A stretch of 64,000 bases of DNA from NCBI GenBank assembly GCA_949710005.1, contig OX453277.1, positions 12,352,678-12,416,677 of the forward strand, written 5' to 3'. The first letter of the stretch is position 1; each line of letters opens with the position of its first letter. A program made the position numbers and the translations under genes. Positions 1 through 64,000 of this stretch are shown here, piece after piece. Below the pieces are notes generated by a model. It did not search any database. It was given only the letters and a program-made list of their open reading frames with translations, and was not told where the DNA came from. The stretch is from Ricordea florida (lineage: Eukaryota > Cnidaria > Anthozoa > Corallimorpharia > Ricordeidae).

Positions 1-827
1 GGATTGATGACAAACCGCCGTTGTATTGTAATAGGAAGAGTGCCGAAGACCGACTCTACTCCCTTGAGAAGCACCTTCATCGGAGGCCAGATGTCGCCAA
101 GAAATACTGTGAAGTGATGGAGGCAAACGTAGGCAAAGGATACATAAGGAAGTTGGAGCCCGGAGAAATTGATGATGGGCCGAGTTGGTACCTTCCCCAT
201 TTCCCTGTTGTGAGGGAAGATAAAGAGACGACTAAAGTGAGAATAGTTTATGACTCAGCAGCAAGATATGGAGGAATTAGCCTTAATGATACCATGTTGC
301 CTGGACCAAAGCTGCAACAGGGCGTTTTTGACGTATTGCTATGCTTTCGCAGTAACCCTGTGGCCCTGGTAGCAGATCTGACGGAGATGTTCTCCCAAGT
401 TGTTATGGCGAAGCAAGACAGGCGATACCACCGCTTCCTGTGGAGGGGATTAGACCTTACAAGACCTCCTGAGGTCTATGAAGCAATGAGATTGATGTTT
501 GGTGACCGTGCCTCACCTTACCTCGCACAGTACATTGTTCGACAGCATGCAGAGGATAACAAAGATGACTATCCATTAGCAGTAGCTATCATCCTTCTGC
601 AGATGTATATGGATGACATCATGACGTCATTGGAAACGGATGATGAAGCAATAAAGGCTCGTGACCAGCTTATTGAGTTACTTGGCAAGGCAGGGTTCAA
701 GGTACGGCGATGGTGCAGTAACCGGTCTAATGTGCTAGAGGATATTCCCTTAGAAGATCGCGTGGCCAACGTTAACATTGAAGAGTCTGAGTTACCCAGC
801 ATGAAAGCTTTAGGAGTTCAATGCTGA
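1..827 (+). pseudogene. BEL/Pao pol, reverse transcriptase part (5' partial)
   Basis: The frame is open from the window edge and ends at a TGA at 825-827. The product is the reverse transcriptase region of a Pao-type polyprotein. Palm motifs are visible: an acidic block VADLTEMFSQV at about 355-395 and the catalytic YMDD box at about 607-618, followed by a TSLETDD segment typical of this clade. The adjoining frame resumes at 835 in another phase with the natural continuation of the same protein, so a small indel near 820-830 broke the frame. I infer a decayed copy. The TGG/TGC context at the break suggests a short deletion, but I cannot prove its size. Confidence 0.88.
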
Positions 828-834
828 GACGGAC

Positions 835-3132
835 ATGTTTACCTTCAAATTGAATCCATCAAGGGACATTGAGTACACAAAGCGAGGGTTCCTTAAGAAA
901 CTTGCAACACTTTTTGACCCACTGCAGATGTTGGCACCATTTACAATCAGAGCAAGGATGGCCTTGCAGGAAACGTGGCTTCTCGGATTGGGTTGGGACG
1001 AGGAGTTTCCTGTTGAGTTGGAAAAGAGGTGTAAAGAGTGGTTCAGTCAACTACCGGAACTCTCTGGCGTCCAGGTACCGAGATGTTATCGCAAAGCTGG
1101 TAAAACCGTTGTCAACACATCCATTCACACAATGGCAGATGCATCACAATTGGCATATGCAGCTGTAAGTTATGTGCGGCATGAATATGAAGATGGGAAA
1201 GTGACTGTGCGATTTGTTGCAGCAAAAGCGAAAGTTGCACCCACAAAAGCAACAAGTATTCCTAGATTGGAGCTCATGGCTGCTGTGTTGGGATTGAGAC
1301 TGTCCAGAAAGGTTTCAGAGCTGTTACAGATTCCTTTCAAGAACTGCACATTGTGGACTGACAGTGAGGACGTTGTTTGCTGGATTCAGGGCCAGTCAAG
1401 GAGGTACAAAACCTTTGTCGCGAATAGAATATCAGAGATCCATCAGAAGTCAAACCCCAGACAGTGGCGCCACGTTCCGACAGACTTTAACTGTGCTGAT
1501 GATGCGACACGAGGGCTACATGCAAGAAAACTGACAATAGATCATCGCTGGTTCAGTGGACATGCGTTCTTAGCAAAACCGAAGATGACCTTTGCAACAG
1601 ATGTTTCATCGCCAAGGATGGATCTGTTGAGGTACTCAAGTTGGACAAGACTGACAAGGGTCACGGCATGGGTGATGAGATTTGTAGCCAAATTACTAGC
1701 CGAAGTGAGAAAAGTGGAGAAACCTTTGGGTGTTGAGGTCTGCACAGAAGTTACGTTAACCCCGACTGAACTGGACAGAGCTGGAAAACTCTGGGTTAAG
1801 CAAGCACAGATCGAGAGATTCCCAAAGGAGATGCAAGAATTAAAGAGTGGAAAAGACGTCAGCAAGCAGAGCCATTTGAAAGCGCTGACTCCAGTAGTTG
1901 ATGAGTTAGGTGTGTTACGGGTAGGAGGGCGACTTATCAGAGCGCAACTTCCTTATGACACTGCCCATCCTATGATTCTACCCAAGAAACATCACATCAC
2001 TAGGCTGATTGTAGCAGATGTCCATAATCGTTGCTGCCATGCAGGAGTGAATCATGTACTAGCGCAGGTACGATGTCGTTACTGGATCATCGACGGTCGG
2101 CAGGAAGTGAAGAATTGGGGTAGAGAATGCAAGGCGTGTGAGAAGAGGCGAGCGAAGCCGGCAGTGCAGATCATGGCACCACTTCCAGAGTCGAGACTTG
2201 GGTCCACAATGAGGGCATTTGCGAAGACTTGTGTTGATTATGCAGGACCCTTCATAACCAAGATAACACGAAGAGTATCAGCCAAAAGATACTTGTGCCT
2301 GTTCACATGTTCTGCCACCAGAGCGGTACACTTGGAGATGGCCTATTCACTGAGTACCACAGACTTCCTAAACGCGTTCAGTAGGATGGTAGCCACACGG
2401 GGAAGACCGGAAGAAGTTACAAGTGATAATGGAAGCAACTTTGTAGGAGCCGATAGGGAACTTAGAGAACTTATTCAGTCAATCGACCACGAGAAGATTG
2501 TGAATGACAGTGCCAACAAAGGAATTAAATGGAATTGGAACCCCCCTGAAGGTTCTCACTTCGGAGGAGTATTTGAGTCGCTGATTAAAGTAGCCAAGAA
2601 GTCTTTGAAGGCCATAGTTGGAAATGCAGGACTGAACGATGACGAACTTCAAACCGCGTTAAAAGAAGTAGAAGCGCTGATGAACTCGAGACCTCTTGGT
2701 TATGAGGGAACAGACCCGCGTGACGAACCTGTGTTGACGCCAAGCCATTTCCTGATCGGGCAGTTGGGAGGACAGTTAGCCCCTCGAGTGACAGATGAGA
2801 TAGCATTCAACCCTAGAAAGAGATGGAGGTTGGTTCAGAGTCTGGTGAAGACATTCTGGAGGCGGTGGAGAGAAGAGTTTCTAGCAACACTCAACACTCG
2901 GAAGAAGTGGCGGGAGGCGAAAGAAAATTTGCGTGTCGGAGACGTAGTGTTGGTTGTTGATCAAAATGCCCCACGCGGGAAGTGGCATCTGGGACGAATA
3001 GATGAAGTATTCCCAGGACAGGATGAACAGGTGCGCGTTGTCCAAGTGAGCACAAGAGGCCACAAGTATATCCGCCCGATAACCCGACTGTGTCCATTGA
3101 ACGTCTCAGACCATACAGAGGACGTGACGTAG
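835..3132 (+). CDS. BEL/Pao pol, RNase H - integrase - C-terminal domain
   Basis: This open frame of 765 codons continues the polyprotein. RNase H-like acidic residues are seen in MADASQLAYAAV (about residues 100-110), ELMAAVLGLRL, LWTDSEDVVCW and FNCADDATRG. The integrase has an H2C2 zinc motif (HNRCCHAG...CKACEKR, about residues 397-440). Its D,D,E core shows D in CVDYAGPF (about 467), D in VTSDNGSNF (about 530) and E in PEGSHFGGVFE (about 571). The last 110 residues hold the RKRWRLVQSLVKTFWRRW block and a KWHLGRI segment typical of the Pao C-terminal domain. The start at 835 is only the first Met after the upstream break, not a natural start. The frame itself is intact to TAG at 3130-3132. 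Confidence 0.9.
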   Translation: MFTFKLNPSRDIEYTKRGFLKKLATLFDPLQMLAPFTIRARMALQETWLLGLGWDEEFPVELEKRCKEWFSQLPELSGVQVPRCYRKAGKTVVNTSIHTMADASQLAYAAVSYVRHEYEDGKVTVRFVAAKAKVAPTKATSIPRLELMAAVLGLRLSRKVSELLQIPFKNCTLWTDSEDVVCWIQGQSRRYKTFVANRISEIHQKSNPRQWRHVPTDFNCADDATRGLHARKLTIDHRWFSGHAFLAKPKMTFATDVSSPRMDLLRYSSWTRLTRVTAWVMRFVAKLLAEVRKVEKPLGVEVCTEVTLTPTELDRAGKLWVKQAQIERFPKEMQELKSGKDVSKQSHLKALTPVVDELGVLRVGGRLIRAQLPYDTAHPMILPKKHHITRLIVADVHNRCCHAGVNHVLAQVRCRYWIIDGRQEVKNWGRECKACEKRRAKPAVQIMAPLPESRLGSTMRAFAKTCVDYAGPFITKITRRVSAKRYLCLFTCSATRAVHLEMAYSLSTTDFLNAFSRMVATRGRPEEVTSDNGSNFVGADRELRELIQSIDHEKIVNDSANKGIKWNWNPPEGSHFGGVFESLIKVAKKSLKAIVGNAGLNDDELQTALKEVEALMNSRPLGYEGTDPRDEPVLTPSHFLIGQLGGQLAPRVTDEIAFNPRKRWRLVQSLVKTFWRRWREEFLATLNTRKKWREAKENLRVGDVVLVVDQNAPRGKWHLGRIDEVFPGQDEQVRVVQVSTRGHKYIRPITRLCPLNVSDHTEDVT

Positions 3133-3161
3133 AGAGAAGAGCTGACAACCCCGGAGGCGCT

Positions 3162-3185
3162 CTTCGGGGGGGAGGATGGAGAGAC
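3162..3185 (+). promoter_or_regulatory. Polypurine tract of the BEL/Pao element
   Basis: A G/A-rich run (around ggggggaggatggagaga) lies 30 bases after the pol stop, where LTR retrotransposons prime plus-strand DNA. The 3' LTR should begin shortly downstream; a TG at about 3199 or 3219 is a candidate start, but without a second LTR the boundary is unproven. Confidence 0.55.
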
Positions 3186-3564
3186 GACCGAATTGACTAG
3201 TGACATTTTTAGCTGACTGTTGCGTGACTGCTTCGAAGTCCCAGGCGCACCGCCGCACGGGACTGAAAACGTGTAAAAAATTATGGGATATGACGAGAAT
3301 AAAAAAGCACATGGAAGATGGATATGTTGTCGTGTTTTATGAGTTTAGATTCTGCGTTATTTTATCCATGATGTTTATCTAAAAGAACATTCAGTTTGAT
3401 TTAAGACTTGCCCTTCACAGTATTTGTGCAATTTTAAGCAATTGTGATTATATCATAGCTTTGGGAAAGCGAGCACTATGATTGGCTAATAAGCGTGATC
3501 CATTTGCCCATGGGTTGCATGATGACATCAGATTGTGAAGTTGTGAAGTCAAGTATGTTATAAA

Positions 3565-3732
3565 AGAAATGGTAAATGCAGCAGCTGTGCAACCATCAAG
3601 TTATGAACACACTTAGGAGTTTGCTAAGCACAAAAGAAGCGTCACGAGCATTTCTTACGCTTCTTTCGTGCTTAGCAATCTCCCGCATGCATCCATAACT
3701 CGATGGTTGCATGCTGCACGTTTACCATTTCT
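3565..3732. repeat. Imperfect hairpin repeat, about 168 bp
   Basis: The left arm runs from AGAAATGGTAAATGCAGCAG to about 3638. Its reverse complement returns at about 3659-3732 (TGCTGCACGTTTACCATTTCT) with scattered mismatches, leaving a loop of about 20 bases. TTATAAAAG just upstream (3559-3567) resembles a TATA box. It is either a foldback MITE or part of the retrotransposon LTR region; no target duplication was found. Confidence 0.7.
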
Positions 3733-4479
3733 TCATTGGTATATGTTACCACATGGGCCCAAGGGCTATTAAGGATTTAAAAATTTCACCCTTATTTCCA
3801 AAGTTTTCACAAAATTGCCTGAGTCATGAAGCAACGCGGGCAATTTGGAAAACTTCAAAAATACAAGTGGAAGTTACTCCTTAATTGCACCAGGGCACAT
3901 TGCGATTACTTGTTTATCACATGAAGGGCAAAATTGTTGAGGGAAGCCCGTTCAGTGCCGATACAAATGACTATCAATGTAACTGGCCAATTGGTTCAAT
4001 GAAAATTTTATTCTTAAAATTATAGCAAACACAGTCCCAAATCATTACTGCCAACAGAAATCCAATAGTTAGGCTTCATCAGTAAGTGACTTTTAACCAA
4101 TCAACATGGAGTAATCATGGCCTCTGCATTACCAAAAGTGCCTTTGAGATTAAGAAAAATACCCTCTGTCTCAGCCAATCAGCATTCAGTAATTTTATCC
4201 TGTAAGTGGTAAAGTTTCAGTTTTCAGTTTTTCAGTTTTTATATATTTGATCAGAACAATACACTTTACATAACAACACACTACCCACAAAATTTTTAGC
4301 AGAGCTAGTCTCAGTGGGTAGTGTGTGGATGCTAAAACAATTATAAAATTCAGCTTAACAAAAACAAAAGTTCAATAAATATACAAGAAATCAGAAATTA
4401 AATATTAAATCAATGAAGCACAAATGACAGTATAAGATAAAATTACAGATACACATGACAGTAAATACCTCTTACTAAC
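3733..4479. other. Noncoding interval, no gene seen
   Basis: AT-rich DNA with short frames only. The one structure is a small inverted pair at about 4281-4328 (CACACTACCCAC / GTGGGTAGTGTG). Confidence 0.5.
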
Positions 4480-6865
4480 TTTATTTTCTCGGCCCATACT
4501 GTAAGCTACGGATCGAGTTTTTCCGCTCAGATTTATGGCCCAAGAGCAAAGCATGCTGGCCATAAATCCTATGGCGCGTTTATACTGTCAAAATTCGTCA
4601 TATCAAATCGAGTGACATTTTCTCCTAGCGATCAGATACTTTTCAAATTTCCTTCTAAATCGATCAGATTAAATCGCTTACATCAAATTGAATCAATCAT
4701 ATTAATTCATTTACATTAAATTAAATCGTTTATCAGTTCGCTTCCAAATTAAATCGATCACTATACCCAAGATGCTCTCTGCTGGGTATAATATATCTGC
4801 TGACAAAACACGACAGCGGGCTCTTCCATTTCCTCGTGGAGCGACTGTCGAAGGACGAAACAGAGGTATTAAGTCTAATTACACTTTAATATATGTACAT
4901 AGAATATGATTTATTCGTAAAAGTTGCAATTGTTTCTTTAGATATTGTGCTCATTAATATCTCAAACCCATTGAATGCTCTTAAATAAAAGGACAAAATG
5001 AACACTAGATTACAATCACAAATCACTCGTGAACTGCTCATGAATTCCTTACCACATATTAAATCAGAAGTGGGGGATACATAAGCCATCCAAACGCCCT
5101 GAAGTGGGATCGTCGTTTACACGATAGCTAATTCTCATTCTTCTTAAGCTTTTCATTCCACTTTCATTGAATGCAAAATGCATATTATTTTAACATATTT
5201 GTGGCGTCAGTTGTTTTTGCATCTTTTGATTGGCGATGTAGCTTAAATAGTTGCCTATAACCACTGGAGAAATACTAGTATTATGGAAATGTGCCTTTAA
5301 AATTACCTGCAGGCTTTTCTAGTCCTTCATGCCTCAGGGGTGCACATAAAGGGGGAGGGTGGGGGGATGGGCAGAGGGAAATGATCACCTGTTGTTACCC
5401 TGGCGTTCTTTCACATTTATAGGTAGAACATGGGTGACGAAGAAACAAAAAAATTACTCAAGTCATGTGCTGAAATAGTGCCAGTAGTATTAGATGGTGA
5501 ATATCATCATCAACAAGATTGATATCATAGAGTCAAAGCACATGAGATGCCTATAATTTGTTCAAGTCTAAATACAGCAGCGTCTAATCCTATCCGAGTC
5601 CAAATTTTCAAACTGTCTCAACAGATCCAACAGATCCAATACTTCACTCTTAAAATTTCCTGTTCTTGATCCATTTCCTGTTTAAAGAGTGAATAATTTA
5701 TTTCATTACCACTAGGTATCACTTACAACAACGAGAGTAAAGCCCAACAGAGAGTGTCCCTGGTTAGTTGGCCACCTTAAGCAAACTAGAAGATTTTGAC
5801 ACTTTAATAAACTTTGTATGTATGTAACAATAATACTCATTCTTGCCCTACAAAAACTCTGGCCATTGACCCTACATTGTTAACCCATAGTATATGCTCT
5901 TCCCTTCAAGGTCAAACACTCCTCTATTACCGGTACCAACTTCCTGTCAGCTTTAAAATAATTACCCCTTAAAGTAAATTATCAACCACAAGGTCGATAA
6001 GGTAAAGTAGCCACTGTAAAAGATTCGAAGACCGACGTTTCAAGCGTTAGCCCTTCGTCAGAGTGAATCACTCACGATTCAGGAGTGTTTTACCTTCCCA
6101 CCGACTCAGCACACAGTTTCTTTCGAAACTAAATCCCCTACCGTTTAATCACCCCCTACACTTGTTTATACTTTCATTCATTTCCTTGGCAGTGTGTTTG
6201 GAGATCCTAGAGGTTATGATAATTAATTTTTTTCTCTAAGTAGTTGGTAATTTGTTGGGCAATTTGCATTGGTCGGCTGAGGGACTCGGGTTTGTGAGCC
6301 TGATTATGTGGTAAGGAGTGATTTGCGATCTAGTGTTCATTTTGTCCTTTTATTTAAACGCATTCGATGCGTTTGAGAGATTATTGAGTACAATATCTAA
6401 AGAAACATCCGCCACTTTCACGAATAAATCATATTCTACGTACATATATTAAAGTGTAATTAGACTTTACCTCTGTTTCGTCCTTCGACAGTCGCTCCAC
6501 AAGGAAACGGAAGAGCCCACTGTTGTGTTTTGTCACCAGATATATTATACCCAACAGAGAGCATCTTGGGTATAGTGATCGATTTAATTTGGAAGCGAAC
6601 TGATAAACGATTTAATTTAATGTAAACGATTTAATTTGATCGATTTAATTTAATGTAAAGATTTAAGTTGATCGATTTAATTTAATGTAAACGATTTAAT
6701 CTGATCGATTTAGAAGGTATCTAATCAATTTGAAAAGTATCTGATCGCTACGATAAAATGTCACTCGATTTGATGTGATGAATTTTGACAGTATAAACGT
6801 GCCATAAAATCCGAGCAGAAAAAACAAGGATGCGTAACTTACAGTACAGACCAAGAAAACAAGGT
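4480..6865. mobile_element. Long foldback/TIR element, about 2.4 kb, no coding capacity
   Basis: The segment 4480-5070 is repeated in inverted orientation at 6295-6865 with many small differences. Shared stretches include ACTGTAAG...TTTATACTGTC near the outer ends, GGTATA-rich and ATCGATTTAATTT-rich parts in the middle, and AAAAGGACAAAATGAACACT near the inner ends. The right arm has an expanded array of short ATTTAATTTGATCG units (about 6590-6710). The 1.2-kb centre has no convincing gene and includes a Penelope-like terminal motif at 6030-6060. It is probably a non-autonomous TIR transposon; no target duplication could be fixed. Confidence 0.75.
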
Positions 6866-8318
6866 TTATAAGATATTATTCTATTATAATCTCAAAACAA
6901 ACTTTTTTTTAATTTAGCAGGCTGTACAATGAAGTATGGCCTGCTAATATGACCAATCACAGCGTGCATACTAACTGAGAGATATAATAAAGAGAAGTTA
7001 ATTACACTACTATTATAACTGGATTTAACTTTTGACATATCACTGATTATACGTTCTACGTCAACATAGCCATCCTATATCTATCATGAATAATAAATGT
7101 TTGATTTAACTAGGCTTTAATATAATTATTATTTTGGTCTCTGATCACTGATGAAAACCTTGCCAATGTCTAATAAGGATGGTGCCGCATAAAAGGAATG
7201 CTGTTAATAATACCTATTACAGTATAAACTCTAATTCATTTAAATCAGTGTAAGAGGTAAACAATTAATCCTTGTATTAATGGCTTTAGTCTAGTTTCTG
7301 TCACATTTATTACAACTTTTTTTTTTTTGCTTTTTTTTGTGTGTGTTACCTTTGCACTCTTCTGCCTCGGGCAACTTGCTAGCAGCTTGCTGCATTGCTG
7401 AACTGTAAAAAAGAAAGTGGATTCTTAATAATAATGTCTTTTGTTAATTAAATAAAAAAAAGACTAAATGAAAATAGAACAACTGCAATTACTATAGCTT
7501 CAGACATTTTAAGAAATACAGTATTGTGGTTACGCAGGGTATGACTTCTAAAGACGATGCTCTCAAACAGCAACATGGCTTCTAAAATTTCACACAGATT
7601 GGAAAGTTAAAAAGTAAATGGACATTTAAAAAAATAAATAAATAAATTACAAAATAAAACCAAAAGGAAACACTGTTGTGAGCCAACAACAAGTACATGT
7701 AATTTGAAGTTTTACTGTTCTGTGCATATAAATTAGCATCCAGTCATACTGAAGCATGAAGAATAGCAGGTGACCAGCAATCTAAGTGCACCTTAATTTA
7801 TCTGAGGTGAATGTGGTATAACTACCTTTTGACTCTTGGTTTCTGAGATAGAAAATGTAGGCAAATTAATTGGAGTTGCACCAACCATAAATTACATGTA
7901 AACCTAACATTCATTTCAGTATTCCTGTGGGGTGCCACTGCTTCATGCTGTACAAATTTCAAGCACTTTTCATTACAGTGAAAAGACAACATGTACATAG
8001 ATTCAAAATAAGGAGAATCACAAAAAAATGCAAAATATAGAGTAATAAACGGAGAGAAAGAAACGCCAGGAAACCACATGCACTAACAAAATGTACATGT
8101 AATTTAATTACTACAGCCGTCCAGCCCAGGCTGGTATTATAAGGTTAATTAAAATGTCAGGGATGTGCAACAGATCTTTTAGGTTCAAAAAATTAATGGT
8201 AAGAAAAGTCTGATAATAGGGCCCCTATGGCCTATAAAGCCATTTTCCACAAACTAATTCCAACAACAAACCTACTTGACAGAAGTTAGAGCAAACAGGT
8301 TTACTGATGTTCAAGCCG
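6866..8318. other. Noncoding interval, no gene seen
   Basis: AT-rich DNA with poly-T and poly-A runs (about 7318-7340). A minus-strand frame at 7822-8079 has no recognizable domain and I do not call it a gene. Confidence 0.5.
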
Positions 8319-8420
8319 TTAACCCTTTCACTCCCAAGAGTGACTTTATAGATTTTACTCTGTCTAACACCAAATGATTTTACTCATCACATGGAGACCC
8401 CTTGGGAGTGAAAGGGTTAA
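8319..8420. mobile_element. 102-bp MITE with perfect 20-bp TIRs
   Basis: TTAACCCTTTCACTCCCAAG at 8319-8338 returns as its exact reverse complement at 8401-8420. The core is about 60 bp and cannot code. The element begins and ends with TTAA, so a TTAA or TA target site is possible. Short tandem copies of an AAAACTATCTCCC unit follow at 8421-8476. Confidence 0.75.
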
Positions 8421-8860
8421 AAAACTATCTCCCTTAAAAACTATCTCCCCCCTCCCTTAAAAACTATCTCCCTTAAGCTGGTCAATACGTACTCCCAATC
8501 AAATGATTCCCAGAGTCTGCATCTTCTTCTACAGGAATTATTTCCTTTTTGCCTTTCTTGTCTTTACTTTTACCAGGTTTGGTAGATCTGTCTTTTTTCT
8601 GCTTGTCTAAAAATAAAGATTGTGTAATTTAGCGTATTGTGTAATTTAGTGTAATTTAGGTCAATTCAATTCTATCATGTATTTCATAGTCATCACGTAA
8701 ACACAAAACGAAAATCAAATGGTTATTCAGGAATGAAACTTAAGCCAGGGCAAGCTTTCTCATGTTAACACAACATTTTGACCACTGTGATGACGCATAC
8801 TTGTTGTCAATAAGAGTACAGACAACGCTAAACCACATTCAAATTGTTAAATAGACAGTG

Positions 8861-9020
8861 TATATGTTGTAGTTCAATTTTTTCCTTGGTTTAAATTTTA
8901 TTTTCCTTGGTTTAAATTTTATTTTCCTTTGTTTCAAACTCATTATCATACATTACCATACCAGACAACAAAGGAAAATAAAATTTGAACCAACAAAAAA
9001 ATTGAACTACAACATATATA
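8861..9020. mobile_element. Hairpin MITE, about 160 bp
   Basis: The left arm TATATGTTGTAGTTCAATTT (8861-8880) pairs with ATTGAACTACAACATATATA (9001-9020). Pairing continues inward through TTCCTTGGTTTAAATTTTATT, which is tandemly duplicated on the left side only. This is a classic foldback MITE layout. Confidence 0.75.
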
Positions 9021-9051
9021 TGTAAATAAATTTAGGTACATACAGTAGAAC

Positions 9052-9088
<37 letters not shown>

Positions 9089-9580
9089 ATTGATTGATTG
9101 ATAAACTGACTACAAGACTAACTGACTGAATGACTGACTGACTTACATGTACTGACTAATTAGCTGACTGCTTAACTGACTGACTGACGGATTGGCTGAC
9201 TGGCTGATTGGCTGAATTACTGACTTGATGACTGACTGCTTAACTGACTAACTGACTGACTGGCTAACTGTCTAACATGTAATGACTGACTGCCTAACTG
9301 ACTGACTGACTGACTGGCTGACTGACTGACTGACTGACAGACTAACTGACTGACTGATTGGCTAACTGACTGACTTGCAGACTGACTGCTTAACTGACTG
9401 AATGGCTGACTGGCTTATATGTACTGACTGACTGCCAAACTGCCTGACTGACTGGCTGGCTGGCTGACTGGATGACTGACCACCTAATCGACTGACTGAC
9501 TTGCTGTCTGACGAACTGACTGACTGACTCACTGGAGGTTTAACTGACTGATAAACTAACTGAATCACTGACTGATACAT
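9052..9580. repeat. GATA microsatellite and degenerate CTGA array
   Basis: About nine GATA units (9052-9087) are followed by roughly 490 bp of a degenerate tetranucleotide array (CTGA/ACTG units with GGCTGATT variants). A minus-strand frame through the array would encode low-complexity Ser/Gln/Val-rich sequence and is a by-product of the repeat. Confidence 0.92.
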
Positions 9581-9884
9581 TGATAAAAAATCTATACATG
9601 GATGAACATATCGACCTGGATAAAAACATGAATGTATATGATCTTACTAACAAGAATCAACTACAATCATGCTCACAACAAACATATACACGTAAATGTG
9701 GAGAAATGACATTGTACTGCATTTTACTTTATTAGCAACAACAACAACGTTTAACAATACAACATCTTGGTAACATCTTTGTAACATATGCATATTAAGA
9801 TATATTTACATACTTTCCTAAATATAGCAACTGGGGCTAATTGAGGTAGGCAGCATGGGGACACTATATACATACATTCATAAA

Positions 9885-9990
9885 TATACATAAGTTTGAA
9901 AATCAAAGTAGACGCATGTATTCTCTGTGACTCTGAGTTTCGCACCTAAGCACTCGTCAGACAGGTTCTTTGATTTTCAAACTTATGTAT
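9885..9990. repeat. Inverted repeat enclosing a ribozyme motif (Penelope-like end)
   Basis: ATACATAAGTTTGAAAATCA at about 9887 and its reverse complement at about 9968-9988 flank a 60-bp centre that holds the hammerhead motif at 9925-9965. Penelope-like elements are known to carry hammerhead ribozymes in their terminal repeats, so this may be a solo terminal piece of such an element. Confidence 0.55.
9925..9965 (-). ncRNA. Hammerhead ribozyme motif, type I
   Basis: On the minus strand the conserved core reads CUGACGA (plus 9954-9960), then stem II GUGC-UUAG-GUGC (9942-9953), then GAAA (9938-9941). A very short stem III CUC/GAG and the cleavage triplet GUC (9929-9931) follow. Stem I can form between CUGU just before the core and ACAG just after GUC. 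All invariant core positions that I can check are present. Short stem III is usual for the Penelope/retrozyme type. Cleavage activity is inferred. Confidence 0.65.
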
Positions 9991-11447
9991 ACTTAGCTCT
10001 GCTATCACAGCATTGAGCACTTTATGCCAAGGTTGACTGTATCTTCATATGTACATTCATAAACATGTACATTTAAGGAGTGGTGATGTATATATTAAAG
10101 ATAGAGATAAAAAAGTATTACAAACATGCAGAGAACACAACGTAGAGATAAGTAGGAAGGGTATTAAAGAAAGAAGGATGATTCATTGATAAAATAAGAA
10201 AGGTGTCATGATACCTCTCTTATTTCATCAATAAGGGTGTCTACTTCAGCATAACTATCCTGCTTTTCAAGACTGACAAATAAGAGATTCTGTATTTTAA
10301 TCTTAAAAGTGTGTATTGGCCGTTTTCTCATCTCAGGGAACCTGTTCCAATTTTTTGCAAAATAAAAGGGACAATGAAACCCACAAAGGCCACGTTTCAT
10401 TCGCCGTAGATGGCGTGGATACTCATTTTAGCGTAGAAACAAGCAGTCGACATTGTTAAACACTGACGAATTGCGTTGGTACTAGAATTAAATTGTATTT
10501 TACACCGACGGAAATAAATAGATCCACTCCACGAAACAGTAGCTAGCTTATAAAGTCAGGCCTTACAAACTACACAGGATTTTAAGGGGGTGTTTTGACG
10601 TATGGTGGTAACATAGTAACGATATTACACTTTCTAGATAAACACGAAACTCGGTATTATGCAGGGCAAAACCTTCTTGCCGAAATGTTACATTAATACG
10701 CTTACCTTTCGCAGACGATTTCCTCGAAAATCGCAGCATTCGAGACACAAAATCCTTTTTGATTTCCTATAGTTGAACTTTTAATCACAAGAATAGTCAT
10801 GAAAGCTGCCTTCATGGAAAACAGCCCCCCAAATACATCAAATGTTGCTGTGTTGATGTACCTTCAAATCTCCCTTTACAGACACTACAGCGAAAGTCTA
10901 CGAGTGTCGGCCGAGTCAGTTATATTGCACAACGGCTGACCAGAAAAACGCAGGCGAACTTGTATCGATTTTCTTAGTCGAGGCTTCGTCGGTCAAATAT
11001 AATTGGGGAGGCCTGAGCAATCAGTTATCCCTTTCACACCAAAGTCACCAAAGCTTTCAAGCTGTTTAGTTCACGGGAGTTAAACGCGGTTTAAAATTGT
11101 TTCCTTTACTATATACTGATAAAAGTTGCTTACTGACGTTGTCGAATATAAATTTAGCACAAGCAGAAAGAACCTGTTAAGTTTTTATTTGAATCCTGTG
11201 TAAAAGCCCGTGTTCCAGTGTTTGGTTACAATTTTAATTCTGACCTGGTTTAACGGAAACATGTTTGGTTGGTGTGAATGGGGCATTTGTCCATCCCAGG
11301 CGCACATTTATCGAAAATTACCCAAAAACCAGTCCCAAAGATATGAATCAATCGTCCCACAAAACCCTTGTTTTTAAAACGTTTTTCGAAAGGATAGGCT
11401 CTGTGTCTAGGGCGGAGAACTGATTAATACCGCAGTTTGGGTTATTT
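9991..11447. other. Noncoding interval, no gene supported
   Basis: No gene with convincing domains. A minus-strand frame at 10206-10400 has a WNRFPEMRKRPIHTFKIKIQ segment faintly like the tail of LINE reverse transcriptases, too weak to call. Confidence 0.4.
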
Positions 11448-11775
11448 GTATAGGTAATCACATGATTTGTCTCGTGCAATTTGGGATAAATCAGCACTCG
11501 TAAATTTTTCAAAGACTACAAATTGCACGAGCCATGAAAATTAGGCTCGTGCAATTTGGTTAGCCTTTGAAAAATTTACTCGTGCTGATTTATCCCAAAT
11601 TGCACGAGACAAATCATGTGATTACTTGTTAATAATATACATGCAAAAATTTAATTTCAACTTTCTGCACTCAATTTCAACTTTTTGCACTCAATTTCAA
11701 TTTTCTGCACTGTTTGGGATTAATTGACGTGCTCTCAGCCAATGAGCATGCTGAAATTTTTGCATGTATATTATT
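11448..11775. mobile_element. Palindromic element (family also at 58560-58850)
   Basis: Arms at 11450-11536 and 11548-11634 are near-perfect reverse complements (GGTAATCACATGATTTGTCT outward, AATTGCACGAGCC inward) with a 10-base loop. The downstream part to 11775 (TTTCAACTTTCTGCACTC repeated three times, then TGCATGTATATTATTA) matches, in opposite orientation, the sequence at about 58575-58675. Two copies in one window indicate a dispersed family. Confidence 0.75.
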
Positions 11776-12180
11776 AACCAGGGAAGCATAGGAGACTTTT
11801 TTTCCCTTAAAGCCTGTAAAAAGGACAGGTTTTTAGAGCCAGTGTTTCTCATTTTAGCAATTTGCTTTGCAGTAGCCGGAACAAAAGGCTTTCGGGTGCC
11901 ACTGATTCGGTCTGAGAAACGCGAGCTAGGAAAGACAGACAGCCGGTTAAACATTTAGCAAAGTAAAGATAAAATAAAGCTCTCTTTTTGGAATCTTGCA
12001 ACAACTCGAAATTTAAACCTAACCGCTGGGTTGCTTTTCCTAACATAGCAGCATTTCATTACATTTTATCTTACATCTTCATTTCTTCATCTTACATTTT
12101 CATTTCTCTTGCGCTTACCATCGAACTACATTTGAAGGATTTACAAAATTTCAAGCTCGCCGCTTTGGAAAGAAGTAAAG

Positions 12181-12640
12181 TTTATTGATCGTGATAACCA
12201 CTGGTACACGAGGAAGGTGAAAGAGGCAATTCACATAAGACTGCACCCTAATAACATCAACAGGGATAACGGAATTGAAATTCCAGAAGCATGGATGTAG
12301 CCTCCCACGCAAACGTTCTTAGGGGTTCGTCACGGTAGGAACGCGTGACGAACCCCCAAGAACGTTTGCGTGGGAGCCGCTAGCGTGGATGCCGACCACC
12401 AAGAAACACAAGCGGACCCCTGAGGAAAACACAGCAAGTAGGAACAATAGGAGGATCGAAACGCACCAATCAGAGCAGACCACACAGCTACAGAATGGTG
12501 AGTCGGAATCAGTCGACCCCATCACCTGAAGAAGACTAGAAGTAAGCAATGGAAACGTCGCGATCAACATCCACTGACTACATCGTGTGACAAAAGAAGA
12601 ATTTATATTATCATCACATTTTCCACGATGAACAACAACC
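12181..12640 (+). mobile_element. Penelope-like element fragment (C-terminal and 3' region)
   Basis: Read on the plus strand from 12181, the frame gives RDNHWYTRKVKEAIHIR and then INRDNGIEIPEAWM. This is the signature that follows the GIY-YIG nuclease in many Penelope-like retroelements. Beyond an 84-bp palindromic insertion the same protein continues at about 12392 (PTTKKHKRTPEENTASRNNR), followed by the typical 3' segment. The rest of the element is missing, so this is a truncated, dead copy. Confidence 0.6.
12298..12381. mobile_element. 84-bp palindromic MITE inserted in the Penelope fragment
   Basis: CTCCCACGCAAACGTTCTT and its reverse complement form a near-complete palindrome with a short centre. 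It is flanked by AGCATGGATG (12288-12297) and AGCGTGGATG (12382-12391), a probable 10-bp target duplication with one later mutation. The insertion splits the reading frame of the host element exactly at this repeated sequence. Confidence 0.75.
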
Positions 12641-13293
12641 CATTCCTTAACTGAATGGAGCAATCCTTTCAGTGAACGCGAGCAATTGTAAAAATTTTGT
12701 GAGCATGAGCAAGCGAGAACTCGCCTAAATTTTGCTAACAATTCGAGCAAATGTACAATTTGGCGAGCTCTTGAAAGTTTTAGGAGGCCATTCATCAGCC
12801 CTTACAAGGTTCAAAAAATAGGCACCTTGGAAGGGAAGGTATGAGGTTATCCCTATGTTAAAACTCCCCAAAATAATAAAATATAAAATTTCAGTAAAAT
12901 ATGGGCTCCTGGTAACGAATCATTAAAAGTGTGTTCGACATGAATTTATGTCTGTTGATTCTTAAACACTTTCACACCCAAAATCCATGCAGTAATTCTC
13001 CTTTGTGAGTGTTACATACTTTCCTACATGTTACTTTGGATAATTTGGTAGTCGATCAATTCAATATCCTTAGGTTGACAAATTTCTGGATTCTCGTCAC
13101 CTATTTGCATTGGTATTGTAACAGGAAGTTACATATTGATCAATTCTGGGAGTGGTAGGTTTAATATCCGATACTCCATTAGTCCCCAGTCTACTGCTCA
13201 AGTTGTTTTTTCCGTAAATCAGTTTGAAGAAATTCCAGCCTTATATTTCAAAATTTCCCTGGGCCGAATATAACATACTCTCCCTCGCGGCAC
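12641..13293. other. Noncoding interval, no gene seen
   Basis: No recognizable coding or repeat structure in this stretch. Confidence 0.4.
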
Positions 13294-14398
13294 GTCTTTT
13301 CCACGGGTGGCAGGTGGCGGGTAACGGGTAGCGGGTGACAATTCTGCCTGATTTTATTGTGAGGACAGGTTTTCCTTTGGGACTGTAAATTTCCGAATGA
13401 ACGGACACTTGGACTGACAAGTAGAAAAATATAATTCTGGAGGGCACTGCTTTGCCTGCGGGAACGGAAACTCGCGATTCTCTGGTACACGAAGATGTAC
13501 TTCAATCGGTCACTATGGACGTTAACCCGGGACGTTAAGGAAGAGATAGTAGAGACATGACTTGGTCCAACAGAAGTGTATTCTGCACTCGTTAATGTTG
13601 AGGATGTAATCATCAATGTAATCGATGTAATCCAAAAAAAAAACGTTTACAATGTAGCTTGCTTGTATGAGGTATTTAGCGACAAAATACACTCATAAGT
13701 AAATACACTCACGTGTGAAATAAAAGATGCTTAAATTTCTCTTAAAGAAGCGTACGTGACAAAAGTACAAAGTTCCAATATAAGCGCACAGGTGGCATAA
13801 GTACAAAGTTCAATACAAACGCTAGCGAATATGATCAAGTGACGCTCAGGACCACACATGAAAATCAGGAACAAAGCGTGAATTATCCCTATGAGTCGTC
13901 TAGGTGGAGTGTGACATGTGTGAAAGCTCAAAGGTGAGCAAAGGTCAAGCTATATTTTGGTAGAAGATCATCATAGTGACCCGTTCGCGCTTTTGGTTTT
14001 TAGAGGAAGCGGAACACATTAAATGGGAGTGACGCAGCCTTCTTGATGAATTCAAAGTATGAGGTAAGTTTGTTCAAGGACCATCTGCTTATTGGAAAAA
14101 CGTTTGTGACCACGCTTGTAATTTAAACCAAGTAAACTAACCTCACTCGTCTTTTCGCTAACGAAAAAAATAACATTCAGAGGAGAACACCAGTCATATC
14201 CAGAGTACTTCTATGTTATAACAAAGTTCACTACATCCATTTTTCATCAGAGGATTTGCAACTGAATGCGAGTTAGAGTGGGCGTACCCGTTACTCGCCA
14301 CCCGTTACCCTCCACCCGTCACCCGTTACCCTCAACCGGCCACCCGTTACCCTCAACCCGCCACCCGTTACCCGCCACCCGCCACTCGTGGAAAAGAC
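13294..14398. mobile_element. 1.1-kb segment bounded by inverted minisatellite arms
   Basis: The left arm begins GTCTTTTCCACGGGTGGC and runs into GGGTAACGGGT-type units (13294-13338). The right arm is the inverse: about eight GGGTAACGGGTGGC-like units ending in CGTGGAAAAGAC (14285-14398). The interior has no convincing gene. It may be a non-autonomous transposon whose ends contain a minisatellite; no target duplication was found. Confidence 0.5.
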
Positions 14399-14489
14399 CT
14401 GACAATGACACGAACAATCAGTCCTAGGAACCAATCCTCCAACAGATTCGCCGGGGGGCGAAAAGTGTGTCCAAACTCTAAACATACTG

Positions 14490-14554
14490 CAACCTCGTTC
14501 CCAGGGCTTTTCCCTAGAAAGAAAAAGGGCGGAAGAGCTCTGGGAACGAGGTTG
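14490..14554. mobile_element. 65-bp MITE with 9-bp target duplication
   Basis: CAACCTCGTTCCCAGGGC and its inverse GCTCTGGGAACGAGGTTG form the ends. The element is flanked exactly by AACATACTG at 14481-14489 and 14555-14563. A 9-bp duplication is the size typical of Mutator-like elements (inference). Its right duplication touches the insertion site of the giant element. Confidence 0.8.
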
Positions 14555-14562
14555 AACATACT

Positions 14563-14570
14563 GTATATAC
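14563..14570. repeat. Target-site duplication, left (GTATATAC)
   Basis: GTATATAC directly precedes the left TIR; the same octamer occurs at 39370-39377, sharing one base with the right TIR end (TATATAC strictly outside). The site is a perfect palindrome, so the match could partly reflect target preference. Confidence 0.75.
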
Positions 14571-14691
14571 CAACATGTCCTCGAGGCTGGAATTACGATT
14601 ATCGTAAAATATAAATTAGGCGTCAATTTATGATAATCACTATTTCATGACACTGGAAAGATAACAGAGTGAAGACTAGGTTCCAATGCTG
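14571..14691 (+). repeat. Left TIR of the giant transposon, probable promoter
   Basis: This 121-bp repeat is identical base for base to the inverse of 39250-39370. It contains TATAAAT at 14610-14616 and a 13-base palindrome TACGATTATCGTA at 14594-14606, a candidate transposase-binding site. The transposase ATG lies 12 bases beyond its inner edge. I infer that it holds the core promoter and 5' leader. Confidence 0.85.
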
Positions 14692-14703
14692 ATTTGATTC
14701 AAG

Positions 14704-17700
14704 ATGGAGGACGAACACGGTAAGAATCTGTATCACTTTGCAATGATTCCTTTTATTCTTTATGTTTTATCCTTTCGATTTTTTGTATGTCATCTAGCCA
14801 TGTATCATTAAAAGTTTATATCAAATTCTGTAATCACTTTTCTCACAATCAATCGACTTTTTAGAATTTGACAGGGAGCAGTGTCACTCGACTCAGCGAC
14901 ATCAAAGGCGACGGAAAGAGAAGCTTCCTGCAATGAGCAGTCTCATCATGCAAAGTAAGGCCTTATTGTCAAAGAAAAGAAAAGCCAGGTACCTGGAGTT
15001 CAGTAATGATCCTGTCACTGGACGAAGAAACTGCAAGGGTACCTATTCACCCTCAAGAACACGAAAGCGTTGCGCCACCGCCACGAATCAAAATGCCAAT
15101 CTAGATGCAGGAGAAATTGGTACGTTAACTGAAATTTTATAAGCTCAACTGTATGATGTTCGCTATATAACCTTCCAGCTTGTCAATGTGATTTTCATGC
15201 CAATCAGTAAATATTGTGTCGGCAAATTCTTTATTAAATTTCCAACCATACCTGATCGAGGCTACAAGGATTAATACCAGCAGATAAAACCTGACGTTAC
15301 TGATCGAACTGTTCGTTTGATGAGTTCCAATTTTTGAGAGAGAGAGAGCTCGATTGCGTTCGATTTCCGAACTATTCGAACCCAATGACACTTAATCGAA
15401 CACAATTAAGGGAAAATCTCGGCAAAATCCACCCAAAATACCACCGGATATTTGAACAGTCTGTCTGAGTAGTAATAGCTACCAAGAATAAACCGAGTAT
15501 AAAATCGTGCCACTCCATTTTGTGACTTGTTTTTATCATCCTACGGAGTCCCGCATTGTCTGCATAGCTGGCAACTTTGTGGGAAAGCATGCATACAATA
15601 TTATAGTCCAGTTACCAGTGAGATTACTGCAAAGACTCGCCTCCTCTCATTCCCCATGTGACTTTTCCATTGCTTTTAGCAGCCTGCTTGCTGCTCATTC
15701 GCACACTCCCCAACATACCCCTGTTTCCAGGCAAATGCAATCTAACCGTGAAAGTCGACTGTTGTTTTCCAGTCAACATCCAGCCTCAAATTTAACACAA
15801 TTCAACCAAATTGAACCAGTAGAACTTGATCAAGCCCAATCAAATGCAATCAAATGTTCAATCAGTTTCAATTTATCAAACATTTTTGTGGGGGTTGGAT
15901 ACTGTTCGATTATCATACTCACTTGAACCCAATATTTGCATGATTGTGTTCAATAAAGTTCAATTGAGTTTTATAATTCCTGCTTTCAATTTGGTTTGAT
16001 TAGTAAATTCTGGATTAAAAACGTCTAAAGTTCTGCAGAGTTATCTCTCCCTTTGTTCACTTTTCTTTCCCTTTTTTGTATTCCAGTCCTGTGAATAATA
16101 ATAATAATATTAATAATAATAATAGTTATTATAGTAATAATAATAATAATTATTATTTTTATTATATTTATAATAATAATAATTCTGTTATAATAATATT
16201 GTTCTTAGGGATAGAACTATGCAGTGAAGATTTATCAGATGGTGCTCCTGAAATATCAACAATTACAAGTATACCTTAATTCTTTTTACAGTGTCCAGTG
16301 TACTTTGTTATATTATACTTACTTATTTTATATTTAAATTCACGTTTGCTGAAAGTGGGCTGAACAGTTTCTAACCTTTGGGGTACCTTCCCTTCATTTT
16401 GCTTTTACATTCAAACTATTGCAGCTGCAGCCTCAAAACTAACAGGTTACAAGATAAGCTTTGGCATTTTGGTATTTTTGTTTTACCAAAGAGCATTTTG
16501 CATTATCATAGCAAACCAGGTAATTTAATTTGATTTGATTCTGCTCAATTTTAGAAAATTCAGTTAATTAGTAGATTTTTCTTTATTTATGTACAACAAA
16601 GTTTGAAAATCTCTGATGTTTTAGCATTAATATAATAAAGCTCTAACAGAGGGAACTTAGCCAATGCAATTTGCTACATATCTGTAATCAGCTATATACG
16701 CTAGATTGCATATGAGGGTACCTGATATTTTGACGTTTTCTTTGATCTTCAATTTAAGATTTAACAGTCAAAGTTCACTGTCATAGCACATGAAATAAAA
16801 ACTAAAATTATGCAGTTATATCTTCTACAGCTTTATTTTCTTTTCTCTCTCTCTCTCTCTTTTTTTTTTCATTTTCAGATAAAATGACAGATATCTTGCT
16901 TGAGGCAAAGGATCTATTGTCCTCAGAGGACAAAAGTTTTGTTAAAAAATCCCAAAGGTGGGAAGATAGAGTATCTATTTCTAATGAAAGTTGGGCAGAT
17001 TCACGTACTGCCCTTTGTGAAACACTGTTAAAAGCAAGATTTGCTGTAAGGGATGCAGCAAACTGCATGAAATGTCTCAAAGAAACAGCAGTCCTTAGAT
17101 GTCATGAGTGTCCTTCCACTAAATACTTGTGTGGATCCTGTGACAAGAACCTCCATGAAGTGTTTCCATTTCATGACAGAGATGCCATTGTTAATGAGCA
17201 CTATCAACCAATTCCACCAACCCTGTCAATGAATAGCAGTGGAGAATGGGTTACAATTGGTATGTGATTTAATTTTTAAACCATCTAATAGCTATCCTTT
17301 TAACATAGCAATTACCTTGAAGTGAACTATATATTCATATTTGGTGACAAAACACTAATATTTTTTACATCAAACTTGTTGTCACATTGATGTTTTTACT
17401 TGGTTAATAATAACCATAACAGTAAAAATAATGATAGTGATAATAATAATAATAATAATAATAATAACAGTAATAATAATAATTATTATTATATAAGTAA
17501 TAATAATAGTATTTTATACAATAAAAATATTTCCTAGAGAAAGCGAAAAAGGAATTAATTTATTAAAATAATTGAACACAGCTTTCATTATTATTTACAT
17601 GAACATTAATTCTTTCAATTTACTACCTCTTGGTTGAGTAATGATTTGTATAACCTATGCAAATATGTGTCATGAGTTAATTACCTAACTTTTATTTACA

Positions 17701-20700
17701 ACACTGCTTTATCAGTAACAGGATATCTTGCCTTTGGTAACCACTTCTAAATACTCATGAAGCTGTGTTGCCCAAAATTATTAATCCATTTATAAATTTA
17801 TCCATTTTAACAATGTGTGTTTTAAAAATGCCTGTTTTTTAGTGAGGCAACTCCCACATTCAGAAATTTTCTGCCCTGCATGTGGTGGAAAATGTAAGCC
17901 CCTGGTAAATCAGCAAGAACATCACTGCATTGCTGTTTCTTTCAGAGGTCAGTAACATTTTAATTTTTTGCTTTATTTTTCTACCAGATGGTTACTCAAA
18001 AGTGATCTAAAAATTTATTTTGTGCAAATACTTGCATAATTCAAGTAATCGTTTTTACGAAATGATGTGTGCAATCGCTATGTAAGATCCTTTTTTTGTT
18101 TAACAGATGCCATGTGTACATTTCTACCTCATGCCCTTAAAATAGATCCATGTTACATGTGGTCATGTTACTGTTAAATTATACAACTTCGGAAGGGGTT
18201 TTGGGTGGGCTTATAAGCGGGTGAGCTTATAAGCGGAATAAAAAAAATGTTTCGAAACGAGCCACAGTAGTGTTGATTGAAGTACGTTTTTAAGTTGAAA
18301 AGTCATAATGAAGCAACATTTAGCCCTGTTCAGTACTGTCATCCAGCAGAGGGGGGCTTATATCCAGGGGGGGCTTATGACAGGATGTATTGTATTGTTT
18401 CCAGGTAGATGGGCCTATAACCGGGGGATCTTTTAAGCGGGGAGGCTTATAACCGGAATTTTACAGTATTCCGTGGAAGTAATGAAGAAATTAAATATAT
18501 TAATATTATGATTTCTCATTAGGACGATTTGATCTCAATCATGGAGGCTACCAGTGTCTGGATTGCCAGAAAGTTTGTAGCACATCTAATCCATTGGTGA
18601 TTAGTCAGCTGGGATTCTGGCCAGGGAGTATAAGTGATACGACATACATCTTCCATCAGGACCTGTTCCTTCATTGGAATATTCTGCAAAAACAAATGCC
18701 TGGTGTTTCCGAGAGGTCTTTTGTTAAGTCACTAGAGCTTTTCTCAACGCGAAAAGGAAGAGTACGTGTGTCAACATATATTACCTTTGGGTTCTTGTTT
18801 TTCCACAGGATGTGTAATGTTGCATACTGGATGACCTGCGTGTATATATGCTCTCTGGCATACCCACTATATAGGACATTTTCTTATGTAAAGTTTTGAA
18901 AATTGAAGAACAAGAATTATACTTTTTTTTTCACTTAGCTACACTGTAGTTAGAAATTATTCAACTAGAGAGTTTAGTTAAGAGACCTTTGCATTTACTA
19001 TGGAGAGACTTTCATTGCTTCAATTTGATGCCTGTGACTAGCATGTCCTGATAAATGTTGGTAAACCCAATATTAAATTTTCTTCTTGTAGTTGAAACAG
19101 CCTTCTTACATGTACATTGTATCTACTAATTATCACAGCTTGGAACAATAAATATCACCGCATTTGCCACTTCTTTCAAGGAGTGGAAATTCTGCCAGTA
19201 TGAGCTTGATCTTAGTGGGAGACAAATCAACTGGATGGAGTGTCCAGCATGTGACACCCAGCAGCATTCTGTTCATGTGGATGGCAACATGAAGTTGTAT
19301 AGGTTCAAATCTGCTGGTGTGTAAGTAAATATCATTGCTGTTGCCCTGCTGTGGGAAATTATGTGCATGTATTCTTTTCATCTCTTCCTTTTGCAAAGTT
19401 ATAACTTGGATGGAAATTTTAATGTTTCATTTATTGGCTTCACAAAACATACATGTATTTTTCTAAATATTTTTGTGTGCCTAATAATCTGTCGTTATTG
19501 ATGTTTCACTATGCTTACACGACATGTTTTTTCTTGCAAAAAATGATGATGTCCCAATTTTCTTTGTTAGGAGTAAAAGAGAGTGTTACTATGGAGAGAT
19601 GTTCATAGCTTCAAATTCAAAAGTTGACAGTCATATTCATAAAGTTTACCAAGGTGTCAAGCACAGTGTGAGTTTATTTGTTTTTAAAACTAAAAGCCAA
19701 CATCAGATTGGGCAATTACCTTGTTAAGTGTGACATAGAGAATCAAAGGAAACAGGGAAGAAATGCAGAATTGAGTTTATCTTTGCTAAGAAGAAATTGC
19801 ATGAATAATCTAGATAACAAATAAGATATTAAGTGTATTATTTGTTGTTAATTGCAATTGTATCGATGTCAACTGCTTGCTATTTTAATCTACAAGGCTA
19901 ATAGTTGATCTGAATTTATTTTTTCATATGAAATAAGCCCTTCAGTTTAAGAAATGTTTATTGAGTTGCCATTTGAGCATATCAAACAAATTCTCCAAAA
20001 TAAAGCAAACTAAAAATATAGAAGAACAGCGGAATTTTTGGTAAAAAAAGATCACACTACACACTTTATGTTGCAGAAAGACAACCAGCAAAAACTCTGT
20101 GGTGATTCAAGCTGGCATGCAGCAGGCAACTCAGTACAGAAAAAGAAGAACCTCAGTGAGACAGGACTAGAGATTGCTGGCTGTAGACATGCTGTTGCCC
20201 AACATGCCATCAATATGATGTATGGCGAACTGTATGGCTATGCACACTACATGCAACAAAACTACTTCATACCGAGGAATGTTAAATTTCTTTGGTATGA
20301 TGTCGTGTGCAAATATTGGCCATGGCTCAAAAAGCAGAACAAAGAGTTTTCCGAGAGAATGAAACCTGCTTTGTCCATCATGCATGCAAAGGCCCATGCT
20401 TGGTATTGTCAGGTTGGCACAGTTAGTAGTTATGTGAAAATTGCTTTATTTAAATTGTGATAAGTGTTCTTGTGATTGCATAGTAATGTTGGTTGGTCAG
20501 TGTGTATGTTTCTGATATTTCATTTAAAATTTTTCTACACAAATTGTATTTTCCTATGTCCACCACACATGCGCAATCTTCCTGTTTTTAAGAGCTTGCA
20601 TGTTTTGGTGTAACTCTGCCACTGCCCGGTTCCAAGCCCACGATGTGAAAGGAGGAGGCCAAGTTAACTTAACTTTACGATTTAACTTTACTTTGCCATT

Positions 20701-23700
20701 TTTTACAGTCCATGCTGCAGACATGTGATGAAAAAGAAACCATTGGTAATGGTTAGTTGTTAATATTCACGGCAAATGCCGGCGAAAAAAAACCCGTAAC
20801 GTGTAATAAATAGTTCGTCCTTAGTTCCTCATCGTGATATACGTAATATCAATTGTTGATAAACGCCTCAATATAGATAATTTCTTTATTGTTGCATCAC
20901 CCAGATAAAATGTTAATGTGGCTAGCTTTCTTTGAATTTCAGGTTCAGTGGGGAGGAAGATGGCAAGATGAAGCGGGTGCAACAACTGGCGAGGAAGTTG
21001 AACAGATTAACAGCCACTTCTCGCCGCTCGGCAATTCCACCAAGCACATGCTTCCAGAAGGTAACATTTTAGTCTATTTCTCAGGAATACTATGGAATTA
21101 TGTTGCACAACTTACAGCATATGACATACCGTTGTTTTTCGGTTACATTCGATATGAGGAACACTTGTGAACTTCATCATATCAGACTTTATAATGGACT
21201 TTTACTATAGTATTTATTGTATGCTTGGAGTATCTAATTTTTTTTTTCATTATAGGGAGAGAAGAATTACTTACCGAGCATGCTCTTGAGTGGAATAGAC
21301 GGAAAGTTGAAGGGCTTCCGCAGTCTCTGGCAAAGCGTTACAAAAAGGTTTGCATATTGATTACATCCATTTGGTTTTACTCAGTGAAGTATTTTTTATG
21401 CGGTAAGGACATTTCTTTAACTTGTTAACTGCACCCGTTTTACTTTACCTTTTCTACCATGATCCTTTTTTAATTTTAACAGATCCAGAGTCAGCTTAAG
21501 AAGGCATGTCTTGACCTCGATGAGTTGTTAAAGGGACTTCATCAAAACACAGAATGCCTTGAGAAGTGGAAAACCGATGTACTTCAGTTTGCTCAAGGTC
21601 AGTTGTTGCGCTAACTTGTTGTACTTTTTAATCTGCCGTATATTAAAAAAAAACATTCAGCTGGGTTGTGTTGAATACAGCAAATAATTCCGAGATATTG
21701 CGTAGAATAAACACTGTACCTTAACGTGAGATTTAGTAGCAATTCTTTAATAATCCGTACTTTTTTTACTTAGAGGAAGAAAGTTTGAGGAACAGAAAGG
21801 AGCATATGTCGCCGCAAGAAGAAACCTATCTGTGTCATTTAATTTCACAGGAAAGGCTAACACCAAAGCAGCAACTTCTCTTTGAAGCTGCGCAACAGCT
21901 GTACGGGAAAAAGGTGAAGGAATTGTCCGCCACAACAGACACGAACTTCGAGGCAGGCGCAAGTGTCCTAAAAAAGAAGACCTTGTCCCATTTTCGGAAG
22001 CACATGGAACATTGTCATTTTTCGATATCGCATTTTTCTTTGAACATGGGGAAACTAACAGGTGCAGAAAAGACGTTTTTGATTTTTTTGACTCAACTTG
22101 TAGTGTACCATTGCCGTGGATAACATGCCGCGGATTGCAGTTAGTATACAGTGTTAGAAGTTATTACAGTAAATTATAGTAAAGGTGTTTACTTTTTGTT
22201 ACAAGTCTAGCTTGGGCCACACGTTGTATCATTGTACAACAGATGTCGCTCCGACAATGTTGGAACGTGTAGCACCCGTACTGGATGATGTTATTCCAAC
22301 ATTTTTGTCAAAAGTGTTTTGATTGCGAATAAACATTTCGCCGAACATAAATCAATGCCGGAAGGTTTAGCCGGCTTTTCACTTGAATAATGTCGCATGC
22401 CAACGACCAGTCCGTTTAAGCACCCAGTCCCCAAGCCGACAACATTGGCTCTTCAATATAGTAGATCAAGTAGTCGAATAAGGAGCGCATAGCTTTGTCA
22501 CACGTGCACCTTATCATATCCGACATTTGTTTTATAACAATGTTGGAGACGTCTTACAACAATATTGAAAGGAAAAGCCCCTCCTTAAGTTGTTGTTTTC
22601 ATTTTCAGATTCCTCCAAGCAGCGAACGCGGCTTCGTAAGAAAATCTCCACGGAGAAAGCTGATCTCGAAAAAACAATCTGCAAATACAACCAACTTGTA
22701 ACAGACCACCCCATCCGCAAGGAAGACATCGAAAAAGGTCATTTCCCATGGAGTGAGAGTTCATCTGACGCAGGTACTGCGTACTGTCGCACCAGTATGA
22801 AGCCTTTATTAAGTAGTAACCTTGGCTATTAAACTACCGCGGCTGTTTTCTAGCTGTTTTTATCTGAGTCAAATGGTGACTTCATAAAAAGAAGCAATGC
22901 TAATAATTGTACCCTGAATGCAAAGAGAAATATGAATATTTACAATACCTTTTAATCTTGTCGTGTTTTAGTTCCTGCCAGGACTAAGAGGCTAGCTGTA
23001 GACAAGCATATGGAGGTTCAAAGGTTCAAAGAAGAACTTAAGATTCTTGAGAATGAGATGCTCGTCTTTATGAAGTTCTACAAAGACAAGATGTTGCCAT
23101 CTCTACAGCTGCAGCGGCAAAAATTGCTTAATGGCTTGGAAGGTAGGTATTTCTAGCGTTGTCTAACATGATGTAACTTGCTGTAACCGAGAGTAGCTAT
23201 TAGCTATGACGCTACAGGTGAAGAAAAAATCAAACGTAATTGATGATATGATGACTTTAAATAATCTACAATAAAAAACGAAACTGAAAATAATAAGAAG
23301 TGGAAGAAAAAAATAAAAAATTAGCAGTTCCCTTTATTTTCCGTTTCTCGTCCTTCCCAAAAGGAGCTTAAAAAGCTCTCTCTTCTCTCGATTTAATGGA
23401 GAGCCTTTTCTGTCTGTAACGTGAAGATTTGAATGCATATGATTTCCAAGTCATTTAAAGAGTTATTAAGGGCGCCAAACACCCGCTCCCCCGCCTTCTT
23501 CGCGTGTCATTCATTAAAACTGTCGAAGAACGTTCAAAGAAGCAACTGTCTCTTTTAGATAGGTATCATTGTCACATCTGCAAATAACTTCATGTTTTGT
23601 CTTCCTTTTCAGATGATGACACCAGCGATGAAAGAATTAACAATATAGTAGGTTTTTTTATAATCTATTCATCTTGTGAGCCAAAATGTTGGTGTTGGCA

Positions 23701-24740
23701 ACTTCAGTTACTGAAATAGTTTTGTATTGCTATGTTTTATTCTGTAGGGCCGGCGTTACTTCTCAGCATCAACAGAGAAACAAGTGGTAGCTGGAAAGCT
23801 GGCTCTCATATCAGAGGGCATAGCTTTTGTCATGAAGCAGGTGGCAGCCGGCATTGTGGCCTTTGCACCTGTTCTTAATTGCGAACTAGACAGTTTTCGC
23901 GAAGTGCTCCTCACCCATCAATGTGACGAAGTCGAGAGTGACGAAGAATGTGTAGATGACGATGACAATGGCGACGGCGATGATGATGGCGATGATGATG
24001 GCGATAACGAAGTATTAGAGTGCGATGAGGAGGATTCCACCAGTGGTAGAAATTCTAAATCCGAATTTATTCTTGTTGCTTTACAGAAATTAACTGTTGA
24101 TTCTTCGGAGCCTGTTTCGGCTGAAGAGGTTCGACCTGGTGTGTCCTGCTGGCGCCTTCCAAGTGAGATAAGCCAGGGTCGTTACAAAGGGCGCAATGGA
24201 AGTAATGCCTGTAGTTTAATATCACTTATGATTGGATACGTGTTCCACAAAAACAAACCGCCAATTCCACTGCAACAAACCACCTTGTCTGACAACATCA
24301 TCGCTATTATATGCGGTTGCATGGAGCTTGGTAACCGAGTTTATGATTTGTGCCGACACAATTTACCTTCAAGATACCTTTCCATTCAAGAGGCTGCGAG
24401 TGTCTTGGACACTTGGCTTGATTGCTCTGTTGGAAAAGCATTACCAGTCCGATTACAAGATCCACACGAGATGTCTACTATTTGTGGTCAACTTAGTTTG
24501 GCCATGTCTTCCCAAGATGCTTCTGTTTCATTTCTCATAATGAATGAAAAAACATCGTTTTTCTTTACGACAACGAACGAAGTACTTTACCTAGATACTC
24601 ACAGCCATTCACCTCATGGTGCTGTTGCAATCGTTTCCACATTACCTTATATTGGTGAATTCTGTAATGCTGTGTGGAATCTTGAAGGACATAGCGAGAA
24701 CACATTTGGAAACTTGGCATTTGTTAATTTTCCAGTGTAG
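14704..24740 (+). CDS. KDZ transposase with C-terminal cysteine-peptidase-like domain (17 exons)
   Basis: Proposed exons: 14704-14719, 14865-15119, 16209-16268, 16879-17259, 17843-17947, 18523-18761, 19139-19320, 19571-19667, 20077-20412, 20943-21060, 21256-21347, 21483-21597, 21774-22061, 22609-22773, 22972-23142, 23613-23647 and 23748-24740. All junctions are GT-AG and phases agree, giving about 1215 aa. Domains: basic N-terminus; B-box-like zinc cluster (C173, C176, C185, C188, C195, C198, H203, H209); further CxxC pairs at 248-285; RNase H-like KDZ core with likely catalytic D400 (HVDGNMKL), D520 (WYDVVCKY) and E577 (GEEVEQ); coiled-coil-rich 600-870; acidic 946-981. The C-terminal domain has NAC (C1040) and LDTHSHSPHGA (D1168, H1170). 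It would excise and integrate the element in the nucleus. Exon 14 could instead end at 22737. Confidence 0.88.
16086..16200. repeat. AAT/ATT microsatellite in intron 2 of the transposase gene
   Basis: Runs of AAT and ATT units ending just before the exon 3 acceptor at 16207-16208. A second AAT array lies in intron 4 at about 17434-17505. Confidence 0.85.
18185..18470. repeat. MITE-like GCTTATAAGCGG repeat in intron 5
   Basis: Several copies of GGGCTTATAAGCGG/GGCTTATAACCGG motifs in both halves of a 285-bp segment suggest a dispersed element within the intron between exons 5 and 6. No clean TIR or target duplication was seen. Confidence 0.45.
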
Positions 24741-25904
24741 CTGTTCAATTAAGTTATACCTTAAAATCCTCAAATGCAGTCGGCTGTATGTTTTGTTCTT
24801 GAGAACTGCCGCACAGAATATTATAAAAGAAAAAATTGTAACCACGGTATACCGTAGACCATGTCATGCTACGCTGTATTCGCAACGTACTCGTTGACGA
24901 AAGTGGCGATAGCTTCTAAAATGAAACGAGCAATACTCTGAACGGATCAGATATGAGTAGCTTTCCAGTTCCACCTGTGCATGTTTCACCCATCCACTAG
25001 TTTAACAACTGAAAGATGCTAAAAGTTTTTTTTAAATAGCCGGAATAGATTAGACTAGTGTAGACAAACTTTCTTTAGAATCTGGAGTGGTTGCCCATTC
25101 TCCCGAGCCTGGATCTCGAGTTAAAAACTCACAGCTCGTTACATTAAAAACATTACTACTTTCATAGAGGTCTTCAATAAGGACAACCTTGCGTTATTGA
25201 TCTTTACAATTGACAGCTCAAGTGCGGGAATGAAAAATATGAAAATTAATTAAAAATCAAATAGAAGTAACGATTGTTTCAGTTATATGAAAATATATAA
25301 GAGAGATTTAAAAAAGTCAGTTGGCTTGCTGGATACGTGTAGCTTGGTTGATCACAACGCTGCCATATGAGTGGTATTAAATGACGATCATTGGTTGAAT
25401 TTCGTTCAAGCCTGAATATCTGTAAGGCTCTATTTTTTACTACTGCTGACCTATGTATACATGTACAAATGCAATTATCTTTCTTATATTAAAATCTTCA
25501 TTCTATTGTTCAAAATACGAATTTTGATATTTCCTGTTACAATTAAAATAAACCTGAACACGCCCAACACCTTGCAAAATTTTTAAAGCTCTTGTAATAT
25601 ATTACATCACAGAAATGCCAAAATTGCACCACGTACATCACACGAAAGCCAGTTAAATGGCCATTTACGAAAATAAACTATTCCACAAGCCACGCTTGCT
25701 TTCCATCCTATTTTCTTAACTATCTCAACACAATTTCAATCTGAGACGCGAGGCGAATATTTAAAAACAACGCCTGGTAAGTCAAGTTTATCCCAGGATA
25801 TTCTCAAAGTCTCGCGTTTTTTCTTGATTTCGCGAGATAAAATCAAAAATCGATGATCTTTGGATGTCGCAAGTCTCAACAATATTGCATTAATAGATTG
25901 GATT
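24741..25904. other. Noncoding interval after the transposase gene
   Basis: This holds the presumed 3' UTR and AT-rich spacer inside the giant element. I see no gene. Confidence 0.5.
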
Positions 25905-27800
25905 GTCATGATTTACCCCGTTTTTCTTGAATTCGGTAACAAAAACAATGGAAAATGGGAGTGAACATTGAATATCGCTAATTCAAATACATTGCATTTA
26001 ATTTGAAGGCTGGAGTGCCCGAATTTACACCGTTTATAAGGAACAGTTCGCTGACCACAAAATAAATCGAACATCAGTGTAAGGATTGGATATAGCAACC
26101 TGGGACATATCGCATTCGTAGGGTACATTGTCACAATTCACCCAGTTTTTCTTGAATAGTTCGCCGATCACAATATAAATGGAAAATCGGGGTGAAGATT
26201 GGCTATAGCAAGTTGGGACATACATCATTTATAGGTGACACTGTCAGAATTCACCCCGTTTCCCTTGGATAATTAGCCGATCACAATATAAATGGAACAT
26301 CGGGGTGAAGATTGAAAATAGCAAGTTGGGACAAATTGCATTTGTGCGGTACATTGTCAGAATTCACCCCGTTTTTCTTGAATAATTCGCCGATCGCAAA
26401 ATAAATGGAAAATCGGGGTGAAGATTGGAAGTAGAAGGTTGGGACACAATGCATTTGTGCGGTACATTGTCAGAATTCACCCCGTTTTTCTTTAATAACT
26501 CGTCAATTACAATGTAAATGGAAAAACGGGGTGAAGATTGGAAATAGCAAGTTGCGGCTCATTGCATTTTTGGGGTACATAGTCAGATTTTACCCCGTTT
26601 TTCTTGAATAATTCGCCGATCGCAAAATAAATGGAAAATCGGGGTAAAGATTGGAAATAGCAAGTTGGGACACATTGCATTTGTGGGGTACATAGTCAGA
26701 ATTCATCCCGTTTTTCTTGAATAATTCGCCGATCGCAAAAAAAATGGAAAATCGGGTTGAAGATTGGAAGTAGCAAGTTGGGACACAATGCATTTGTGCG
26801 GTACATTGTCAGAATTCACCCCGTTTTTCTTTAATAACTCGTCAATTACAATGTAAATGGAAAAACGGGGTGAAGATTGGAAATAGCAAGTTGGGACAAA
26901 TTGCATTTGTGGGGTACATAGTCAGATTTTACCCCGTTTTTCTTGAATAATTCGCCGATCGCAAAATAAATGGAAAATCGGGGTGAAGATTGGAAGTAGC
27001 AAGTTGGGACAAATTGCATTTGTGCGGTACATAGTCAGAATTCACCCCGTTTTTCTTTAATAACTCCTCAAACACAATGTAAATGGAAAAACGGGGTGAA
27101 GATTGGCTATAGCAAGTTGGGACACATTGCATTTGTAGGGTAAATTGTCAGAATTCATCCGTTTTTCTTTAATAACTCGTCAATTACAATGTAAATGGAA
27201 AAACGGGGTGAAGATTGGAAATAGCAAGTTGCGACACTGCATTTGTGGGGTACATAGTCAGATTTTACCCCGTTTTTCTTGAATAATTCGCCGATCGCAA
27301 AATAAATGGAAAATCGGGGTGAAGATTGGAAATAGCAAGTTGCGACACATTGCATTTGTGGGGTACATAGTCAGATTTTACCCCGTTTTTCTTTAAGAAC
27401 TCGTCAATTACAATGTAAATGGAAAAACGGGGTGAAGATTGGAAATAGCAAGTTGGAACAAATTGCATTTGCGCGGTACATTGTCAGAATTCACCCTGTT
27501 TTTCTTTAATAACTCCTCAAACACAATGTAAATGGAAAATCGGGGTGAAGATTGGATATACAAAGGGGGGATATATTATGTTAGTAGGTTAGATTTTCAG
27601 AGTTTACCCCGCTTTTAGCGAACAAGTCGCCGATCACAAAATAAATGTGGGGTCGGGGTAAGGATTGGATATAGTAAGTTTGGACATATCGCGTTTGTAG
27701 GTAAGATTGTCCGAAATCTCCCCGTTTTTTTCTTGAATAATTCGCCGATCAAAAAAAAAAAGTGGAAATCGGGTTGAACATTGAATATCGAAAATTGGGA
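25905..27800. repeat. Tandem satellite, about 113-bp unit, about 16 copies, inside the transposon
   Basis: Successive units show TCAGAATTCACCCCGTTTTT, TTCGCCGATCGCAAAATAAA, CGGGGTGAAGATTGG, AAATAGCAAGTTGGGAC and CATTTGTGCGGTACA, spaced about 113 bp apart. Two unit types alternate in the middle (a TTCGCCGATCGC type and a CTCGTCAATTACAATG type), giving a 226-bp higher-order period. Every unit has a built-in dyad: CACCCCGTTTTTC against GAAAAACGGGGTG. The outer units are more diverged. Minus-strand frames of about 67 codons recur with the period and are repeat by-products. Confidence 0.92.
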
Positions 27801-27804
27801 TATA

Positions 27805-28175
27805 TTAAGCGCCCCTATTCCAATAAGCGCCCCCTTTTTTACAAGCGCCCCCATTCCCCATTCTTGCCACTGAAGTCATCGACGTCGAATAGAGATACTC
27901 ATGAACATTCACCGTACTGTACATGTATATTTGTAACTGCTAAAATGAACAATTCTTTTAAAAGTAACTGAACTTTCAACAATTTGTTACTATTACAGTT
28001 TCTGTTATTGTTAGTTATTTTCATATTTATTGAAGTTTCGTTCTTGAACATTTGGTTGTTTTCCAATAAATTAATTAAGCGCCCTGTCCCGAATAAGCGC
28101 CCTGTCTCGAATTAGCGCCCTCCCTTGAGGTGCCAAAGGTAAATAAGTTCCCCGGGCGCTAAATCGAATCATTAC
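27805..28175. repeat. AAGCGCCC-bounded repeat segment
   Basis: Clusters of AAGCGCCC motifs at 27808-27850 and 28078-28125, with the inverse GGGCGCTAAA near 28154, bracket about 350 bp. It looks like a MITE-type element; the exact ends are unclear. Confidence 0.4.
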
Positions 28176-28786
28176 GGTCTGTGGCTGCTTATATTGTCGT
28201 TGAATATCTGGATATCACAGATTGGGGCAATTGGAAATGTAGGTTATATTGTCAGTATCAGCCCTGAAAAAAATTGGTTGAAAATTTGATGCAAACCATT
28301 TTCTCTTGACCCTAAATATTGCAGTTCGTTTTGGCTAATTGTACTTCAATTGTACACCTAGAATTGTCATTCATGAGAGGGCAGCCCTGTCGGAACAGTT
28401 TGATGTTTTGTCTTTTTTTGTGGTGTTTTTTCATAAATAAGTTCACTTTTGAGGGGCGCATCATGTCGGCACTTAGTTCTCTTTTTCAAATGTTAGTAGT
28501 CTGACTAATTGATCAATAGGTGGGAGGGACGGGTGAGGCCGCGGTAGAAAATAATTAACGAAGTATTGGACACGTGATCAACTAGTGTACATCGCAAGTC
28601 AGGTAAGTTTTGATATCAAATTCACTGCGCGGCCTAATGCTTTTACACAGACATTCAATTTTCTGTTTCTAATTCTTTTTAAAGTCTTCATACGTTTCTG
28701 ACATTTTTAGGATCGATCGATTGAACGAAATCGAATTATTATACCTCGCTCTTTTTCACAGCTTCACTGGAGTCCTAAAGAAAAAA

Positions 28787-31744
28787 ATGTTCCGAAGAAA
28801 TCGTGGTAATTTTCCTTCGAAGGTAAGGTTACTCCCCGAAAACAGATAGAGAGATGAGCGCGCCATGCAGTGCTAAATCATTCTTAATTTTGGCACATTT
28901 GGACTTAACAAAATTACAAAATTGCTTTGGCACGGTTTTCCACGCTCGTGCAATTTTCAGAATCCAGGAATTCGAGTAATAATTGTGATTCTTGATATTA
29001 AAAGGAAACCAAATTGTACACTAAAGGAATACTCATGAAATTAGGAAATAATTTGACTCATGGTATTTTATTTCAAAGTTATAATAATCGAATGTTTAAT
29101 CTGATAAATTGCACGTGCACAATATGAAGCCATTTGATTAGTCGTCACTATTAGGTTAAATAATATAATGAGTTTAATTTTGGCGCTAAATTTAACAAAT
29201 TGACCTCCGTTATTTATGCGTCTGTCCTCTTATTGATGATAAATTGCGTCATAACATTGTCAAAGTGTTGTAGATCCACGAGCCGATAGGCGAGTGGATC
29301 TACAACAAACTTTGACAATGTTATGACGCAATTTATCATCAATAAGAGGACAGACGCATAAGAAACTGACGTCAATTTGTTTTTTACAATAACAAAACGC
29401 GAAAAAGGTCAAATGAAGCCTTAAAGGAAAAGAAAACGCAAGTAAACAGCAAGTAAACTCGAAAAATGCTGAATTTTATTTAAATTGACGCAATCAGGGT
29501 GCAACTATTCTCAATAACTTTTCTTGCCTTCTTATTGGCTTGTGACAACACGTAATACAATTTGATTGGGTAAAAATCTGACTGTTTGACAGCTCACTTA
29601 TCACGCGAAAAAACCTTGCATAAATTAAAATTTTATGTGTCTGTACTCTTATTGATGATAAAAATTAGCCAATCAGCGCGCGAGAATTCGCTCAGTTATT
29701 GTAAAATCTATGATTTCACATGTGTTTACGTGAAGGACAGGTGTGGGGTGGGAAAGAGGCAAGGGTACCCCAACTAAGTGAGCATCCCACCTAACCAATC
29801 TACCCTGGTTGACCAACTTTTGCATACATTCTGTAAGAAAAACCTGTGTACATGTGAGACAGGCCAGGTAGCCTGGGTAGCCTGGCCAGCCAAGGCAGTA
29901 AGACACTACCTCTCAACCTCCATTTTCATTCGCCCACTGTAAACACTACCTCTACTGTTATTCAGGGCTAGGGGCATTGTTATGACCTGTTATCTATTGT
30001 TTTTAGAACCAATGAAGTAACTCGTTCTGAAAGGTAGTGGGCGACCCAGCCAAGGCACCCTGTCTGCTTGTTTATTTGTACCACAATTCTATGTGGGCTA
30101 TCAGAATAAGGAAAAATTCAGAGACAGACCATTATTTTTTTTTTTGAGCGGGTGGGGGAATCTTGGCAAGGTAGTTTTTCCTCTTCAGGATGTGCAACAT
30201 TTTTTTTATTGGCCACTTGGTTAATGTTTTTCCCTATGGCTCCCCTTTGGCATGATTGTGTTCAGCCTTTTTCCTGTGCAGGAATTTTTTTTGGAAATTG
30301 CTCATACCTCCCCCCCCCCCCCCCTCCAAGACATAATGGAAATCAATTATTGTGTGCTTTCTGGCACAGGCATACATCCATGAAAAGACACTGATTAGAA
30401 AACATATTCTTAATTTCAGTTACAATTTTGGAGAAGAGTTTTTTGTGTTTTGCAGAATATGAAAATTACTGCTAAAATATAATCTATTCCAAAAGAAACA
30501 TGACAAATTCAAAAGGATAATGACTTGTTTTCTGAGTATGTGTAGAACTTTTGTCAACCAAACCTTGAGGTAAAACCATGAGGTCTTACTTAAGTATGTC
30601 AACTTTAGGGGAGGTTGGATTAATTGTCAGTACACATAGAGTTTGTTGTTCAAATTTTTAACTTCATGGGAAAATTGTTTAGTGGGCTGGAGTTAAATAC
30701 ATTTGCCATTTTTTTTTCATAACGGTTTTTTTTTTTAAAAATTGTCCAGTGCTGTCACTGACACTGATAATTATTTTTGTAATAACTTTTCAGGGCAAAA
30801 GTGGTGTTTGTCGAATTCAAGGCTGTCCACAAATGGGAAAAATGCTCAAGAGACTCGACAATCACCTTTCAAGGTGCCACCAAGGGGTGACAAGAGCAAT
30901 GAATGATCGACAGCCACATTTTGCATCACAATCTAGGTCACGTGTTACTTGCATGTTGCCTGGTTGTGGAAAAGAGGTCCTGCACTTATCCAAACACCTC
31001 AAAAACATCCATGCAATGAGTGCCACTGACTATCTTGCAAAGGTGGAAGAAGAGAGAGAAAGTCAGGGAAAAAGAAAAAGTCCTTCCAAGTACCACACAA
31101 ACATAGATAAAACAAATGAGACTAAGAAAATAAAAAATGACGAAAGTGTTCATGATAAAGAGACAACTGGGATGGGCTTTGAACCTGTTCCAGAAAGTGA
31201 CTTGAGTGAAACTTCCACTGTGCAGGACAGTCCAGATGTCTTCAGAACTGAAGATAAGGATCCAGAGACAACTGGGATGGTTTTTGAAGCAGTTCCAGAA
31301 AGTGATTCAAGTGTACTAGATTTCACTGAACAAGAAAGACCAGATGTCTTAAGAAGTGAAGATAAGGATGCAGTTCATTGCGAACCAAGTAAACTGGTTT
31401 TAGAAGAGTTAAATCCTGATACATATTCAAGGGAAAAACTCAGATACCTTGTGCACAACACATCACCTGATGGTGTACGTTTCCTGCTTGTGTATGTAAA
31501 AAGAAAAGGAGGTTTGGCAGACTTTCATAGGTCAAAACTCTGTACAGACATTCTTGGAAATATGCCTTTTTCCACAGTGAAAGAAATTTACCTCTACCGG
31601 AAGTACCTGACAAGTTTTTATCGGTTGGCCAGGTTCTACCCATATCCTGATAAAGAGATGATAAATAGTTGCTTGGCCTGTGATGTGATGGGGAAAGGAC
31701 AATGTTCAGGTCCCGTTCTTCCAAAGTCTTTATATTTTTTGTAG
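28787..31744 (+). CDS. C2H2 zinc-finger protein carried by the giant transposon (2 exons)
   Basis: Proposed exons are 28787-28822 and 30794-31744, joined by a phase-0 GT-AG intron (AAG|gtaagg ... ttttcag|GGC), giving about 328 aa. Two zinc fingers lie near the N-terminus: C18-x4-C23-x12-H36-x4-H41, and a second with MLPGCGKEVLHLSKHLKNIH. An acidic, Ser/Thr-rich middle contains two copies of a TTGM(G/V)FE-VPESD block. A conserved-looking C-terminal part (LRYLVHNTSPDGVRFLLVYV onward) has no function I recognize. After a six-T run at 31735-31740 the frame ends, yet the next frame (31743-31904) encodes two C-x5-C-x2-C clusters. A one-base indel may therefore have cut off about 50 residues. It is probably a DNA-binding cargo or accessory protein (inference). 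Confidence 0.7.
29194..29383. mobile_element. Near-perfect 190-bp palindrome (foldback MITE)
   Basis: Arms of about 88 bp (TTATGCGTCTGTCCTCTTAT outward, GTTGTAGATCCAC inward) flank a loop of about 14 bases centred at 29287. It lies in the intron of the zinc-finger gene. A related ACTCTTATTGATGATAAAA half-site recurs at about 29643-29663. Confidence 0.85.
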
Positions 31745-31904
31745 ACAAAAATGCTCAAGTGACTTAAATTGTAAGAAATGTATTTATTTTGATCACAGAC
31801 CATCTCATTGTTTTGATTTTTTTCACTGCAAACGATGTGATGAGGACTACAAAGCATCCACAAGACATCAGCCGTACCCACAGATTAACAATGGTGCAAA
31901 TTAA

Positions 31905-32460
31905 ACAACACATTTTATAATTTAATATTGTTATTATTATTGCTATTTTTATTCAACATTCCAAAATCTGTACTCATAATTTACTCTGTATGCTTATTAC
32001 AGAAACAAAAGTCAGACTCCCCACTCAGGTATTTATTATGTAACAACTCCAATATTTCTGTATAAACAGAGGATATTACTTGGCCACACAGTAATAGTGC
32101 TATAAGCATGTATAGAGGGTAGGAAATTGATAAAAACTGCTATCCCACTGTTATACACTTGTTTTATATCATGGTTACATCGTGTGATATCATTTTTATC
32201 AATTTGCTATCACTTGACATACCATGAAAGTTTTATATTACAATAAATAGAAATATCACAAGTAATTAATGCAAAATATCCAGAATCCAAAAAGGTTTCC
32301 TGAAAGGTTGGAAACAAACCTCTAGATACCACTTTCAAAACCTCTTGGATTTTGATTGGTGTAAGTAGAACAGAGCATATTATGTTTCAGAACAATGAAC
32401 CTAGTGTAATGAATATCTTTTATTAAGGCACTCAAGAAAAGTTTGTCTAAGTATTCATTA
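31905..32460. other. Noncoding interval
   Basis: Presumed 3' end of the zinc-finger gene and spacer. An inverted motif (CCTAGTGTAATGAATA at about 32399) pairs with TATTCATTACACTAGG at about 33051; the Penelope fragment sits between these arms. Confidence 0.45.
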
Positions 32461-33046
32461 GAAATTGGATAAATCAAACGAGTTGATTAAGTAAGTTATA
32501 CCACCGTAAGGTGAATGGGAGGTACTGACAATTCGAGCGTTAGCCCTTCGTCGGAGCGAATGAGAGGATTGTGGGTTACGTACAATTTATATAGAGAAGT
32601 TTGGAGCCATGCTATCGGTGGAACCATAGCAATGTGTGAATGGAAGTGAATAAATTAGATGAATGATTAAATGAATGAGAAACGTTCGTTGATACCGTGG
32701 GGATTAAGAGAACCGAGTTGGAATATAAACTTCTGTTCTAGGTTTTTACGGCTTTCCGTGTTGCCCTGATGCACGGAAAGGCCACATACTGCCATGTTGT
32801 GAGTTGAGTGGTTAGGTAGATTAAAGTGTCACGCTACAGGTTTCGATGCATCTTTGTCATCTCGTTCGACGTCACGCAGATGTTCGCGGAAACGGTCACC
32901 TAATCTCCTTCCGGTCTCGCCGATGTATATCTTCTTGCATAAGGTGCATTTTATGCAATAGATAACATTGGCAGAAATGCATGTGAAACGGTCTGTGATT
33001 TTAAACGATCGTTTAGGTCCTGCTATTTTGTCTGTGTTGTAGATGA
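32461..33046 (-). mobile_element. Penelope-like element, 5'-truncated, GIY-YIG endonuclease end
   Basis: The minus strand from 33046 to 32667 encodes a GIY-YIG-type nuclease end, with VIYCIKCTLCKKIYIGETGR followed by RLGDRFREHL, then the conserved tail LGSLNPHGINERFSFI and a stop. One TGA interrupts it after KPVA. The insert is flanked by an exact 13-bp duplication, TAAGTATTCATTA, at 32448-32460 and 33047-33059. The 3' end carries the terminal motif (GTTAGCCCTTCGTCGGAGCG) seen also at 6040 and 53115. The nuclease would nick target DNA for priming; this copy is dead on arrival (reverse transcriptase missing). Confidence 0.85.
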
Positions 33047-33256
33047 TAAGTATTCATTACACTAGGCTCGTGGTTCTGAATTCAAAGTCTGTTCCTCAAG
33101 GGGAACGCTGAGGTAACTGCCTCCATGTAGTTCTAACTATTTACTATACTTTTATCTTTGTTCATATATTGTATTTACCAGTACCATATGTGTCTTTTTT
33201 ATGTGGACTTGCAAATCAGAATAAATCAAAAAGGTGTACATGACAGTGTACATCAA

Positions 33257-36200
33257 CTACTTCCTGTAAACATAGGGTGTCAATGCTAATGATTTATTGG
33301 CTAACAGCCTTGCTGTCATCAAACACTTAGCAGGTAATGCAAAAAACTTTCCCTTCTCCAGAAATGAGTTTTCAGACTCATCCCCAAGAATGAGTGGTGC
33401 CTCATGGTTTGGTTTGGTGGTTGTGATCATAACGCAGTGATGGTCTGGGGGGATTCTAAAACCATGAATGTTTTCTCTTTGAGGTTGAACATGACCTCCT
33501 GCAACAATGGTACCATTAAGAACATACACCACCATATCTCCTACAACAAAAATATGTGCACATATCAGTATTCATATCTGTATCAGTGCAATTAATGTGA
33601 ATAAGGGGAAGCAGTGTTGAGGCCTAAAGAGAAAAGAAATAAAAATGGCTGTGAACAGACCATCTCTGTATATTTAACAGTTATATTTCCACAAGTGTGC
33701 ATTGGACATGAGATGGTAGATAGCCAACGAGGCACGTTAAGCGCCAAGTTGCCTATAACAATCTAATATCCAACAAGCACAAGTGGAATAATTGTTTTAT
33801 TAAAAACACCCAAAAGAATTTCAATATTTGAGCTCCCCAGCTGTTTTTGTTCATGCGCATCAGTTCCTGTTCACAGAGGTTGTTCATTTGCTCTCAACCT
33901 CTCACTTTATTATTTTTGTGTAGTATGTAGTGGATCATATACCTGATTGAGGTGTCAATGAAATTGGTGATGCTATATCTTCCAGGCTGTTGGATTCCAG
34001 GTGTGATTCTTTATTACCTGCATTAGGTAAAATATGAACCACATTTTACAATAACAAGGCAATAAGCGCAATTTTAAATTCATGTAAAGAGCTCATGAAC
34101 AAAAGCATAGTCACTATGTCCATTCTACAGTATGGTCTCTACAAATTTAAAAATGATTCAGGTATGCAGACCACTTCTGTTAAACTTGTCCATAATTATT
34201 CCCTGCATGCCTAGACATCTTAATCACCAGCTACACATTAAGAAGGTGCTGCAGAATAAAAACCACCCCTAGCTATACACTTTAATTTCAATAAAGCTTG
34301 AATAGTTGAAAACAGTGTTCTTTCCATTTCTTTAATTACAGTAATACAACTCCGCAGGGGCAAGTTTAACAATTATTAGTCATATGATTAACAGTTGCAA
34401 ATGGGTTATTCATAAACAGTTTTTGCTATCAAGTTCTCACTTTGATAATTTTTTAATGTAGTATATTGTGGATCATATACCTGGTTGAGGTGTTGATGAA
34501 CTTGTTGGCATTACATCTGTTACCCCTTCACGGCTGTTGAATTCCTGGCCTGATACGTTACCTAATATATATATTTATATATAACTAATTAACTGGAGAC
34601 AGTACTGTTTCGGCATTCTGGGCCTCATAAGTGCAGTGCTGATGCTAGGATGGAGGTTGAGCTATAAAGCCACCCCAAATGATCCCACACATGGTATCAT
34701 CTAAGCCATGAGTGCTCAAACTAGTAAAACTAGTGAGCATATAATTTCAATTTCATGAAAAGTAAACACTGTCCAGCCATAGAATTATCACTACCAATTT
34801 GGAATGATTCAGATATGCAGACAGCACAATGGTGTTTGTCAAAGCTGTACAGGGGCGTAGCCAGGACGATCCCTGAGGTGTTCTTGATTCCCTCCTTTGT
34901 GATATAATGTTTTAATTAAACAACATACAAACCTAATAATTCAGGTGGCTAAAAAGTGTGAATCAGGAGAATCAACATGCCATAAATTGTTTGTAGTGCT
35001 AGTTAGTTACATACTCCATTTTCAGGACCAACCATCTGCAGTGGACTACGTAAGTACCCTGGGTGTGAAAGTGTGACCATGCACTTTTTTGAAAACTCCT
35101 TACCTAGCTATGCCCCTACTATAATATGTACCTTAAGCAACTAGAGGAATAAATTGCTACTCTTCCTGTATGATGAGATGCTTCTCCATGGCAGGTGACC
35201 CCCCCCCCCCCCAAGCATTTTGTCAGGTATCTTTGACAGTTTGCTGGTTAAGCCATTTATACAGCTACTACATTAAAGCTCTTAATCTGCCTAGAAAGCT
35301 ATAACCATCAACTAGGCAATGCATCTCCCAAAAAAAGTATACTCATAGCAAATACCCAGAGTTAACCCTTCACCTTGCAGAGTGGAGGAACAGTAAAGTT
35401 GTCATTATTAATATTGTTAAAAAATTATTATACATCTAAATTTTACATCTTATTTGTACAAGCTACAATCCACATAAAGCAGCTTGGATACATTTCCCGT
35501 GAATAAAACAAATAAAAATAATAGCAGAAAAGAAGAGCAAAATACATGTACAAACCATTTTCGTGGGGCATGGCAACCTCCTTATTGCCCTTGTCTGACT
35601 TGAGTGACTTGAGATCTATGCACACACACACAAAATGCACAATTATTTAAAAATATATTTAGTAGAAAGTAAAAAAAGAGAGAAAAAAAAGCAGTTAACT
35701 GCATGTATTGAAGCTTAAGGTCCCCTATACGTTTTAATGAAGTGTGATTGGGGTTATATATTTTTCTGTGAAACATTTCGTGCTTCGTGATTTCCAATTT
35801 CAGTATCGTTTCTTTACCTGCACATGAAATATGCACTTTTTAACTTAAACCTGACCATGCGTGAATAAAGAATTGAATTAGATGTGATTCATGAATCATC
35901 TTGTTTTGTGTGAGTAGTAAATGTATGTCTTTGTTTTCCGCTCTGTGGTTGGGTTTTTTTGAACACAAAACTTTTGTGAGCAAAATCAAGATGTGATACT
36001 TTTGCAACACAAATTTCAGCAGTTTTAGGCCTTCAGAGCGCAACAGTTTGAACAGGGATCGCCTTGATTTTTGCATGAATGTGATAATATCTTGGTTATT
36101 ATTCATGACGCATGATAATTAAGGCCTAACATTTTTACGTTATTACATTTAACAAAGGGGTATAAAGGACGCTCTGTATTTTCTTATTTTCTTAATTTTC

Positions 36201-39200
36201 TTTAATTGAATATTTAAAGCTACAAGGTAAAATATAAATAAAACCATACTTTTGTTCTCTTTTCCAAAGTATTACTATGCACTTTGACTCATTTTTTGAC
36301 AGTCAGTGAGATAATACAGATATAATGATGACCATGCAATTTTCTCCTTTTCATGGCCCAGTTGTTCAAAAACTGTATACCATCCAGTGGATAAGAAACT
36401 TTCTTTTCTTATCCCTTTACCACTGGATAGCAATTATTTATAGCACGGATTTATCTTGTGAATAGGGTTATTCACACTTTGATAAACTGGGGCTAGTTGT
36501 ATTATTTTGTTTGTAAATATAATTTTTGATTATACCCTCCATAAACTTTCGAAAAAGTCTAACAGCCATTGCACCGCCATCTGATGTTTTAACATCACTT
36601 TTGTTTCCTATGAATGAGACACCTTCTCCCTCTGTTCCATAAAAAGTGACGGTTTCACCACTTGCATACTTGTGGCACATCATGATGACAACATGGCAAT
36701 CATGATTATAGTGAAGGATGTCTGCCTGCAATGACAAGCATATGTACAAGAAAAGCAATATACATACTGAATTGTGTTAAAAAACACAAATTTTAATATG
36801 AAAAATATGATTTTTCAAAAACAATAAGTATAATTATAATATACAGTTAATAATTATATAATAAACACCAACAAAAAACAATACCTCCATAGCAATAATT
36901 AATGAAATGATATACAGATGCTATAATATGGCCAACAGTATGCAAAAGAGCATTGCCCACACATTTGTTGAGTGCTACTGTTTAAAGTTTTTCTTCAAAA
37001 TTATACTTTATGTAATGTTTAATAAATGAGCAGCAGTGTTTTATCAAGTTTAAAACATGAGGCACAGCCGAGTGTTTTAGACTTGATAAATTATGAAATG
37101 CGAATTTATTGAATGGCTTCAAACTCTTCTGATGTAGATCAACTCATTCTTGTACTAATATTTAGATTTGAGGTTATTTTGGCCCAGAAAATTGAACGTA
37201 AAATTCAGCCATGTCTTTATCAGATATAAAGACACTCATTAATAATTACTCATTACTATTAATGAGTTTCTGAATATATATTGTATCATCTCACAGTGCA
37301 GAGTCATTTCAGCACTGGGTAAAACACCAACTAGGCAGGGAGCAACCAGTTCTCTAAGTCTAGCAGGCAGCTGGGAACCTCAACAAGATGCGGAGGCCAG
37401 GACTGCTGTCTTCTGGATAGCGTCACTAAGGCACTCGCTCTCAATGCCTAGATGTTTATTATTTATTTTATTGAACTACTTCAATAGCTAAATAATGCCA
37501 ATGTTCTTCCCTTGTATGTTATTTTCTTTCTGGATTTACCATAAAGGCCTGGCTGTCACATAGTCCAAAACAGAAAACAATAAACAAAGAAGTTTGATCA
37601 AAAGACAAAAAGCTACTTAATTTTATCATCTCTGTATAATAAATACTTAATTGGCTACATAGTGCTAATTTTAATGTAAAAAAGACAAAACAGTAATAGA
37701 TGGGCAGAAATCATTGTGAGTTTAAATATTTTGAAAATTATTATGATTAAATATCATTACGAAACAAATAAACATGTTACAGTGAGATAAACACATTGAA
37801 TTAACTCACCCGTTTTTCCAGAAGTCTTTTTTGCTGAGTGATGTTTGTTTTTAAGTTTTTCAGTTTGTCAACATCCTTGAGCCGTTTCGGAAATGGTGTC
37901 TCACATTCCCCACATATCTTTGCAGCTATTGGCTGTTCTTCTGAACAGTAGGAGCACCTCTGGATTACAAAAAATAAATAATTTAACAAAATAAAGCAAC
38001 CATAAATTTTACTTAGGACCTAATGAATGCTCTTTTGGGCTACATCACGGGCATTTCACAGATTTTTGGTCTAATCTGTTCTGAAATTAGTGGTTAAGGT
38101 AACTTAACCCAAGGAAGACATAATTCCCTAACTTTGTGGATAGAAATCAAACTCAAACTATAAATATTGATTTTCAACAATAACGCTCGGATGAAAAAAA
38201 AATTTAAGTTGCAATCCATTTCCATCCAAGCCATCAGCAGGAAAGCTGCTTGCTGACAGTTTCAGTGCTCTTATATAGCAATTATTGTTAATAAAAATGA
38301 GCATTATGAGCGTTAACTATAAATTTTAGCTGTTTGGAAATCTGTCAAAATCCGTGACAAAGGTGCAATCATTATACTGGAGTAATTTTCTAATATTTCA
38401 TTAGAAATATGAGCTGGGAAAACCTTTGGCAGTCCAGACTTATGATGTGAGATGTAGTCACCATCAATTTATTCAGATCATTAGTGCCACTTGCCTTATA
38501 ACCTTTCCTCCCTTTTGCTTGTGAGTTATCTATGGGACAAGTGCACATTTAAGAACCATTTTTATTCACATTTCTAATTTTGCCTTATGTCTATAGTTAT
38601 AACATTGCAGCCATAATTAAAGATTCTACTGTAAAGCGCAACCAAACTTATTCAGTGGATTATTCACACGCCAAACGTGTCACAAGTAAGATTCTAAAAC
38701 ATTACATCAATTTAAAAAGGACAGCCTTAGTATACATATCCGCTTTTTTTGGCTGCTTGGATTGTCAAATAATTTGAGTGATGGGCTGATAGGCTCTTAC
38801 AAGTTCCTAGTAAAGCTACGCGTAATCATTTATAAGCTTAAATTTGTTCAGATTTGTTTGCCATATTTACTACGTACAGCGCACCGCGTAGCGAATATAT
38901 ACACATTGTAAAGCAGTAAAGGAAGCTTTCCCGCGACGTATCCTAGGAGTTGGAGTGCCAGGGTATTCCGTAGTTTAGCTAGCCAACTTAATGACTGAGT
39001 AGCTATACTGGTATGGCAAGCATTCAAACTGTTCGCAGTGAAGCAACATTTGAATTAAACTAAAACCCCTGGGAGCAACTCTGTGAATGAACGTGATCCA
39101 TAAACGGTTCATTAGCTTAAAATAAAAGAGCATGCGTGAACATAAATTAAAACAAGCAATTATTCAATAGAAAACACTAAGAAAATTATAAAACACTTAC

Positions 39201-39207
39201 CAGCCAT
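33257..39207 (-). CDS. Zinc-ribbon protein of unknown function, right-end gene of the giant transposon (8 exons)
   Basis: Proposed exons on the minus strand: 39207-39201, 38785-38736, 37959-37810, 36725-36536, 35615-35556, 34561-34481, 34017-33943 and 33540-33257. All junctions are GT-AG and in phase, giving 298 aa and a TAG stop. ATG is 42 bases inside the right TIR. A zinc ribbon (C21-x2-C24-x10-C35-x2-C38) is followed by a Lys-rich helix, then a conserved-looking block with HDCHVVIMMCHKYASG (exon 4). A Ser/Pro-rich linker encoded by three small phase-1 exons leads to the C-terminal domain (GDMVVYVLNGTIVAGGHV...). Exons 6 and 7 are similar to each other. The shortest exons (1 and 2) are the least certain. 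No family recognized; it may assist transposition or alter host defence (inference). Confidence 0.68.
36361..36440. mobile_element. Short TIR element in intron 4 of the zinc-ribbon gene
   Basis: ATCCAGTGGATAAGAAA and TTATCCCTTTACCACTGGAT pair across an 80-bp segment. It is probably a small MITE. Confidence 0.5.
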
Positions 39208-39249
39208 GCTTGACCTTCTTTTGTTTTTCGCGGGAAACGCATCGACCCG

Positions 39250-39370
39250 CAGCATTGGAACCTAGTCTTCACTCTGTTATCTTTCCAGTGTCATGAAATA
39301 GTGATTATCATAAATTGACGCCTAATTTATATTTTACGATAATCGTAATTCCAGCCTCGAGGACATGTTG
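39250..39370 (-). repeat. Right TIR of the giant transposon, probable promoter
   Basis: Exact inverse of 14571-14691. The TATAAAT box maps to 39325-39331 on the minus strand, upstream of the zinc-ribbon gene start at 39207. TATATAC follows at 39371-39377. Confidence 0.88.
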
Positions 39371-39445
39371 TATATACACACGTACGTACATACTACATAC
39401 ATACATACATACAGAAAGACAGACAGACAGACATAAATAAATAAT
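39371..39445. repeat. ACAT and CAGA microsatellite
   Basis: TATATACACACGTACGTACA is followed by ACAT units and then CAGA units. This is the right flank of the giant element and continues the target sequence. Confidence 0.85.
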
Positions 39446-39746
39446 CACAAAAATTTCAAATTCGCCTGGATTAGGGTGCGTCCTCCTTCGTCGAACGCTG
39501 AATAAGGCAGTGTATATATTGCACTCACTTAATAAGTGAATTGCAACTCAGATCGATCGTGAGATTGGCATAGTTGTAACGGCGAAGACCCAGACCAAAC
39601 AAAAACGAAGACGCCCGTGTAATTTTGATGTTTTATGGACTTTGCTTTGAAATTCAGAAAAAAAAAAACTGCCATTAGATCGCATATGTTATCCGATGTG
39701 CAACATTTCCTTGAATTACGGTGAAAATACAATGTCAAGCGCTCAC

Positions 39747-40053
39747 CAAGAGAAAATTACGATAGAGAACATAACCCCGTCTGAGATGATAAGAAGACAG
39801 AATCTATTTTTAGCGCGGAGTCTATTTATATCTCGTTCCATGGCTGCGCGGTTTCCCAATAACGCAAGAGTAAAATCGTTGTCAAACGAAACCAGACCCC
39901 CATGGCGCATTGCAATTACAACCCCGTGATGAGAAGGACATCAGCCATTGGTCAGTTAAAATAGTTTTCGGATCTAAAAATAGATTCTGTTCCCTTATCA
40001 TAGTAAGAGAACCCAGTATGGAAGATGCATTCTCAGTTACCTCATTTTCTCTT
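39747..40053. mobile_element. hAT-like MITE, copy 1
   Basis: It starts CAAGAGAAAATTACG, ends CCTCATTTTCTCTT and is flanked by the 8-bp duplication GCGCTCAC (39739-39746 and 40054-40061). The internal sequence matches 58261-58522 in inverted orientation, including subterminal CAGAATCTATTTTTAG repeats. An 8-bp duplication and CA-type ends suggest the hAT superfamily. Confidence 0.85.
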
Positions 40054-40241
40054 GCGCTCACTTGAATTTAGGGGCTTAGGTACAATTTTTCAAAGGGGTG
40101 ATTCGTTCCTGGGTTCACACTATGTCACAACCAGAGTATCTACCAGATTTGCATGTTTAAGTTAGAAGCCTACAAAACAGCTGCATAGTTAAGTCAAGTT
40201 CCACGAAACTTAAATTCTTATCGTCGTTTGCTCACCACAAG

Positions 40242-40382
40242 CAGTGCCGTAACAAGGGTAAAATATGGGGGAGCACGCGAGATAAAATTTTATTTTTAAC
40301 ATTTTATACAAGTCTGTTTTTACTTTTTGGGAAAAAAACTGGGGGGCACGCCCCCCCGGACCCTCCCCTTGCTACGGCACTG
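40242..40382. mobile_element. hAT-like TIR element, 141 bp
   Basis: CAGTGCCGTAACAAGGG at the left end pairs with CCCCTTGCTACGGCACTG at the right. CAGTG ends are common in hAT elements. No clear 8-bp duplication remains. Confidence 0.6.
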
Positions 40383-40569
40383 ACGGAGGGGGACCACGGA
40401 AACCCAACGAAACAAAACTATTTATAATTGAAATCCACGTTGAAGACGGATTTCTCGGAGTCGAAATCCATTTTTGGATTTCATGTTTTATTGAAAAATC
40501 CGAAAGCCGGATTTCAAAATCTAAATCTGGATTTCCCAATCAAGAACACCCTGAAAGAGTTACTAAAAT

Positions 40570-41265
40570 ATCTAGAGACCAGATTGCCCGGGGGATATCC
40601 CCGGGGGGGTGGTACTAAAAAAAGTCAATACGAGGAGGCTCCGCCTCGAGGTCCGATCTCCTACCCGTGTACATACCATTTTTGGCAGAAAAGATACCCC
40701 TTTCGTATACCTTCCATTAGAAAATAGTATCCCTTTCAAGCGACTGAAATCAAGCGTACCTTGACTAAGCTTGGGATTCAAGTTGTACTAAAAGAAGGTG
40801 TCGACAAGATGAAGTAATATAAATAATAAAGACGAAAGCGTGATGCGTTGACTGAAATCCACCAATCACGCGAATAGACAGTAATGCGAACCCAACGAGT
40901 TTTATTTTTAACTGCTCTCACTGGCTCGTCTTGAGAATAAATCGCTAAAACAGGAAGTCTTCTTGTCATTTCCATGCTGTGTTCAATAAATTAAAACAGT
41001 ACAGTCATGAGGTATGTGTGTTCGAAATATTTTAATGAAAGGCCCTTTTATTATATATATTCATATATTTATATTCAGATTTCTCTATCCTTTCACATAC
41101 TTCGACTCGTGAAATTCCTACCCTTTCATATACCCTTTCAGGCGGGGCATCCCCTTATAGGCCATTATAGGGAGTACCCATCCCCCCCCGCCCCCCCCAG
41201 GAAGATATCACGACGGGCTCAAATAATCTGTGGGTTTCCTGTGGCATACTAGTCTATAGCCTACG
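40570..41265. repeat. Dispersed repeat segment with G/C runs
   Basis: CCCGGGGGATATCCCCGGGG at about 40587 and repeated TACCCTTTC-type motifs near 40690-40740 and 41090-41140 suggest a repetitive element in two pieces. No protein is supported. Confidence 0.35.
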
Positions 41266-41529
41266 TGTAGACGGCTCCGCTTGCAACAAAGGAAATAGGA
41301 GAGGTCAGCTCACAGGCTTGATAATTTTTAAAAAGATTTTGCTTAGGAATGTATGACAAAGTTTGTAAGTTGCCTTACTTTTTAAAGGGGAAAAGTATTC
41401 TCCTTTGGCAAAGTTTTACGGGCAGAAACATCTTTGTTACTTAAATATAGAGCGAGGTTTTGCGCCCAAAAACGTCCCATAAAGAGAAGAGGATTTGGGA
41501 GCTGGCGATTACCCGGCGCCACCATATTA

Positions 41530-41793
41530 GGGACGGACCATTAGAATAGTGATGGGGGAGGGGGGTGGGGAATTTTCAGCTTGCACGTTTTTTTTTTTTT
41601 TTTTCAGGTGAACCCCACTGCACGAATTTTTTTTTACTACGTGTGAAAAAGTCACAATTGGACCTTCCTTCTGCATGAATTTTTTTTATCTTCTTCTTTG
41701 CATGAATTTTTTTTCTTGGCATTTTCCCTTGCGTGAATTTTTTTGTTTTTTCCCCACCCCCCGTCCCCCATCACTTTTCTAATGGTCCGTCCC
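41530..41793. mobile_element. Harbinger-like MITE, copy A
   Basis: GGGACGGACCATTAGAATAG pairs with CTTTTCTAATGGTCCGTCCC; TTA flanks it on both sides (41527-41529 and 41794-41796). A 3-bp TTA duplication and G-rich ends are typical of PIF/Harbinger. Another copy is at 54399-54694. Confidence 0.78.
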
Positions 41794-41796
41794 TTA

Positions 41797-43837
41797 GAAA
41801 CGCCGAGAAGACCCTGGGACTGGCAATGAGAAGTGTGACAGGTTGTAAAAGTACCCGAGGCGTGACAGGTTCCGTATTATTCAACAATCAACAAATACTG
41901 AAAACACTGTACAAAGGCCACCGTATGTCTTCGGTAACAAAAGGTTAGGTGGCGGGAATTCGCTTTGATCTAAGTAAGCGGTAACCCGTGCGGAAAACCT
42001 CAAATTTCTGAAAAGCCGCAGCGCATAGTTTGATTGTTTGGCGCTGAAAACGTAAAGAAAGGCTATCTGTCTTATTGCAGTATGGATCATTTGATTTACT
42101 GGGCAGGCTTGGCATGAGCGAAGCTAATTAACAGGATCCTTGATGAATAGGGGTCTTGAGATATTGACAGCGGAAAACTTACCTCTTTATTATACTATAA
42201 CATTCCTTCAGCGGCCTTAAATTTGACGTTCGCAAAGGTAAGTAAATGTATTGTTTACTTTTAGATCTCGGCTTGAAGTACTTTTAATCCGCTTTTGGTC
42301 ACTTGAGCAGAATTTCTTCTGCGCACGCTTTGTAAACTGCTTTTGCCTCTTTTTGCAATGTTTGCGGAACAGTGTCGATTTCTTAGGTAAAATTGAGAGC
42401 TCATTATGTTCTTAACCAGATGGCTGCATTCAGCTTTCATCACACGAAGCTTTTACGGGTATACGTTTTTAGGTACCCAATGTTTGGAATTGAGGCTCGA
42501 ATTGCGTTTCATCGTACGCTGGACAACGTTATTTCAAGCACGCTTCATGAATTAAAGAAGCTCTAAACACCTTTCAACTACGCTTTGTCCGAAATTGTTT
42601 CCTTTACATAAAATTACAACGGTTGCTTAAACCATCTCGTGTTTTTTAATCAAAGTTCTCATATTTTGTCTTAGTTTGATCGTGAGCGCTGCCTGTAAAT
42701 TTCTATGCGAAGATGAAACCCGATAACGGAGATTTCATTATCACATTGAGATTTCACATTAACGAGATACCTTGGGAAACTCTTCACTGTTGCCATATGC
42801 TGCTGTTGAAGTTATGTGAAGGGCACGTTCAGGAAATTGCGCTCGCGTGAAAACGAAATCCAATGAAAAGTTAGAGAAGCTCTTCAATAGTTCAGCAGCT
42901 TTCAACAATTGTTTTTCTACCGTCTCTCAGGGCATCAGATAACAAACGTATTTCAAAAATGCATACACTGGAAGTGAAACTACATTTCCTTTCGGACGGC
43001 AACCGGCGACAGTCACAGTAGGCTTCCTGCACTTTGTTGGGTTCGTTCGTTCGATTTTAATCGAAAAAATCACGATTCGAAGGTAACATCGTAACAATGG
43101 AGTATTGTTAGGTTACAAGAAAGTTTGCGACATGTGCGCTGCCCTTTGAAAGTAAAAACAAGCGTTCCATTTATCGACATTTAGCGGCAGCCCTAACCCA
43201 AACAGTGGCTTTGACATGCGAATTGCAAGTTATAAAAGAAGTATTTAAAACTAAAGTGTTTTGTCCTAGAGGCAAACAAAAAAATTGTAAACAGCTCCCT
43301 AGCTTGGTATATGTGTTAAGCACCTGCTAAGTGACGGCTAGTTTAACGGTTATAAAATTTCTATACTGCCATGTATTTTCTCTAACTTAAGTTTTTAAGC
43401 TTAATACGGTCGGTTGTTTTTTGGTTTATTGTGTAATGTGCTTATCACTTCAATTAAAACTCGATGAGTGGTGAGACGTACTTGTGGCTTTTACCCCCCG
43501 TATGCGTTTGTTATTGTTCGCAAAGTCAACAGAGACTGAAGATGCTTTCAATTACAGAAAGTTCCTTCTGAATATTCATTTTCCAGATCTGTTCAGTGAT
43601 ATGGGTAGTTACATGGAAATTTTTTCTAAGTTAATACTACAAACCAAGACTGCAAATTTTTTCTCGTCTTGTCAATGCACTCGCAACTACGCGTTGTTTA
43701 GTTCCTTCGGGGACATTCCACGGCGCCCATCGCCGGTCAAAGTTATGAGCATTTCCTGAACGGACAAGTTCATAATAATTAAGCTTGATTCTATCAATTA
43801 AATGAGATTGTATCAATTTCCTTCTTATCTTTTGCAG
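41797..43837. other. Upstream region of the tetraspan gene
   Basis: No coding domain recognized. A splice acceptor (cttttgcag) ends at 43837, so a noncoding first exon of the next gene should lie somewhere in this interval or further left; I could not locate it. Confidence 0.45.
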
Positions 43838-43839
43838 AC

Positions 43840-45362
43840 ATGTCGGCGGTGTCTGTACTGTGGACAATTCTTTCGTTGGTGCTGCTATTTACGTGTTCGC
43901 TGGCGTTTTTCTCGCCGTTCTGGTACGAGCACGTTCCAAACCCCTTGTCAACAAACAGCAATGAATCCTTCGTCGCTTTTGGATTGCTTCGATTTTGCAC
44001 TCAAAAGCAATTTGTAACACTTCAGGAGATTAACGAGTGGAGTCCAAGATCTAAGTTTTGCTCGTTTTACGAAAGGGCATTTCCCGGAATACCTTCGTTG
44101 TTTTGGAAAGCTGCATTCACGTTGTTTGTACTAGCACAGTTGCTATTACTGGTTGCTGTACTGCTGGCGCATGTTGCGTGTTGTCGAAAATTTATTTGCG
44201 GGAAGTCACTGTTTGGCATTGCATCGCTGGTTCAGCTTTTTGCAGGTAACTTACGAGATACCGATTTAAGTGATACTAATAATTTTTTAAGTGTTAGAAA
44301 TATTTTTCCCTTTAGTTAAGAAAGCTACATGCATACAGTGTTTGCGCACTGTAACTGGAGCATGTCCAAACACACTCCAAGATGAAGTATGTAAACAATG
44401 AGTATAGTAGCAGTGAGTGGGTTAATTCTCAGGGAGAGGTGGGTGGTCAGGACTTATGTCACTGGCTTCCCCTTAGGGGTGGGGGATAGGCTGGTGCAAA
44501 TGGGGTGGGGGTCATAACTTTTTGTGCATTCTAATTTCCAACTTCTAGATCTGCGAGGAGTGCTACCCTCTATTTGCTTTAAATAGTTTGGTGAGTTTTA
44601 TTTAAGTTGTATTAAAACTGTTTCTTTGGTTGAGGGCGGGTCATCTTATTTCATGTGCAGACTCAAAAGGGGCTTCATTATGTTATGCATTGTTAAGAAC
44701 AGACCCACAGGAAATTATGTATCGTAAAATTAAAATGCACCTAACCACCCCCTAATAAATGACCAGTCCCTTAGGACCCTGGACCACAGGCAAACTTCGA
44801 GACTTCGGTAATTAAGTTGTGGTAGCAGTATCACCTTTTTAATTGGGGCTTTTGAAGATCACGTGGCTTGGGGCTGACTGTGCTTAAAAGATTCCTTCAG
44901 TTTTACCCCAGGTGTCATTGCTTTTCTTTTATGTGCCGAGTAACAGCTGGTGCTACATGAGAAATTATTGTACAGTCACAATGAATGGATAAAAATAAGA
45001 AATGATCCATGGTCAATGTTATTAGCCTCTTACACAATTTTCTTTGGGTTTTGTCCAAGGAATGTATGACCTCTGAGTTGAAGACTAATGGTTGCTGAGC
45101 TATGGTATTCATTCTAATTCTTTTTTTTTCTTCTTCAGTTATTTTTCTAACAGTTAGCCTGATTCTGTTTCCATTTGGACTGGATTCCAGTTTTGTTAAG
45201 CAGCACTGTGGTTCAACAAGTTCATTCTTTTATTCAGGAAGCTGTCGCCTTGCTTGGGGTTATGTTCTAGCCATTGTTAGTACAGCGCTGTTGATCTTCT
45301 GTCCTGTGCTGGCTCGGTATCTCTCAGTTACTACTCCTAGGTCAAAAGCGACAGTTGTGTAG
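43840..45362 (+). CDS. LHFPL-like tetraspan membrane protein (2 coding exons)
   Basis: Exons 43840-44245 and 45139-45362 join in phase 1 through a GT-AG intron, giving 209 aa, the usual length for the LHFPL family. There are four hydrophobic segments: SVLWTILSLVLLFTCSLAFF (about 4-24), FTLFVLAQLLLLVAVLLAHV (about 92-112), a third spanning the exon junction, and YVLAIVSTALLIFCPVLARY near the C-terminus. The first extracellular loop has FWYEH, SFVAFGLLRFC and a CSFYERAFPGIPSLFWKAA block that matches the family pattern (C...Y..F..IPS..W.A). The acceptor 3 bases before the ATG implies an upstream noncoding exon. LHFPL proteins are tetraspans that assist membrane receptor or channel complexes; the role here is unknown. 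Claudin/PMP22-like is the alternative. Confidence 0.78.
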
Positions 45363-46298
45363 CTTACACTGTACCACCTTTGGGTCAAATAATCAAGAAC
45401 AGACAGTGATAGTTATAACTGCAGTGAAGTGTACTATATGGCAAGATTTCATTTGCTCAGCCTCAAGCAAACTGTGTTTGGTCCTCAGTTGCTGTGGAGG
45501 CTTCTTCTCATTAGATCACCAAGTATGTGGAGATCAAGCAAAGTGGCAAGCAATATAATAAATCTAAAGGGATTTCAAATAGCAAAAATGGGAACATTTT
45601 ACTTCTTCACTTGCACGTGGTAGCTTAATGACTTCAAAGGATGTTCATAAGACAAAGAATTACCTTTTAAATAGCAGGTACTTCTCATTGACCTCTAGTG
45701 GTTTGGTTCATGGCAGTGGAATAGAGTGATTCTGTTCCTTGTTCTGTTAGTGCTGAAACCACATTGTACAGTAAAATAGTGTTGTTTGTGTCAGTTCAGT
45801 TATGCGGCATGGTTTCCTTAGCCAACGAAAAAGCTAAGTTGACATTTATTTTACAGTGTTCTACAATTATTATTCATATCAGAAGCTTAACAAAGAAATA
45901 GATCTTATCTCACTTGGTTTTAAATGTTAGCACGTACTATATTGTGCTGTTACAAAGTTTCAGGAAACATAACTAATATATTTTTTGAAGTGAAATGATG
46001 CACCAGCATCACAACATTTTCAGGTTGAGGTTGCAAGGATGTTGGTATTGATACCCCACTGTAGCATCTTTAGAACTGAACTTAATCTCACAAACATCGC
46101 CCAGACATTACAGAACTCGTGTACTTCAACTATGTGCTCTACGATCTCAGTTACATTTCTATGTGACATCATAACATCCGTTTTCTCCTAAGTTTACAGG
46201 TATATAGTAAAAGAGAACAACAATAACCTTTAATCGAATTAAGGAAGGCACTTATCTGATACTGATTCCCTTAATAAAGTAATGATACTGTATATAAC
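45363..46298. other. 3' flank of the tetraspan gene
   Basis: Presumed 3' UTR and spacer; no further gene seen. Confidence 0.45.
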
Positions 46299-46688
46299 CA
46301 GGAGCCCATTACACGGAGCGTGCAACTGCTATAGGTTCATGCAACGGCGTTTTCACAAGTAAGGTTATTTTTAGAGCGGCTTAATTGTCCCACGAAAAAA
46401 GTTGTTTCCGCTGTCTCAGTTATCTCATCGGAGCTACTATTCTCTGTGTAAATACCTTGACTATCGTCAGAAATGCTGTCCGAACACTCCGATGAAGACT
46501 CGTGTATGTCGGCTATGTTCGTTGTCGCTACAGGCAGTTATCATGCTACATATCAATCATGCACTAGCTTGTGATTGGTTCTCCCAAACCAATTCGCGGG
46601 AGAGATGATCTAAAAATAACCTTACTTGTGAAAACGCCGTTTCACAGACCTTGTATGGGAGTTGCACGCTCAGAGTAATGGGCTCCTG
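46299..46688. mobile_element. 390-bp MITE with about 85-bp TIRs
   Basis: CAGGAGCCCATTACACGGAG at the left returns inverted at the right, and both arms run on to GTTTTCACAAGTAAGGTTAT. ATATAAC flanks both ends (46292-46298 and 46689-46695). The CAGG ends suggest hAT. Confidence 0.8.
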
Positions 46689-46836
46689 ATATAACATGAC
46701 TTCACCACAGTGAACTATCAGACATCTGATCAAACACAGATAATACAATAGGTGTTCATATGCATATATTTCCAGCACATTTTATGAGGAATGTGAATGT
46801 ATGAAAATTTCATATAAGTGAACTGCCAAAGAGAGA

Positions 46837-46939
46837 TTTAATAAGTGAAAGATCATTGCAGTTATGTGAGCAACTGAAACAGTTTACAGTTACAGCTTTG
46901 GTTTTCTCACATAACTGTAACAATCTTTCACGTATTAAC
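46837..46939. repeat. Small hairpin repeat
   Basis: TTAATAAGTGAAAGATCATT and its inverse AATCTTTCACGTATTAA, with AGTTATGTGAG / CTCACATAACT inside, form a 103-bp foldback. Confidence 0.6.
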
Positions 46940-47201
46940 TTCTTATGCTGTCAAAGCAGTTGAAGAGTTGAAAAGATGCTGATAATAATGACAATTAGTA
47001 AATATCTACTAGTATACTAATGCAAATGCCACAATATGATTGGCTGAGCTACTTCATACTATCAGCCAAAATTTAGATTGCGGCACTTGCTTGAAGATTG
47101 TCTTCAAAATGGCAACAACTTTGTGCGTAAGCAAAGTTTCACAGGAAGAGTTAGTATGTTGGTATTATTTTCACAGACATTATGATTTTTACTGAGGGAT
47201 T

Positions 47202-47510
47202 GGTCATAAAGTACAGGAGGGGATGGGCCATCATTTCTGTGCATGTAAGAAGGGGTGGATTAAGAAAAACCATGCTATTCATTGAGGGTGGACCATGAAC
47301 AATTATGCTTCAATTTTATAGAGATTCTGATTGATACCATATAAAGGTGAATGGTACTTGATGTGTTAGTTTAGTAAGATGAGCCAGGCTTTGGAAGGGG
47401 ATGAGAGGGTGGGTCACTTATTCTTGTGTTAGGATTCAAGGGTGGGCTACTTTTTATTGTGTTTAACATGGAAGGGTGAGCCGGCAAACCCCCTCCTGTA
47501 CTTTATGACC
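47202..47510. mobile_element. 309-bp MITE
   Basis: GGTCATAAAGTACAGGAGGG at the left end is exactly inverted at the right end. The interior has repeated GGTGGGCC-like motifs. No target duplication seen. Confidence 0.7.
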
Positions 47511-48097
47511 AGTTCCGAAAAAAATTAAAATATTCGCCCCTGATTAGATTATTCGCTCCCAATTTCTATGAGGTGATACATGGTGATAGTTGATTACCCC
47601 TCAGGAATCTCAAGCTCATAATCTAACTGTTAATTATAATACTGGTAATAACAATATGGTCTATTAGTAATTCTACAAATGACCATGTGCTTCATACTGA
47701 AAAAAAGTAAAAATCTAATCAAATTATAAGCTGTAACTAAACACCACCATCATTGATTCTAATTATATTTTTTTACTTCACTGTGTTTTTCCTGCCATAC
47801 AGTAAGTAATTTTGTCACTCTAAACTCTGGGAAGTTTTAACGATGTCTAAGTCCTTTGGATAGAAAGTTAAATATTTGTGCTGCACTATCTCAAACTTTG
47901 ATCCCTCTACTGGTACCATCAGCATAGTTTTCACAATTGATGCTTTGGTGTAAATGGAGGCTGATTAAGGGGATTTTAAATGCACAAGGGTCAGCATCCA
48001 ACCTTGAATCCTCTGAAGCAGTCAATATCAATTCTTCCTCGTAATCCTTAAGTAGTTGCTAAAAGCCGATTCTGGCACAAAACACCTCCCTAGCACT
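47511..48097. other. Noncoding interval, no gene seen
   Basis: AT-rich DNA without recognizable domains. Confidence 0.45.
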
Positions 48098-48385
48098 TCC
48101 CAACCTCAACCTCCCATTCTCCCTAGCACCTCCCTAGACTCAACCTCCCATTCTCCCTGGTACCTCCCAACCTCAACCTCCCAACCTCAACCTCCCATTC
48201 TCCCTGGCACCTCCCAGATTCAACCTCCCATTCTCCCTAGCACCTCCCAACCTCAACCTCCCATTCTCCCTAGCACCTCCCAGCCTCAATCTCCCATTCT
48301 CCCTAGCACCTCCCAGCCTCAACCTCCCATTCTCCCTGGCACCTCCCAACCTCAACCTCCCATTCTCCCTAGCACCTCCCCACCA
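48098..48385. repeat. 33-bp minisatellite, about 8-9 units
   Basis: Units read CTCAACCTCCCATTCTCCCT then AGCACCTCCCAAC. Because 33 is a multiple of 3, frames stay open on both strands (Pro/Ser/Gln-rich on plus, Gly/Arg/Glu-rich on minus). I regard these as by-products. Confidence 0.88.
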
Positions 48386-48529
48386 CTAGATTCTCTAACT
48401 GAGTGTGCGTTTTGCTACTGGTTCGCACATAGTGACAATTATGAAGGATAGATGTGGTAAGAGCAGTACCCGCCCGTTCTGTCTGCACAAAATTGGCAGC
48501 TGAAAAAAGGGATGAGTTCTGGTCGAGCA

Positions 48530-48628
48530 TAGGCTACGTGGAGCATGTGGTGGGATTGCTCTTACAAACCGTCTCCACGTGGTCTTCGGTCTTCCCCTTT
48601 TCCTTTTCCCTTCTGGTGCCAAACACAT
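48530..48628 (-). pseudogene. LINE reverse-transcriptase tail fragment
   Basis: The minus frame reads APEGKRKRGRPKTTWRR, a phrase typical of the C-terminal region of many non-LTR retrotransposon proteins. Only this short piece is recognizable. Confidence 0.45.
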
Positions 48629-48776
48629 CTCTTATGTTGGCCAAAAACATTTGGCTGGGGGACACGTAGATATATAGCTTGGTAAGTATTTTTTGTGAGG
48701 GTACTTGGCCTTGAACGCATCGACTAGACCACCCAACATGGCTTTAAGCTAACACTGCTCTCATTTAATTCCTAAT

Positions 48777-49260
48777 TCATAGGTCCATCCAGTGGGCATT
48801 CTCTTGAAGGACACCTTTGACGTGCGGAGCGGCTATGAGGAGGTCTTTCATCTCATGCATGTCGGATAGGATCAAGGACAAACAATGGCGCTTTTTTTCT
48901 ATCAAGTTGGCGAATTTCAAACTTGAGCTCCTCAAACTTGCCCACTTCAGCCAAGATGAGCCCATATCCTTGGTCTGTGATAGAGCTGTCCCTCATGGCT
49001 TTGGACACAAGGCTACATATACTATCCGCTTTGGCTTTGGGGCTAGAGGGGCTCCCACAACCACTCCCAACCCAGTCAGGGAGGTCCCCAAGCCACCAGC
49101 CGACAGGAGACAGGAACCCGCACCCTGCCCCCAGCTTGGTACATAGGCCCTTAGCTCGATTGTATTTTTTCCCAACCTCCTCGTAATGTTTTATATCTCC
49201 ATCCAAGCGTTGTAAAGCCTCGAAGGAGCGCTTTAGTCGGAACTACATGCTTCTATACTC
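48777..49260 (-). pseudogene. Helical protein remnant of the virus-like cluster
   Basis: Two overlapping frames (49206-48853 and 48965-48777) share one degraded gene. Visible parts are KHYEEVGKKYNRAKGL, a Gly-rich hydrophobic stretch in the neighbouring frame, and ICSLVSKAMRDSSITDQGYG followed by a helical LAEVGKFEELKFEIR segment. Function unknown. Confidence 0.4.
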
Positions 49261-49321
49261 ATCCATGTTCTATAGTCAGTATGATAGCTTTGAATGGAGG
49301 CGAATTGGAAGGCTTACAAAG

Positions 49322-49800
49322 TCAAGCTTTCCTTCCTTTATCATCGAGGATCGGCAGCGTAAAGTGGTTGATGGCTTCAATTCCTTGGATTGGAATGTAT
49401 GGGCAATTATTACAGGGGATAATGGCTAAAAGATTGGATGAAGCAAGTGTTACACCCTCCCCACGAGGGTTAGTATTGGAGTGGGGGGAGCTTCTTTCGA
49501 TGATATCACAAAACAGGCGCAACGGTCTGTCTACTATCAATCTTATTCGGTGAGTACAGAGAGATTCTACTTTCTTTGGCACACCCAGTTTATTCGCTTG
49601 GTTCTTGGAGAGCAGGATGAGGAACTCTTCTATTGAAACGAGGTAGTTTCCTTGCGGCGTTATCCTTATCTCTAAATCCAACGCCTTTTGGTGTAGCTTA
49701 AACATATGCCGCAATTCTACCAAGGTGCAATTCTTGTACGCCTGAGGGTTTTGAACCTCACGAGTGCTTCAACACTATAGCAGTCAAGGAGTTAGATCTC
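49322..49800 (-). pseudogene. Capsid-like protein remnant
   Basis: The frame is open from about 49800 to 49322. It shows RHMFKLHQKALDLEIRITPQ, then VDRPLRLFCDIIE, and ends with a NHFTLPILDDKGRKA segment. The DRP-LFCD block followed by a terminal DD-G strand resembles penton/minor-capsid proteins of Polinton-like elements; this is a pattern impression only. Confidence 0.35.
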
Positions 49801-49945
49801 CCTAACTCGAAGTAGCGGAGGGTCCAGGTAGATTTTCGTTTCCGGAGCGGGCATAATGATGGATAGGAATATTCACATCGTTTTGCTTGGCCCGCCTTTT
49901 CTTAAATTGTTCGACCACATAAACCACAACCGCGACAATCAGCAG

Positions 49946-50230
49946 CTACGCGTGCTCAGTCAACAATCCGACGACTTGTCCCACCGTCTTAAAGATAAAG
50001 CTGCCAATCGCACCAATCATGCATGGTAATATCTCTCCAAGCTTCTTACCAATCGCTTTCTTCCAATCACTTACCCCTTTGGCGACGCTGGTTAAACCAC
50101 TCTTTAGTTTGGAGACAATCACACCGATGACCACCCCACTGCGGACAGCACCGCAAAGGTGGTGAATCCATATTCCTTAAAGATGGCCGTTATGCGGCCT
50201 CTCAAGGACATAAGCTCCTCTATCGCCTCA
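49946..50230 (-). pseudogene. Membrane-anchor protein remnant
   Basis: Two frames offset by one base encode RGRITAIFKEYGFTTFAVLS and then VSKLKSGLTSVAKGVSDWKK followed by ILPCMIGAIGSFIFKTVGQV. It has at least two hydrophobic segments separated by a Lys-rich amphipathic part. The join near 50140 requires a frame change. Confidence 0.4.
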
Positions 50231-50474
50231 TCCTTCCTTGTATTCCCCTCAATAGTCTTTCGTTAGCCCTCTGAGGCTGTGGCAAGGCTCCTTCTAACTC
50301 GCCTATCTTCTTCACACGTCTCACTATTTCCTCCTTATTTGTCTTTGTCACTTCCTCTGCCATTGGCACGAGGGCTTTCCTGATCGCCTTCTGAGAGTTG
50401 AGGATGAATTTTTCCTCCCCAGTAGCCTTGTCTGTGATGAAAAAGTGGTATGGTTTCTTGCAAAACCTATGCAT
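50220..50474 (-). CDS. Small hypothetical protein of the virus-like cluster
   Basis: An 84-residue basic, helical protein (MHRFCKKPYHFFITDKATGE...) whose end overlaps the start of the membrane-anchor frame by about 10 bases, as in compact viral gene blocks. No family recognized. It is the least damaged member of the cluster. Confidence 0.4.
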   Translation of the reverse strand: MHRFCKKPYHFFITDKATGEEKFILNSQKAIRKALVPMAEEVTKTNKEEIVRRVKKIGELEGALPQPQRANERLLRGIQGRMRR

Positions 50475-50690
50475 CTTTACGTGCAGTTACCCTGTTCTAT
50501 TGTAAATTGTAATGCATTTCACTGCACTAGCTCTTGCGAATTTCCTCGTAAGCCCTTCCTTCGCGTACTATCCCACCAAACGACGTCTCTGCTGAAGTGG
50601 ACGTTTTTATCACTACATTCGGTTCGAGAGGGTACCTGGTTTTCATAGGCGCTAGGAAACGTTTCCCTACCACCAGCTCCTACCGGACTT

Positions 50691-50817
50691 ACGTACCCCC
50701 ACCATCCTCATCCCCAAAGTCCCTACAGGCGCGGAAGTAGGTGGTTTTATCATCATAATCGTTACCGTCTAAACCAGTATCCACATCACCAGGTAGTAAT
50801 ACTTCTGTATCTGCCAT
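50691..50817 (-). pseudogene. Short acidic frame of the virus-like cluster
   Basis: It starts MADTEVLLPGDVDTGLDGND and stops after about 42 codons, with a possible continuation in another frame. No family recognized. Confidence 0.3.
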
Positions 50818-50956
50818 AGGATTCTATCACTGTGCTCAAGAGCGTGCTTAGGTGTGCTTAGAAATGTGCTTAGATGTGCTCAGGAAGTCTGCTCAGGAGT
50901 CTGCTTAAGGTGCTCAGTAGGCTCTACAACAGTCCCTGGTTTCTCCTCATTCGTCG

Positions 50957-51436
50957 CTATCTTAACGTGCTCCGCCAGCTGGAAAAGGGCGCTAGCAGGT
51001 CTGCGAATCGACCTCCTTTTAGTATCAAGAGTCCTTCAACACTACATAGCTCACGCTTTACCAACCCATCGTTTTGCAAATCCTCATAAATCGCATCCGC
51101 ATTATCAATTGGGATATGATCGATCATATAAGAGACGGCTAGGGAAGCAACTAGGGCGATGGAGTGTATCAACGTACCACCCACCTGTTGCCCTAGAATG
51201 GTTTGATAGCCGGTGTAATAATTCCCCACATCCCTGTCCGATTTCTTCCTCACATCACCCAAACTCATTTCCACACCGGTAAACTCTTTGGTAGACCCAA
51301 GCGAGGCGAGGATCGCTAAGGACTCCCTCTTCGCGTCAAGACCATCGTCCTCCTGCTGCGTCGTTGCTTCGCAACCGGCAGTCATGTACTCTACGACCTG
51401 TGTCGTGCTCTGTACTACTGTTGGGGACACCTTCAA
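50957..51436 (-). CDS. Hypothetical protein of the virus-like cluster
   Basis: A 159-residue open frame. It is hydrophilic at the N-terminus (TQQEDDGLDAKRESLAILAS), with GYQTILGQQVGGTLIHSIAL and a hydrophobic ALVASLAVSYMI segment in the second half. It directly follows the ATPase remnant (overlap of a few bases). Function unknown. Confidence 0.4.
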   Translation of the reverse strand: MKVSPTVVQSTTQVVEYMTAGCEATTQQEDDGLDAKRESLAILASLGSTKEFTGVEMSLGDVRKKSDRDVGNYYTGYQTILGQQVGGTLIHSIALVASLAVSYMIDHIPIDNADAIYEDLQNDGLVKRELCSVEGLLILKGGRFADLLAPFSSWRSTLR

Positions 51437-52068
51437 ATCAACGCACCTGGGATTTCCAAGGAGTACTCAAACGGAAAGTATAACCAGAGACAGAGTCTAG
51501 ACTTCTTCTCGGCCTTAAACGCCTGAACAAGCTTCTTACGAGTGTCCGCATCCAAGTCCTCACGATAGTCCTCAAAGAGCGCCTTCGTACCAAGCTGAGA
51601 TGGATTATGGAATGCGACCACACAAGCGACATTGCCGCAAAACGGCTTGGCGATGGAGGTGAGTTACTGCGTCAAGACCCATACCGAGAGTATGTCTCCA
51701 AGAGATCAAGCAAGGTCGATGAACTTGTTGGAGTGGCGCTTAAGGTCTTTGGACACGGCACAGTTGTCCAGGATGATCAATGTATCGGTACCTGCGAATA
51801 CCTCAGCACAATTCTTGAGTATCTCGCCCACCTCCTCAGTATTGCTGGCATCCGGCGAGACGAGAAAGAAGCGTTTATCCCTATGAGCGAATCCGCGGTA
51901 GGTCTTGTTCCTGGCATAGGTTGGGCATATACCCACACGGCGGAAAGGCCCCCGTATCTGCCCAATGAGGTTCTTGGTCTTACCGCAATTGGTCGGACCT
52001 GCAATGATACTATCATGAGAAGGGAACCTTCTCTCGTAACACTTGCATACCCTATCCTTGTAGTATGA
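51433..52068 (-). pseudogene. Packaging-type P-loop ATPase remnant
   Basis: The frame open from 52068 shows a Walker A motif GPTNCGKT (51976-51999) and, further on, a hydrophobic Walker B-type strand TLIILDN. A TGA at 51706-51708 ends this frame. The probable continuation (VAFHNPSQLGTKALFEDYRE and beyond, to 51433) lies in a different frame, so the gene is broken. The P-loop spacing and the lack of helicase motifs suggest the FtsK/HerA-like (A32-like) class of DNA-packaging ATPases of large dsDNA viruses and Polintons. No intact product is expected. Confidence 0.55.
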
Positions 52069-53041
52069 CTAGCTTCTAATACTTGATGGTTCGATCCCAA
52101 GTTGTTTCCCATGATCAGCCACCACAGCCATGTATCAGGTCATGTCCCCCTACCCTCCAGTGCCTTTTGTCATGAGTACACAAGACCTCGGGCACAGTTG
52201 TTTACCATACGGGCCTCCCGCTCAGTAAATAACATATATATCCAGATCATTACTGATCTGTATATGCGTTTTCATTGGATATCTAGATTCATGCAGGACA
52301 TGAAATGCAAATAAGGAAAAACTACACATTCAATAACGCAATAAATCAAATGAATAACACCTATTTTGATCTAATAAACTGTAGATTCCAAAATAGCGGT
52401 TCGCAACCAACAACATCAATCCTGAAATGCCTTCGCAAACCAGAAATTAAATCATAAATTGTGTCCTGGCTGGATATCTCTCTTCCCCTCGCTGATTGCT
52501 ACTTCCAGCACAAATCTACTGAGCCAATAATGGAATGATTTCCGCACAGGTCCCTACTTTATTATGCATGCAGTAGCCATATTGTATCATTCTGCAACAA
52601 CAAAAAATGTTTACATGTGAACAATTCATCTGATGTATGCATAATGAAGTAGGGACCGGTGCGGAAATCTTGCCCCAATAATTCAGAGTATCCGCATCCA
52701 TGCTTGTGATATCTGTTGTAACGGTATGAACTTTATGCAAGTTACTCCAATCTTTAAACAAGCCACCAGAATCTATTACTTGAACCTGCGCTACACGACT
52801 CATTTGCCATTCTCGGAAAACTTCCGCAGACCATTTATTCTCTGTAAACGGTTGATTTAGGAACACTTCCCTTTAGCAGTTTACTTCCTTCAGCACCGCT
52901 TTTTTGGGACACGAAAACGGTTAACTGCATTACTTTCTGCCATAATCAAGCTCCACCCAACCACTGAGCCATAAAGTAAATGAGCATTGCGGGCTTAGTT
53001 TCTAAAGAAACTGGTGCTGCGTCGGTGGGGAATTGAAACAC
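52069..53041. other. Noncoding interval, no gene supported
   Basis: A short inverted pair occurs at about 52535-52665 (TTTCCGCACAGGTCCCTACT / AGTAGGGACCGGTGCGGAAA), probably a MITE of about 130 bp. A minus-strand frame at 52516-52866 partly overlaps it and has no recognizable domain. Confidence 0.45.
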
Positions 53042-53336
53042 AAGAAATTGGGATAATCAAATAAGTTGATAAACTAATTTGTACCACCGTAAGGTAAAAG
53101 AGGGAGGTGCTGACGTTTCGAGCCTTAGCCCTTTGTCAGAGCGAATGAGAGAATTGTGGGTTATGTGCAATTTATATAAAAAACCTAGAACAAAGATTTA
53201 TCTTCCAACTCGGTTCTCTTAATCCCCACGGTATCAACGAACGCTTTTCATTCATTTAATTAATTTACTCTCGTTCACACGCTGCTATGACTCCACCAAT
53301 AGCATACCTCCAAACCTCTCTATATAAATTGCACAT
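53042..53336. mobile_element. Penelope-like terminal piece with internal inversion
   Basis: 53042-53180 matches the 3' terminal part of the Penelope copy at 32461 (ACCACCGTAAGGT..., then the GTTAGCC-type motif, then GTGCAATTTATATA). The following segment, AAAACCTAGAACAAAGATTT to about 53336, is the same element in the opposite orientation. The result is a head-to-head structure. Confidence 0.65.
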
Positions 53337-54318
53337 GGCCTAGTGGTCTAGTGGTTCGATTCCTAGCTGAGCCTTAATGCTTTAATAGGGAGACTCCTAA
53401 AACAGTATACGCTATACTAGGAGATAAAAATAAATATATAGATAAGCAAGTAAATAAATAAGAAATAATAATTTGCAAGAGAGAAAATTATTTACATTTC
53501 AAATCTTAAAATACGTATCTACATTTTAAAATTACTGTTTACAAGATTATCTACGCTATAAAATAATATTACAGTAGCCTAATCATGGAACTTATAGTGG
53601 ACATTATACCATTAGTAAAGGGAAACGTATCTGAAGTTACAGGTAATTTATTCCAGGCAACTATTAAACTAGGGTAAAACGAATATTAATGATAAACATT
53701 ACAACTGTACTGAATGTGACGAGAGGGGAATGCATTTGGGGCTCGAGAAGTCCTTGTTAATGGACATACTTCAGATGGAAGGGAGATACCAACCAAACCT
53801 TGTCGGATTTTGTAAAACATAGATATTTGGTACGAAAGTCTACGTTGTTCAAGTGTGTCCCAATCAAGCTGTTTTAACATGTGAGTAATATGAGTAAAAT
53901 TTGAATAGTCACTGAAAACAAACGCTGCTGCTCTATGCTGAACTAGTTCGATTTGGTGAATATTACTTTTAGTATACGGGTTCCACACCGAGCAAGCATA
54001 CTCAAATTGAGGACACACAAAGGCAGAGTATGCCTTAGATTCGACATCCATGGAACAATCTGACAACACCCTTCTTGGAAGACCAAGCATACTATTTGCC
54101 TTAATACAAGTATTATCGCAATGTTGATTCCAATTTAGATTATGAGATATAGTTTTTTCCAAGATATTTGGTGGAGGCTGATTTAGCAATAACAATATCA
54201 TTCATGAGATAATTGTGGGAGAATGGAACAACCTTATTTGTAACCCATAGAGGATATAACATTTGGTGATATTAAAGTTTAGTTGCCAGGTTTCAGCCCA
54301 AACGTATAAACTGATTAA

Positions 54319-54735
54319 GGCCCGGTTCAAACGTCAAACTTCATGTGCCGAACCTAATGCAAACGAGGGAAAACAATAGATTTTTCTCATTTGCATTAGG
54401 GACGGACCATTAGAAAAGTGATGGGGGGGGGGGGGTGGGGAAAAAAAAAACAAAACAAAAAATTCATGCAAGGGAAAATGCCAAGAAAAAAATTCATGCA
54501 AAGAAGAAGGTAAAAAAAATTCGTGCAGAAGGAAGGTCCAATTGTGACTTTTTCACACGTAGTAAAAAAAATTCGTGCAGAGGGATTCACCTGAAAAAAA
54601 AATTCCTGCACAAGCAGCGAGCGAAAAAAAAAATTCGTGCAAGCTGAAAATTCCCCACCCCACGCCCCCCATCACTTTTCTAATAGTCCGTCCCTTAGAT
54701 TCGGCACATATGAAGTTCGACGTTAGAACCGGGCC
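54319..54735. mobile_element. Harbinger-like MITE (outer), inserted in the LINE
   Basis: GGCCCGGTTCAAACGTCAAA at the left pairs with the right end TTCGACGTTAGAACCGGGCC. TAA flanks both sides (54316-54318 and 54736-54738). A second MITE is inserted within it. Confidence 0.78.
54399..54694. mobile_element. Harbinger-like MITE, copy B (inner)
   Basis: Same family as 41530-41793: GGGACGGACCATTAGAAAAG pairs with TTTTCTAATAGTCCGTCCC, flanked by TTA (54396-54398 and 54695-54697). The interior has several AAAAAAATTCRTGCA units. Confidence 0.8.
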
Positions 54736-55225
54736 TAAATCCTGCTGGAGCGCGCATGGCATGGTCACAAGTATTCTTGATCTCTCTATAAACAATGCTG
54801 TCATCTGCAAAGAGGCGCATTGTTGACTGGATATGTTCAGTAATATCGTTAATATATAACAAATATAAAACAGGTCCCTGTACTGAACCTTGGGGTACAC
54901 CAGAAGGTACAGGTCGGGGACTGGAGTGAGTACCATTTACAAACACCACTTGGGAGCGATTGCTTAAGAAGGCCTTGATCCATGCTGCAGTCTTTCCACA
55001 TGTTCCATAATAATCAAGTTTTAGTAGTAGACGCTTATGAGGTACAGAGTCAAAGGCTTTACTGAAGTCGAGAAGAATTACATCAGTTTGTGAACGCAAG
55101 TTAATGCATTTAGCCCAGTCATTGATTGCTGAAATAAATTGAGTTTCACAAGAGAAGCGCTGCCTAAATCCATGCTGCTGGTCGATCAGGATATTGTTTG
55201 CGGCCAAATGTTTTGCAGTGTTACT

Positions 55226-55545
55226 CAAGGCAATGAGTAATGAGTAATGCGTAATGAGCAATGAGTAATGAGCAATGAGTAATGAGCAATGAGCAATGAG
55301 TAATGAGTAATGAGTAATGAGTATTGAGCAATGAGCAATGGGTAATGAGTAATGATCAATGAGTAATGATTAATGAGGAATGAGTAATGAGTAATGAGTG
55401 ATGAGCAATGAGTAATGAGCAATGAGCAATGAGTGATGAGTAATGAGTAATGAGTAATGAGTGATGAGTGATGAGTAATGAGCAATGAGCAATGAGTAAT
55501 GAGCAATGAGCAATGAGTAACAAGTAATGAGTAATGTTATGCTGA
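55226..55545. repeat. Minisatellite of TAATGAG/CAATGAG heptamers
   Basis: About 45 tandem 7-bp units (TAATGAG, CAATGAG, TGATGAG). Minus-strand frames of Leu/Ile/Thr/His repeats are by-products. Confidence 0.92.
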
Positions 55546-55581
55546 TTTCTGTTCCCTAAGTTACACACACGCAGTGGGCGG

Positions 55582-56093
55582 TACAGTGCCTTAAACCTCG
55601 TCTGCCCCAGATATAATCGTGAATCTGAGGGAGGGAGAACTTTTAGCGTGTCCGCGACCAGGCTCTAGAACTCTCTACCCATTAACCTTAAAAAAGGATC
55701 ATGTGTAACCTCATTTAGAAAGGCTATTTATAGTCATTTTGTAACGAGATACAATGACGTTAATCATTTTAGCTTAAGTGAAACTTAATTTTATTTCTTA
55801 GTTTTATGCTAATCCGGTATTTCACAACCTTCTTCTCGCTTGAGCCATCCTAGCTGTATTCTTATTGTAATTATAGTTTGTACATATTCATTGTAAGGAT
55901 ATTTTAATTGTAATATAGTTTTTACTCTTTTTAATCTTATTCATATATATATTTATAGTTTTTTTCTTTAATGATATGTATTTTGTTACTTAATTTTGTT
56001 TTACAATTTAGTTTGAGGGCCACCAGTTATTCAGTTAAAGTACTGTCCCGTGTTACCCTCGTTAAATAAAGTTGATTATTATTATTATTAATT
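55582..56093 (+). pseudogene. LINE 3' end (RT tail and ATT tail)
   Basis: The plus frame 55582-55788 encodes GGRTFSVSATRLWNSLPINL and then a SFRKAIYSHF segment, the standard C-terminal tail of LINE reverse transcriptases. A 300-bp 3' UTR ends in an (ATT)n tail at 56075-56093, typical of CR1/Jockey-type 3' ends. It is 5'-truncated. Confidence 0.8.
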
Positions 56094-56134
56094 AACTTTG
56101 TCTCTCTATATATATTTTCTTCCAAATGTTAGAG

Positions 56135-58189
56135 TTAAGATAGCCTCGGTCTTCTAGTTAGCAGTGGCGTCAGTTTCATTGATTCTTCCGATGGTGGTTT
56201 TACTTCCGATATTTCTTCCGATGGTGTTTTTAACTCCGATGTTTCTTCCGATGATGGGTTTAGTTCCGATGTCCCTTTCGATGATGGTGTGAGTTTTATT
56301 GCTCTTTCAGGTATTGGGGTAATCTTCGACGTTCTTTTTGATGGTGAGGTTAGTTTTATTGTTCTTATAAATGATGGGGTTAGATCCAATCTTTCTTTTG
56401 AAGGTGGGGTTAGTTTCATTGTTCCTTCCGATGGTGGTTTTCGTTCCGATGTTTCTTCCGATAGTGGCTTTAGTTCCGATGTTTCCACTGATGGTGGGTT
56501 TAATTCTGATGTTACCTCGGATGGTGGTCTTAGTTCCGATGTTTCCACCGATGGTGGGTTCAATTCTGATGTTTCCTCGGATGGTCGGTTTAGTTCCGAT
56601 GTTCCATTCGATGGTGGCGTGAGTTTTATTGTTCTTGTTGATGGTGGGGTTAGTTTTGTTGTTCTTAAAAACGTTGGAGTTAGTTCCAGTGTTTCTTTCG
56701 ATTGTGGGGCTAGTTTCATTGTTCCTTTTAATGGTGGGATTAGTTCCAATGTTCCTTTCGATGGTGGGGTTAGAGCTATTGTTCGTTGAAATGTTAGAGT
56801 TTGTTTCGCTGTTCTTTTCCATGTTGGGGTTAGTGTTATTGCTCGTTCAAATTCTGGATTTAGCTTTGATGTTCCTTTCGATGGTGCAGTTAGTTTTATT
56901 GTTCCTTTCGATGTATGGCATAGTATCATTGCCCCTTTCGATAGTTGGGTCAAATTCATTGTTGCTTCAGATCTATCGCCGTTCCATGGAGCGACACTGG
57001 TGACTCCTTCTCTAGCGGAAGTCATCACAGGGTCAACGTTGTTTCTGTGGCGAGAAATTTCGTCACCTCTTGGTTCGTGAAGCTGACAGTTTTGCTCTGC
57101 AACCACATACCGGCTTGCCAACGAGGACGAAGCTTGGTTTCGTTTGTTTTCAACGTTTCCTCTTTTTCTAAAAAGTTTCACAAGAAACTTGCGGAAGTCA
57201 CGCACCTGAATAACATATATCAATACGTTTGTGGCGCTGTTTGAAAAGAAAAATGCCGCTCCAGTGTAACGGATAAGGAAATCAGCTTGTAGGTCGATAG
57301 TTCTCTTTGACAGGCTGTTGTAAACTGCATAGAGGGTAATCGCAAAATATGGCACAACAAACGCAAATGTCATAGTGATCAGGAGTAAAGTGCCACGAAC
57401 TTTAGCAGCTTTTAAGTTCAATTTGATCGCGTTGTTTTGCAGGATATTAACTCTCACTCGAGTCTTTCTACTGTGGATAGTTTTAAGCAACGATATGTTC
57501 AAGACAATTAAAAGTAAACTGGGTAGAAAATATTGTACAACCGCGCATCCGACCATAAGCAATCTGGCTAAAAAGTTAGAGGTGTCTTGTTTACAAACAA
57601 GTGTGAAATGCGTGTCGTTCACATCAACTTTGATAGCCTTCATCGTTGCAGAGGGAATGATAGCCGTAGAGCATCCTACCACCCAAGCAAACATAATGGC
57701 TTTACGAACCACCGGAATACTCAAAACACGCGGAGTTTGACGTGTTGCCGCGAACTTTACAATGGTTAATACAAGAAGATTGTTGATAGTTATAAAGGGG
57801 AACACAACGTTAAAAAATCGCACTATTCTGCATCCCCAATCGTGCTGAAATAAGTCGAAGGAAACTTGGATGCAGCTTAAAGGGACGGATAAGGTGGAGC
57901 AAAGGACGTCTGATATTGCCAAACTTTTCATATAGATGTATAAATGTTTAAGAAAAGAACTTGATTTCCAATACGAAGCCGGTTGTTTCTTTGAAAGAAA
58001 GTAGAGAATAAGTCCATTTCCGAAAACCCCTATGATGCCAATCACCGCCAGCACAATACAAAACGTGAGTTTGGCTTTTGTGGTAGCTGGGGTGAACACA
58101 TATATATCGCTCTTAGAGTCTGTTCCGTTAATCGAGAGATTGTTGACAGAGAAGTTGGTCAGGAAGTTGCCTTGTTGCAGGTCGGCCAT
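56135..58189 (-). CDS. Rhodopsin-family GPCR with long repetitive C-terminal tail
   Basis: Single open frame of 684 codons. The N-terminus has three possible N-glycosylation sites (NFS, NLS, NGT). Seven hydrophobic segments lie in about residues 40-345, with GNGLILYF in TM1, a Cys pair (WGC at the start of TM3; LVCKQ in loop 2), FAFVVPY in TM6 and TNVLIY in place of NPxxY in TM7. The DRY box after TM3 is replaced by VKF, so coupling may be atypical. Residues of about 415-680 form roughly 26 degenerate 10-residue repeats (PPSEETSELN-like, encoded by a 30-bp minisatellite). The receptor would sit in the plasma membrane; the ligand is unknown. Lack of introns is common for cnidarian class A receptors. 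Confidence 0.85.
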   Translation of the reverse strand: MADLQQGNFLTNFSVNNLSINGTDSKSDIYVFTPATTKAKLTFCIVLAVIGIIGVFGNGLILYFLSKKQPASYWKSSSFLKHLYIYMKSLAISDVLCSTLSVPLSCIQVSFDLFQHDWGCRIVRFFNVVFPFITINNLLVLTIVKFAATRQTPRVLSIPVVRKAIMFAWVVGCSTAIIPSATMKAIKVDVNDTHFTLVCKQDTSNFLARLLMVGCAVVQYFLPSLLLIVLNISLLKTIHSRKTRVRVNILQNNAIKLNLKAAKVRGTLLLITMTFAFVVPYFAITLYAVYNSLSKRTIDLQADFLIRYTGAAFFFSNSATNVLIYVIQVRDFRKFLVKLFRKRGNVENKRNQASSSLASRYVVAEQNCQLHEPRGDEISRHRNNVDPVMTSAREGVTSVAPWNGDRSEATMNLTQLSKGAMILCHTSKGTIKLTAPSKGTSKLNPEFERAITLTPTWKRTAKQTLTFQRTIALTPPSKGTLELIPPLKGTMKLAPQSKETLELTPTFLRTTKLTPPSTRTIKLTPPSNGTSELNRPSEETSELNPPSVETSELRPPSEVTSELNPPSVETSELKPLSEETSERKPPSEGTMKLTPPSKERLDLTPSFIRTIKLTSPSKRTSKITPIPERAIKLTPSSKGTSELNPSSEETSELKTPSEEISEVKPPSEESMKLTPLLTRRPRLS

Positions 58190-58260
58190 TTCAACAATCG
58201 CACCTTGTAAATGAATGAAGAATAATGACGAATAAGAGAACGAAATTACTTACTAATAAC

Positions 58261-58522
58261 ACGAGAAAATGAGGTACGAGAACGCATCTTCCATACTGGG
58301 TTCTCTTACTATGATAAGGGGACAGAATCTATTTTTAGATCCGGAAACTATTTTAACTGACCAATGGCTGATGTCCTTTTCATCACGTGGTTGTAATTTC
58401 AATGCGCCAAGTGAAAACCGCTCAGCCATGGAACGAGATATAAATAGATTCCGCGCTAAAAATAGATTCTGTCCCCTTATGATATCAGACGGGGTTATGT
58501 TTTCTTTCCTCATTTTCTCTTG
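58261..58522. mobile_element. hAT-like MITE, copy 2
   Basis: It starts ACGAGAAAATGAGG, ends CCTCATTTTCTCTTG and has an exact 8-bp duplication CTAATAAC (58253-58260 and 58523-58530). It is the inverted, better-preserved relative of 39747-40053. Confidence 0.88.
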
Positions 58523-58559
58523 CTAATAACCTTTCAATTACGTTTATTACTTGTTTATT

Positions 58560-58850
58560 CATGAACTGAATGAACATGCAAAAAATGTAACGTGCTGATT
58601 GGCTGAGAGCACGTGAATTAATAGCAAAGGGTGCAGAAAGTTGAAATTAATTTTTAGTTTCATGCGTATTATTAGCAAGTAATCAAGTGGTTTCGAGTGC
58701 ACTTTTGTATGAATAAGCACTCGTAAAAATTGCATTCGCCTTACAGGCTCGTGCAATCGTCCAGTCTGAAAAAATTTACTTGTGCTCATTTATTCCAAAT
58801 TGCACTCAAAACCGTTTGATTCCCAATACTTATTTAAAAGTATGTTATTT
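58560..58850. mobile_element. Palindromic element, second copy of the 11448 family
   Basis: AAGTAATCAAGTGGTTTCGA and its diverged inverse near 58790-58840 form the arms. The left flank (TGCAGAAAGTTGAAATTAAT) matches the right flank of the 11448 copy in opposite orientation. It is more decayed than that copy. Confidence 0.65.
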
Positions 58851-61498
58851 ATATGCGTGTTATGGGATGTTGTAATTAACTGTTACTGTGCTGGACATCC
58901 AGGAGATGGTAGCGCTGTGTTATTTCCTTAGACAAGAAATGTGCGTTATTGACCAAGCTCGTTCGGTCAAGATGGCTGCATATTACGTTGAGGTCACACT
59001 GCACGAAAAAATGGATTTAAACAGGTTTGCAACAGAAGTAAATATGATGCAAATTTAGCCCTCTAAATTTGACCAAAATTTTCACCAGAAGTAATTATGA
59101 TGCAAACACAGATGTTTATTCTGTTGAAATTACGTGCAAATACGACGTAAACCTGAAATCTACTTTATATTTGCTTCGTATTTGATACCTCCGCAAATCA
59201 ACAAATCCGGTGTACATTCACTCCAGATTTGTTCTCTGTGGAAAAATAATGTTTGCTTTCTGCAAAAATCTAAGCAAACATGTTGCAAATTTATATGTAT
59301 GCATCACTGTTTTCCAACGTTTACCCAAACTACATCCAAAAACTTTAGCGTACGTTTTACTCATGTAACATGTGCAAATATTTACTTTTGGACAAAGTTT
59401 GCATTACTTCCAAATAACCAGATTTGCGAGTGTTTTTGCACATTTGCTTTCGGTATACTGATAGTATTCGTTATGATGAGGAATGAACGTTCGAAACGCC
59501 ATCTTTTTGACGTGACAATGTCAACCTAGTTGACTAAACAATTTTCCAACTTCCACTCCGCAACCGACAGAGCATCAGTCCACTTTAAAGGAAAAGTAAC
59601 CCCTTAACAAATTTTGACCATGAACTGAGGAATTGCAAAGGCAATAAGAAAGGAAAGAAGGGTAATCTAAAGTGTGTATAATGAACACAAGTCATGGGGT
59701 GGATAAAGATCCCCCCTGAAAGCATAAACTTTATTTCAAAGAGAATTTGGAATTAACACTATTTTACATCAGTTCAATTATACCATGTGATAGAAAATAC
59801 AATCAATCAGAGTACAGATCGACTAGTTGACGGTTTTTAAAGAATCGGTTTGAGCAATGTCACCACCAAATTTTTCCACTCGCATTTATTAGTCTTGTTT
59901 TGTATTTTCTTTATAAAACACTGCATTACACTAAAAAAGAGTGACATTGGGTAAGCCATTCAAACAATTTTTCTTTCCAAAACGTAGAAAGCACGTCAGC
60001 AAGATAACAAAGTTTTACTAAATTTCAACGAATTAGTAAAAAATAAAGATAAATTCAAGTTTAAGGTAAAAATGATCTTAAGAAACTTGAGAATTATGCC
60101 CTATGAAACAACACTTATTGACGTACTAGCAACAGTCATGTCTCTGTTCTTGTCACACAAAATTCAAGATTTGAATTAGCTTTTGTACTAAGTAATGGTA
60201 GGTACTAGCTCAAAGTACACGAAAGAACAATGAACAGTAACTAGTTGTTTGATTACAATGTAGCCTTCTCCTTTGGCAAAGTCCACTGTGACTTAGCATG
60301 ATATATTTACTAGACTGGACTAAGGTACCATTCATATTACCACATGCTCATCATGCACATGAGCTCCTCTATTTGCCGTACACTGTCCTTTCCCAGTCAG
60401 TTCTCTTAGGCCTTCGGTTCATTCACAACAGCGTTTTTCCCTCCCACCCACCTTTTGTTCTGACTGGAACCTTTGTTTAGCTCTTTCGATTATCAATTAT
60501 GTTCACTATATATTTAGCATGACCAGAATGTATTTCAAGCAGATCATTATTTTATTCTTCTACATCTAAATGTATGTTGAAGATTAATCATTTATATTAT
60601 GGTGTTATACTGGACTAGGTCTTATTCCTTCATTAAGTTCCTGGGATGTGAAACTACTGTCTTGCTTCCCAATAAAAGTAGTGGCAGGGAAGTGTAACCC
60701 CTAGCTTCACTTTACCCCACAGTAAGGCTTAGCCCTTGGAGACAGGTCTGGAAAAATGTCCACTCCAGGGTGTGGACCCCCGGTCACACCTGATCTGTAC
60801 TCCACCCAGAATGGCCACCGCTCCTGGTTCCCCTTAGTTCCTAGTGACTGGGGTATATGGGCCTCACCCCCAGAGACTACCAGGACTCCTGTCTAGGGTG
60901 GCTTCCCCCGGTACCACTCAATCTTGTCTCCCCCCAGGAGGGCTTCTCTCCTGGTCCCCTTACCCCTAGATTTAAGTGCTTCCCTGCCACCAGAGTTTTG
61001 CCCATTACCTATTGTGTGCTTTCTGTGTGGTACCTGGCATAGAGCCTTTATGCAAAAACACTGCAAATTGGAAGAGTTTATTAACTCAGTTATTAAAAAA
61101 TGATAACTACAGTGTTCATGTAGTGCTACTGTTGCCATGGCCAAAATCTCAAAAGAAGAAAGAAAATCATAAGAGCACAACATGCTAAATCCTTTGTTAG
61201 AAGTCTTCCAGTCTGGACCAAAACTGATCCCAATACAAAAACGTTATCTACTTTGTGAGTGCTGATACACCAGGGATTCACCATCAGGTCTTGACACCTC
61301 ATTTCACTGCCATTTTAAATAAGTAAAGTGACGTTCAGCAGTGATTAAAAGCAAAAGAACCAGATCCACTCTGCATCATGTCTTTTGGGATCCAGAGCTT
61401 CTCTTTCAAATGACCTACACGGGAATGGTATTTACTGCAGAAATAACATGGTCCATGACCAAAACTTGTCGCCCATTATTTGTATTCACTACAAAGTT
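58851..61498. other. Noncoding interval, no gene supported
   Basis: Open frames at 59134-59529 and 60857-61042 lack domains and codon structure. The segment 60730-61010 is C-rich and repetitive (CTCCTGGTTCCCCTTA, CTCCTGGTCCCCTTAC) and may be a decayed repeat. Confidence 0.4.
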
Positions 61499-61853
61499 TG
61501 CTTCGGCTAACTTAACAGATGAAACATCTGTCCTGTCCCGTTTCCGGTGCGCTGCCTAAAGATGAAAACATCTGGGCAACTACAAGCTTCCACCTACTCT
61601 GCAGTCAACACACACTTGTGAAATTTAAGTGATTGACCAATGTTGAGTTTAGCCTTTGGTATTTACCTTTCTAATCATGATGATTTCATACAGTGAGTCT
61701 GGAAAAATTACTACCTCCGCCAATCATTGAATTTACCTTACAAGGGAAGCTTCCGCTAACTTAACAGATGAAACATCTGTCCTGTTCCGTTTCCGGTGCG
61801 CTGCCTTAAGATGAAAACATCTGGGCAACTACAAGCTTCCACCTACTATGTAA
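61499..61853 (+). repeat. Direct repeat of about 106 bp, spaced 249 bp
   Basis: GCTTCGGCTAACTTAACAGA at 61499 and GCTTCCGCTAACTTAACAGA at 61748 start two nearly identical copies that run to CTTCCACCTACT. This indicates a local tandem duplication of 249 bp. Confidence 0.85.
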
Positions 61854-62614
61854 GGAAAACTGAATTAAAGGTAAATATTTCACCATCACTTTTCTGTAGT
61901 TCCAAGCTCGCAAAGGAGGTCATTTGAAAAAAGAAACCCTGCTAGTATGACCAGAAACAGTGGTTTTGGCTTTCAGTTGAGCCTGAAGTAAATAACAATT
62001 CTCCTACAGAATGTGAAATCCTTACTTGTGCAGTAAAATATGTCATACAATAGTCAAATCCACCTTATAAATTTAAATTTATAGCCAGGTCATTTTAAAA
62101 ACAGAAGAAAAATAACCTAAGATCGGACAGAGTGGACTTGGCTTTCAGTCAAGCTAAAGCAAAACTTCAGTAACTTATCAGTAATTTTATTAGAAAGCTA
62201 TTTTTTTAAAATAAAGGTCTCAATATTAAAATCATTAAAACACTTTTACCCTTTAAGCCCCAATATTCAAAGACAAAATTTCCCTAATAATCTCCACGCA
62301 TTAGTTGAGAGAATTAATTTGTTGAAAGATGAAACCCTTCTCCTTGTGGTGTTTATTTTGTTGTCATAATCTTTCCTTTAATGAAGTAATGATGTTGTGA
62401 GGGGAAAACTGTTTTGGGTGATTCTTGGGGCTTAAAGGGTTTGTAGCCCTGCCACAGTGTCCTTGACAGTGTGATATAAAGTTTTAGTTAGTGGTGGTAT
62501 GACAACCAATAGAGAGAAGGAGTATGATGTCACTTTACCATGGTAGCAACATTTCTGGATCACAACAGTGGGAAGCTTAAGCAACAACCACAGCGATGGC
62601 AACGAACGGCAGAA
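61854..62614. other. Noncoding interval, no gene seen
   Basis: AT-rich DNA with a small inverted pair, CCCTTTAAGCCCCAA (about 62251) and TTGGGGCTTAAAGGG (about 62425), possibly another MITE. Confidence 0.45.
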
Positions 62615-62910
62615 AAGAAATCAGTTTATTATATAAACACCAATGAAATACTAGGTGAGCTTTCTTGCAAAAACTTGATATCTTCACAGGTGAAAATAAC
62701 ATGTTATCTTCACATGTGAAAATATCACCTTTGCTATGGCTTGATAATAAATTGGGCCTTTCACAAAACTGTTAAAGTGAAATGGCTTGGTATTTCATTG
62801 GTGTTTACATAATAAATAGGACATTACATGGCTGCTTGGAGATACAAAATTTCTCTTCTTGTTCAACAGTTGAAGAGAAATGTCTTATCTCTGCGCGGCC
62901 ATGTAATATC
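62615..62910. mobile_element. Double-stem palindromic MITE
   Basis: The outer stem is TTTATTATATAAACACCAAT paired with ATTGGTGTTTACATAATAAA; a second stem is GGACATTACATGGCTGC paired with GCGGCCATGTAATATCC. The interior contains repeated TTATCTTCACATGTGAAAAT palindromes. Confidence 0.7.
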
Positions 62911-63265
62911 CTCTATTTATGTTAGCAAAACAACAACTTTGCATGTGCATCACGTTTTTTTGTACATTTCTTATCCATTGTTGCAAGTCTGCAACTAGAA
63001 ACTTCCTAATTTCACGTCACTGGTTTATGGAGTTGGTGAACACAGCACAAGAATTTTCTTTTTCTTTTTCTAAAGTCAGATATGGTCCTTTTGGATTCAA
63101 CCTCAGAAAATAATTTCTCCACAATTTTACAAACTAAAAGAAACTGAATAAGATCGATAAGTTTGAAACAGTGTGAATTCACTTTTTAAGTGACCTTTTC
63201 ACTTTGTTGTCATCAAGAAATTTGACATAACGACTTCTCCTCTCTATTTAATATCAAGAACCTAA
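62911..63265. other. 3' flank of the kinase gene
   Basis: Presumed 3' UTR and spacer between the MITE and the kinase stop; no gene seen. Confidence 0.4.
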
Positions 63266-64000
63266 TCATGATGACAGAGACTTGACACTGACCAATAGGT
63301 GATCCAAAGAAGCCCTAGCATTTGGGTCATTCTTTAGGCTGCATTCACTAAGGGAGAGAAGTGGCTTGCTACCAATCTTGGTTGCAATCTGCCTTAACAG
63401 ACGGCCAAGGGCATATACATCACTTGCATAGGATGGAGGGTGAGTTCCTGCAACAACTTCAGGGGCAACATGTGTGTACTTCTGTTTGTATGTTTCTTGT
63501 TCTTGTTTGGACAAAACTTTTCTACTGGCTTCCTGTTTTCTAATGCACTTTCCAAAATCAATGATTACTGGCACAAACAGTGTATTTTTGTATGTAAGCA
63601 AGATGTTATCACCTTTTATATCCTGATGAATCAGTCCAGAGTTGTGCAACACTTTGAGTGCTTCTAGAAGTTGCAAAATAACATGAAACCACTCTTGATT
63701 TTTTAAAACCAAGGTATGGCTGTGTAAAGTCCTGTGAAGAGTGTATGCTTTGCCTTCCACATTGCAAAACTGGAGTACTAACAGGAAAGGTTTCCTTTGT
63801 ACACAAATACCATAAACGTAGGGAAAACATGGGTGATCCAACTGTTTCATCAGTGATGCTTCTTTGATAACATTGGACTCTGATAACAGGTGTGTGTTAA
63901 ATTGTTTAACAGCAACTGAAATCCCTCTGTAATACATTTTATAGCAACGTCCAAAGACACCACATCCCAGTAACAGAGGTTGGTCAGTAGAACCACTTGG
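63266..64000 (-). CDS. Protein kinase domain (5' end beyond the window)
   Basis: The frame is open from the right edge to a stop at 63266, about 244 residues. It covers a complete kinase core from the Gly-rich loop LGCGVFGRCYKM, through VAVKQF (catalytic Lys) and the hinge, to the catalytic loop HQDIKGDN, IIDFG and APEVVAG. KGDN suggests Ser/Thr specificity. The usual HRD is HQD, so it is a non-RD kinase, less dependent on activation-loop phosphorylation. The C-lobe ends near NDPNARASLDHLLV with little sequence after it, so any extra domains must be N-terminal, outside the window. Confidence 0.88.
   Translation of the reverse strand, partial: PSGSTDQPLLLGCGVFGRCYKMYYRGISVAVKQFNTHLLSESNVIKEASLMKQLDHPCFPYVYGICVQRKPFLLVLQFCNVEGKAYTLHRTLHSHTLVLKNQEWFHVILQLLEALKVLHNSGLIHQDIKGDNILLTYKNTLFVPVIIDFGKCIRKQEASRKVLSKQEQETYKQKYTHVAPEVVAGTHPPSYASDVYALGRLLRQIATKIGSKPLLSLSECSLKNDPNARASLDHLLVSVKSLSS

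Follow-up and report, generated by a model that had tools for sequence, protein, structure and literature searches.

In this study, we show that the window, by which we mean the whole 64-kb stretch of DNA analysed (C6:12352678-12416677 of the host genome), contains an element of 24,800 bp that begins with CAACATG, ends with CATGTTG and carries three genes between terminal inverted repeats. Comparison within the window gives two arms of 121 nt each that are 100% complementary and separated by 24,558 nt, in line with the identical 121-bp repeats of the original prediction. Moreover, TATATAC, which had been noted at both ends, forms a 7-bp direct repeat on either flank, the left junction reading TATATAC followed by CAACATG and the right junction CATGTTG followed by TATATAC. 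The features of the element are the following.

14564..14570, target-site duplication, left copy, TATATAC
14571..14691, plus strand, left terminal inverted repeat; starts CAACATG, with 12 bp from its inner end to the transposase ATG
14704..24740, plus strand, transposase gene of 17 exons and 1215 aa; CxC3 (PF18804), then KDZ (PF18758); conserved D400, D520 and E574
23748..24740, plus strand, exon 17 of the transposase gene; acidic linker and C-terminal domain with a predicted viral tegument-like deubiquitinase fold
25995..27760, 113-bp units repeated in tandem
28787..31744, plus strand, gene 2 in two exons (28787-28822 and 30794-31744); encodes a zinc-finger-like protein of 328 aa in this copy, which has lost the C-terminal cysteine cluster
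33257..39242, minus strand, gene 3, 7 exons, 309 aa, no internal stop
39250..39370, minus strand, right terminal inverted repeat; without a single difference from the left one, with 7 bp from its inner end to the gene 3 ATG
39371..39377, target-site duplication, right copy, TATATAC

An 8-bp reading of the duplication (GTATATAC) arises because the final base of the right repeat by chance equals the left flank, and it was dropped for 7 bp on the evidence of other copies. Immediately outside the left 7-bp duplication lies a 65-bp inverted-repeat element (14490-14554, CAACCTCG...CGAGGTTG), itself flanked by a 9-bp direct repeat, AACATACTG (14481-14489 and 14555-14563), the opening bases of which element resemble those of the KDZ element. 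At the Rfam gathering cut-offs there was no match anywhere in the 64-kb window.

The transposase gene is unbroken over its 17 exons, as had been claimed: all 16 introns are GT-AG, every phase fits, and the 1215 codons are free of stops. Two domains exceed the Pfam cut-off of 26.6 bits, CxC3 on the frame of exon 6 (66.1 bits) and KDZ on the frame of exon 9 (57.7 bits), and KDZ continues on the exon 10 frame below the cut-off. D400 and E574 are present in all 12 aligned transposase sequences, D520 in 10 of the 12 (the remaining two being gapped there), and E575, which adjoins E574, in 11 of the 12; we take D400, D520 and E574 to be the catalytic D, D and E residues of the KDZ transposase. Thirteen protein relatives were found, the best being from Nematostella vectensis (45% over 98% of the length). 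Eleven of them are anthozoan (Nematostella, Dendronephthya, Paramuricea, Desmophyllum and Acropora), and the remaining two are one EukProt protein and one from a fish. It is from protein relatives of this kind that the host is taken to be a cnidarian. The KDZ domain, the CxC cluster, the D/D/E residues and the inverted repeats with their target duplication, all of them found here, support membership of the KDZ superfamily as judged from the sequence.

The two other genes that had been placed between the repeats are gene 2 on the plus strand and gene 3 on the minus strand. The exons of gene 3 (39242-39201, 37959-37810, 36725-36488, 35615-35556, 34561-34481, 34017-33943 and 33540-33257) encode a protein with three relatives, one of Acropora muricata (43% over 99%) and two of Dendronephthya; zf-tcix matches were weak and below the cut-off in both gene 3 relatives scanned with Pfam. 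A small exon of this gene lies within a duplicated stretch (33908-33980 and 34446-34518, 78%), both copies of which are of phase 1-1.

By eye, gene 2 encodes two C2H2-like fingers. Counterparts of its first exon are present in Nematostella P0035 and Montipora P0027, and the Nematostella relative reaches 25.8 bits for ROS_MUCR in Pfam against a cut-off of 25.4, the window protein falling below it. A frameshift near 31.73 kb ends the window frame at 31742-31744. Among 24 relatives of gene 2, all nine that were aligned continue in frame through the cysteine cluster and past the window's stop, while P0019, outside the alignment, has a different ending just before that point. An intron as the cause of the short form was rejected, as the relatives read through and splicing the lone short candidate, inspected by eye, leaves the frame broken. 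The description of the element as apparently intact therefore holds for the transposase frame but not for gene 2, which is truncated where the nine aligned relatives read further. The first intron of gene 2 contains a near-perfect palindromic repeat (29194-29381, 73-bp arms, 95%), and a GIY-YIG fragment lies inside the transposon near the gene 2 end (32832-33053), which we presume is perhaps part of a Penelope-like element.

Copies in the host genome and their age

A search of the host genome (537.8 Mb, 48 contigs) for further pairs of the terminal repeat, suggested with the original prediction as a check on it, returned 31 repeat matches, which exceeds chance, many of them as convergent pairs. 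Large convergent pairs occur at five places including the window, and two further copies are damaged.

C6:12.37 Mb, large convergent pair, the window copy, 24.8 kb
C13:13.64 Mb, large convergent pair, 25.3 kb
C6:11.69 Mb, large convergent pair, 27.1 kb; left repeat without its first 3 bp
C2:39.36 Mb, large convergent pair, 34.7 kb
C16:3.23 Mb, large convergent pair, 41.4 kb; outer repeats perfect, 7-bp duplication exact
C16:19.8 Mb, damaged copy, about 45 kb; both ends eroded
C8:1.14 Mb, damaged copy; left end missing

In addition, C7:30506283-30515930 holds two identical left ends with an assembly gap (a run of N) directly before the second, and could represent either two copies or a duplication introduced by the assembly.

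The 7-bp duplications were compared for seven repeat pairs, five large and two short. They match at 7/7 positions in six pairs and at 6/7 in the C13 pair, while 42 mismatched flank pairings reach at most 4/7. Counting every pair with both outer ends (the gap-adjoining ends on C7 excluded), seven of eight have the duplication, and in the eighth, a 2.3-kb pair at C6:34.346 Mb, the flanks do not match. The flanks of the C7:30.506/30.542-Mb ends, which have the gap between them, do not match either, possibly because the gap hides two copies.

Since these repeats also bound short elements (2.2, 3.0 and 7.9 kb) and a gap is present at another copy (C7:30.51 Mb), the two repeats of the window could have come from separate shorter elements or from an assembly join, and could bracket unrelated DNA. 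We regard this as extremely improbable. The C13 copy, on another contig, aligns collinearly with the window from one terminal repeat to the other, in two blocks that overlap, and is flanked by a duplication of its own in which one base is mismatched, from which it follows that the window's two repeats belong together; separate insertions, named beforehand as the finding that would overturn the prediction, do not account for such a copy. The third exon of gene 3 (238 bp) points the same way. It was found at nine host places, all listed as 100% identical, two of them at slightly lower scores, and at all nine it lies about 2.6-3.0 kb inside a terminal repeat. On the evidence of these copies, what lies in the window is a member of a young multicopy transposon family and not two unrelated repeats.

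With genes and the 113-bp array excluded, divergence was compared in five large copies besides the window, some of them in part. It amounts to 0.04% (C8), 0.07% (C16:3.23) and 0.12% (C13), and to 0.41% (C6:11.69) and 0.45% (C2), which indicates that the family is young. Identity by itself cannot separate duplication or conversion from transposition, and a dead relic whose copies owe their likeness to segmental duplication or gene conversion would look similar in this respect. It is nevertheless very improbable as an account of the family, given that the copies lie on different contigs or at different places with flanks that differ by eye, that the five large two-ended copies each have a 7-bp duplication (one of them mismatched), and that three copies (window, C13 and C2) retain an open transposase frame. 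In the C6:11.69 copy, part of the transposase has been lost and one splice site has changed. The original reading, a giant KDZ transposon with several genes that was active recently in a cnidarian, thus stands, resting on near-identical host copies, the 7-bp duplications, and KDZ and CxC3 domains above their cut-offs.

Gene 2 varies among these copies. The long frame, with the final stop only, is found at C6:11.69, C7:30.13 and C7:30.53 Mb, and with one additional TGA in the matched stretch at C16:19.85 Mb; the frameshifted short frame is found in four of eight copies (window, C8, C13 and C16:3.24 Mb), and the C2:39.36-Mb copy lacks the gene. The short form has 0 differences across the window, C13, C16:3.23 and C8 over 1138 aligned positions, and these four copies therefore spread after the short form arose. 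At both termini, the elements of 2.2, 3.0 and 7.9 kb carry sequence derived from the gene 3 end (38.7-39.37 kb), oppositely oriented and about 88-91% identical, and they contain pieces of the 113-bp array; exact 7-bp duplications flank two of these elements. They resemble an earlier wave of derivatives that moved in trans.

It seems that Polinton/adintovirus-like DNA is extraordinarily abundant and young in the host genome: one Polinton ATPase query gave 5038 first-look candidates in 538 Mb, of which 150 were scored, all stop-free and at 93-100% identity. A nested Polinton is present in four of the seven transposon copies examined (C16:3.23, C2:39.36, C8 and C16:19.8), at insertion points that differ where located, and is absent from the window, C13 and C6:11.69 copies. 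The insert at C16:3.23 is 15-16 kb long with ATPase (Pox_A32) and integrase (rve) frames; those of the C2 and C8 copies are of similar size with relatives of both proteins, and similar-looking frames were seen by eye in the C16:19.8 copy. The C8 insert splits exon 17 at the Cys codon. The ATPases of the C8 and C2 inserts are 94% and 87.5% identical to that of C16:3.23, and because the insert proteins differ while the transposon copies barely do, the insertions were taken as separate. Polinton targeting of the element was considered and rejected: about 1.6 insertions are expected in 7 x 24.8 kb and P is about 0.08 for at least four, a rough figure in that one element per candidate is assumed and the unscored candidates may include fragments. 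As Polinton DNA is extremely common in the genome, no targeting is claimed.

The remainder of the window contains other repeats. On the minus strand, 51439-52029 holds a decayed Polinton-like ATPase that has internal stops and is 60.6% identical across 203 aligned residues, and a BEL/Pao retroelement frame at 814-3132 (772 aa) has Peptidase_A17, DUF5641 and integrase zinc-binding domains, with rve below the cut-off. A second element between inverted arms at 39.7 and 58.5 kb was discarded as a candidate, the span holding LHFPL- and receptor-like frames; the arms (39747-40034 and 58278-58522) are apparently a dispersed repeat, a similar stretch of which is found also in L052.

The C-terminal tail of the transposase

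The predicted deubiquitinase-like domain spans about residues 121-330 of exon 17. The fold used is the model built with alignment A1, which was compared with structure 8add (a single-sequence fold was discarded at pLDDT 38.5), and it corresponds to the tegument-deubiquitinase variant of the papain fold. The catalytic-residue match was judged from sequence. The putative catalytic C155, D283 and H285 of exon 17 (C1040, D1168 and H1170 of the transposase) are invariant in 6/6 sequences and are kept also in a host relative about 50% identical. The tail gave no match against Pfam and PDB sequences, and only 5 of the 13 protein relatives of the transposase reach this region.

The fold model together with the conserved residues predicts that the tail is a viral tegument-like deubiquitinase (VTD). 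It would then resemble the VTDs of Helitrons and herpesviruses in fold, in its catalytic Cys and in the Asp-x-His motif, the spacing from Cys to Asp being 128 here versus 129 in DrT1-VTD2 (C322, D451) (PMC9741609). It is unlikely, though a reasonable alternative, that the same tail belongs to the papain-like proteases without being a deubiquitinase, as a YopT/AvrPphB-like or UfSP-like enzyme. With the VTD assignment retained, the domain differs from the published VTDs in being carried by a cut-and-paste KDZ transposase, in contrast to the rolling-circle Helitron (PMC9741609). Cnidarian VTDs have been reported fused to several transposon-associated domains, and since the main text of that report names neither KDZ nor Zisupton, a KDZ-VTD fusion may be among the fusions counted there unnamed (PMC9741609).

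Gene 2 and its association with the transposase

A relative of gene 2 at 43% identity occurs four times at C2:13.18-13.40 Mb. Conserved gene order would place exon 17 a few kb upstream, and this prediction was tested in two of the four copies. In the first, the distance from gene 2 to a transposase tail of 49.7% identity (326 aa) is 5.6 kb, and in the second, where the tail is 49.4% identical (326 aa), it is 5.5 kb; both tails have the same orientation as in the window. We thus show that gene 2 is linked to a diverged transposase at both places tested on C2 and, as far as the compared sequences go, is an old partner of it. Another gene 2 relative, at C3:23.109 Mb, had no transposase within the 4 kb examined, and viral contigs scanned for relatives of gene 2 and the transposase yielded none. 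As a weak lead, the entries of the Nematostella gene 2 relative P0035 and of the transposase relative P0004 give an identical length for the longest contig.

It is conceivable, if doubtful, that genes 2 and 3 are captured host genes, true cargo standing outside the transposition machinery. The lineage spread even though four of its copies have a truncated gene 2, so the C-terminus of the gene 2 product is dispensable in cis; the C2:39.36 copy does without gene 2 altogether, and the relative at C3:23.1 Mb stands without a transposase in the piece examined. Against this, the order, strand and spacing of gene 2, about 5.5-6 kb behind exon 17, are kept beside transposases of about 50% identity at 2/2 places. 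Of the four copies aligned over the whole of gene 3, moreover, three are without any difference in the 930 coding bases and the fourth has one, and the 636 bases aligned in the C2 copy show 0 differences. The original term cargo-carrying undersells gene 2, which we prefer to regard as a transposase partner of old standing.

Relation to known elements and proposed mechanism

The original fish Zisupton is reportedly about 11 kb long with one gene. The element described here resembles Zisupton in having a KDZ-type transposase spread over many exons and terminal inverted repeats, and differs from it in size (24.8 kb, with three genes) and in its 7-bp duplications, as opposed to the 8-bp duplications of the Zisupton clade (PMC12730594). 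Pristionchus Zisupton has 18 to 31 exons (PMC9297572), and both Zisupton and Kyakuja are named for Chlamydomonas (PMC8226300). The 7-bp duplications and 5'-CA..TG-3' ends are shared with Kyakuja of fungi, whereas the Kyakuja families described in that source lack terminal inverted repeats, which are 121 bp here (PMC12730594). KDZ1 of Cryptococcus is similar in its KDZ core and long terminal inverted repeats (241 bp in KDZ1), and different in its length of about 11 kb, its 8-bp duplications and its CxC1 rather than CxC3 domain (PMC12810828). The combination of a 7-bp duplication with long terminal repeats thus blurs the dividing line between Zisupton and Kyakuja.

Giant KDZ elements are known already in algae and are not new in themselves, those of Ectocarpus reaching 30.3 kb and an active one of Chlamydomonas 31.7 kb (PMC12477816). 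They are comparable to the present element in size class, nested insertions and additional genes, and differ in their algal hosts and in that the passages available from the source name no deubiquitinase-like tail (PMC12477816). A likely KDZ transposase gene has been listed in the cnidarian Hydractinia (PMC9926710), and the giant animal elements named in the available part of another report, Teratorn and Polintons, are of other kinds (PMC6431247). Among the matches listed from the open-licence literature there was no description of the present family, which is weak evidence of absence.

Taken as a whole, the locus is very probably best explained as a 24.8-kb cut-and-paste KDZ transposon with a putative helper gene 2 and a predicted deubiquitinase-like tail. 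In the proposed mechanism, the 121-bp terminal repeats would be the sites where the transposase binds and cuts, insertion would create 7-bp target duplications, and each repeat would double as promoter and leader of the gene just inside it, namely the transposase gene on the left and gene 3 on the right. Gene 2 may act as a zinc-finger DNA-binding helper or regulator of long standing in the group. The deubiquitinase-like tail might remove ubiquitin from a host factor or from the transposase itself, so that the transposition complex would be spared degradation. Whether the system goes further is, in our estimate, evenly poised: a currently active animal cut-and-paste transposon whose transposase is fused to an active VTD would travel with its ancient zinc-finger partner, perhaps also with gene 3, as a multi-protein system that disarms the host ubiquitin system independently of Helitrons and herpesviruses, and copies of the 41.4-kb type might have moved with a virus-like Polinton inside.

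A young family of near-identical giant KDZ elements in an anthozoan-like genome offers a tractable animal case. If the prediction is true, the published idea that such domains spread by transposons would gain a second, unrelated transposition chemistry through the VTD tail of a cut-and-paste transposase, and the KDZ-VTD fusion would make it testable why mobile elements need ubiquitin cleavage.
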